Positions 1 to 37,906 of a stretch of DNA of 37,906 nt are shown here, one piece after another. The DNA lies in the NCBI GenBank assembly GCA_938045295.1, contig CALINO010000045.1, positions 1-37,906 of the forward strand. The letters are read 5' to 3'. This DNA comes from an uncultured Arenicella sp. (GTDB lineage Bacteria > Pseudomonadota > Gammaproteobacteria > Arenicellales > Arenicellaceae). Within the stretch, counting starts at the first letter, position 1. Each line of letters begins with the position of its first letter. The position numbers and the translations under genes are program-made. The notes beneath the pieces are model-generated. The model saw nothing but the letters and a program-made list of their open reading frames with translations, did no database searches and was not told the origin of the DNA.

Positions 1-968
1 TGGTTTGAGCCTTCGGCGCCCTGATGCAGGGTGTTGTTAATAATGAACACATTTTTGCCACTGGTGTTCACTATGTCACCGCCGCGATTGTGGTGAAAGT
101 TGTTACCGCGAATGAGAATGTCTTTATCTAAGCGCCCCGCCCCTTCAATGTCCACGCCAAACTGAGGTGAGGTGCCTCGAATATGATGAATGTCGTTATT
201 TAAAATGGCAATGCGTTGCCCGCCAACCACCGACACCCCTTGGCGGCGATTATTGAAAATTTCGTTATTACGTATGGTGACGTCTTTAATCTCGGTAACC
301 AGTAATAAGCCATCGCCGGTCACGCTGTGTATGCGCATGTTTTCAACCAGTACTCGTTCGGTGCCACTTTGCAGGCAAATGGCGTGGCCTTCGTCGTGAG
401 CGGTGGCACCATCTCTGGCACGCGGGGTAAAAATATGGGTGGCGCGATCGCCAATAATGGTGCCGCCTCGAATAACCACGTTCGACTGCCCAGTAACGGC
501 AATCACACAATAATTCCATTTGTCATTGGTGGCCATTCTCAGTACTGTTTTTGAACTGAGTTGCAAGGTGATGTCACTCGGCAACACAATGCCGGCTTGA
601 TAAATGGCGTTGCCTGGCTTACCGATCAGGTACTCGCCATTCGGAATAATGACGGTGTTAAAGCCGTTGCTTTTTGCGGTGTCTATTTGCGCTTGCAAGC
701 GGTTGGTGATGGCGACGGAGTTTTGCCGGTCTACCGTACCAAAATTAACCGTGTAAGCAGCGGTGCTATTAATGTTGGGCAATCTTACCTTGAAGTCTAT
801 CGGCCTTGGCAGCTTTTTGATTGAAGATAATATGGTGGGCAGAAACTCTAAAATAAAATCGTCATTGTTGCCTTTTGGCGCTTGTGGCATGGCATTGACA
901 TAACCGTGTGCTAGCGCAAAAAAGGCGATAACCAAAGTGTTACGAATGCGTGACTGGAGTGGTTTCAT
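1..968 (-). CDS. Secreted right-handed beta-helix protein (partial, C-terminus missing)
   Basis: The reading frame runs open from an ATG at 968 to the left edge, giving the first 322 residues. The N-terminus (MKPLQSRIRNTLVIAFFALAH) reads as a Sec signal peptide. After about residue 90 the protein resembles the pectate-lyase/GH28-type start of a beta-helix (FNTVIIPNGEYLIG), followed by repeated short rungs such as NVVIRGGTIIGD, VLVENMRIHSVTGDG, VTIRNNEIFNNRRQG, IAILNNDIHHI and ILIRGNNFHHNRGG. These are typical of parallel beta-helix polysaccharide lyases, epimerases and hydrolases; the visible part does not tell which. It starts 27 bases after the dipeptidase stop and is probably the last visible gene of the minus-strand operon. 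Product identity beyond 'beta-helix, probably carbohydrate-active and exported' is inference. Confidence 0.85.
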   Translation of the reverse strand, partial: MKPLQSRIRNTLVIAFFALAHGYVNAMPQAPKGNNDDFILEFLPTILSSIKKLPRPIDFKVRLPNINSTAAYTVNFGTVDRQNSVAITNRLQAQIDTAKSNGFNTVIIPNGEYLIGKPGNAIYQAGIVLPSDITLQLSSKTVLRMATNDKWNYCVIAVTGQSNVVIRGGTIIGDRATHIFTPRARDGATAHDEGHAICLQSGTERVLVENMRIHSVTGDGLLLVTEIKDVTIRNNEIFNNRRQGVSVVGGQRIAILNNDIHHIRGTSPQFGVDIEGAGRLDKDILIRGNNFHHNRGGDIVNTSGKNVFIINNTLHQGAEGSN

Positions 969-995
969 TGACGCAGCCGTCCGTTCAGTTCAGGC

Positions 996-2165
996 TTATT
1001 GGCTTGGTAAATATTGCTTTAAGAACGCCAGCATATTGCCACCCATGATTTTCCGAATTTGGTTTTCGCTGAATCCTTGCGCCAACATTTCGTGAGTTAA
1101 TGCCGCCAGTTCGCTGCTGTCAAAGCCAACAGTGACACTGCCATCAAAATCGGAGCCTAATGAAAGGTGGTCTTCACCGACTAAATCGAGGCCGTATTTC
1201 ATGGCATCAACAACGTGTTTGGGTTGATTGCCGCACACGGCGCCGTGCCAATAACCAACCGCAATTAGGCCGCCGTTAGCGGCAATTTTTTGCATCAGCG
1301 CGTCAGAAATGTTTCGATCGTTAGTGCAGTGCCCCTTAAAGCCCGTATGGCTGACAACCAACGGGCGATCAGTCATCGATAATACGTCGGCCACCACCGC
1401 TTCAGACGAGTGCGATACGTCTAAAATAATATCCAACTCAATTATTTTTTTAATCACGTTGCGGCCAAAGTTGGTTAAGCCTGATTTTTTTGTGCCGTGC
1501 AATGAGCCGCCCAGTTTGTTGTCGAAAAAATGCTGTAGGCTCATCATGCGAAAGCCGGCGTCGAACAGCTGCTGTACGTTTTCTAATTTTCCGTCTAAGG
1601 CGTGCGAGCCTTCAGTGCCAATTAAGCCACCGATCAAGCGAGGGTTTTGTTCTCTTTTTTGTTGCCACTGTTTAAGGTCGGCTTGCGATTTTATAATGAA
1701 CAATTCAGTGGGGTTTTGGCGTTCAAAACGGTGCAGCTTATCCGCTTGGTGCAGTGCACGTGCGCTCAAACTTGACCAGGTATTTACTGGCCAACGTTGC
1801 CCCAGTGCCAGCTTGGTGATGTCGTCCGGCGCGTCGTTGTCATTGTGGCTGTAATTTAAGCCGCTGGGCGATTTGGTGACGGTGGTGAACATTTGCAAGC
1901 CTACATTGCCTTGGCGCAGCCTGGGTAGGTCAACGTGGCTGTAGTCGTGCTGTTTGCTTATGTCTCGATTCCATAACAATGTGTCGGCGTGCCAGTCGCC
2001 AATAATGAGTGTGTTGTGTAATGCTTGAGCCTGCTCAGAGACAGGGTAAGGCGAGTGCTCGGTAACCGGGTTTTGTTGGTCATCAACAATGCGGGGCGCA
2101 AAAATGAAAAATAGAGCCAGTGCGAGGAGTATTGTAGTAACAATGATGGCAATGGCTTTTTTCAT
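996..2165 (-). CDS. Membrane-anchored peptidase M19 (renal dipeptidase family)
   Basis: 389 residues. An N-terminal hydrophobic stretch (about residues 5-23) anchors or exports the protein, and a TIM-barrel M19 domain follows. Expected zinc ligands are visible: HxD in GDWHADTL (H59, D61), E185 in GTEGSHAL, H252 in LDVSHSS and H273 in VVSHTGFKG; the C-terminal LSLGSDFDG motif is also typical. The family hydrolyses dipeptides, including ones with D-residues, and some members act on beta-lactam-like or N-acyl substrates, so substrate is not set by sequence. It starts 6 bases after the AAA+ ATPase stop, suggesting co-transcription, probably on the periplasmic side of the inner membrane. Confidence 0.93.
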   Translation of the reverse strand: MKKAIAIIVTTILLALALFFIFAPRIVDDQQNPVTEHSPYPVSEQAQALHNTLIIGDWHADTLLWNRDISKQHDYSHVDLPRLRQGNVGLQMFTTVTKSPSGLNYSHNDNDAPDDITKLALGQRWPVNTWSSLSARALHQADKLHRFERQNPTELFIIKSQADLKQWQQKREQNPRLIGGLIGTEGSHALDGKLENVQQLFDAGFRMMSLQHFFDNKLGGSLHGTKKSGLTNFGRNVIKKIIELDIILDVSHSSEAVVADVLSMTDRPLVVSHTGFKGHCTNDRNISDALMQKIAANGGLIAVGYWHGAVCGNQPKHVVDAMKYGLDLVGEDHLSLGSDFDGSVTVGFDSSELAALTHEMLAQGFSENQIRKIMGGNMLAFLKQYLPSQ

Positions 2166-2171
2166 GAAGGT

Positions 2172-3641
2172 TTACACCATAATGGTTCGGGAGGAAGCCC
2201 ATTCTCTTAAATGTTGAATCTTTTCTGCCATCAGTACTGACAACGGCCGTGTTGTTTCCACTTCTTGCAGAAGAACCTCGGTGGTGATTGAGGTGTTCTC
2301 GGCGTAAGTGGCGTACACCGCACTCACAATTAATTGTTCAAGTTCGGCGCCTGAGAAGCCCTCAGTTTTGCTTGAAATTGACATAATGTCAATCATTGAC
2401 TTATCCAGTTCGCGCCGGTCCAGATGAATCTCTAAAATCGCCGCTCGGTCTTCTTGGTTTGGTAGGTCTACAAAAAACACTTCGTCAAAGCGCCCTTTTC
2501 GTATCAATTCCGGTGGCAGGGCGCTCACGTCATTGGCGGTGGCGACCAAAAACACCCGTTTCTTATTTTCGGCTAACCACGTTAGGAAAGTGCCCAGCAT
2601 GCGCTTGGAAACATCGTCTGAATTAGAAACCGCCGATAAGCCTTTTTCTATTTCATCCAACCACAATACGCAGGGTTCCATCAGCTCGGCGGTATTTAAA
2701 GCCGTCCTGAGATTTTCTTCAGTTTGGCCATAGAATCGGTTGTACAAAATGGCAAAGTCTAAATGCAGCAACGGTAAGCCCCATGAGCTGGCCACCGCCT
2801 TGGCCGCCATGCTTTTACCGCAGCCTTGAACGCCAAGCAGCATGATGCCTTTGGGGATGTCACCGCCGGGCAATTTAGTGTCGCCGGCAAACACCGGCTT
2901 ACGTAATGTGAGCCATTTTTTTAAATTATCAAAGCCGGCAATGTCATCCAGCTCTTCATAATCGAGGTGCAAATTGAGTAAGCTGTCTTGGTTTAATACA
3001 TCAAACTTATCTTTCGCAATATGGATGATGTCTTGTTGGTTCAACACTCCGTCGTCGTAGATGGCGTGCTTGCTTAAGCGCTGTGCGTCACTCATTTTTA
3101 AGCCACACAGATTATCCACAATTTTGCTGACAATTCGCCGGTCTTCCACTTTCAGCTTGCGGTCATGTTCGTGCATCCACTGTTTGGCTAAGTTGTTCAC
3201 CATGCGCTTTAGTTCATCGCGCGTGGGCAAGGGCAGAGAATAGTGGGTGGCAAGGTGGCGTAAGTCTTCAGGCAGTTCAATGCTCTTAGACAGTAAAATC
3301 AGGGTGTGCTCGGTGTCATTAATGCAGTCTTTAATGTATCGAACCGCCAGTGGTTCAGTTAAAAAAGAATGAAAGTCCACCAACACATAGATGGACGGCA
3401 CGCTGGTGGCCACAATTTGGCCTAAAAGCTGTTGATAATCGCCGTTTATTTTTTGCGCACCGTAACCTTCGGCCAAGCGTTTCAGGCCTTTGGTTAAAGA
3501 CCATAAAAAAACCGGCTTTTGCGAGCGGCGAGCCAACTCTTTAAACCCGCTGACATAGCAGCCTTCTCGCTCAGTCTCTATCACCACTAAGCGTTTGTTC
3601 TTTACTAATAAAATTTCCAGGTCGTGCAGGCTGTTATTCAT
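2172..3641 (-). CDS. AAA+ ATPase, Ycf46-like
   Basis: 489 residues. The N-terminal half (1-230) is the non-catalytic region typical of Ycf46-like proteins. The AAA+ module has Walker A GVQGCGKS (270-277), Walker B CVLWLDEIEKG (324-334), sensor-1 ATANDV and an RKGRFDE motif carrying the arginine-finger region. FtsH/VCP-type sequence but with no protease domain and no membrane segment. Ycf46-like proteins occur in cyanobacteria, plastids and many proteobacteria; their role is poorly defined (links to CO2 use and photosynthesis are reported for cyanobacteria). It sits 20 bases after rmuC and 6 bases before the dipeptidase. Family call is firm, function is not. Confidence 0.92.
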   Translation of the reverse strand: MNNSLHDLEILLVKNKRLVVIETEREGCYVSGFKELARRSQKPVFLWSLTKGLKRLAEGYGAQKINGDYQQLLGQIVATSVPSIYVLVDFHSFLTEPLAVRYIKDCINDTEHTLILLSKSIELPEDLRHLATHYSLPLPTRDELKRMVNNLAKQWMHEHDRKLKVEDRRIVSKIVDNLCGLKMSDAQRLSKHAIYDDGVLNQQDIIHIAKDKFDVLNQDSLLNLHLDYEELDDIAGFDNLKKWLTLRKPVFAGDTKLPGGDIPKGIMLLGVQGCGKSMAAKAVASSWGLPLLHLDFAILYNRFYGQTEENLRTALNTAELMEPCVLWLDEIEKGLSAVSNSDDVSKRMLGTFLTWLAENKKRVFLVATANDVSALPPELIRKGRFDEVFFVDLPNQEDRAAILEIHLDRRELDKSMIDIMSISSKTEGFSGAELEQLIVSAVYATYAENTSITTEVLLQEVETTRPLSVLMAEKIQHLREWASSRTIMV

Positions 3642-3661
3642 GGCTGTGGCTTTTTGCAGGC

Positions 3662-5236
3662 CTAATCGTTGTCAGTGTCGGGCTGAGTGTGAGTATTGTT
3701 ATCAACGTTTTCAGGTAAGGCTTCCACTTCGAGTCGATTGGTTTCAAACTCGTGGTGTTTGTGTTCCAGTTCGGGCATTTCTTTGCTGGCCTTATTAGAG
3801 AGTTCGGTAAAGCGTTTCACTTTGCCTTGCAGCCCTTGTTTGCCAGAAATGGCGGTCACGGTTTTGTTGTAATGGTTGCTGATTGAGCCCAGCGCCTTAC
3901 CCAACGCTTCCAGGCGCTCACTGACGGTGGCGACGGAATTGAAAATGTCATTGGCGGCATCGCCTAGCTGGCGTGCTTCTTTATTGCTGCGCTCTAGCAT
4001 CCATAAATTTGCCACCGTACGCAGAATCGGAATCAGAGTGGTGTGCGACACCAGTATCACGTTCTTGCGGTAACCGTAGGCGAATAGCTCAGGGTCGTGC
4101 TTCATGGCTTCAATGTAGGCGGGCTCAATTGGCATGAACATCAAAATAAAGTCGGGGCTGTGTACGGCCGACAAGTTGACGTAATCTTTGCTGGCCAGAT
4201 CGTCAATGTGTTTGCGCACCGCGGCCACGTGTAAACGCATGGCCGTGTCTTGCTGTTCCGGCTCGCCAGAACAGGCTTTTTCATAGGCATTTAATGAGAC
4301 TTTGCTGTCGATAATAATGCACTTATCTTCTGGCAGTTTGATTAAGTAATCCGTTTGCTTGCGGTTGCCATTGTCATCGGTAAACGCCGTTTGCTTCACG
4401 TAATGATCATTTGCCACCAAACCGCTTAGCTCAAGTGTGCGCTCTAGCTGCGCTTCGCCCCAGGCGCCGCGTTGTTGTGAATCGCCTTTGAGTGCGGCGG
4501 TTAGGTTGCTGGCTTCCTCTTGCATTTGAAAGCCCATGCGCCGCACATTATCAATTTCTGCTTTAAGAGTGCTGTTGTCTTTTATGTTTTCGCTGTGCAC
4601 TTCGTTCACGCGCTGCTGAAAACCTTGTATTTGTTCTTGCAGTGGCTTTAGCAGTGCACCCACGCCTTCTTTGTTTTGCTCGGCCAACATCTTTTGCCGA
4701 TCTTTCATGATCTCTTCTGACACCGACTTAAACTCAACTTTAAGTTCGGCTTTTTGCCGTTTAAACTCAGCCTTTAGTTCGCTCAGTTTATTGCGCTCGG
4801 CTTCAAGATGGGCGGTTTGTTCTCGAATGTCACTTTCAAGCCGGTGGGTTTTGCGTTGATAGTTTTCTTGTATTTCACGCAAGCCCGCGCGCTCATTTTC
4901 CAGTTGCGTAACTTGCGATTGTTTTTCATCGCGGCTGGTTTTCAATTCAGCGCTTTGTGCAATTAGCTGTTGAATTTGAAGCGCGTTATTGGTGACTTGC
5001 TGGTTGGCCGATGAATAGTCTTGTTCGAGCTGTTCAATGCGTTGCGCATTGCTGGCACGGGTAATGGCCAGTTCTTCACGTTCCGCGTTTATTTCAGCCA
5101 AGCGCTTGCGTGCGCGTAGGCTGCTAATTAATAACGCCAGTAGTAATATGGCAATGGCGGCTACTAGCCAATAGCGCGGTAAAGCTTGGTTAAGCCAAAA
5201 TAATAATTGTTGTTGTATGTTATTCACTATTACCAC
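3662..5236 (-). CDS. rmuC: RmuC-family DNA recombination protein
   Basis: 524 residues. An N-terminal membrane segment (about 12-41) is followed by a long coiled coil (about 45-200, rich in E, Q, K, R) and the conserved RmuC nuclease-like domain, with the stretches QRGAWGEAQLERTLE, DYLIKLPEDKCIIIDSKVSL and FMPIEPAYIEA. RmuC limits inversion at short inverted repeats in E. coli and belongs to the PD-(D/E)xK-like fold; IIDSKV holds the expected D-x-K. The start is GTG at 5236, overlapping the upstream stop by 7 bases; a second GTG at 5227 would avoid the overlap and neither has a clear Shine-Dalgarno. Translational coupling with the DUF2058 gene is likely. Confidence 0.94.
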   Translation of the reverse strand: MVIVNNIQQQLLFWLNQALPRYWLVAAIAILLLALLISSLRARKRLAEINAEREELAITRASNAQRIEQLEQDYSSANQQVTNNALQIQQLIAQSAELKTSRDEKQSQVTQLENERAGLREIQENYQRKTHRLESDIREQTAHLEAERNKLSELKAEFKRQKAELKVEFKSVSEEIMKDRQKMLAEQNKEGVGALLKPLQEQIQGFQQRVNEVHSENIKDNSTLKAEIDNVRRMGFQMQEEASNLTAALKGDSQQRGAWGEAQLERTLELSGLVANDHYVKQTAFTDDNGNRKQTDYLIKLPEDKCIIIDSKVSLNAYEKACSGEPEQQDTAMRLHVAAVRKHIDDLASKDYVNLSAVHSPDFILMFMPIEPAYIEAMKHDPELFAYGYRKNVILVSHTTLIPILRTVANLWMLERSNKEARQLGDAANDIFNSVATVSERLEALGKALGSISNHYNKTVTAISGKQGLQGKVKRFTELSNKASKEMPELEHKHHEFETNRLEVEALPENVDNNTHTQPDTDND

Positions 5237-5763
5237 ATTAAGTCATCGGGAATTTGGTAGTCGGCGTACGGGTCGTCGGCAGCCGGGGCTTGGCTGCTTT
5301 GCTCATTCTTTACTACCATATTGGCGTCGCGTTCAGCAATTTTATTCGCCACCACTTTAGGCACAACTTCAAATACGTCGTTGCCAACTGCAATAATCAC
5401 AAGGTGGTCTTTAGAAAGCTGTTTGTGCTGCTCTTCGGTCACATAAACGGTTTTGACTTTCTTGGCGTGGGTAAAATTATACGCAGTTTCGCCGTCTTTA
5501 CGATCGACCTTGCTGCCATTCACCAATTGTTTAATTTGCGCAATCAGCGCCTTACGTTCGGCTTCAGCGCGCCGCTGTTCATTTAATTTTTTGTCTTTTT
5601 TTGCTTTATCCAACATGGCTCGTTGAGTGCGCAAGGCGTTTTCACTGGGCTTTTTGCGGTTCTTTTTCGCCACTTGTGGTGCCTTTTTCTTTGGCTTCTT
5701 TTTAACGTCTTGTTTTTTTACCAAGCCGGCTTTGAGCAGTTGGTCCTTTAAAGAATTACTCAT
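5230..5763 (-). CDS. DUF2058 (YaiL-like) protein
   Basis: 177 residues. The N-terminus (MSNSLKDQLLKAGLV) followed by a lysine-rich stretch (about 17-60), and the central motif YNFTHAKKVKTVYV, match the YaiL/DUF2058 family of gammaproteobacteria. The very basic first half suggests nucleic-acid or ribosome binding; no catalytic motif is seen and the family is functionally uncharacterised. It is the first gene of the run DUF2058-rmuC-AAA-dipeptidase-beta helix and is separated from hslO by 92 bases. Confidence 0.88.
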   Translation of the reverse strand: MSNSLKDQLLKAGLVKKQDVKKKPKKKAPQVAKKNRKKPSENALRTQRAMLDKAKKDKKLNEQRRAEAERKALIAQIKQLVNGSKVDRKDGETAYNFTHAKKVKTVYVTEEQHKQLSKDHLVIIAVGNDVFEVVPKVVANKIAERDANMVVKNEQSSQAPAADDPYADYQIPDDLMW

Positions 5764-5855
5764 GGTGATGTGTGTGTTGGGTAAAATTAATGGTGTTTAA
5801 AATAACGGTCAGTTTGGCGTTCAGATTCAACAGTGCCGGTTAAATGCAGGCACTG

Positions 5856-6737
5856 TTAATCGAAAAAGCCCCGCACTTGAGTAAAGTCAAACTCATAGCG
5901 TTGAAAACAAAAGTGGCAATCAATCACTAAATGCTCATTGCCTTGCGATTCTTGTTCGCCAATTAAGGCTTCAATGTCTTCTTGGCCCAGCGCTTTAATG
6001 GCTTCTATTGATTTTTCGGGTGAGCATACGCAGCCAAATTCAACGGCTTGTGCATCGAACAGGCGGCAGCTCTCTTCATGGAATAAGCGGGTCAGTATTT
6101 CAGGTGCTGACAAGCTCAATGCCTCTTCTTTGCTCAAGGTGCCCAATAAGGCTTTTAGGCGTTGTAAGTGATCGTGCGCCAAGGCGTCATCTTTAATCTG
6201 CTCTTTGGGCAGTGCGTGCAAGGCAATGCCAAGTGCGTTTTCACCGTCACTGTGAAGTGAAAACAAACTGGGCAATTGTTCTGAGCGTTGAAAATAGTCT
6301 TCTAAGCACGCGGCCAGAGTGACGTGTTCAATGGGCACAATGCTTTGATAGCGCTCACCGGCGTCGGGCGAAATGGTAATGGCCAATACCGCACCGTCAC
6401 CCAATTCATTAAGGTGAAGGGTGTCGTTAGCGACTAAGCCTTGCGCGTCGTATTCTGCAATGGCGCGCACTTGGCGGTTGGCCATGCAGTCGGCCATAAT
6501 CAGGTCAATGGCCCCTTTGGTACGCAGTTGAATGGTGAGGCTGCCGTCAATTTTTATCGAGTCTCTTAGCAGTGTGGCCGCTAAGGCAAACTCATTCAGT
6601 AAATTGGCTAAGTTTGCCGGGTAATGATGAGTGGACTGAATCGCTTCGGCGGTTTCTTGTAGTTTAACGACGCAGCCGCGCACATCAATTTTGTCAAAAA
6701 CGAAACGTTGGCGAAAATCTTTACTTACAGTAGTCAT
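5856..6737 (-). CDS. hslO: Redox-regulated chaperone Hsp33
   Basis: 293 residues, normal for Hsp33. The N-terminal substrate-binding domain is followed by the redox switch: Cys236-x-Cys238 and Cys274-x-x-Cys277, the four zinc ligands that become disulfides under oxidative stress and turn on holdase activity in the cytoplasm. The conserved GDGAVLAITISP segment also fits. No convincing ribosome-binding site precedes the ATG at 6737, but the N-terminal MTTVSKDFRQRFVFD aligns with the family start. Confidence 0.96.
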   Translation of the reverse strand: MTTVSKDFRQRFVFDKIDVRGCVVKLQETAEAIQSTHHYPANLANLLNEFALAATLLRDSIKIDGSLTIQLRTKGAIDLIMADCMANRQVRAIAEYDAQGLVANDTLHLNELGDGAVLAITISPDAGERYQSIVPIEHVTLAACLEDYFQRSEQLPSLFSLHSDGENALGIALHALPKEQIKDDALAHDHLQRLKALLGTLSKEEALSLSAPEILTRLFHEESCRLFDAQAVEFGCVCSPEKSIEAIKALGQEDIEALIGEQESQGNEHLVIDCHFCFQRYEFDFTQVRGFFD

Positions 6738-6817
6738 GAGGTCATTGTATCAAGCAAACCATTGGCTGCGATACGTTCTGTCTGTGTTTATTAATAGTGT
6801 GGATTTGTGTGGCGTGC

Positions 6818-7618
6818 TTAAAGTGCAATTGCGATCAACAAGCCGCCCAGCAGTAGGCGGTAGATAACAAAAGGCGTCATGCCAACACGCTCAATAAAGC
6901 GCATAAAAAGGTTCATGCACAAAAAGGCCACCAGTGCCGACACCACCACGCCGGTGGCTAAAATGCTCCAAGAAACATCGGCGTTGCTTTGTATTAAATC
7001 GCGGCCTTTTAATAAGCCAGGCAATGCAATGGCGGGTACGGCCATTAAAAATGAAAAGCGGGCGGCCGCAATACGGCTATAGCCCAAGGCTAACAAGGCG
7101 CTCATGGTAATGCCTGAGCGCGAGGTGCCTGGTATTAAGGCCATGGCTTGTGCGCAGCCTATAATCAGGGTGTGTTTCCAGTTTAAATCAGTGAGTTGTT
7201 TGCTGTTGGCATTGCCTTTTCGGTCGGCCCAACCTAACACTAAACCAAAGAAAATGGTGGCGGCGGCAATAACCAATGTTGAGCGTAGGTTCAGCTCAAT
7301 AAAGTCTTTAAACGCCAAGCCGACTAAACCCACCGGAATGGTGGCCACAATAATCAACCAGCCAAGTTGGCCATCTTGATTCCACTGCCGATTGCCCCAG
7401 CCAGTCAACCAAGCAGGCACAATGCGGCTGATCTCTTTGCGTAAAAAGGCCACCACGGCAATTAACGTGCCCACATGCACTGCTACATCAAAGGCCAGGC
7501 CTTGATCTTCCCAGCCCAGTAATTCGGGCACTAAAATTAGGTGAGCAGAGCTGGATATTGGCAAAAATTCGACAATACCTTGCACGACTGCCAATACGAT
7601 GGCTTGAAAAAAGTCCAT
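6818..7618 (-). CDS. uppP: Undecaprenyl-diphosphatase
   Basis: 266 residues from the ATG at 7618. An upstream TTG at 7666 would add 16 residues not expected in the family, so the ATG is preferred. The two active-site regions of BacA/UppP are present: VQGIVEFLPISSSAHLILV near the N-terminus (a Q/ExxxE motif) and ALIPGTSRSGITMSALLALG in the middle. About eight hydrophobic segments are visible. The enzyme dephosphorylates undecaprenyl diphosphate to recycle the lipid carrier of peptidoglycan and O-antigen synthesis, and over-expression gives bacitracin resistance in E. coli. It diverges from the SDR gene at 7738. Confidence 0.95.
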   Translation of the reverse strand: MDFFQAIVLAVVQGIVEFLPISSSAHLILVPELLGWEDQGLAFDVAVHVGTLIAVVAFLRKEISRIVPAWLTGWGNRQWNQDGQLGWLIIVATIPVGLVGLAFKDFIELNLRSTLVIAAATIFFGLVLGWADRKGNANSKQLTDLNWKHTLIIGCAQAMALIPGTSRSGITMSALLALGYSRIAAARFSFLMAVPAIALPGLLKGRDLIQSNADVSWSILATGVVVSALVAFLCMNLFMRFIERVGMTPFVIYRLLLGGLLIAIAL

Positions 7619-7737
7619 AAACGAAGAATGCTGAAATTCAAATAGGTTATAGTAAGTTCTTAGCAAAGAATTTGCACTAACTATGCCTTTATTTCAGGTG
7701 TAAATGGGGCACAAAACTTCACACACAGTATTTAGTT

Positions 7738-8478
7738 ATGACGGACTCAACTAAAACGGCGTTAATTACTGGCGGGGCTAAACGAATTGGCCGCCAAATG
7801 GTCATTGCACTGCATCAGCAGGGTTATAACGTGGTGGTGCATTACCGCTCTTCGTCGGGCTCGGCCTCTGAACTGGTTGATGATTTAAATCAGCAGCGCC
7901 CCAATTCCGCAATCACAGTGCAAGGTGACTTGTTAGACATTCATTGTATTCCCAGCCTTATTGAGCAATGCGTTGAGCAGTTTGGGCGTTTGGATGCGCT
8001 GGTTAATAATGCATCCAGCTTTTACCCAACCCCGATTGAGCTGCTTGAAGAAGATTATTGGAATGATTTGGTGGGCAGCAATCTAAAAGCGCCGGCGTTT
8101 TTGGTAAAGCATGCGGCCAAGCATTTGCGTGAGGTTAATGGGGCCATCATTAATATTGTGGATATCCATGCCCGTAACCCCATGGCCAATCACCCCATTT
8201 ATTGTTCGGCAAAAGCCGGCTTGGAAATGCTCACGAAAGCGTTGGCGCGTGATTTGGCGCCGCAGATTCGGGTTAACGCAGTGGCGCCGGGAGCCATTAT
8301 TTGGCCAGAAAAAAACAGCAGTGAGGCTGAAAAAGCCGACGTGTTGAAGAAAATCCCATTGCAGCGCATGGGCGACCCGCAGGACATTGCTGATTTAGTG
8401 TGCTTCTTGCTTGATAAAGCGCACTATATTACAGGGCAAGTGATCGCGGTCGACGGTGGCCGTTCGGTGATGATCTAG
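7738..8478 (+). CDS. Pteridine-reductase-type SDR (FolM-like)
   Basis: 246 residues, classical short-chain dehydrogenase size. The cofactor motif TGGAKRIG (residues 11-18), with a basic residue that favours NADPH, and NNASSFYPTP are typical of pteridine reductases. The catalytic set is D142, Y155 and K159; the Asp in place of the usual SDR Ser and its 13-residue distance to Tyr match PTR1/FolM. The likely reaction is NADPH-dependent reduction of dihydrobiopterin/dihydromonapterin or dihydrofolate in the cytoplasm. Convergent neighbour folB, 7 bases away, acts in the same pterin/folate pathway and supports the call. Confidence 0.88.
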   Translation: MTDSTKTALITGGAKRIGRQMVIALHQQGYNVVVHYRSSSGSASELVDDLNQQRPNSAITVQGDLLDIHCIPSLIEQCVEQFGRLDALVNNASSFYPTPIELLEEDYWNDLVGSNLKAPAFLVKHAAKHLREVNGAIINIVDIHARNPMANHPIYCSAKAGLEMLTKALARDLAPQIRVNAVAPGAIIWPEKNSSEAEKADVLKKIPLQRMGDPQDIADLVCFLLDKAHYITGQVIAVDGGRSVMI

Positions 8479-8485
8479 ATCAGTT

Positions 8486-8839
8486 TTACTGACTGCGTTC
8501 GACAATAATACCGACGTGTTTAACCCCTTTTACCGCAGAACCTTTGTCGACTTTGATTTTCACCCACGAGGTGTCAAACTCAGCCAAAATCAGATCGGCC
8601 AGCTTATGCGCCAAGGTTTCGATTAACTCAAACGGGGTGTCTTTAGTGAACGATTGCACTCGCGTTGCAATGGCCTGATAGTCAAGTGCGTGCTCTAAAT
8701 CGTCGTTAGCCGCGGCTTTGGCCGCATCGGTGGCAAGGTCAATATCAAGGGTTAGGGTCTGGCGTATTTGCTTTTCCCACTCCCAAACTCCGATGGTGCA
8801 TTCGCACTTTAGGCCATGTAAGTAAACTATATCGGTCAT
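8486..8839 (-). CDS. folB: Dihydroneopterin aldolase
   Basis: 117 residues. The N-terminal MTDIVYLHGLKCECTIGVWEWEK, the central ELIETLA segment and the C-terminal KVDKGSAVKGVKHVGI match FolB; the Glu in ELIETLA and the Lys near the C-terminus are the expected active-site positions. It converts 7,8-dihydroneopterin to 6-hydroxymethyl-dihydropterin in folate synthesis. It diverges from plsY with 87 bases between, an arrangement common in proteobacteria. Confidence 0.95.
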   Translation of the reverse strand: MTDIVYLHGLKCECTIGVWEWEKQIRQTLTLDIDLATDAAKAAANDDLEHALDYQAIATRVQSFTKDTPFELIETLAHKLADLILAEFDTSWVKIKVDKGSAVKGVKHVGIIVERSQ

Positions 8840-8926
8840 TTCGTTATTTTAGTACAAACTTTGGTAACGCAGTCAGTGTAAACTATCAGCCCTACCCTGA
8901 TAACCGTTTTCTTTAGGCGTTGCTTC

Positions 8927-9559
8927 ATGTCTGAGTTCGTAAATCTCATGCCCTCTTTTGTCTGGCCAGTGTTGGGCTATGTGTTTGGTTCCATTTCCAG
9001 TGCCATAATAGTTTCTAAGTTGTTTCGCTTAGAAGACCCGCGCAAAGTTGGCAGTGGCAACCCCGGTGCCACCAATGTGTTGCGTTCAGGTAATAAATTT
9101 GCCGCCGCCTTAACACTCTTAGGTGACGTGTTAAAAGGCGTTATTCCGGTGTTAATTGCTTACTCTGTTGGTGTGTCAAATGGCGTGGTTGCCTGCGTTG
9201 CTATTGCGGCATTCATGGGGCACTTATACCCCGTGTTTTTTGGCTTTAAAGGTGGTAAAGGTGTCGCCACTGCGCTGGGTGTTTACATGGCGCTGAGTTG
9301 GAAATTGCTGTCGGTCTTTATGGTGGTGTGGGCGCTGAGCGCACTCATCACGCGTTACTCGTCACTGTCGGCATTATTGGCCAGTGCAGTAACCGGCCTT
9401 GCGGCATTCGCTATTTTTAATTCACAAAGTGAGTTACCGTTGATTGGCGCGGTGTTTTGGATTGTTGCCTTCACGTTTAAGCGCCACCGCGACAATATTG
9501 ACCGTTTAAAAGCCGGCACAGAATCTAAAATTGGCCAAAAAAAGAAAACCACTGACTAA
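8927..9559 (+). CDS. plsY: Glycerol-3-phosphate acyltransferase PlsY
   Basis: 210 residues, polytopic inner-membrane protein. The three cytoplasmic motifs of PlsY are visible: GSISSAIIVSK (motif 1), GSGNPGATNVLR (motif 2) and GHLYPVFFGFKGGKGVAT (motif 3). It transfers the acyl group from acyl phosphate to glycerol-3-phosphate, the first step of phospholipid synthesis. The C-terminal tail is basic (KKKTTD). It converges on tsaD. Confidence 0.96.
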   Translation: MSEFVNLMPSFVWPVLGYVFGSISSAIIVSKLFRLEDPRKVGSGNPGATNVLRSGNKFAAALTLLGDVLKGVIPVLIAYSVGVSNGVVACVAIAAFMGHLYPVFFGFKGGKGVATALGVYMALSWKLLSVFMVVWALSALITRYSSLSALLASAVTGLAAFAIFNSQSELPLIGAVFWIVAFTFKRHRDNIDRLKAGTESKIGQKKKTTD

Positions 9560-9561
9560 AT

Positions 9562-9643
9562 CTAGGCTAGCCTAGTTGTGGCATTATTTGTGCGACATTT
9601 TTAAATTGCTGCGGTATTTCTAAAGCCTGAAAATGTAAGGCTT
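9562..9643. terminator. Palindrome and weak hairpin between convergent plsY and tsaD
   Basis: CTAGGCTAGCCTAG (9562-9575) is a perfect 14-base palindrome just after the plsY stop. A second small hairpin, AAGCCT (9623-9628) with AGGCTT (9638-9643), follows. Neither has a long T tract, so termination in either direction is only possible, not shown. Confidence 0.3.
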
Positions 9644-9669
9644 ACAGGGTTTGCTCGGTAAGCGGCGCG

Positions 9670-10686
9670 TTAAACCGGGGGTAAGTCTTCAATCGACCAG
9701 CGCGGTTTAACTTGAAACTCCAACTCTGAATTGGCTTGGTGTAAGCGTTGCGCGCCAGCGTACGCAATCATGGCGCCGTTGTCGGTGCAAAATTCAATGC
9801 GCGGGTAAAACACGTCATCCTTGCGCTTGCTCATCATGGCGTTTAATTGTTCGCGTAAATGCAGGTTGGCCCCAACGCCACCGGCCACCACTAAGCGGTG
9901 GCCATTTGTGTGCTCTAGCGCGCGCTTGCATTTAATAACCAGGGTATCGACGGCCGCTTCTTGAAACGCATGCGCAATGTCAGCAATGGTTTGCTGGTCT
10001 AGTAATTCGCGTTCCACGGTATTAAGCGCAAATGTTTTTAAGCCTGAAAAACTAAAATCCATGCCGGGGCGATCAATCATTGGGCGCGGAAACTTAAAGC
10101 GCCCGGCGTTACCGGCTTCAGCGGTGCGCGCAATGGCTGGACCGCCAGGGTAGCCCAAGCCTAAAATTTTAGCGGTTTTGTCGAACGCTTCACCTACCGC
10201 GTCGTCTAAGGTTTGCCCCAAAATGGTGTATTGGCCCACGCCTTTGACTTCCGCTAAGAGTGTATGCCCGCCGGACACTAATAAAGCCACGAATGGAAAC
10301 GTGGGTGGGTTGTCTTCGAGCATGGGCGCCAGCATGTGGCCTTCCATATGGTGAACCCCAACCGCGGGCACGTCCCAGGAGAATGCCAAGCCCTTTGCCA
10401 CTGCGCTGCCAGCTAAAAGTGCGCCCGCTAAACCTGGGCCGCAGGTGTACGCCACCGCGCTAACGCTGCTTTGTGAACAACCGGCTTGTTCTAAAACGGC
10501 ATCCACCAACGGTATTACTTTGCGAATGTGGTCTCTGGCTGCCAGCTCTGGAACCACGCCACCGTATTCTTGGTGAGTTTTGATTTGTGAATACAGTGCA
10601 TGTGCTAACAGCCCTTGTTCAGAGTCGTACAATGCCACGCCTGTGTCGTCACAAGAGGTTTCGATGCCTAAAACGCGTTTTGCCAT
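9670..10686 (-). CDS. tsaD: tRNA threonylcarbamoyladenosine synthase subunit TsaD
   Basis: 338 residues. [21 protein letters not shown] is the family N-terminus. The metal site H113-M-E-G-H117 and the phosphate motifs [10 protein letters not shown] and VVAGGVGAN of the ASKHA fold are present. With TsaB, TsaC and TsaE the protein makes t6A37 on ANN-decoding tRNAs. It diverges from rpsU, the common gammaproteobacterial order. Confidence 0.97.
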
Positions 10687-10778
10687 GTGTGTGTGCTTGG
10701 GTTGTTAGCGTATGGCTCTAAAATACCGCAAACCGGCGCTTTTAGAGCGAAAAGCCCTTACTATTTGGCGGCCAAGTA

Positions 10779-10836
10779 TATACAAACGCATTTTAAACCG
10801 CTAGAATCGCGCACCCTGAATGGGAAATAACCATTC
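10779..10836 (+). promoter_or_regulatory. Candidate rpsU promoter and leader hairpin
   Basis: TATACA (10779-10784) and TAGAAT (10802-10807) are separated by 17 bases, a plausible sigma-70 promoter (4/6 and 5/6 matches). Just after the expected start lies the hairpin GAATGG-gaaataa-CCATTC (10818-10836). No clear Shine-Dalgarno precedes rpsU, so the leader may matter for its translation. Seen by eye only. Confidence 0.45.
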
Positions 10837-10869
10837 GCCGAAAAAATTTTGTAACAATATTAGATAGTT

Positions 10870-11085
10870 ATGCCACAAGTTAAAGTTAAAAACGACGAGC
10901 CATTTGACGTCATCTTGCGCCGCTTCCGTCGCTCTTGCGAAAAAGCTGGTATTTTCACTGAAATGCGTCGTCGCGAGTTCTATGAAAAGCCTACCTCAGT
11001 GCGTAAGCGTAAAACGGCTGCAGCGAAAAAGCGCGAAATGAAACGCGCCTCTCGTGGTCGTATTCGTACAACTCGTTTGTACTAA
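10870..11085 (+). CDS. rpsU: 30S ribosomal protein S21
   Basis: 71 residues, exactly the E. coli length class. It starts [27 protein letters not shown] and ends in a very basic tail with [11 protein letters not shown]21 binds the 30S platform and helps initiation. It is the first gene of the macromolecular-synthesis locus rpsU-dnaG-rpoD. Arginines are read mostly by CGT/CGC, as in highly expressed genes. Confidence 0.98.
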
Positions 11086-11102
11086 AAATAAGCGTTTAAC
11101 TT

Positions 11103-11127
11103 GGTTTGCGCCGTTTGGGTGCAAACC
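11103..11127 (+). terminator. Attenuator-like hairpin between rpsU and yqeY
   Basis: GGTTTGCGCC (11103-11112) can pair with GGTGCAAACC (11118-11127) with one G-U pair and a 5-base loop. There is no U-run after it (CGCAGTTATTT). E. coli has a partial terminator after rpsU that lowers dnaG expression; this hairpin is in the same place and could do the same or protect the rpsU 3' end. Confidence 0.45.
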
Positions 11128-11160
11128 GCAGTTATTTAGCTTATTTAAAAGGAACTTAGT

Positions 11161-11604
11161 ATGTCTTTGAAAGATCAAATCTTGGCAGACATGAAAACTG
11201 CAATGCGTGAAAAAAATGCATCGCAGCTTGAGTCTATTCGTATGCTCCGTGCCGCTGTTCAACGTGTTGAAGTTGATGAGCAAATCGAAGTGGACGACGC
11301 GCAAGTGCTGGCCATTGTTGAAAAACAAATTAAGCAATCTAAAGACGCCATTACTCAATTCAATAACGGCGATCGTGCTGATTTAGCTGAAAAAGAGCAA
11401 GTGCATGTGGATAACCTCATGGTTTATCTGCCTGAACAGCTCAGCGATGAAGAAGTGCAAGACGCTGTTGCTCAAGCCATCTCAAAAACAGGCGCCGAGT
11501 CTATGAAAGACATGGGCAAAGTAATGGGCTTGCTTAAAGGTCAATTGCAAGGTAAGGCCGACATGGGCAAGGTGAGTGGAATTATTAAATCCAAGCTCAG
11601 TTAA
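11161..11604 (+). CDS. YqeY/GatB-like domain protein
   Basis: 147 residues. MSLKDQILADMKTAMREKNASQLESIRMLRAA and the C-terminal DMGKVMGLLKGQLQGKADMGKVSGIIK are signatures of the YqeY family, which shares the helical domain of GatB that contacts tRNA. It is likely a tRNA-linked or amidotransferase-accessory protein, but the function is not established. The ribosome-binding site AAGGA lies 7 bases before the ATG. YqeY often sits between rpsU and dnaG. A strong terminator follows. Confidence 0.93.
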   Translation: MSLKDQILADMKTAMREKNASQLESIRMLRAAVQRVEVDEQIEVDDAQVLAIVEKQIKQSKDAITQFNNGDRADLAEKEQVHVDNLMVYLPEQLSDEEVQDAVAQAISKTGAESMKDMGKVMGLLKGQLQGKADMGKVSGIIKSKLS

Positions 11605-11630
11605 GTTTGTTGAATAGATTGTTATATTAA

Positions 11631-11658
11631 AAGCTCGCCTATGGCGGGCTTTTTTTTT
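11631..11658 (+). terminator. Rho-independent terminator after yqeY
   Basis: AAGCTCGCC-tat-GGCGGGCTT followed by eight further T: an 8-base GC-rich stem (one G-U) and a U-run. It should end transcripts from rpsU-yqeY, so the following orphan genes and dnaG probably need their own promoter. Confidence 0.9.
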
Positions 11659-11708
11659 GCAAATATGATGATACTGTAAAAGGACTTTCTATAGCGATGG
11701 AGTGTGTT

Positions 11709-12086
11709 ATGAAGAAGACTGCGTTTTTTCTTTTAATCATTTTGTTTGTTGTTGCTGATGTTTCAAAGTCTGCTTTTGTTCCTAGGAATGGAGAAGGCTA
11801 TGCGCTAGATATTAACCGGCGGCTTCATTTAGATATTTTTGCTTATTTAATTTCTGATACAGCTGGAACTAACGCTAGGTATGAATGGATGGCGTCTCAA
11901 GGGAGAGTTTTTCCAGCTGTAACAATCAATGGTGTAAATAGAACTAGGCATGCTTGTCCAGTTAATGCTATCAATGGAAGTTTAATGATCACCAACCGGG
12001 TTAGAAATCCAATTACCCCTAATATCCCGGCACTTTTTGGTAAAGATTGGACTAAATGCCCAACTGCAGACTTCTTCCTGAAGTAA
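11709..12086 (+). CDS. Small exported orphan protein, unrecognised
   Basis: 125 residues from the ATG at 11709, chosen over an ATG at 11697 because GGAG lies 6 bases before it and it starts a clean signal peptide (MKKTAFFLLIILFVVADVSKSA). The mature part is about 105 residues with two cysteines (RHACPV, TKCPTA), likely one disulfide. I recognise no family. All nine arginines are encoded by AGG, AGA or CGG, unlike the CGT/CGC of rpsU; this hints at a transferred or weakly expressed gene. Its TAA overlaps the next ATG (TAATG), so the two orphan genes are translated together. Confidence 0.75.
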   Translation: MKKTAFFLLIILFVVADVSKSAFVPRNGEGYALDINRRLHLDIFAYLISDTAGTNARYEWMASQGRVFPAVTINGVNRTRHACPVNAINGSLMITNRVRNPITPNIPALFGKDWTKCPTADFFLK

Positions 12087-13153
12087 TGGAACTAACGCCG
12101 CGAAAGCTTATTTTTCTTGGTTTTTTTCTGGCAATTGTTATTCTCTTTTTGTGTTTTTATTTTGATCAAGAAGAAAATGATTTGATTGTACAAAGTGAGG
12201 CTATTGACGTTAAGCCTTCGGTGGTTAGTGAAATAGAATTAACCAATGTTGATCCTGTTACAGAGCGAGCGATAGACAGCCCAGAAATTAATAGTGACGT
12301 TGATATAGGCTATCCAAAAATTTTGCCAGTTGAGTTTTCCACAGGTGAAGTAGTCACTGTTAACTTTGACGTGGATGCAAGCCACAAGCTGCCAAGGCTT
12401 ACTGCTGACAATGTTGACAGTTATTTGAATCAGTTAATGGCGATGGCAGAAACGGGTAATAGTGCTGCTTCAGAAGCACTGTTTAGAAGTTTGGAAGATT
12501 GTACCCAACACCCTAGAGACACATCAGTGTTTCGATCTAAGCTCGAACAGTTTGAGCACTCTGGGCAATATAAGTTATTAAACAGTGTTGAAAGGAACTT
12601 CCCCAGTATCAACGTTAAATCAGTGGTTGGTTCTCAAGAGCATGGTTCATTAGTTAATTCTTTTAAGATTACACACCGTTTATGTCTTGGTGTTCCCCAG
12701 CTCATTATTGAGAACAGACAGGTGTGGTATGACAAAGCGGTTGAACTTGGTGATTACGGTTTGCTCACAAACCTGGCCGCCAGCTACAGTGGTGTTGATG
12801 AACTAAAGCGATTTGAAATTTATCAACGCCTTTGGGACTTAGGGCATGTGGCTGTTGGTTATGCTATTGCAGACGCTTACCAGAGAGGTGTACCGCCGTT
12901 ACTGAATGGCAAGCCCGATAATGTTCAAGCATACGCTTACCATTTGGCGCAAAATAAGCTATTTGAAGCCATTCTAATTGACTCTGGTAATACGGCTGTG
13001 GCCAATGAAATTGCCCAAATGGATCAATCCTTAGCTATTTCAGGTGCAAGCCTTACGCCCGCTGAACAATCTGCAGCAGAAAAAATGGCAATTGAACTGG
13101 TTAAGAAAAACCCCAAATGCTGCAAAGGCTTGTGGCCATTGTTACATCAGTGA
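12086..13153 (+). CDS. Single-pass membrane protein with Sel1/TPR-like helices, unrecognised
   Basis: 355 residues from the ATG at 12086, which overlaps the stop of the preceding gene by one base (TAATG). The track of hydrophobic residues 8-26 (FLGFFLAIVILFLCFYF) is a membrane anchor or signal anchor, then an acidic linker. The second half (about 215-300) has helices with Sel1-like spacing (YGLLTNLAASYSG, GHVAVGYAIADAYQRGVP, YAYHLAQNKLFEA), so a periplasmic solenoid that binds protein partners is possible. Arginine codons are again mainly AGA, AGG and CGA. No specific function can be given. Confidence 0.75.
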   Translation: MELTPRKLIFLGFFLAIVILFLCFYFDQEENDLIVQSEAIDVKPSVVSEIELTNVDPVTERAIDSPEINSDVDIGYPKILPVEFSTGEVVTVNFDVDASHKLPRLTADNVDSYLNQLMAMAETGNSAASEALFRSLEDCTQHPRDTSVFRSKLEQFEHSGQYKLLNSVERNFPSINVKSVVGSQEHGSLVNSFKITHRLCLGVPQLIIENRQVWYDKAVELGDYGLLTNLAASYSGVDELKRFEIYQRLWDLGHVAVGYAIADAYQRGVPPLLNGKPDNVQAYAYHLAQNKLFEAILIDSGNTAVANEIAQMDQSLAISGASLTPAEQSAAEKMAIELVKKNPKCCKGLWPLLHQ

Positions 13154-13238
13154 CGCATTAAATATTAGGTTCATTAAAATAAAGCATTGGTCTTAAAATT
13201 AGCGAGCTAAAACATTCGCGAGTCGTTAAAATAGGCGC

Positions 13239-15131
13239 ATGGCTGGCCGCATTCCCCAACACTTTATTGATGAACTTTTAAATCGAACCGATGTGGTCGA
13301 TTTAATTGATGGTTTTGTGCCGCTCAAAAAAGCGGGCGCTAACTATAAAGCGTGTTGTCCGTTTCATGGAGAGAAGACGCCGTCGTTTACCGTGTCACCA
13401 ACCAAGCAGTTTTATCATTGTTTTGGTTGCGGTGTGAATGGCACCGCGATTAGCTTCTTGATGGAATACGACCACATGGAGTTTCGCGAGGCGGTGGAAA
13501 CTCTGGCCTCGAGCGCGGGCATGGAAGTGCCGCAAGAGTCCCAGTCGTTTACTCCTAAAAATACCCAAAGCCAAGGCATTGACCTGTATCAACTGATGCA
13601 ACAGGTGGAAGGGTTTTATCAAACTCAACTGCGCCAACATGCGACCAAAGATGAAGCGGTTGCCTATTTGAAAAAGCGCGGTTTGAGTGGCGATGTGGCT
13701 AAGCGCTTTGGCTTAGGGTTCTCCCCCGAAGGTTGGTCTCATTTAATGGACTCACTGGGTGACACCGCGCCAGCGCAAAAAGCGTTGCTAGACACGGGCA
13801 TGCTGACTAAAAATGAAAAAGGTCGGGTGTATGACCGTTTTCGTAATCGCATTATGTTCCCGATTCACGATCATCGTGGGCGTGTGGTTGGCTTTGGTGG
13901 CCGAGTGCTTGAGCAAGCGGAGCCGCAGCCGGGCAACCCTAAATACTTAAATTCGCCAGAGACCCCGATTTTTCATAAAGGTTCAGAGTTGTATGGTTTG
14001 TACGCAGCGCGCGGGGCAATTAAAGAGGCCGAAGGCGTGTTGGTGGTTGAAGGGTATATGGACGTGGTGGCCTTAGCGCAAGAAGGCATTAATAACGCGG
14101 TGGCAACTTTGGGCACCGCCACCACCGCCATGCACTTGCAGCGTTTATTCAGGCACACCCCCAATATTACGTTTAGTTTTGACGGCGACCGTGCTGGCCG
14201 AGCGGCAGCATGGAAGGCGCTAGAAACCAGTTTGCCCGCCATGCAAGATGGCCATCAGGTCAGCTTTTTGTTTTTGCCCGACGGTGAAGACCCTGACACC
14301 ATGGTAAAGAAAGTGGGCAAAGAAGGCTTTGAAAAGTTGGTGCAAGAGGCCATGCCAATGCCCGAATTTTTGCTGGAAAGCTTAAAACAGCAAGCCGATA
14401 TTAATCGTTTGGATGGCCGTGCAAAATTGGGCAAACTTGCCAAACCGTTATTGGAAAAAATGCAAACTGGCGTGCTGAAAACTTTGTTGGTTGAACGCGT
14501 TGCTTCGTTAACGCAAGTGGCGTCCAGCGAGTTGGTGGCACAGCCGGCGAAAGTGCCGGCGACAAATGACTCAGAGTCACAGCCGTGGACTAATGATTGG
14601 GGGCAAAATAAAGGCGGCCAAGGGCGCTGGAAGAAAGGCAAGTGGAATAAGCGGCAAGTAGAGCAGGCGCCGCGCCCAGCCAGTTTGACGCCAGTGCGCA
14701 GAGCGGTGTCATTGTTGTTGCAGTTTCCTAAATTTCACGCTGAATACAGCATGCTGGCGCCCATTAGCGATACCCAAGTGCGCGGTATTGAAATGGTGCA
14801 TGAGTTACGCGCCGTGGCCGAGAGCGTTGATAAAGCGACCACCGCCACGTTGCTGGAGCGTTATCGCGGCGAGTCGTTTGCCAGTACTTTGTTAAAATTG
14901 GCCAATCATCATCACAATAATATTGAAGAGCTGAGCGAAGACGAGGCGTTAACGTTGATTCGCGCCAATAATGCCAAAATTATTGATGAGTTTAACCAAG
15001 TTGAATTGGCCAGAGCCGAACAAGCACTGGAAAATCTAACCCGAAAAGCCAACTTAGGTGGCCTGTCTGAACAAGAGTTAGAGCGCCAACAAGCCCTCAA
15101 AGAATACGTGCGAAATTGTTATTCAAGCTGA
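13239..15131 (+). CDS. dnaG: DNA primase
   Basis: 630 residues. The N-terminal zinc-binding domain has C40, H43, C61 and C64. The RNA-polymerase/TOPRIM core includes RNRIMFPIHDHRGRVVGFGGR, LVVEGYMDVVALAQ (catalytic Glu) and FSFDGDRAGR (metal-binding Asp). The C-terminal region after a basic Gly/Lys/Trp-rich linker (about 445-480) is the helical DnaB-binding domain. It makes RNA primers for lagging-strand synthesis. The 85 bases upstream hold a possible promoter (TTCATT and TAAAAT about 18 apart) but it is weak. Confidence 0.98.
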   Translation: MAGRIPQHFIDELLNRTDVVDLIDGFVPLKKAGANYKACCPFHGEKTPSFTVSPTKQFYHCFGCGVNGTAISFLMEYDHMEFREAVETLASSAGMEVPQESQSFTPKNTQSQGIDLYQLMQQVEGFYQTQLRQHATKDEAVAYLKKRGLSGDVAKRFGLGFSPEGWSHLMDSLGDTAPAQKALLDTGMLTKNEKGRVYDRFRNRIMFPIHDHRGRVVGFGGRVLEQAEPQPGNPKYLNSPETPIFHKGSELYGLYAARGAIKEAEGVLVVEGYMDVVALAQEGINNAVATLGTATTAMHLQRLFRHTPNITFSFDGDRAGRAAAWKALETSLPAMQDGHQVSFLFLPDGEDPDTMVKKVGKEGFEKLVQEAMPMPEFLLESLKQQADINRLDGRAKLGKLAKPLLEKMQTGVLKTLLVERVASLTQVASSELVAQPAKVPATNDSESQPWTNDWGQNKGGQGRWKKGKWNKRQVEQAPRPASLTPVRRAVSLLLQFPKFHAEYSMLAPISDTQVRGIEMVHELRAVAESVDKATTATLLERYRGESFASTLLKLANHHHNNIEELSEDEALTLIRANNAKIIDEFNQVELARAEQALENLTRKANLGGLSEQELERQQALKEYVRNCYSS

Positions 15132-15321
15132 TTGACTTGAAAATTAGCAATTAATCGCCACCTTAATCACTCAAAAATTGCAGTTTTATATCAAATTAAG
15201 CGAAACCTTCTTATTTTTGTTATAAAATTAAGCGTTAACCTGTTGTAAAAACCCTTTTTTAAACACTGATGCTAAGCGCTAGTTTAAAAGCTCGCGCGCG
15301 CGCCAATGTGAGGTTCCATTA
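15132..15321 (+). promoter_or_regulatory. rpoD leader with candidate heat-shock-like promoter and CG run
   Basis: CTTGAAA (15136-15142), 13 bases, then CGCCACCT (15156-15163) resembles the sigma-32 consensus CTTGAAA-N11-16-CCCCATNT in the -35 but only partly in the -10. TATAAAAT at 15221 is a good sigma-70 -10 without a good -35. An 11-base alternating CG run (15293-15303) lies 18 bases before the ATG. E. coli rpoD has a heat-shock promoter inside dnaG, so the idea is plausible but weakly supported. Confidence 0.3.
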
Positions 15322-17148
15322 ATGGATTCAAGTAGCAAAAAGTCCGAATTAAAACGTTTGATCTTAAAAGGTAAAGAGCAAGGCTTTTTAACCTATCGAG
15401 AAATCAACGACCACTTGCCCGAAGATATGAATGACACTGACCAAATTGAGTCGGTTGTTAACATGATCAATGATATGGGCATTGAGGTGTTTGATAGTGT
15501 TCCTGATGCCGACTCTTTGCTGTTAAAAGCTGAAGCTGATAAAGAAGCTGAAGACGACGACGATAACACCGATGCGGTGCTTGCCACGGCGGTTGAGAGT
15601 GAGTTTGGTCGTACCACTGACCCTGTGCGAATGTACATGCGTGAAATGGGTACCGTTGACCTATTGACCCGCGCTGACGAAATTAACTTGGCGCAGCGTA
15701 TTGAAGACGGTATTCGCCAGTCTACGGTTGCGATGGCCGCTTGCCCTTCAGCGATCCAGACAATCTTAGATTATTTTGAAGAGATCAAAGCCGAGCGCAT
15801 GCGCCTAACCGATTTGTTGGTGGCTTTCATTGACCCCAATGCTGAGATTGACCCTAATCCGGTTCAGTCGGGCACGGCTGCGCAAAATAATGATGATTCG
15901 GATGACGATGAAGAAGACGAAAAGCCAGTAGACACTGGCCCAGACATGGATGAAGCGCTGGAGCGTTTTAAAGCCATGGCTAAGTTGCATGCTCGCCACG
16001 CCAAAGCATTAGAAAAGCACGGTTACGACAGCAAGCAAGCACGTAAAATTCAAGAAGAATTGATTGAAGGTTTGATGGAAATCAAATTCGTACCTAAGAT
16101 CATCGAAGCGCTGTGGGAAGGCATTCGCGCTCAAGTAGAAATCATTCGCGGCCATGAAAAATCCATTATGGATATTTCCGTGGCCGACGCAGGCATTTCA
16201 CGCAAAGACTTTATTGACGCGTTTGTTGGCAGCGAACTTGATGAAGAGTTGTACGACACTTTATTGAAAAAAGCCAAGAAAAAAGAAGAGATTGAAGACA
16301 ACCACGCCTTAATCTTAATGTCGCAAGCTAAGTTGCGCCGTATTGTTGAGTTGTTGGGTATTCCGATTGAAGAAATCAAAGACATCAATCGTCGTATGTC
16401 GATTGGTGAAGCCAAAGCTCGCCGCGCCAAGAAAGAAATGGTGGAAGCGAATTTGCGTTTGGTAATCTCAATTGCGAAAAAATACACTAACCGTGGCTTG
16501 CAGTTCTTAGACTTGATTCAAGAAGGTAATATCGGCTTGATGAAAGCGGTGGATAAGTTTGAATATCGCCGTGGTTATAAGTTCTCTACTTACGCCACAT
16601 GGTGGATTCGTCAAGCGATCACGCGTTCAATTGCTGACCAAGCACGCACCATTCGTATTCCGGTGCATATGATTGAAACCATCAATAAACTGAACCGCAT
16701 TTCTCGCCAAATTTTGCAGGAAAAAGGCCGTGAAGCCTTGCCTGAAGAGTTGGCTGAAAAAATGGAAATGCCGGAAGATAAAGTGCGTAAAGTACTTAAG
16801 ATTGCCAAAGAGCCAATCTCCATGGAAACACCGATTGGTGATGATGAAGATTCTAACTTGGGCGATTTCATTGAAGATAAAAATGTGGAAGCGCCAATGG
16901 AAGCGGCCACAACCTCAGGGTTGTTGAACGCCACGGGTGAAATTCTTGAAAGCTTAACGCCTAGAGAAGCCAAAGTGTTGCGCATGCGTTTTGGTATTGG
17001 CATGAACACCGACCATACTCTAGAAGAAGTGGGTAAACAGTTTGACGTGACTCGTGAGCGAATTCGTCAGATTGAAGCTAAAGCGCTGAGAAAGCTTCGC
17101 CACCCAAGTCGTTCAGAGCACTTAAAAAGCTTTTTAGAGCAAAACTAA
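15322..17148 (+). CDS. rpoD: RNA polymerase primary sigma factor (sigma-70)
   Basis: 608 residues, close to E. coli RpoD (613). Region 1.1 is at the N-terminus, region 1.2 around [16 protein letters not shown], then the non-conserved acidic insert ([11 protein letters not shown], about 190-200). Region 2 contains [19 protein letters not shown] and [15 protein letters not shown], which recognises and melts the -10. Region 4.2 ([21 protein letters not shown]) recognises the -35. It ends the dnaG-rpoD part of the locus and is followed by a terminator. Confidence 0.99.
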
Positions 17149-17175
17149 GCGCCACCTGAATAAATTAAGTTTGTT

Positions 17176-17210
17176 AAAGCCGCTAGCGTTGATTCGTTAG
17201 CGGCTTTTTT
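17176..17210 (+). terminator. Rho-independent terminator after rpoD
   Basis: AAAGCCGCTAGCG-ttgatt-CGTTAGCGGCTTTTTT: a 13-base stem with one G-U pair and a six-T run. It closes the macromolecular-synthesis locus. Confidence 0.93.
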
Positions 17211-17277
17211 ATGTCATAGTATTGGTGCGCGGTTGTGGGAGCTGGTTACGATAAAAAATACATTTAGGTGAGCAAAA

Positions 17278-18321
17278 ATGAATGCCAAACGTGCCGTTAC
17301 CATACATAAAACTCTAGTAGCTCAAGTTGTGCTGGCCAGCGCTCTATTTATAAGCCAGTCAGTGAGTGCAACATCGAGCGATCAACAGTCCAGCCCTAAA
17401 AAAACCAGCTCTAAGCAATTGAGCGTGCAAGAAAAAAGCCTTGCCCGACTTATGAAATTGCAAGTTGGAGAGTTTGATAATTACAATCAGGTCAATTTTC
17501 TAACTAATGACTTTATAGAATCACCGCAACAACCGGAAGATAAATACGCACGACTGCACGTTGTTAAAAAGACAATTAACTCACCGCATTTGCAAGGCCA
17601 TTGGCTGTTTTCGCAAATTAATAAAGTTGATCGTGACGGTGATATCTATCGGCAAATCTACACGCATTTTTTCATTGCCCCGAACGGCAGAATCACCAGT
17701 AAGTCATATCAACTAAAAGACACCAGCAAAAAAAATCAGCCCGTCGCCCACGCATTTTTAAATGCTCTCACGCTTAAGCAACTCAAGCCAATCTTCAACG
17801 GCAATGGCTGCGATACCTTGTGGCGCCGAGAGTTGGATCAATATGTGGGGCTAACCAATCATCAAACGTGCACAATTGACTCAAAGTACAAAGACGAAAA
17901 AAGGCTCATCTTTGCTGAGCAGATTATTGGTGAAAAAGGTTATTGGGGGCGTGAAGGCGCTTACACATCAGACGGTAAGTTAGCGTTTGGTTTAGAGGCG
18001 CCAAATTATTATCATTACCACCGTGCCCGCTCGGCAACGTGTTGGGTGGCCGTGCACTTAGGCGACGATAAATGGGAATACTACAAAGACTTGAATACTC
18101 ACGATCAAGGCGGCTCACTGACTTTTGGTAAACAAGCTCAGTACCGTTTGCAGTTAAAGCAAACGGAATTTATTGCCAGCAATTACGCGGACGTGTTTGA
18201 GTTATTTATTTACCGTGGCGCTGAAGAAAAAGCCTTTGCTTACACATGGACTGAGCCCGCGGCTACCCGAATTGGCGTTAATTTGCGAGAAGTGCAGGCA
18301 AGTTGCAAAATAAGTGACTAG
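17278..18321 (+). CDS. Exported CpcT/CpeT-family protein (paralogue 1)
   Basis: 347 residues with a Sec-type signal peptide (hydrophobic about 12-31). The region 55-260 matches the CpcT/CpeT family: VGEFDNYNQV, then GCDTLWRRELDQYVG, EQIIGEKGYWGREGAY and HRARSATCWVAV. In cyanobacteria this family attaches bilins to phycobiliproteins through a calyx-shaped beta barrel; no phycobiliprotein is present here and the protein is periplasmic, so ligand binding rather than lyase activity is the safer guess. Cysteines 178, 198, 255 and 343 recur in both other paralogues in this window. The C-terminal ~90 residues, with HDQGG (275-279) and a final AYTWTEPAATRIGVNL, form an extension shared with paralogue 2 and, more loosely, paralogue 3. 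GGTGAG precedes the ATG. It stands alone between rpoD and the tRNA. Confidence 0.85.
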   Translation: MNAKRAVTIHKTLVAQVVLASALFISQSVSATSSDQQSSPKKTSSKQLSVQEKSLARLMKLQVGEFDNYNQVNFLTNDFIESPQQPEDKYARLHVVKKTINSPHLQGHWLFSQINKVDRDGDIYRQIYTHFFIAPNGRITSKSYQLKDTSKKNQPVAHAFLNALTLKQLKPIFNGNGCDTLWRRELDQYVGLTNHQTCTIDSKYKDEKRLIFAEQIIGEKGYWGREGAYTSDGKLAFGLEAPNYYHYHRARSATCWVAVHLGDDKWEYYKDLNTHDQGGSLTFGKQAQYRLQLKQTEFIASNYADVFELFIYRGAEEKAFAYTWTEPAATRIGVNLREVQASCKISD

Positions 18322-18326
18322 TCACC

Positions 18327-18353
18327 GCGCGCAAGTTTTAAATTTGCGCGCTT
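18327..18353 (+). terminator. Hairpin after CpeT paralogue 1
   Basis: GCGCGCAA (18327-18334) pairs with TTGCGCGC (18344-18351) around a 9-base loop, 6 bases after the stop codon. Only TT follows, so it may be a weak terminator or a 3'-end stabiliser. Confidence 0.45.
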
Positions 18354-18398
18354 AAAAGCTTCCTACCACACCAATAATTTTGTATTATTCGGTGCGCT

Positions 18399-18429
18399 TT
18401 GACAATCAGCCACAGGGTTGGTGTAAGTT
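18399..18429 (+). promoter_or_regulatory. Candidate promoter of the tRNA gene
   Basis: A perfect TTGACA -35 (18399-18404) lies about 90 bases before the tRNA. The -10 is less clear: TGTAAG at 17-base spacing or TAAGTT (18424-18429) at 19, preceded by TG. Confidence 0.45.
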
Positions 18430-18491
18430 TAAAGCAGCAACCCTGCTCAAAAGCAACCATCTGCTTTTATCTCAAGGTGAGAATGTGAGTT

Positions 18492-18568
18492 GGGCCCATA
18501 GCTCAGTTGGTTAGAGCGCTCGACTCATAATCGATCGGTCCCAGGTTCGAGTCCTGGTGGGCCCACCA
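18492..18568 (+). tRNA. tRNA with CAU anticodon, probably tRNA-Ile2 (lysidine-modified)
   Basis: 77 nt with encoded CCA. The acceptor GGGCCCA pairs perfectly with TGGGCCC; D arm GCTC/GAGC; anticodon loop CTCATAA; T arm CCAGG-TTCGAGT-CCTGG. CAU can be Met or Ile2. The C4-G69 and C5-G68 pairs of the acceptor fit the Ile2 type recognised by TilS, while E. coli elongator Met has U-A pairs there; elongator Met cannot be excluded without comparing all CAU tRNAs of the genome. Confidence 0.95.
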
Positions 18569-18585
18569 TTTTCAATGTTCTATTC

Positions 18586-18613
18586 AGGCGGTTTCATTGC
18601 TTGCAGACTGCCT
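18586..18613 (+). terminator. Weak hairpin after the tRNA
   Basis: AGGCGGT (18586-18592) pairs with ACTGCCT (18607-18613) with one G-U pair; ATTTTTC follows 7 bases later. Possible end of the tRNA transcript. Confidence 0.35.
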
Positions 18614-18693
18614 TCCTAATATTTTTCTTTGTTTAGAGTTTTCCTCCTGCTGGCTCATCTTATTTAACAATAAGCGGCGTCTCGAGATTTCAA

Positions 18694-18744
18694 TTTAATG
18701 ATCTGAGACTGTTTTTTAAAATGGTATGTTGATATATCATTAAA
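18694..18744 (+). promoter_or_regulatory. Paired inverted operator-like elements upstream of the cluster
   Basis: TTTAATGAT (18694-18702) and its exact complement ATCATTAAA (18736-18744) form a 9-base inverted repeat with centres 42 bases apart, about four helical turns. The right arm belongs to the 20-base element TGATATATCATTAAATCAAT (18730-18749), which recurs with two mismatches at 32595-32614. The left arm belongs to TTAATGATCTGAG (18695-18707), which recurs exactly at 21532-21544. This looks like a binding site for a dimeric regulator; no regulator gene lies in the window. Confidence 0.55.
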
Positions 18745-18762
18745 TCAATATTGTTGATGCTG

Positions 18763-18783
18763 ACACCCCGAACTATGGGGTGT
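18763..18783 (+). promoter_or_regulatory. Leader hairpin before the exported VOC gene
   Basis: ACACCCC (18763-18769) pairs with GGGGTGT (18777-18783), a 7-base stem and 7-base loop, 17 bases before the GGGAG ribosome-binding site. TTTAAG follows, so it could attenuate or shape the 5' leader. Confidence 0.4.
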
Positions 18784-18811
18784 TTAAGTAAGCTAATTTT
18801 GGGAGAATGGT

Positions 18812-19879
18812 ATTAAACGGCTAAAGTTACTTTTTCTTATTTGCCCTTTTTTGTTTGCTTTTTGTTGGTCTTCGTCTGTGGCCGAAGAGGCTGTGGTTAA
18901 CGACGCTGTGGTTGAGGCTGGGCTTAACGAAACTAAAGAGGCTCTACCCTACCGTCTTTCAGGCTGGAAAGAGGTGTTGGTGAGTGTGCGTAACCTTGAT
19001 GACTATGCCGATTTTTTTCAAAACACGGCGTCTTGGACGTTGATTGAACAAGGAGAGGTGTCAACAGAGCAACTGAAGGCATGGCAGCAAGCTAAGTCGG
19101 CCAGTGCAAAATACCGTTTGTATGCCAACCCAGGCACGGCCTCAGGACACGTTCGTTTGGTGCAGTTTGAGGGTGTGGAGCAACAACTTATCAGGCCGGA
19201 CTCGCAGTCGTGGGATACAGGTGGAATTTTTGACATTAATATGCGCACTCATGATCTTGAGGCGTTGGCCCGAGAGTTGCGTTCGCAAGGGTGGCAAGCG
19301 CGTTCGCCAGTCACTGAATTTTCTTTTGGGCCGTTTGTGGTTAAAGAGTGGATTTCGCAGAATAAAGATGGGTTTGCCGTTGCCTTTATTCAGCGCGTGG
19401 CGCCGGCGTTAGAAGGCTGGCCGCATTTTAAGTCTCTATCAAGAACGTTTAATTCCACGCAAGTGGTTAAAGACATGCCTCGCTCGCTTGAATTTTATGA
19501 AACGGTGTTGGGGTTTAAGCGGTATTTAGAGCACTCTGGTGCCAGTAAAGAGGCTGGTGAAAATGTATTAGGTTTGCCGCATAACCTTACCAATACGGTG
19601 TCGCGTTCTGTGTATATTTTGAATCCGCAAGGCGAAAATGAGGGTTCGATTGAACTGTTGGCTTTTGACGGCATTGTTGGCCGTGACAATGCCAGCCGAG
19701 CTAACTTACCTAATATCGGCATCGCCAGCCTTTCTTTTCCAGTTGTCGGGATTGAGGCTTTGCAAACTCATTTTGAGCGCCACGATGTGCCGTTTGTGCA
19801 CAAACTGAGAGTCATTGATGACAAGAAAAAAATGATTGTTAAAGCGCCTGAAGGGGCGTGGTTGGAGTTCTATGAGTAA
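18812..19879 (+). CDS. Exported protein with two VOC (glyoxalase-fold) domains; likely ATT start
   Basis: 355 residues if it starts at ATT 18812. No ATG lies in frame upstream of residue 100, and the first GTG/TTG-type codon (TTG 18851) would cut off most of the signal peptide. From ATT the sequence reads (M)IKRLKLLFLICPFLFAFCW then SSSVAEEA, a good Sec signal, and GGGAG ends exactly 6 bases before ATT. VOC domain 1 spans about 45-190 and domain 2 about 205-355 (MPRSLEFYETVLGFKRYL ... GAWLEFYE). The usual first-strand His metal ligand is not seen in either domain. It is followed 35 bases later by CpeT paralogue 2. Substrate unknown; periplasmic binding or isomerase role is possible. Confidence 0.8.
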   Translation: MKRLKLLFLICPFLFAFCWSSSVAEEAVVNDAVVEAGLNETKEALPYRLSGWKEVLVSVRNLDDYADFFQNTASWTLIEQGEVSTEQLKAWQQAKSASAKYRLYANPGTASGHVRLVQFEGVEQQLIRPDSQSWDTGGIFDINMRTHDLEALARELRSQGWQARSPVTEFSFGPFVVKEWISQNKDGFAVAFIQRVAPALEGWPHFKSLSRTFNSTQVVKDMPRSLEFYETVLGFKRYLEHSGASKEAGENVLGLPHNLTNTVSRSVYILNPQGENEGSIELLAFDGIVGRDNASRANLPNIGIASLSFPVVGIEALQTHFERHDVPFVHKLRVIDDKKKMIVKAPEGAWLEFYE

Positions 19880-19914
19880 GTGCAAGTTATGAATAAATCT
19901 GAGTGGAGAGCCTC

Positions 19915-20913
19915 ATGAATACAATAGTAATCAAACAATTACGCAATGCGTTTGCCACAGGCTTGTTGGCGTTTTTCAGTAACGCCGTGATTCATTTGCC
20001 ACTCTTTGCTCAAGGCCAAGACAGTACGGTGGCTGACAGAGATATTGTCATCATGGCCGAACTGTTGCCTGGTTTGTATAACAATGCCAACCAATCGTAT
20101 TTTGACGTGCGTCTGAACGTTGAAAAATCAAAACAACACGCCTTTCGTTCGGTGCAGATCACTCGTTTAGAGGACAGTGACTTTAGCGGGTTTGCGTTCT
20201 TACTCACCGAGCAAGGCAAGGGCTCGAATGCTCAGCGCCAATCCGTGATGAGCTTTAGTGTTGATTACGACATGCAAGCCGTTCGTATGAAAACCTATTT
20301 CATAGAAGGCGGTGAGGGCAAACCGTCAGTTAAAAAGGCCGATTACGCGAATGGTTGCGATCTATTGTGGCGGCAAGAGGCCGGTCAGTTTAGGGGGCGC
20401 TCAAGTGCCAATCAGTGCGTTAATAATATACCCGTTGCACGCGACATGATGCTGTCAAAAGACGCGCTGTGGTTCAGCACTAGCGACCAATCAAATGGCG
20501 TTGTTGATGATCATTTCGCGTTAGATCGAGCGCGTATGTTCAGTTGTTATGCTGACTTGCCTGGTGTGGGTGGTGGCCGAGACATTCCATTTAAGCGTTA
20601 CCAGATTAACAATATCCACGACCTTGGTGGTGAAAAGTGGTTTACCACTGATCAAGGCCAAGAGTTGGGAATTAATCTGTTTCGGGTGATGTGGACATTC
20701 AATAATTTGGACGGTGTTTTCACTCGGCCGTCATTAGTGGTGTACGTTAAAACAAAAGAGGCTAATGGTGATGTTAAAGAAGTGGGGTATGCGTGGACTG
20801 AGTCAAATGCTCAGCGCATTGGCATTAACCTAAAGTGGATGTTGGTTAATTGCTATATGGTTTCTAATGAAGACGTGGTGCCGTTCTACAAGACCGACGA
20901 GCCGCGTATTTAA
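19915..20913 (+). CDS. Exported CpcT/CpeT-family protein (paralogue 2)
   Basis: 332 residues from the ATG at 19915, which has GGAG six bases upstream; a GTG at 19903 is less likely. An N-terminal signal peptide (hydrophobic 12-32, cleavage near AQG) is present. CpeT features are GLYNNANQSYFDV, NGCDLLWRQEAGQFRGR and DRARMFSCYADLPG. Cysteines 148, 168, 211 and 313 correspond to those of paralogue 1, with the same 20-residue gap between the first two. HDLGG (235-239) and GYAWTESNAQRIGINLKW mark the shared C-terminal extension. The sequence is clearly diverged from paralogues 1 and 3, suggesting different ligands or roles. It is likely co-transcribed with the double-VOC gene. Confidence 0.83.
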   Translation: MNTIVIKQLRNAFATGLLAFFSNAVIHLPLFAQGQDSTVADRDIVIMAELLPGLYNNANQSYFDVRLNVEKSKQHAFRSVQITRLEDSDFSGFAFLLTEQGKGSNAQRQSVMSFSVDYDMQAVRMKTYFIEGGEGKPSVKKADYANGCDLLWRQEAGQFRGRSSANQCVNNIPVARDMMLSKDALWFSTSDQSNGVVDDHFALDRARMFSCYADLPGVGGGRDIPFKRYQINNIHDLGGEKWFTTDQGQELGINLFRVMWTFNNLDGVFTRPSLVVYVKTKEANGDVKEVGYAWTESNAQRIGINLKWMLVNCYMVSNEDVVPFYKTDEPRI

Positions 20914-20947
20914 GCCTTAGGCTTGATTTTTATTGGGCGTTAGCCAA

Positions 20948-20978
20948 CACCGTGTTCACAGTAACAGTGATCACGGTG
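20948..20978. terminator. Long hairpin between convergent genes
   Basis: CACCGTGTTCAC (20948-20959) pairs with GTGATCACGGTG (20967-20978) with one mismatch around a 7-base loop. It lies between convergent CpeT paralogue 2 and a VOC gene, so it may end or stabilise both transcripts; there is no T tract. A dispersed repeat is the alternative, not testable here. Confidence 0.5.
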
Positions 20979-21005
20979 CTGCGCGCGCTGCCTTTATGGC
21001 GAATG

Positions 21006-21461
21006 TTATAACGGTGGAATGTTGTAAATAACCACTAAGTTTCCATCGTGATCGAGAATACCAACTTCGCGGCCTTCACGCCCATCGTGAGTGATTAATG
21101 CGTCTTCGTGATACACCTTTAAGCCAAGTTCTTTCGAGCCATTCACGACTGCATCCACATCGGCCACGTCTAACACAATAGTCGCGCGTATGGGCGTGGG
21201 CGTGGGGGGTAAAGCTGGGTCAGAAATTTCGGTTAAAGCCATGGAGCGCGGTTGCGATGCCGTGCTCAGAATTGCAAAGCGCATTGTGTGTTTGGTGTCG
21301 ATGCTAAATACATCGTAAGAGTAGGAGTCTGGCTCTGAGTCTTTTTCAAACGTCAATTCAAAGCCTAAAACGTCGCAATAGAACTTATAAGACTGCTCTA
21401 AATTGCTTACTACTAGATTTGCTCGTTGAAAGCGAATTTTATCTTTTACTTTTTCATTCAT
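21006..21461 (-). CDS. Single-domain VOC-family protein
   Basis: 151 residues, cytoplasmic (no signal). Glyoxalase/bleomycin-resistance fold: FQRANLVVSNLEQSYKFYCDVLGFEL at the start, a middle ATIVLDVADVDAVV strand-helix and a final GILDHDGNLVVIYNI with the C-terminal strand. The first-strand His ligand of metal VOC enzymes is replaced by Arg (RANL). It diverges from the aldehyde dehydrogenase, sharing the 117-base region 21462-21578. Role in the cluster: possibly isomerase, lyase or dioxygenase-like; substrate unknown. Confidence 0.85.
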   Translation of the reverse strand: MNEKVKDKIRFQRANLVVSNLEQSYKFYCDVLGFELTFEKDSEPDSYSYDVFSIDTKHTMRFAILSTASQPRSMALTEISDPALPPTPTPIRATIVLDVADVDAVVNGSKELGLKVYHEDALITHDGREGREVGILDHDGNLVVIYNIPPL

Positions 21462-21578
21462 GGTGATCTGTAATGTTGCTAGAGTTTCTAAAAAGGTATA
21501 TTGTTATAAGTATATAACATATACTATAGCATTAATGATCTGAGTATTGTTGAATATTCAATCTTCACCACCAAACGC
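21462..21578. promoter_or_regulatory. Divergent promoter region with two palindromes
   Basis: Between the VOC gene and the aldehyde dehydrogenase lie GTATATAACATATAC (21510-21524, inverted repeat with a 3-base centre), TTAATGATCTGAG (21532-21544, identical to 18695-18707) and TTGAATATTCAA (21550-21561, perfect palindrome). The region is AT-rich with several possible -10 boxes (TATAGT on minus, TACTAT on plus). It probably drives both genes under one regulator. Confidence 0.5.
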
Positions 21579-23039
21579 ATGACGGCATTAACAGATATGA
21601 CTGAGTTACATTCATCACGACAACTAGATGCTCGCAACCCCCGTAGCGGAAAAATTGATTACCAATTCAGCACGCCTAGTTTAAAAGAAGTGGCCAGTTT
21701 AACGGCGAGCCTAAAGGCAAACCAACCGGATTGGCGGGCGCAAGGCGGTGGGTATCGAATTGAGGTGTTGCGTCAATGGCAGGCGGCATTGATGAATGAA
21801 AAAGAGGCGCTGGTTGAAGCCTTAGCAATTGACACCGGTAGGCTTGGTTTGGCTTCGATTGAATTTTTTGCGTTACTAGGTTCCATTGATCGTTGGTGTG
21901 ATTCGGCTCCCGCGCTGCTCACAGAGTCGAGTGTGCAGGCCAAAGCAATGCCCGACGTGGAAATATTTGAAGATTCAGCGCCCTACCCGCTACTGGCCGC
22001 TATTAGTCCTTGGAACTTTCCATTGCTGCTGTCTTTCATTGACGTTATACCGGCCTTATTGGCTGGTTGCGCCGCCATTATCAAGCCCAGTGAAGTAACC
22101 CCACGTTTTGCTGTGCCATTAATGAGAAGTATTTCAGCGGTACCCGAACTGGCGAATGTTTTATCCGTTGTTTCTGGCGACGGCGTTACCGGTCAGCAGC
22201 TTATTGCTGAGTCAGACGTGGTGGCGTTTACCGGAAGCGTAGCAACCGGTAAAAAAGTAGCACTGGCGGCGGCGGAGAATTTCATTCCGGCGTTTCTGGA
22301 GCTTGGCGGCAAAGACCCAGCGGTAATTTTATCTGGCTCTGACTTAGAGCGTGCGGCCACCTCAATACTCAGAGGCTCGGTTTCAGCCACTGGGCAGGCT
22401 TGCCAATCGTTGGAACGTATCTATGTAAATACAGAAGACGCCAGCGATTTTACGGCGCTTTTGGTGAACAAAGCCAAGCAAGCGGAGTTAAGCATAGACG
22501 ACCCCAAGCACGGTTCGATTGGGCCGCTAATTTTTGACCGGCAAGCTGAAATCATTGCCGAGCATTTGCGCGATGCGGTTGCCAAAGGCGCGGTTATTGA
22601 ATGCGGCGGCAACGTCATAGATAACGACGGCGCATTCTGGATTGAGCCAACGGTATTAAGCCAAGTTGATCACTCAATGAAGGTGATGACTGAAGAAACG
22701 TTCGGCCCAGTGATGCCCATCATGACGTTTGATAGTGTGGGTGAGGCCGTGCGCTTGGCGAACGATACCCAGTATGGCTTATCGGCGGCGGTGTTTGGCC
22801 CCGATGATGAATCGGCGATAGCGGTTGCCCGTCAAATCAATGCCGGCGGGGTCAGCGTGAACGACAGTGGCATGACGTCCATGGTGTTTGAAACTGAGAA
22901 GAGTGCTTTTGGTTGCTCTGGCATGGGGCCGTCGCGTGTTGGTGGTGCGGGGCTAACACGATTTTTAAGACGTAAGTCGTTGTATGTAAATCGCGGCGCG
23001 ATAACGCCATTGTCGGCATTTAACGAACAAGACCTTTAA
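21579..23039 (+). CDS. NAD(P)-dependent aldehyde dehydrogenase
   Basis: 486 residues, full-length ALDH superfamily. Catalytic residues: N146 in SPWNFP, K169 in IIKPSE, E241 in LELGGKDP and nucleophile C275 in GQACQS. It oxidises an aldehyde to its acid (semialdehyde or aromatic/aliphatic aldehyde not distinguishable). No clear Shine-Dalgarno before the ATG at 21579; an in-frame ATG at 21597 is possible. It begins the series ALDH-VOC-MDR-MFS-hydrolase. In the cluster it is the natural consumer of an aldehyde made by the amine oxidase (inference). Confidence 0.94.
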   Translation: MTALTDMTELHSSRQLDARNPRSGKIDYQFSTPSLKEVASLTASLKANQPDWRAQGGGYRIEVLRQWQAALMNEKEALVEALAIDTGRLGLASIEFFALLGSIDRWCDSAPALLTESSVQAKAMPDVEIFEDSAPYPLLAAISPWNFPLLLSFIDVIPALLAGCAAIIKPSEVTPRFAVPLMRSISAVPELANVLSVVSGDGVTGQQLIAESDVVAFTGSVATGKKVALAAAENFIPAFLELGGKDPAVILSGSDLERAATSILRGSVSATGQACQSLERIYVNTEDASDFTALLVNKAKQAELSIDDPKHGSIGPLIFDRQAEIIAEHLRDAVAKGAVIECGGNVIDNDGAFWIEPTVLSQVDHSMKVMTEETFGPVMPIMTFDSVGEAVRLANDTQYGLSAAVFGPDDESAIAVARQINAGGVSVNDSGMTSMVFETEKSAFGCSGMGPSRVGGAGLTRFLRRKSLYVNRGAITPLSAFNEQDL

Positions 23040-23075
23040 CTAAGACCTGTACAACAAAGATAAGCGGATTTAACA

Positions 23076-23564
23076 ATGAGCAGCGAGTTTGAACGAGTAA
23101 GAAATATCATTAAGCGCACCACCCTAATCGTGCGCGACATTCAAGAGTCTAAACGGTGGTACGAATACGTTCTTGGTATGACCACGTATTATGACAAAGA
23201 ATTTATCTTGTCAGGCAATGGCCTTGCCGCCGGCAAGGCTGGAGATAAAACGCACCTGATGATTCTTAAGTGCGATGATCCTGAAATCGGCATGATTGGT
23301 TTATTGCAATGGCTGGATCCGGTTATGCCAGCTCCGCCGATTGAATACAAAATTGGTTACGGTAACCCCACGTTTGTGGTGGCCTCAGATGACGCCCGAA
23401 AAACGCACGCTCGCGCTCTGGAATTAGGTACGGTCATTCATTCAGAGCCGCACGATTGGTCAACCATGGGTGCCAATGACAAAATGAAAAACTTTGTTGG
23501 TTTGTCTCTATTTGATCCAGACGGTTACTTCTTTGAATGTAATCAATTGGTATCAGAGGGCTAG
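23076..23564 (+). CDS. Single-domain VOC-family protein
   Basis: 162 residues, cytoplasmic. IIKRTTLIVRDIQESKRWYEYVLGM is the VOC N-terminal module and LSLFDPDGYFFECNQL the C-terminal strand, with a usual C-terminal Glu ligand position. As in the other VOC domains here, the first-strand His is replaced (Arg/Thr in KRTTLIV). It lies 36 bases after the aldehyde dehydrogenase and 5 bases before the MDR gene, so it is part of the same operon. Function unassigned. Confidence 0.88.
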   Translation: MSSEFERVRNIIKRTTLIVRDIQESKRWYEYVLGMTTYYDKEFILSGNGLAAGKAGDKTHLMILKCDDPEIGMIGLLQWLDPVMPAPPIEYKIGYGNPTFVVASDDARKTHARALELGTVIHSEPHDWSTMGANDKMKNFVGLSLFDPDGYFFECNQLVSEG

Positions 23565-23569
23565 ACTCA

Positions 23570-24607
23570 ATGACGGTTGAGCCGCTACCAGAGTCTAACC
23601 TGCAATGGTGCGTCGCTCGGCGCCCTAAAGGTAATGTGGTTGCGCAAGATTTTCGCTTAACCGAATCGCAGATTCCCGACTGCAAAGACGGCCAAATATT
23701 ACTCAGTACGCTGTATTTAAACCTTGCGCCAGTCATGCGTGATTACATGTCTGGAAAGTCAGTGGCCGGCGAGGCACCATTGAATATCGGTGACGTCATT
23801 CACGGTCGAGGCGTGGCGCAGGTTTTGGTCTCAAAGCACCCAGACTTTGAAGTGGGGGATGTGGTGCAAGGGCAATTAGGTTGGCAGTTATTCAAAGCCT
23901 CATCGGTGACTGACGGCGAGCGCATTAGCAAAATTCCAAACCGAGGCGTGTCCTACGGTTACAGCTTAGGTGCCTTAGGCATGACCGGCTTTTCAGCCTA
24001 CTTTGGTTTTATTGAGCGCGGCCTTCCCAAAGCCGGTGACACTGTAGTGGTTTCCGCTGCCGCCGGTGGTGTGGGTTCTATTGTGATTCAGTTGGCGAAG
24101 ATTCACGGTTGCCGAGTGATTGGAATTACCGGCGGCGCCGAAAAATGCCAAGCGATTTCACAATGGTGTGATGACACCATCGATTATAAAAATGAATCCG
24201 TTGCCGAGCGCTTGGCTCAATTATTGCCAAACGGTCTCGACATTTATTTTGACAATGTGGGCGGTGACACCTTAAGTGCTTGCCTGAATCATTTGGCGAT
24301 GGGCGCGCGCGTTGTGCTGTGTGGTTCGATTTCTGAGTATTTGCTCGATCAACCGTACGGCGTTAAAAATTACACCAATTTACGCAGAGTGAACGCCAGC
24401 ATGAATGGTTTCTTTGTGTATAACCATGCCGCTGATTTTGCCACCGCAGAAGAGCAATTAGCGCAATGGGTGACGGCCGGTGAGCTGCAGCCTGTGGTTG
24501 ATATCGCTGAGGGTTTTGATGCCATGCCCACAGGTCTAGCACGCTTGTACTCACACAAAAATATTGGCACGGCTTATTGCCGCGTACGAGAAATCCAAAC
24601 GGCGTAG
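23570..24607 (+). CDS. Zinc-free MDR NADP-dependent oxidoreductase (CurA/PTGR-like)
   Basis: 345 residues. The N-terminal segment LYLNLAPVMRDYMSG and GDVIHGRGVAQVL are typical of the leukotriene B4 dehydrogenase/curcumin reductase branch. The nucleotide motif SAAAGGVGSIVIQLAK (AxxGxxG) and DIYFDNVGGD follow; no structural or catalytic zinc Cys cluster is seen. These enzymes reduce the C=C bond of alpha,beta-unsaturated ketones or aldehydes with NADPH. In the cluster it may saturate an enone intermediate. Starts 5 bases after the VOC stop. Confidence 0.9.
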   Translation: MTVEPLPESNLQWCVARRPKGNVVAQDFRLTESQIPDCKDGQILLSTLYLNLAPVMRDYMSGKSVAGEAPLNIGDVIHGRGVAQVLVSKHPDFEVGDVVQGQLGWQLFKASSVTDGERISKIPNRGVSYGYSLGALGMTGFSAYFGFIERGLPKAGDTVVVSAAAGGVGSIVIQLAKIHGCRVIGITGGAEKCQAISQWCDDTIDYKNESVAERLAQLLPNGLDIYFDNVGGDTLSACLNHLAMGARVVLCGSISEYLLDQPYGVKNYTNLRRVNASMNGFFVYNHAADFATAEEQLAQWVTAGELQPVVDIAEGFDAMPTGLARLYSHKNIGTAYCRVREIQTA

Positions 24608-24662
24608 ACGTGGTGCCGTGATAAATAAAAATAACAAAACGTAATTATAAATAAGAGGATGT

Positions 24663-26000
24663 ATGAGTCAGAACAAAGCATTTGAATCTCCGTACCCGGG
24701 TGCTAAAAGCGCCTGGTTTATGGTTGCATTATTGACCATCGCTTATGTATTCAGTTACATCGATCGATACATTCTCAGTTTGTTGATCGAGCCAATCAAG
24801 GCCGACATGGACTTAAGTGATGAACAAATTGGCTTAATATTAGGTCCGGCGTTTGGCTTTTTGTATGTGTTTGCCGCGTTGCCGATTGGTTGGATGGTTG
24901 ATCGAAGTCGCCGTACTTGGATTGTCGGTGTTGGGGTAACGATTTGGTCGTTTGCTACCGCTGTATCCGGCATGGTATCTAACTTTTGGCACTTATTTTG
25001 CGCTCGCATGATGGTGGGTTTGGGCGAGGCCACACTCAGCCCATCGGCAATGTCCATGATTGGTGACAGCTTTCCACCGGAAAAACGCGGAAAACCCATT
25101 TCAGTGTACGTGGCAGCATTATCAATTGGCGGCAGTTTGGCGTCGCTGATCGGTGCCGGTGTATTGGTATGGGCGAAAACCGCCGATAAAATCAGCTTAC
25201 CCTTTTTTGGAGAATTGGCCGCTTGGCAACTGACCTTTTTAGCCGTAGGCTTGCCGGGCTTAGTGCTGGGTTTGATTTTTTTCTTTTTAAAAGAACCGCC
25301 AAGAAGGCCTCAAGTTGTTGAAGACATTGACGTAAAAGGCAATGGTGTTGGCGATGCATTGCGTTATGTCGCTAATAACTGGGCGGTGTATTTAGGTTTT
25401 ATTTCGTTGGCATGCGTGATGGTGGTGATTGCATATAGTCACTTCTTTTTGCCATCAACCTTTGAGCGTACTTGGGGCTGGGCGGCTGAAAAATACGCCT
25501 TCGTCAACGGTTCAATTTTGTTAGTGGTTGGCCCAATCACCGTGGTGACTACAGGTTATCTCTCTGATAAGTGGATGCAGGCGGGGGTCGAGGATGCGGC
25601 ACTGAGATTACTTATTATCGGCTTCTTGATTATGCTGCCAGCGGGTTCGCTTACGATGTTTATGCCGACTCCTGAATTAGCCTACGCCGTGTTGACCATT
25701 TCAAATATTGGCATTGCCATTGTGTCAACAACGGCCATCACCGCCCTACTGGTGATCACGCCGTCTCAAATCCGTGGGCAAATCACCGCCTTGTATTACA
25801 TGGTGCTCGGTCTAACCGGCTCATTTTTAGGCTCAACATCCGTCGGTACCTTATCGACGCGCATTTTTGGTGAAGAAAACATTCGTCACGCTATGGCGGC
25901 GGTGCCAGTACTGTATGGAGTCATTCCCCTATTGTTGATTCCAATAACCATGAAACTGTATCGAGCGCAGTTGGCACGCATTAGTGCGGCTGCAGAGTAA
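24663..26000 (+). CDS. Spinster-type MFS transporter
   Basis: 445 residues with about 12 membrane helices. It carries the MFS loop 2-3 motif GWMVDRSRRTW, the N-terminal SYIDRYILSLLIEPIKAD typical of the spinster branch, and GLGEATLSPSAMSMIGD. Spinster homologues in proteobacteria often sit next to TonB-dependent receptors and catabolic enzymes and are thought to move lipids, aromatic acids or steroids. It has AAGAGGA before the ATG and 55 bases from the MDR gene. Likely inner-membrane importer (or exporter) for the cluster substrate. Confidence 0.92.
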   Translation: MSQNKAFESPYPGAKSAWFMVALLTIAYVFSYIDRYILSLLIEPIKADMDLSDEQIGLILGPAFGFLYVFAALPIGWMVDRSRRTWIVGVGVTIWSFATAVSGMVSNFWHLFCARMMVGLGEATLSPSAMSMIGDSFPPEKRGKPISVYVAALSIGGSLASLIGAGVLVWAKTADKISLPFFGELAAWQLTFLAVGLPGLVLGLIFFFLKEPPRRPQVVEDIDVKGNGVGDALRYVANNWAVYLGFISLACVMVVIAYSHFFLPSTFERTWGWAAEKYAFVNGSILLVVGPITVVTTGYLSDKWMQAGVEDAALRLLIIGFLIMLPAGSLTMFMPTPELAYAVLTISNIGIAIVSTTAITALLVITPSQIRGQITALYYMVLGLTGSFLGSTSVGTLSTRIFGEENIRHAMAAVPVLYGVIPLLLIPITMKLYRAQLARISAAAE

Positions 26001-26027
26001 TGCGTTGAGTTCAATAAGGTATTAGCT

Positions 26028-26822
26028 ATGAAACGATTTTATGTGGATGGGCCATTTGGCCAGGTTCATTGCCTTGAGTGGGGCAGCGATGGTTCGTTGC
26101 CGCCGTTAATTTGTTTGTCGCCGTCACCGTTTAGTAGCAAGGCTTATTTAACTCTGGCGCCCTTATTGGCGCAGCAGCGGCGTGTTATCGCCATTGACTA
26201 CCCGGGTTTCGGAAACTCACAGGCAAAATCTCAAGGCGGTGAGTTGAGTATTAACGATTTGGCTCATGTTGTTCAGGCGGTGGCCGATGCGTGTTCACCC
26301 ACCGTGGCGGTTGACCTGTTTGGTTTTCATACTGGCACCTTGGTTGCGGCTGAAATGTCGGTTGAATACCCAGCCAGAGTAAACCGTATGGTGCTTGCTG
26401 ATGTGCCGTTTTTTACGCCCGAAAAGCAAACTGAGTTATTGGAGAAGACACCCGCCATTATGCCTATCGACGCTGAATTCAGTGCGCTTGAAGGCACGTG
26501 GCAATTCTGTGTTACCAAGAAACTAGAGCACATACCACTTGCCCGAGCTCATCAAATGTTCGTGGATCATATTAGCTCTGGTGAGGGCGGTAACAGTGTG
26601 TTTAGAGCGGCGTTTAGTTACTCTTGCGAGTCGCGCTTTAAGCAAGTAACCGTGCCCACATGGGTGCTGGCGACCAAGTCTGGGCTGTATGATTTTACGT
26701 GCAAAACCGCCGATACAATCAGTACCGCAACCTTGGTTGAATTGCCTCATATCAGTGCGGCCGTTCTGGATGCGGGTGCCGATGAAATCGCCAATACTGT
26801 GCGTGATTTATTAGAAAAATAG
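26028..26822 (+). CDS. Alpha/beta-hydrolase-fold protein with His at the nucleophile position
   Basis: 264 residues. The fold is clear: oxyanion region LSPSPFSS, RRVIAIDYPGFGNS, nucleophile elbow, VNRMVLADVPFF and a late His in ELPHIS (H241). The elbow, however, reads G99-F-H101-T-G103, so the usual Ser/Cys/Asp nucleophile is replaced by His. A possible acid is D222 (GLYDFT). I believe a GxHTG subset of this superfamily exists, so it is more likely a specialised form than a mutation; ordinary ester hydrolysis is doubtful. It follows the MFS gene by 27 bases. Confidence 0.85.
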   Translation: MKRFYVDGPFGQVHCLEWGSDGSLPPLICLSPSPFSSKAYLTLAPLLAQQRRVIAIDYPGFGNSQAKSQGGELSINDLAHVVQAVADACSPTVAVDLFGFHTGTLVAAEMSVEYPARVNRMVLADVPFFTPEKQTELLEKTPAIMPIDAEFSALEGTWQFCVTKKLEHIPLARAHQMFVDHISSGEGGNSVFRAAFSYSCESRFKQVTVPTWVLATKSGLYDFTCKTADTISTATLVELPHISAAVLDAGADEIANTVRDLLEK

Positions 26823-26990
26823 TCTGAGTGGAGTTCAGCCTCACGTCAGCAAGCTCATGCAAAAGGGTGCAACATGAGGCCAAATGGTATGATGTTGTCA
26901 TTCGATGCCGATTTACGCCGGCATGCCACGAAAATAACGCGTAGTTAGTTCAAGTCGTATTCTGTAATTTTTGAGATAAAGAGTAAGTAA
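26823..26990 (+). promoter_or_regulatory. Intergenic region before the cytochrome c gene
   Basis: 168 bases between two same-strand genes, longer than elsewhere in the run. It holds the hairpin ATGCCG (26907-26912) with CGGCAT near 26920 and ATGATGTTGTCAT, a partial inverted repeat. It could hold a promoter for cytochrome c, amine oxidase and CpeT paralogue 3, but no clear -35/-10 pair was found. Confidence 0.3.
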
Positions 26991-27413
26991 ATGAACGTAA
27001 ATAAAATACTACCCATCTTAACGATATTCTGCATTGTGCCGTTGTTGTCGGGCGCCGCCTTAGCCAGTAAAGAAGATCAAGCAGAACAAACAACACTCAA
27101 TCCAGCGCAGCTAAAGCTTGGCAAGCGTTCGTTTATTCGTTGCCAAGCTTGTCACACCTTAGGCGCTGCAGAAGCGCATCTTACTGGGCCAAATCTACAT
27201 GGCCTATTTTCTTCCACGGCCGGTGAAAAAGAAGGGTTTGCTTACTCTGAAGTGTTGGTGAAATCACAAATTAAATGGACTGAGGACAATATGAAGGAGT
27301 GGTTGAGGTCACCATTTACGTTTATACCGGGTAATAAAATGGCGTTTGTTGGCATTCAAAACGACCGTGAGCTAGAAGCCTTAATTGCGTATTTAAAAGA
27401 AAAAACCAAATAG
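26991..27413 (+). CDS. Periplasmic class I cytochrome c
   Basis: 140 residues. Signal peptide 1-25 (hydrophobic 6-24, ALA-S cleavage), one haem-binding site C51-Q-A-C54-H55 and the distal ligand Met117 in GNKMAF; GPNLHGLF is the usual class I loop. It resembles cytochrome c2-like electron carriers. It lies 49 bases before the Tat-exported amine oxidase, so it is the likely electron acceptor of that enzyme, as CycN is for nicotine oxidoreductase NicA2 in Pseudomonas. Confidence 0.93.
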   Translation: MNVNKILPILTIFCIVPLLSGAALASKEDQAEQTTLNPAQLKLGKRSFIRCQACHTLGAAEAHLTGPNLHGLFSSTAGEKEGFAYSEVLVKSQIKWTEDNMKEWLRSPFTFIPGNKMAFVGIQNDRELEALIAYLKEKTK

Positions 27414-27462
27414 AGCCAGCATGTTGATATAAGCCTTTAAACGGGCTGCGAGGAGAACTGTA

Positions 27463-28911
27463 ATGAAGAGTAAGAATATTAGTCGGCGGCAGTTTTTTAA
27501 GACCACGGGCGGGGTGGCTGCAATGGCCGCTGCGCCGGCAGTTAAAGCAACGCCCAAGTCTGACTACGACACTATTGTGATTGGCGCTGGTTTATCTGGC
27601 CTGCATGCGGCGTCTATTTTACAAGACAACGATCTGAACGTGTTGGTGCTTGAAGGGCGCCAACGTTTGGGTGGGCGCGTTTATACACTCATGCATGTGC
27701 CGGGTAGGCCGGAGGCGGCTGGAGAGTGGATTGGGGGTAATTATGCGCGCATGATTAACACCATTAAAAAGCTGAATCTTGAGTTTTTCATACCTGAAGG
27801 TGGCTCCAGCAGGCTTGGTGGTTGGGCTTACGATATTAAAGGCCAATTTATCAGTGAGTCTGATTGGGCAAGCAGCGACCTCAACCCGTTGAAAGGTGAT
27901 AACCGTACAATTTTGCCGCACCGCATGTTAAGCACACTCACTAATCAAAATAATCCATTGGCCAATCAGCCGTTAGATGCGTGGTTAAAGCCAGAGTTTG
28001 CTAAGTACGACATACCGTTTGACCAATACCTTGAAAAGCAAGGTTTGGGCGATGAAGCTCGGCGTTTAATGGACGTAACCATTCACACCAGTCACATGTC
28101 TAACACCTCAGCGTTGCACGAGCTGCGCCGTTACCACGTTAATTCGTTTAATGGTAAACATAAATTCTTTGAAGGCAGCAGCTATGCGCAAATCAAAGGT
28201 GGTAATTCGTTATTACCGCAGGCGATGGCAAAGTCGCTGAACAACCCAGTGTTGTTAGGCAAAACGGTGGTGCATTTTGAACAGAGCCCAACAAATGTAA
28301 CAGTGCATTGCGCTGATGGCACCCAGTACACCGCCGATACGGTCATCAGCAGCATTCCCATGCCGGTACTCAGAGACATTACGTTTTCACCCCGATTGCC
28401 AGTGCATATGCAGGCTGCGGTGAATGAGGTTGATTATGGTTTGTCGATACAAGTGCACTATTTAATTACGCGGCGTTACTGGGAAGATGACGGTATGGCG
28501 CCTTCACTTTGGTCAGATCGCAGCATTGAACGGTTTGGCGCACGCAATTTAGATAAGAAAGATGGGCCTGCCGCCGGCGTGGCGTTTATCAATGGCGAGG
28601 CGGCACACAAGTTCAGGTTAATGAGTGACGATGCCATTTTTAAATACGTTGCCAATGAACTCGCTGAGCTGCGCCCCTCAATGAAGGGTGCGTTAAAACC
28701 CATTATGATTCAGTCTTGTGAGCGTGATCCACACGGTGCGGGTGATTGGGTGTATTGGAAGCCCGGCCAAGTTGGTAGGTACGCGGGTAACATGCGTCAA
28801 AGTCACGGCCGCATTCACTTTTGTGGCGAACACACCGCGATTATGGAGCGAGGTATGGAAGGTGCGTTTGAGTCTGGTGAGCGCGCGGCATTAGACGTGT
28901 TGTTCTCTTAA
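27463..28911 (+). CDS. Tat-exported flavin amine oxidase/dehydrogenase
   Basis: 482 residues. A twin-arginine signal (S-R-R-Q-F-F-K, 7-13, then an Ala/Gly-rich stretch to about 30) sends a folded, FAD-loaded enzyme to the periplasm. The FAD site is VIGAGLSGLHAA (39-50), then LEGRQRLGGRVYTL and the C-terminal FCGEHTAIMERGMEGAFESGERAA, all flavin monoamine oxidase hallmarks. It would oxidise an amine to imine/aldehyde plus ammonia; with the adjacent cytochrome c it is probably a dehydrogenase rather than an H2O2-forming oxidase. AGGAG lies 8 bases before the ATG. CpeT paralogue 3 follows after 42 bases. Substrate unknown. Confidence 0.92.
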   Translation: MKSKNISRRQFFKTTGGVAAMAAAPAVKATPKSDYDTIVIGAGLSGLHAASILQDNDLNVLVLEGRQRLGGRVYTLMHVPGRPEAAGEWIGGNYARMINTIKKLNLEFFIPEGGSSRLGGWAYDIKGQFISESDWASSDLNPLKGDNRTILPHRMLSTLTNQNNPLANQPLDAWLKPEFAKYDIPFDQYLEKQGLGDEARRLMDVTIHTSHMSNTSALHELRRYHVNSFNGKHKFFEGSSYAQIKGGNSLLPQAMAKSLNNPVLLGKTVVHFEQSPTNVTVHCADGTQYTADTVISSIPMPVLRDITFSPRLPVHMQAAVNEVDYGLSIQVHYLITRRYWEDDGMAPSLWSDRSIERFGARNLDKKDGPAAGVAFINGEAAHKFRLMSDDAIFKYVANELAELRPSMKGALKPIMIQSCERDPHGAGDWVYWKPGQVGRYAGNMRQSHGRIHFCGEHTAIMERGMEGAFESGERAALDVLFS

Positions 28912-28953
28912 CTTTTATGACTCAGAAATGAGTGCTGACTGGAAAATAATCTT

Positions 28954-29943
28954 ATGCGAAACGTACTCTGCAAATTTTTTGTTACCACTGGATTGATTTG
29001 TGTCGGGTCGAATCTGGCCTTTTCTGAGCCAAACCCACTTGCCCGAGATTTGATTAAGTTAACCGATGCGTTTGAAGGCCAGTTCGACAATGAAGCACAA
29101 GTGTGGTTTGAAAATGACTGGCGATGGAAAGGCGATGACGCGCACAAGCATCGGCGCAATCACGCTGTTCATGTGAGGGTTGAAGCGCCTCAATTTGGTG
29201 AGTACGTTTTTTATGTCGAAGAATACAGTGACGATGACATAAATAAAATTTGGCGGCAACGCATCGCCAGTTTTGATATCGACAGCAATCGAGGCTTGCG
29301 AATGAGGTTGTATTTCATTAAGGACGCAGAAAAATACACCGCCTCTAATGCCGCTGAATTAATTGCTAAATTGCCGAAAGACAGTGCCTCTAACCTGCCT
29401 GAGTGCGATGTGTGGTTTGCCCGTCTTGGTGAGCAATATCACGGTTCAATGGATGACAAGACTTGCGTATTTGGCGAGGGTGATAAGCGCCGATATTCAC
29501 AGCACGACATTATTTTGTCTGAGAACCAGTATTGGCGAATCGATAAAACTTGGTTGCTATCAAACGGTGAGCTTCACGCCGGAGAGAAATCATCAGAGCA
29601 TTTTAAAATGCGCCGTGCAAATATATACACCTGCGAGGTTCGTGTGCCGGCGGTTAGCTATATTCAGCCTGACCCTAAAGACGCGGTATTTAAAGACTTA
29701 ATACTCCACAGCCAAGGTGGTAAAGCTGAGTTTGTTAGCCCTAAAGATGGCAAAACATACTACTTACAATTGCGTGAAAAAGAATACCCGTATTACAAAA
29801 CCGGCGCTGATTTCTTTCTGTTTCGTATTCGCGAAGTTGGCGCAAAGTTATCCTTAGTGACGGTAACCACTGAACCCAAGCCTCGTAAGCTGTCGGCTAA
29901 TGTTGGCTCTATGCTGGCTTTCTGTGAATTGATTGAAGACTAA
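28954..29943 (+). CDS. Exported CpcT/CpeT-family protein (paralogue 3)
   Basis: 329 residues with a signal peptide (1-24). This is the copy closest to the classical family: FEGQFDNEAQVWFEN (40-54), VFYVEEYSDDDINKIWRQRI (85-104), LRMRLYFIKDAEKY, ECDVWFARLGEQYHGSMDD, and HDIILSENQYWRID. Cysteines 151, 171, 227 and 324 match those of the other two copies, with the same 20-residue gap between the first pair. HSQGG (252-256) marks the C-terminal extension. It follows the amine oxidase closely and is probably co-transcribed, suggesting it binds that enzyme's substrate or product (inference). Confidence 0.87.
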   Translation: MRNVLCKFFVTTGLICVGSNLAFSEPNPLARDLIKLTDAFEGQFDNEAQVWFENDWRWKGDDAHKHRRNHAVHVRVEAPQFGEYVFYVEEYSDDDINKIWRQRIASFDIDSNRGLRMRLYFIKDAEKYTASNAAELIAKLPKDSASNLPECDVWFARLGEQYHGSMDDKTCVFGEGDKRRYSQHDIILSENQYWRIDKTWLLSNGELHAGEKSSEHFKMRRANIYTCEVRVPAVSYIQPDPKDAVFKDLILHSQGGKAEFVSPKDGKTYYLQLREKEYPYYKTGADFFLFRIREVGAKLSLVTVTTEPKPRKLSANVGSMLAFCELIED

Positions 29944-30011
29944 CGCTCACTGTTTGGCCTGTTGCTTAACCGTGCCGGTGTGTGTGCGCCGCGATGATTG
30001 TGATAAGCATT

Positions 30012-30049
30012 AAAAAAGCCCCTTGTTAATATCTAGCAAGGGGCTTTTT
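30012..30049. terminator. Bidirectional terminator between CpeT paralogue 3 and the TonB receptor
   Basis: AAAAAAGCCCCTTG (30012-30025) pairs with CAAGGGGCTTTTT, an 8-base GC-rich core flanked by A and T runs, so it works for both converging genes. Confidence 0.92.
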
Positions 30050-30071
30050 AGAGACTGCTATTGGTTTAGTT

Positions 30072-32537
30072 TTAGAACGAGTACTTCATTCTTAAACCAA
30101 CTTGGCGCTTATCTCTTAAGCCAACCACAGTGCCTTCTCTGGTGAAGTCAAAGAAACCGCCTGGTGCTGTTCGAACGGCGAAGCTCAGATCGGCAAAGTT
30201 GCTTCCTGCCGTTGGTGCGTCTTCGTCAAACAAGTTGGTAACGAATAATTCCAAGTTCAACTTATCTCCGCGTAAACCAAAACGTAAGTTGGCTTCCAGC
30301 GCGCTGTCCAGTTCAGTCGTATTGGTGTTACTGTCGTAATACTTGCTGCTGTAGAACATGTCTGCGCGGGTATACCAAGAAGAGAAATTACCCCAGCTTG
30401 TTGGCCGCTCATAGGTGCCGTTTAGCGAGATTTGAGTGGGTGCATAACGTGGGGCTTCTTGGCCTTCAACGTTCGCAGCGCTACCAAAAACGTCACCAAA
30501 GTCGCCCGTGCCAGCTCCCGCAGGGAATGAGGCTATTTCGGCGTTGACGTAAGCAAATGAGCCTCCGAACTTCAAGTGCTCAGTGGCTAACCAAGACGCG
30601 TCTATCTCGATGCCCGAGATATCCGTTGAAGCACCATTACTGGTGAATGACACGGTACGTCGTGGGTTTGGTGCATTTGGAGTGGTGTCAACCACGGTTT
30701 CAATAGAGCGAAAAATTTCATCTTTACGTTCCATCATGAACAAGGCGGTATTAATGGCTAACCGGCCATTAGCCAGCTTTTGCTTCCAACCAAGTTCGAG
30801 ATTGGTTAATGACTCTTCTCCGAAAGTAATGCTGGCTTCTGGCGCTAACATCGCTAACTCAGCCAATTGAGTCGCATCTAAAGAACCAATTTCTGGGTTG
30901 AAGCCACCCGGTAAGTTACCTTCACTGTAGGTTGCATAAAGGGTAGTGTTATCAGACGGCTCATACTTTAAAGTAGCGCGTGGCAGAGTGTTGGTGATGG
31001 TTGCTGGTGAAATATCAGTTAAGTCACCGTCGCGAATTTCATCTTCTTGATAGCGAGCTTCAACGGCCAGCGACCATTGGTCGGTAAATCGGTAATCGAC
31101 TGAACCGAAAACGCCGGTAGTTGTGGCGCCAGTTGTAAACGGTTGTGCGCGAAAAATATCACCGAATAAAATAGTTGGGCCAAAGAAGCTGGCGGTGCCA
31201 CTGATACCTAAAATTTCGATATCCACATAACTGGCACCGAGTTTCCAATCGAACTTGTCGGTGGTGCCTAATAGTCGTACTTCTAATGACTTGTCTTCAA
31301 TCTCTTGAGAAATGAAAGACATGAAAGAGTTATCGGGTGAACTATCAAAGTCGCTCCAATAACCAAACGCTTCTTCGTTGTATCCGGCTAATACTGATAA
31401 TGAAATATTGTCGGTTAATTCAAAGTCGCCGTGTATGTCGAGTCGAGTTGAGTCCAGCTTTAAACCAAACTCGTCTACATTTAGCAGGTTGTAACTATTA
31501 AACCGTGCCGTATCTGATGATAACCGGCCGTCATTAAGGTATGCGTTTCTAAAGCGTTCAATCGAGGCTGTATCTGAATTAATACCAATGCGCTCGGCTG
31601 TTGGCTCTGCGGTGACGCCATTAAATACTGACTCAGTACGAGTGCCGTCACGTGGCGGTCTGGGAAGTGAGTCGGCTTGATTGGCAACACCGTTATTGAG
31701 TGCAAAGCCACCGAAGTTGTGGAACGTAACGCCATTAGTTGCAATGAACGCGGCCGTGCCATCATCGACTTCGCGGTAAGAGCCACGAACTTTAATGCGT
31801 GTTTTATCGTTAGGGGTAAACACCAGCGTGCCTGATACTGAATGGTGCTGTTCATCACCCAGTGATTGACCCGGAACAGCGGAATTTTCAAAATCGCCGT
31901 CGTCTTTTGCAAAGTTGACACTCAATCGCCCAGCAAGGCTCTCGCTGATACCGCCTTCTATTGATGCACCGACGCGAGTCTCGCCTTCACTTGCTACCGT
32001 AATATCAATGTCGGTTTGCAGCTCTTGGCCTGGGTCTCGAGTTACGTAATTAATGGCGCCTGAAAAGGTGTTACGGCCGAATAATGCGGATTGTGGGCCT
32101 TTAATGATTTCTACCCGTTCTAGCTCATTAATGCCTATCGTTTGTTCGCCGCCACTTAAGTATATGCCGTCAAGAAAAATGGTCGCGGTTTGTGATAGTC
32201 GGCTACCGGTGGCAAAGAAAACACCACGAAAACGAGGTGTTGTATTGGTGCGGGCATCGGCTTGGTTAAACTCTTCGATGAACAAGCCGGGTGTTGCTTT
32301 TGAAACTTCGATAATGTCTTTGTAGCCGGCATCATCGAGTTCTTGTTTGCCAAACACGGACACAGCCAGAGGCGTGTCGATGAGTGTTTCTTCGCGTTTT
32401 CGCGCGGTAACAATGATTTCCTCTAAGGTAATCGTTGCTTCTTGTTCTTGTTGTGCACTAACGTGCGGTGTGATTGCTGCTTGCGCTAGAATGGCAGTAC
32501 TTATTGCCAGACTTAACTTTTTTTGGATAAATTTCAT
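30072..32537 (-). CDS. TonB-dependent outer-membrane receptor
   Basis: 821 residues. Signal peptide (1-28), TonB-box-like EEIIVTARKRE, plug domain with VEIIKGPQSALFGRNTFSGAINYVTRDPG, then a 22-strand-type barrel ending in aromatic Phe (RQVGLRMKYSF). GAGG lies 5 bases before the ATG. The plug type is that of receptors for organic compounds and carbohydrates in marine and sphingomonad-like bacteria, not a haem receptor with the FRAP/NPNL motif. It is the likely entry gate for the cluster substrate; the substrate cannot be read from sequence. It diverges from the ferredoxin-reductase gene and has a well-formed promoter. Confidence 0.95.
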   Translation of the reverse strand: MKFIQKKLSLAISTAILAQAAITPHVSAQQEQEATITLEEIIVTARKREETLIDTPLAVSVFGKQELDDAGYKDIIEVSKATPGLFIEEFNQADARTNTTPRFRGVFFATGSRLSQTATIFLDGIYLSGGEQTIGINELERVEIIKGPQSALFGRNTFSGAINYVTRDPGQELQTDIDITVASEGETRVGASIEGGISESLAGRLSVNFAKDDGDFENSAVPGQSLGDEQHHSVSGTLVFTPNDKTRIKVRGSYREVDDGTAAFIATNGVTFHNFGGFALNNGVANQADSLPRPPRDGTRTESVFNGVTAEPTAERIGINSDTASIERFRNAYLNDGRLSSDTARFNSYNLLNVDEFGLKLDSTRLDIHGDFELTDNISLSVLAGYNEEAFGYWSDFDSSPDNSFMSFISQEIEDKSLEVRLLGTTDKFDWKLGASYVDIEILGISGTASFFGPTILFGDIFRAQPFTTGATTTGVFGSVDYRFTDQWSLAVEARYQEDEIRDGDLTDISPATITNTLPRATLKYEPSDNTTLYATYSEGNLPGGFNPEIGSLDATQLAELAMLAPEASITFGEESLTNLELGWKQKLANGRLAINTALFMMERKDEIFRSIETVVDTTPNAPNPRRTVSFTSNGASTDISGIEIDASWLATEHLKFGGSFAYVNAEIASFPAGAGTGDFGDVFGSAANVEGQEAPRYAPTQISLNGTYERPTSWGNFSSWYTRADMFYSSKYYDSNTNTTELDSALEANLRFGLRGDKLNLELFVTNLFDEDAPTAGSNFADLSFAVRTAPGGFFDFTREGTVVGLRDKRQVGLRMKYSF

Positions 32538-32928
32538 TGCCCTCGCCTCATATTATATTAGATTTTTTTTACTACTCACTACTATAATACATAATGACAT
32601 ATCATTATATCAATGTAGAAAAGACCTTTTCTTTTGCTCTGGTTTTATTTTTTCTGTAAGTTTTTGTTTTTAATGAAATTATTATTTTCAATAGTAATGG
32701 AAAAGCCAGTAAAGGTGCCTTCGAAAGGCTGTAATACCAGGTTAAATAGACAGTTTATGTAGGGTTTTCGGTATTTGATGCAGGGTTCTGTGACAAAATA
32801 CATTAAAGCAGTTAAGCATAATTTTTTTGTTAATTATCCTTTGCCAGAATAGGCACAGCTAGCCGATATGGTTGCGCCCTAGTAACGTAATAATTAATTG
32901 TTCGGCGTTCATCAAGAGGAATCAAACA
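32538..32928. promoter_or_regulatory. Divergent intergenic region, TonB receptor / reductase
   Basis: 391 bases, AT-rich, without any supported gene. The receptor side holds the promoter and operator-like element listed separately. The reductase side has no clear -35/-10, only AAGAGGA (32914-32920) before its TTG start. Long T and A runs (near 32561 and 32640) may bend the DNA. Confidence 0.5.
32584..32613 (-). promoter_or_regulatory. TonB receptor promoter containing the shared 20-base element
   Basis: On the minus strand TTGATA (-35, plus 32608-32613) and TATTAT (-10, plus 32584-32589) are 18 bases apart, each 5/6 to consensus. The element TGACATATCATTATATCAAT (32595-32614) covers the -35 and most of the spacer and matches 18730-18749 at 18 of 20 positions; its core TGACATATCA is nearly palindromic. 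A repressor bound there would block RNA polymerase. Confidence 0.6.
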
Positions 32929-34089
32929 TTGGAAAACGTGGTCATTGTGGGTGCCAGTCATGCAGCCACGGAAGCTATTTCATCATTAAGAAAGTTAGGC
33001 TGGGCAGGCGGTATTAGCCTGATTGGCGATGAGCCTGACTTACCTTACCAGCGCCCTCCATTGTCGAAAGCCTATTACCAGGGTGACATGACTGAAGACA
33101 AGCTGTCGATTAAAAACGCGAAGTTTTATGACAATGCGCAGGTTGATTGCCGCATAGGTCAGCGGGTTTCCTTGATTGATCGACCGTCGTCAGAAGTGGT
33201 TCTCAGTCAGGGCGAGCGCTTGGCTTACAGTAAGTTGATTTTGGCCACCGGAGCGCGTGCCCGGCTATTACCGGTGCCGGGGGCTGAAGCGGCTAACGTT
33301 ATGTATTTGCGTACCAAGGCCGACGTTGATTTAATCAAGCAACGTGTTGGGGCTGGTAATAAGCTGCTCATCGTTGGTGCCGGTTACATTGGTCTTGAGC
33401 TGGCTGCTTCGGCGGTTAAACAGGGGGTGGAGGTGGTGATTTTAGAGGCTCAAGAACGCGTTTTAGCCAGAGTCACCAGCCCGGTTATTTCTGATTTCTT
33501 TGAGAAGGTGCACGTTGAGGCCGGCGTTGACCTACGTTTAGGCGTTAGCTTAACGGAGTTTGAACACGGTGCTGAACGCAGTAAGGCCAAATTAGCTGAT
33601 GGCTCTGATATTGAATTTGATTGCGCCGTAGTGGGCATTGGCGTAATGCCGAATATCGAAATTGCCGAACAAGCAGGGTTACTGTGCGACGACGGCATTG
33701 TGGTGAATGAGTTTGCCGCCACTCAAGACGCCAATATTTTTGCGGTTGGCGATTGCTCAAACCATCCCAGTCTGTTGTATCAACGTCGGCTAAGGTTAGA
33801 GTCGGTGCCCAATGCCGTGGGGCAAGCAAAAACCGCGGCATTGGCAATTTGTAATCAAGCGCAAGCGTACAATCAATTGCCTTGGTTTTGGTCTGATCAG
33901 TACGATATTAAAATGCAAACCGCCGGCTTGTTTAATGATTACGATAATGTCAGTGTTGACGGCGATATTCAGGCAAAGAAGTTTTCGGTGTCGTACTTTA
34001 AAGGTGGTCAACTGATTGCGCTTGATGCCATCAATTCTCCGGCTGAGTTTATGAAAGCAAAGAAAAAGATCAGTGCTGAGCTAGCTTAG
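32929..34089 (+). CDS. Putidaredoxin/rhodocoxin-reductase-like FAD oxidoreductase
   Basis: 386 residues from TTG 32929, which has AAGAGGA 8 bases upstream and starts directly at the FAD motif (ENVVIVGASHAATEA); an upstream TTG at 32872 would add an unlikely tail. The second dinucleotide motif LLIVGAGYIGLELAASAVKQG binds NADH, and IFAVGDCSNHPS holds the FAD-contacting Asp. The DLPYQRPPLSKAYY segment is typical of the CamA/ThcD class, which feeds electrons through a [2Fe-2S] ferredoxin to a P450 or Rieske oxygenase. Neither partner lies in the window. Divergent from the TonB receptor. Confidence 0.92.
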   Translation: MENVVIVGASHAATEAISSLRKLGWAGGISLIGDEPDLPYQRPPLSKAYYQGDMTEDKLSIKNAKFYDNAQVDCRIGQRVSLIDRPSSEVVLSQGERLAYSKLILATGARARLLPVPGAEAANVMYLRTKADVDLIKQRVGAGNKLLIVGAGYIGLELAASAVKQGVEVVILEAQERVLARVTSPVISDFFEKVHVEAGVDLRLGVSLTEFEHGAERSKAKLADGSDIEFDCAVVGIGVMPNIEIAEQAGLLCDDGIVVNEFAATQDANIFAVGDCSNHPSLLYQRRLRLESVPNAVGQAKTAALAICNQAQAYNQLPWFWSDQYDIKMQTAGLFNDYDNVSVDGDIQAKKFSVSYFKGGQLIALDAINSPAEFMKAKKKISAELA

Positions 34090-34112
34090 TGTTTGGGTGT
34101 ATGGATGTGCAT

Positions 34113-34141
34113 AAAAAAAGCCCGCAATGCGGGCTTTTTTT
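34113..34141. terminator. Bidirectional terminator
   Basis: AAAAAAAGCCCGC-aat-GCGGGCTTTTTTT: a 6-base GC core flanked by A and T runs, serving the reductase (plus) and the LysM gene (minus). Confidence 0.93.
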
Positions 34142-34170
34142 GAATAAACGTGACTGGCATCACTGGCAAA

Positions 34171-34611
34171 TCATACTTTCGGTATTCTGATTTTCTGCCC
34201 AGGGAAGATCTTATCAGCGTCTTGTATTACTTCGCGGTTGGCTTCAAAAATTTCAGTGTATTTAGCACCATTGCCAAGCAATTTTGACGCAATACCCCAC
34301 AACGTGTCGCCGCTTTCAATCACGTAATAATTGTCTTCGGCTTCTGCGATGGGCTCTGGTGAATTTAATCCATCGGCATTAACGCTGCTCACGCCTAATG
34401 TGTTGCCAGCAACCAAAATGGTTTTTTCTTTGGCATCGGCCGATTCGCAATCGCCACTGAGTATGCACTCTTCGCCGTTCATGCTCACGTCAAGGTTTGA
34501 AACCCCAGGGTTTACCACCTCAATTTCTTTCTTTACTTGCTCGGCCGCATCCGCGTCGCCAATGCCAAACACTTTTTTACCAATGTCGGCTGCAAAATCA
34601 AATAATCCCAT
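34171..34611 (-). CDS. kbp: BON-LysM protein, Kbp/YgaU-like
   Basis: 146 residues, the same size and order as E. coli Kbp (149): MGLFDFAADIGKKVFG N-terminus, BON domain (about 25-85) and C-terminal LysM (about 95-145; YYVIESGDTLWGIASKLLG ... FPGQKIRIP). There is no signal peptide. E. coli Kbp is a cytoplasmic K+-binding protein induced by osmotic stress. Monocistronic by position, with its own terminator. Confidence 0.9.
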   Translation of the reverse strand: MGLFDFAADIGKKVFGIGDADAAEQVKKEIEVVNPGVSNLDVSMNGEECILSGDCESADAKEKTILVAGNTLGVSSVNADGLNSPEPIAEAEDNYYVIESGDTLWGIASKLLGNGAKYTEIFEANREVIQDADKIFPGQKIRIPKV

Positions 34612-34745
34612 CGTAACTCCTGCCCTGCTGTGGGCGTTGTTTTATCATAAACCGTTTATTTCTAAAGGGCTGCGACTCGGAGAATGTTACCCCAATAACA
34701 CATCGCCGAAATACCATAACCCAAGACGGGCAACTTAGGCAAACA

Positions 34746-35828
34746 TCAAGGCGCTTCTAATAATGTCGCTAACACTTGAGTGCATTGTGTCATTTCTTGA
34801 TCTGTGCCAATGCTGATGCGCAGATATTCATTCAGCCGCGGCTTGTCAAAGTAGCGCACAATCACTTTGTTTTCTCGTAAGCCCTCAAACAAGACTTTTG
34901 CAGATGCGCTTTGGTGTTTGGCAAACACAAAGTTGGTGGATGAAGCCAGCACAGTAAAGCCAAGCTTGGTGAGTTCGCTGGTAAAATGTGCACGAGTTTG
35001 TTTTACTTTTTGGCAACAGCGCTCAAAGTAGTCCGTGTCTTCAAAGGCCGCCGTTGCCCCTGCCAGTGCCAAGCTGTCTAACGCATACGGGTGAAAGCTG
35101 TTTTTGATGCGCTCTAAGCCGTCAATTAGTTCCGCATTGCCCACGGCCAAGCCAACTCTTAAGCCCGCTAAATTGCGCGACTTAGACACGGTTTGGGTGA
35201 CTAACAAATTAGGGTATTCGTTGACTAACTCAATGGCGGTGCTGATATCGCCATCGGCAAAGTCAATATACGCTTCATCCACCACCACCACTGAATCAGT
35301 GTGGGCGTCTAATAATCGTCGTATCTCGCCTAGCGATAAGGCAAGCCCGGTGGGCGCATTCGGGTTAGCAAAAATAATGCCGCCGTTCTCAGGGCTAAAG
35401 TCATCAATGTTTATGCTGAAATCATCACGCAGTGGCACTTGCGCGTACTGTATTTCAAATAAATCACAATACACGGGGTAAAAACTGTAAGTGATGTCAG
35501 GAAATAATAATGGTTTGTCTTGTTTTAATAATGCCCTGAAGGCGTGGCCAAGTACTTCGTCTGAGCTGTTGCCCACAAACACGTTTTTTTCATTAATGCC
35601 AAAGTGCGAATAATAGTTGGCAATGGCTTGTTTTAAGACCGTGGCATTAGGGTCGGGGTATTTGCGCAAGCTGTCTGAGTTTGCTTGAGCAATAGCCGCG
35701 GTAACATTAGGCGACGGTCCGTACGGGTTTTCGTTGGTATTCAGTTTAATTAAATTGTCAATTTGCGGTTGCTCACCCGGCGTGTACGGCGTAAGTTTAT
35801 TGACAATGGAGGACCAATAGCGGCTCAT
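34746..35828 (-). CDS. hisC: Histidinol-phosphate aminotransferase
   Basis: 360 residues. The N-terminal IVNKLTPYTPGEQP and LNTNENPYGPSP are HisC signatures. VVVDEAYIDF contacts PLP, K216 in QTVSKSRNLAGLRVG forms the Schiff base, and EYLRISIGT ends the domain. It makes L-histidinol phosphate from imidazole acetol phosphate; some members also act on aromatic amino acids. It stands apart from other his genes here. No Shine-Dalgarno is evident before the ATG. Confidence 0.94.
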   Translation of the reverse strand: MSRYWSSIVNKLTPYTPGEQPQIDNLIKLNTNENPYGPSPNVTAAIAQANSDSLRKYPDPNATVLKQAIANYYSHFGINEKNVFVGNSSDEVLGHAFRALLKQDKPLLFPDITYSFYPVYCDLFEIQYAQVPLRDDFSINIDDFSPENGGIIFANPNAPTGLALSLGEIRRLLDAHTDSVVVVDEAYIDFADGDISTAIELVNEYPNLLVTQTVSKSRNLAGLRVGLAVGNAELIDGLERIKNSFHPYALDSLALAGATAAFEDTDYFERCCQKVKQTRAHFTSELTKLGFTVLASSTNFVFAKHQSASAKVLFEGLRENKVIVRYFDKPRLNEYLRISIGTDQEMTQCTQVLATLLEAP

Positions 35829-35919
35829 AGTTTTGCAATATGGCTAAATAATTCAGGTTAGGTTAATACTATCATTGCTAAGGTCTGGTTAAGAAAAAAT
35901 TAATCGTGGAGTTGTTGTT

Positions 35920-37011
35920 ATGAAATACGTATCTAAAAACAGGCTTGCAGCCAAGACATCGGCCGTATCAAAAGGCTTATTGGCTGCGTGCTTATTTGCT
36001 TCGCCGTTGATGCTGCAAGCGCAAGGCGGTTTTATTGATGGCAATGAAAAGCGCTATGGCGATGTGCCATTAGTGTCTATTTTTGAAGACTGTGATTATC
36101 GAGGCGAACGGCGCGACATTACCGTGGGCGAATATAACGCCATGAGTCGTGCGGGTTTTCCTAATGACAAACTCTCATCCATTCGAGTGCCGCGAGACCT
36201 AGAAGTGGTGATTTTCAGAGATAACGATTTCAAAGGTGATTACGCGCGTGTGAATAAAAATGTGCGCTGTTTTGATGATTATTGGAATGATGAAGTCAGT
36301 TCATTAAAAGTTGAATACGTGGATGGGCGGGAACCGGCCATTCGTAATCCAGAGACACGAAAACCGTACCCGAGAAGTTCTGACCCTCGAGCCTATGACC
36401 GTCGTGATGGTGTGACTGGTAAAAATGTGTCGCAAGTGGTGTTTAAAGGGCGTGTGCTACGTCAAGTAAATAAACGACAATGGGAGTTGCAAGACTTTCG
36501 TAACGGTGTGGATCAATACACTGAAGTGCAGCGTGATAAGAACGCGGTTTACCTTGAAAACGAATACAGTAATGCCAAGTTACGCATCGACTTGTTCGCC
36601 AATGACGTCACCATGATTAGCCCGCGCGGCAAAGTGCAGCGCTTTGGCATTACCTCGCGTGATGCGCGTTTAGCGGCCACGCCAAGGCAACCCAAACGCC
36701 CAGACTTTAAACCGCGTGAGCCTAATCGACGCATTAAAGGTGACTGTTTTTACTACAATGCCTACACGGCCGGTGGCCAAGGCGGTGTGCGTTTTCATGG
36801 TAAAGAGGGCTTTTACCGTTTTGGTAAGAAAAGCCACACAGGGCGAGTTTGCCATAATGGCACGCTGACCATGGAAATCAATAAAACCAACCCCGACACC
36901 AAAGTAGTGGTGGAAATTCAAGGTAAGAAATTTGTGTTCGCTCGTGGCGAAAAAGAAGACGCTTACAAAAATACATGGTACCGAAAATTGGTTAAACTGA
37001 AAGTTCAATAA
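35920..37011 (+). CDS. Exported beta/gamma-crystallin-domain protein
   Basis: 363 residues. A signal peptide ends near AQG (35). Residues 50-133 form two Greek-key motifs: VSIFEDCDYRGERRDI and VVIFRDNDFKGDYARV. Each is followed by the Ca2+-binding signature N/D-N/D-x-x-S/T-S: NDKLSS (82-87) and NDEVSS (123-128), so calcium binding is likely. The second half (140-363) is basic, begins with a Pro/Arg-rich linker and is unrecognised; it has two more cysteines (GDCFYY, RVCHNG). Bacterial members are often extracellular stress or protease-inhibitor-like proteins; role here unknown. GGAG lies about 9 bases before the ATG. Confidence 0.88.
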   Translation: MKYVSKNRLAAKTSAVSKGLLAACLFASPLMLQAQGGFIDGNEKRYGDVPLVSIFEDCDYRGERRDITVGEYNAMSRAGFPNDKLSSIRVPRDLEVVIFRDNDFKGDYARVNKNVRCFDDYWNDEVSSLKVEYVDGREPAIRNPETRKPYPRSSDPRAYDRRDGVTGKNVSQVVFKGRVLRQVNKRQWELQDFRNGVDQYTEVQRDKNAVYLENEYSNAKLRIDLFANDVTMISPRGKVQRFGITSRDARLAATPRQPKRPDFKPREPNRRIKGDCFYYNAYTAGGQGGVRFHGKEGFYRFGKKSHTGRVCHNGTLTMEINKTNPDTKVVVEIQGKKFVFARGEKEDAYKNTWYRKLVKLKVQ

Positions 37012-37027
37012 CAATGCATAACTGCCC

Positions 37028-37339
37028 ATGAAACTGGTTTACACCCAAGAAAATCGTTTTGATGTCAGCGCCATGAGAACCTATTTAGAGTCTCATGGCG
37101 TTCCGTCATTTTTAAAGAACGAATTCAGCTCATCGATTATGGGCGAAGTGCCGTTTTTTTCGGTATGGCCAGAAATTTGGGTGGCTGATGAATTGTTCGA
37201 ACAAGCCAAGCGGTTAGTAGAAGAGGCTCAAAGCGACGAGTCTACGGCCAGTGAACAAGATTGGTTTTGTCATACCTGCAAAGAAAACAACCCGGCGACG
37301 TTTGAATTGTGTTGGCAGTGTGCAACCCCGTTGAAATAA
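37028..37339 (+). CDS. DUF2007 protein with C-terminal zinc ribbon
   Basis: 103 residues. The N-terminal part (1-70, MKLVYTQENRFDVSAMRTYLESHGVP) matches the DUF2007 'putative signal transducing protein' fold. The C-terminal WFCHTCKENNPATFELCWQCATPL has CxxC-x10-CxxC, a RanBP2-type zinc ribbon. Small cytoplasmic protein without known activity. Starts 16 bases after the crystallin gene stop. Confidence 0.87.
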   Translation: MKLVYTQENRFDVSAMRTYLESHGVPSFLKNEFSSSIMGEVPFFSVWPEIWVADELFEQAKRLVEEAQSDESTASEQDWFCHTCKENNPATFELCWQCATPLK

Positions 37340-37370
37340 CATAGTGGTGGTCATTTGCTCGCTCAACATT

Positions 37371-37906
37371 ATGCGCAAAGCGCTCCTGCTTTTTCTGAGC
37401 GTTGCCATACTCCCTGCCACGCTATTCGCACAAACCGAAGTCAGTAGCCCATCGCAGTTGTTGGCGGCATTAGATAATGCGGTGGGTGGCGAAACCATCT
37501 ACCTCGCTAATGGTAACTACGGCAATGTTGATTTACACCGTTATGCCTTCAGCGGCTTTGTTACGTTAACATCAAAAAATGCCGCGCAAGACGTTCAGTT
37601 TGGCAATATTGATATTCGCGACTCCAGTTATCTTCTGATAGACGATATTACTATTGCGGTTAATGCCCGCGAAGGCGTTGGCGTGTTTGACGGCAGTCAC
37701 CATATTAAGGTGTTGAACTCAAATATTCACGGCAGTAACCGGTTCGACAGGTCGGCGCCGCATTACTCCCAAGTCAGCACGTTGTACGGCATTAATGTGG
37801 GGGGCGATTCGCACGACATTACCGTTGAAGGTGTTCGCGTTGAAGATGTAAAAAGCAGCGCTTACCTGTTTGGCTCATCACGTGACCTGATCGTTCGCGA
37901 GAACCA
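37371..37906 (+). CDS. Secreted right-handed beta-helix protein (partial, C-terminus missing)
   Basis: Reads open from the ATG at 37371 to the right edge, 178 residues seen. MRKALLLFLSVAILPATLFAQ is a Sec signal peptide. SPSQLLAALDNAVGGETIYLANGNYG is the standard opening of chondroitinase-B/PL6 and related beta-helix enzymes, and rungs follow (YLLIDDITIAV, HIKVLNSNIHGS, DITVEGVRVEDV, DLIVREN). Probably a carbohydrate-active or adhesion protein; the catalytic part is outside the window. It is a different protein from the one cut at the left edge. Confidence 0.85.
   Translation, partial: MRKALLLFLSVAILPATLFAQTEVSSPSQLLAALDNAVGGETIYLANGNYGNVDLHRYAFSGFVTLTSKNAAQDVQFGNIDIRDSSYLLIDDITIAVNAREGVGVFDGSHHIKVLNSNIHGSNRFDRSAPHYSQVSTLYGINVGGDSHDITVEGVRVEDVKSSAYLFGSSRDLIVREN

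Follow-up and report, generated by a model that had tools for sequence, protein, structure and literature searches.

The closest described relatives of the CpeT_C protein of this locus are the T-type phycobiliprotein lyases CpcT and CpeT (PF06206; PDB 4o4o, 4o4s and 5hi8) and the plant protein CRL (6lix), with which it has the CpeT domain and the fold in common. Those of the AmOx flavoprotein are the flavin amine oxidases (PF01593), above all NicA2 and MAO, which share its fold (Z 31-34); the Tat signal and an adjacent cytochrome c gene are further likenesses. NicA2 uses a cytochrome c. A second locus of the same genome resembles PuuE allantoinase and the cyclic imidases HxnM and P. putida AAY98498, maleamate amidase and N-carbamoylsarcosine amidohydrolase, and pathways of the mesaconate, citramalate and dimethylmalate type. 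We know of no described bacterial route from chlorophyll or phycobilin pigments, or from maleimide end products, to central metabolites. Among the papers listed in searches of the open-licence literature, none described such a route from tetrapyrrole pigments or maleimides or, as the original prediction had supposed, a pathway with the present gene set. According to PMC7318184, the yearly synthesis and degradation of chlorophyll reach a scale of 10^12 kg. Phycobilins add to this turnover.

The window (the whole stretch of DNA analysed, 37,906 nucleotides on contig C45 of genome G000) carries the genes for CpeT_C and AmOx among those in Table 1. It belongs to an Arenicella-genus genome, and the cluster is carried by marine bacteria that include some from seaweed. 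The best explanation is a catabolic system of which the stretch holds one half, that for uptake and periplasmic steps; the substrate would be a bilin, or a bilin-like oxidation product of chlorophyll or haem, from algae or cyanobacteria. We put the probability that a co-inherited accessory system here serves to take up an open-chain tetrapyrrole and break it down by oxidation at roughly 0.45. What the analysis shows is gene content, homologies, the modelled fold of CpeT_C, the residues lost from AmOx, gene adjacency and co-occurrence; every ligand, every reaction and the order of the steps are inferred.

Table 1. Features of the locus, with positions in the window.
Feature	Coordinates	Strand	Evidence
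CpeT_A, exported CpeT-family protein	17278-18321	+	BLASTP to CpeT_C; between rpoD and tRNA
tRNA-Met	18492-18568		
Exported double-VOC protein	18812/18851-19879	+	Pfam Glyoxalase 1.8e-11, C-terminal half
CpeT_B, exported CpeT-like protein	19903-20913	+	PF06206 18.9 bits; BLASTP to CpeT_C
VOC protein	21006-21461	-	PF00903 2e-13; 79% orthologue in G001
Aldehyde dehydrogenase (ALDH), succinic-semialdehyde-dehydrogenase-like	21579-23039	+	PF00171 3e-99; 69% in G001
VOC protein	23076-23564	+	PF00903 4e-10; 91% in G001
MDR-family enone reductase, curcumin-reductase-like	23570-24607	+	ADH_N_2 1.9e-27; 72% in G001
MFS transporter	24663-26000	+	PF07690 4e-42; 80% in G013, 68% in G001
Alpha/beta hydrolase	26028-26822	+	PF00561 1e-10; 52% in G001
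Exported cytochrome c550-like protein	26991-27413	+	PF00034 4e-8
AmOx, Tat-exported MAO-fold flavoprotein	27463-28911	+	PF01593 5e-51 and TAT_signal (Pfam)
CpeT_C, exported T-type bilin-lyase-fold protein	28954-29943	+	PF06206 3e-20
TonB-dependent outer-membrane receptor	30072-32537	-	PF00593 1e-32; 69% in G001, same cluster
Ferredoxin reductase (FdR), Rieske-dioxygenase type	32872-34089	+	Reductase_C 4e-21

All of the genes that had been predicted between 18812 and 34089 are present in their places. The predicted CpeT content stood in part: CpeT_C lies well above the curated PF06206 cut-off (73.3 bits against 21), whereas CpeT_B falls slightly under it, and a third member, CpeT_A, had been missed outside the reported span. 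CpeT_B matches CpeT_C by BLASTP (E 2e-12), and its orthologue in genome G001 (57%) adjoins the same VOC-ALDH-VOC-MDR genes. CpeT_A has no Pfam match; it aligns with CpeT_C at 27% identity over 306 aa (BLASTP, E 5e-18) and was retrieved from its own genome with CpeT_C as the query (E 6.6e-18). Proteins that match CpeT_A best (28-34%) are encoded close to AmOx in loci L041, L045 and L046. N-termini were judged by eye for the term exported, except in AmOx, which has the Pfam TAT_signal match. The double-VOC gene has no ATG and would start at ATT 18812 or TTG 18851; its homologues (25-65% identity) lie close to CpeT/AmOx-family genes in relatives. Several enzymes matched family models below the respective cut-offs: ALDH (best NCBIfam match NF006916), the MDR enzyme (NF058644, 9e-85), the cytochrome c (NF043008, 2e-23) and the ferredoxin reductase (NF041682, 2e-94). 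For the TonB receptor the NCBIfam matches were to a siderophore receptor model and a haem receptor model, again under cut-off in each case.

A lack of co-conservation had been named beforehand as a ground for refutation, and the cluster passed this test. AmOx orthologues occur in 32 loci of Proteobacteria, Flavobacteriaceae and Saprospiraceae, and a CpeT gene is adjacent in 30 of them; the other two (L053 and L054) have none on the readable downstream side, the usual place of CpeT. Relatives of the cytochrome c, double-VOC, VOC and MDR genes recur nearby, as do genes for an amidohydrolase and a DUF1838 protein, and the cytochrome c gene itself adjoins AmOx in G001 and G013. AmOx is rare, being present in 3 of 299 Flavobacteriaceae genomes. 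This recurrence supports a co-inherited accessory uptake-and-oxidation cluster. The 7 relatives examined carry other genes on that side of LysM which faces the cluster here, so this stretch is rearranged or accessory. The membership of the ferredoxin reductase is uncertain, because the AmOx neighbourhoods compared showed no labelled relative of it.

CpeT_C is the one of the three CpeT proteins whose fold was compared with the CpcT-like beta-barrel. Its AF2 model (pLDDT 89.5) is predicted to have this barrel, superposing on CpcT with Z 21.9 (2.8 A over 184 residues). The structural ranking continues with CpcT carrying phycocyanobilin (21.5), plant CRL (20.0) and phage CpeT (16.5), and the next row scores 9.8. 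CpcT, phage CpeT and this protein also share an aromatic-x-N-x-x-Q motif near the N-terminus. Unlike CpcT, CpeT and CRL, CpeT_C has a signal-peptide-like N-terminus and about 100 additional aa at its C-terminus; it comes from heterotrophs, with its gene beside oxidoreductases, and a lyase role is not expected. From the signal-peptide-like N-termini and the bilin-lyase barrel we infer that the CpeT proteins are periplasmic ligand carriers.

The original prediction of a complete route on 15 kb is not supported: a likely partner locus was found on contig C43 of the same genome. It encodes two PuuE/imidase-family hydrolases (PDA1 and PDA2), a maleamate-amidase-like enzyme (ISO1), a CoA-transferase, an extra HMG-CoA-lyase-like enzyme (HMGL) and an extra LeuCD-type hydratase. 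Both loci share one contig in several relatives, including G001, where the CpeT, AmOx and TonB receptor genes accompany PDA1-PDA2-ISO1-CaiB-HMGL. The distance between AmOx and PDA2 is about 6, 7, 14, 19, 54 and 54 kb in G064, G001, G106, G062, G061 and G295, respectively. PDA2 is present in 20 of the 24 genomes examined, and the 3 Flavobacteriaceae genomes with AmOx are the same 3 of 299 that have PDA2. PDA2 is missing from G013 (98% complete, with AmOx, CpeT and MFS) and from three more genomes with AmOx, G074, G075 and G078. Among 369 Gammaproteobacteria, three have PDA2 without CpeT and three have CpeT without PDA2; the halves are therefore separable. These exceptions count against the combined system. 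They would suit a substrate that is some other hydrophobic or conjugated algal compound, such as a sterol, carotenoid, polyphenol or oxylipin; the CpeT barrel would then act as an all-purpose carrier in the manner of lipocalins, and the imidase locus would be a separate pathway sharing hosts by chance. The curcumin-reductase-like MDR enzyme and the occurrence of the fold in plant CRL point the same way. We regard this explanation as unlikely, given the joint distribution and single-contig linkage of AmOx and PDA2 and given that the top solved relatives of CpeT_C are of the CpeT family, including CpcT with bound bilin.

AmOx has the flavin monoamine/polyamine oxidase fold, with an FAD-binding motif in its PF01593 match, and its model (pLDDT 79) resembles MAO-A at a predicted Z of 34.5. 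It differs from NicA2 and MAO in its active site. In the alignment to MAO-B, the active-site lysine Lys296 is replaced by Gln330, and of the tyrosines of the aromatic cage, Tyr398 is replaced by Asp428 and Tyr435 falls in a gap. Gln330 and Asp428 are invariant in all 19 sequences aligned, and a Gly occupies the position of the FAD-linking Cys. An amine substrate for AmOx, and with it the amine-bearing compound originally predicted, is thus unsupported. The same residues bear on the catabolism of an N-heterocyclic, nicotine-like alkaloid, in which a NicA2-type flavoprotein would pass electrons to cytochrome c and ISO1 would hydrolyse the resulting maleamate. With Z values of about 33-34, NicA2 and 6-hydroxynicotine oxidase come as close to the AmOx model as MAO-A does, the cytochrome c gene adjoins AmOx, and ISO1 resembles maleamate amidase (4l07). 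The loss of the catalytic lysine and both cage tyrosines makes such a route distinctly unlikely; it also leaves the CpeT-fold proteins unexplained, and we know of no part in it for PDA, LeuCD, CaiB or HMGL.

By homology PDA1 and PDA2 belong to the PuuE/HP0310-type family that holds proven cyclic imidases. According to part of PMC9304392, the characterised imidases HxnM and AAY98498 are related to the PuuE family. The best solved match of PDA2 is PuuE (3cl6, 1e-25; 3qbu, 8e-17), and that of PDA1 is the unnamed homologue 1z7a (2e-26), followed by PuuE (3cl6, 2e-23; 3qbu, 5e-11). Unlike PuuE, HxnM and AAY98498, the PDA proteins are side-by-side paralogues, and they stay far below the PuuE allantoinase equivalog cut-off (NCBIfam TIGR03212, 424.6 bits) with 118.1 bits for PDA1 and 118.2 for PDA2; their imide specificity is therefore a guess. 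ISO1, of the isochorismatase family, matches best 4l07/4l08 (2e-28), which we take to be maleamate amidase (Ami), with N-carbamoylsarcosine amidohydrolase 26st close behind (2e-26). Unlike these two enzymes, it is encoded next to PDA1/2, joined in several genomes by LeuCD, CaiB and HMGL. These likenesses, and HydA/HydB-like genes in G017 and Maribacter algarum, would also agree with ureide, hydantoin or creatinine-type nitrogen catabolism. We consider this very unlikely, as LeuCD, CaiB and HMGL imply branched dicarboxylates, the PuuE equivalog score is missed, and CpeT and AmOx are left unexplained. That the genes are neighbours without common function, as the differing LysM flank and the fact that FdR was not seen beside AmOx elsewhere might suggest, is largely refuted by co-conservation and co-occurrence, the same genes recurring together in two phyla and AmOx being so rare.

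The remaining C43 enzymes resemble those of mesaconate, citramalate and dimethylmalate-type pathways, from which the module differs in being fed by imidase-like and maleamidase-like enzymes. The best NCBIfam match of the type III CoA-transferase is succinyl-CoA:mesaconate CoA-transferase, and its flavobacterial counterpart scores best as formyl-CoA transferase, both under cut-off. LeuD passes the leuD (isopropylmalate dehydratase) cut-off, LeuC is slightly under that of leuC, and the flavobacterial small subunit passes as LeuD/DmdB family. HMGL scores above the threshold for the ordinary HMG-CoA lyase subfamily; this result, the leuD match and the formyl-CoA transferase match count against the explanation proposed above. 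C43 LeuCD is not the only isopropylmalate dehydratase candidate of the genome: C59 carries another LeuC (44% identity), with a neighbouring 515-aa frame that belongs to the HMGL family and has the size of LeuA. As HMGL is also one of several, neither it nor the C43 LeuC need serve leucine metabolism. With its co-occurrence, the module reads as catabolism of disubstituted maleimides, which arise when haem and chlorophyll are oxidised, and lends independent support to the pigment substrate that had been tentatively suggested. Such oxidation is said in part of PMC7318184 to yield methyl-ethyl-maleimide, methyl-vinyl-maleimide and hematinic acid; the same part gives the maleimides themselves as undetected in the leaves studied.

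For breakdown of an open-chain tetrapyrrole we propose the following order. The TonB receptor would bring the pigment across the outer membrane, where exported CpeT-fold proteins would bind it. AmOx would dehydrogenate it, with the cytochrome c of the neighbouring gene as electron acceptor, and the exported double-VOC protein may aid binding or cleavage. The MFS transporter would move fragments inward, to be reduced or oxidised by the MDR, VOC and ALDH enzymes. PDA1 and PDA2 would open dialkylmaleimides, ISO1 would free ammonia, and the LeuCD-type hydratase would form dialkylmalates, which the CoA-transferase III would activate. Cleavage by the HMG-CoA-lyase-like enzyme would then release an oxo acid and an acyl-CoA. 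It counts against the proposal that no known bilin meso-bridge-cleaving enzyme was identified.

A wider version is possible, at somewhat worse than even odds: degradation would be complete, from CpeT-fold exported bilin binders, cytochrome-linked flavoprotein dehydrogenases and VOC proteins to mono-pyrrolic dialkylmaleimides and on through the imidase-maleamidase-hydratase-CoA-lyase route to central metabolism. Gammaproteobacteria and Bacteroidota that are associated with algae would share it through horizontal transfer. If so, the bilin-lyase fold would be put to catabolic use outside photosynthesis, and an explanation would be at hand for a family of MAO-fold proteins without the ordinary amine-oxidase residues. 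According to part of PMC12313589, strain 4-528 had more reads on the green alga Ulva than on any other source; phycobilins are therefore not singled out. With the genes named and M. algarum RZ26 available as a strain, a direct test is possible.

The window is contig C45 of genome G000 (2.99 Mb in 92 contigs, 99.4% complete). Every gene named in the original prediction was recovered there by profile and sequence searches, together with one that had been overlooked, as listed below with the flavoprotein AmOx.

CpeT-family proteins and AmOx of the window, with their coordinates
Feature	Coordinates	Description
CpeT_A	17278-18321	CpeT-family protein; outside the span originally predicted and missed there
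CpeT_B	19903-20913	CpeT-family; PF06206 slightly under the Pfam cut-off
CpeT_C	28954-29943	CpeT-family; 73.3 bits, the sole clear Pfam match of the three
AmOx	27463-28911	Tat-exported MAO-fold flavoprotein

CpeT_A is without a Pfam match; the three proteins matched one another in BLASTP (E values of 2e-12 to 5e-18, and 5e-12 for CpeT_A with CpeT_B). Matches to PF06206 also occur on contigs C17 and C87 of G000. On the latter, a 382-aa ORF (L017:860-2008) joins a CpeT domain to a stretch 29% identical to the window VOC at 21006. This ORF is a putative CpeT-VOC fusion, consistent with the CpeT and VOC families acting jointly. The double-VOC gene lacks an ATG. An ATT at 18812, ~6 nt past a purine-rich motif resembling a ribosome-binding site, gives a complete signal-peptide-like N-terminus, and the earliest standard start is a TTG at 18851; either the gene uses ATT, a rare start, or the sequence contains an error.

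A model of CpeT_C was built on a 25-sequence alignment (pLDDT 89.5). Foldseek placed CpcT at the top (4o4o, 3e-11; 4o4s, 8e-11), followed by CRL. In a second structural comparison, the modelled fold gave Z scores of 21.9 with CpcT alone, 21.5 with CpcT carrying phycocyanobilin, 20.0 with CRL and 16.5 with a phage CpeT, the next entry being at 9.8. CpeT_C differs from the CpcT/CRL fold in that its C-terminal ~100 residues are extra.

The GTDB genome collection was scanned once with AmOx using two peptide patterns, yielding 34 loci in Arenicella, Maribacter, Croceitalea, Muricauda, Aquimarina, other Flavobacteriaceae, Saprospiraceae and a few proteobacteria. Two of these, L058 and L059, match only in part, over a short length, and lack an AmOx ORF; their removal left 32. 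The co-conservation of cluster genes anticipated by the original prediction was borne out, with AmOx and a CpeT-family gene adjacent in 30 of the 32 loci and in two phyla. CpeT is missing downstream, on the readable side, in the other two, which belong to one Pseudomonadales genome and have a contig end 226 and 315 bp from their start. The CpeT profile behind this count was made from a set (A2) already holding many of the sequences it later found; a BLAST search whose sole query was the window CpeT_C labelled the same neighbours as CpeT. A further AmOx (54%)-CpeT (40%) pair lies in another gammaproteobacterial family (G716). Neighbours were clustered in 35 stretches (34 fetched plus the window, excluding L026, whose contig is that of L020, and L054, L058 and L059). 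Relatives of cytochrome c were found near AmOx in 29 stretches, MDR in 28, VOC in 23, double-VOC in 22, amidohydrolase in 20 and one DUF1838 group in 18, counts to which one genome contributes three stretches (L020, L021, L025) and in which subfamilies may be fused by single linkage. DUF1838 proteins, which may be part of the pathway, are seen in such islands at L047:12525-13439 and L091:3129-4028, and one member lies on G000 contig C43.

Contig C43 carries the likely partner locus. Its arrangement was visible in G001, which like G013 is a same-genus relative of G000. One G001 contig holds CpeT_C-AmOx-cytochrome c, a second CpeT-AmOx pair and a TonB receptor (69%), then the polysaccharide-deacetylase-family pair PDA1 and PDA2 (PuuE/imidase-like), the isochorismatase-family pair ISO1 and ISO2, a CoA-transferase III (CaiB), an HMG-CoA-lyase-like enzyme (HMGL) and an FAD-linked oxidase, and farther along CpeT_B-VOC-ALDH-VOC-MDR at 57-91% identity to the window genes. 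The C43 counterparts match those of G001 at 74% (PDA1), 84% (PDA2), 88% (ISO1), 82% (CaiB) and 68% (both HMGL and ISO2).

PDA2 was sought at E <= 1e-20 in 24 genomes: four belong to the genus, and the rest are the hosts of 20 AmOx loci out of the 32. It was present in 20 and absent from G013, G074, G075 and G078; one of the genus genomes, G017, has AmOx only as a distant paralogue (33%). Among 299 Flavobacteriaceae genomes, with at most four AmOx candidates scored per genome, AmOx (E <= 1e-100) and PDA2 (E <= 1e-80) fell in the same three (G061, G106, G295). With the seed G061 excluded, 2 of 298 coincide, ~1 in 44,000 under independence of the genomes, an assumption that does not hold. The two genes are ~6-54 kb apart in six genomes in which both were placed on one contig. 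Across 18 genus genomes, the AmOx family (E <= 1e-60, paralogues included) occurs in G000, G001, G011, G013 and G017, while G000, G001, G003, G011 and G017 have PDA2 (E <= 1e-80). Among 369 Gammaproteobacteria, PDA2 and CpeT occur in five each and together in two (G000, G743). A chance neighbourhood is rejected on these co-occurrence counts and on conservation across two phyla, and we regard the rare, co-inherited, catabolic-looking set as near certain to be real as a set. Since its spread is patchy, we infer horizontal sharing between the phyla.

The PDA module is also found without CpeT, twice beside LeuCD (G740, G424), and thus is not private to the CpeT system, which would draw on it as a module. 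Four gammaproteobacterial stretches (L112-L115, from G743, G740, G542 and G424) hold PDA genes, with ISO1 in three and LeuC/LeuD in two; AmOx was not labelled within the same 20 kb. They seem to represent a wider, undescribed imide-to-dicarboxylate module.

The closest solved structure to PDA2 is PuuE allantoinase; for PDA1 it is 1z7a, a conserved hypothetical protein, with PuuE second. ISO1 best matched 4l07/4l08, the former probably maleamate amidase from P. putida S16, with N-carbamoylsarcosine amidohydrolase a close second. On C43, LeuC/LeuD-like genes lie ~10 kb upstream of the PDA module, with a gene of the arylmalonate-decarboxylase family, which is related to maleate isomerases, in between. 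The CoA-transferases scored highest as succinyl-CoA:mesaconate CoA-transferase (C43) and formyl-CoA transferase (flavobacterial), both under cut-off; the HMGL proteins passed the general HMG-CoA lyase subfamily cut-off and the flavobacterial LeuD that of the 'LeuD/DmdB family'. Proven cyclic imidases, HxnM and P. putida AAY98498, are related to the PuuE family according to PMC9304392. The flavobacterial order HMGL-LeuC-LeuD-CMD-CaiB-...-ISO1-PDA2-PDA1-transporter is seen in M. algarum (L093/L094), L095 and L097. The HMM-based names are those of LeuC and LeuD in L095 and of an SBF transporter in L094 and L047; the other genes were assigned by likeness. Such a route would lead from an imide through a half-amide to an alkylated maleate, followed by hydration, formation of a CoA ester and cleavage. 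LeuCD and HMGL of C43 need not be ordinary leucine enzymes, as G000 has another LeuC on C59 (44% identical to that of C43, beside a LeuA-sized HMGL-family frame) and relatives of the C43 HMGL elsewhere; the odds of the pigment reading are therefore unchanged.

AmOx adopts the MAO fold (model pLDDT 79; Z 34.5 to MAO-A and 33-34 to NicA2), carries a Tat signal and adjoins a cytochrome c gene. Aligned to MAO-B, it has Gln330 in place of the catalytic Lys, Asp428 in place of Tyr398 and Gly427 in place of the FAD-linking Cys, and Tyr435 is opposite a gap. Q330, G427 and D428 are invariant among 19 aligned AmOx sequences. The amine-bearing substrate originally proposed has accordingly lost weight, AmOx having neither the MAO lysine nor the cage. 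In a 15-protein set including paralogues, 13 have Gln at the lysine position; two distant paralogues, on G000 C43 and in G011, keep Lys, so that another part of the system may include a genuine amine oxidase.

Disubstituted maleimides (methyl-ethyl-maleimide, methyl-vinyl-maleimide and hematinic acid) are listed with other haem/chlorophyll oxidation products in PMC7318184, which gives maleimides as not detected in its leaf samples. The evidence from the partner locus does not depend on the name of the CpeT family and leads in the same direction. The pigment originally guessed at is strengthened by this evidence from outside the window, and an open-chain tetrapyrrole is the best reading of the substrate, at slightly less than even odds (about 0.45). 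In the open-licence literature, nothing on point was found for CpeT in heterotrophs, bilin catabolism or bacterial maleimide degradation. The source of vaceletii is a sponge (PMC10942906), and strain 4-528, which to judge from its name is the L049 isolate, came from macroalgal surfaces, with reads highest on Ulva (PMC12313589). These host sources fit algal pigments generally and do not single out phycobilins.

The block between tRNA-Met and LysM/HisC is accessory or rearranged. In stretches from seven relatives, the side of LysM that faces the cluster held neither rpoD, the tRNA nor cluster genes. An insertion of the block at the tRNA-Met was not borne out, these seven giving no footprint of it. 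At 35920-37011 of the window, a beta/gamma-crystallin-domain protein adjoins an aminotransferase gene, and both have relatives that are kept beside LysM in L125 and L131, from two other members of the genus.
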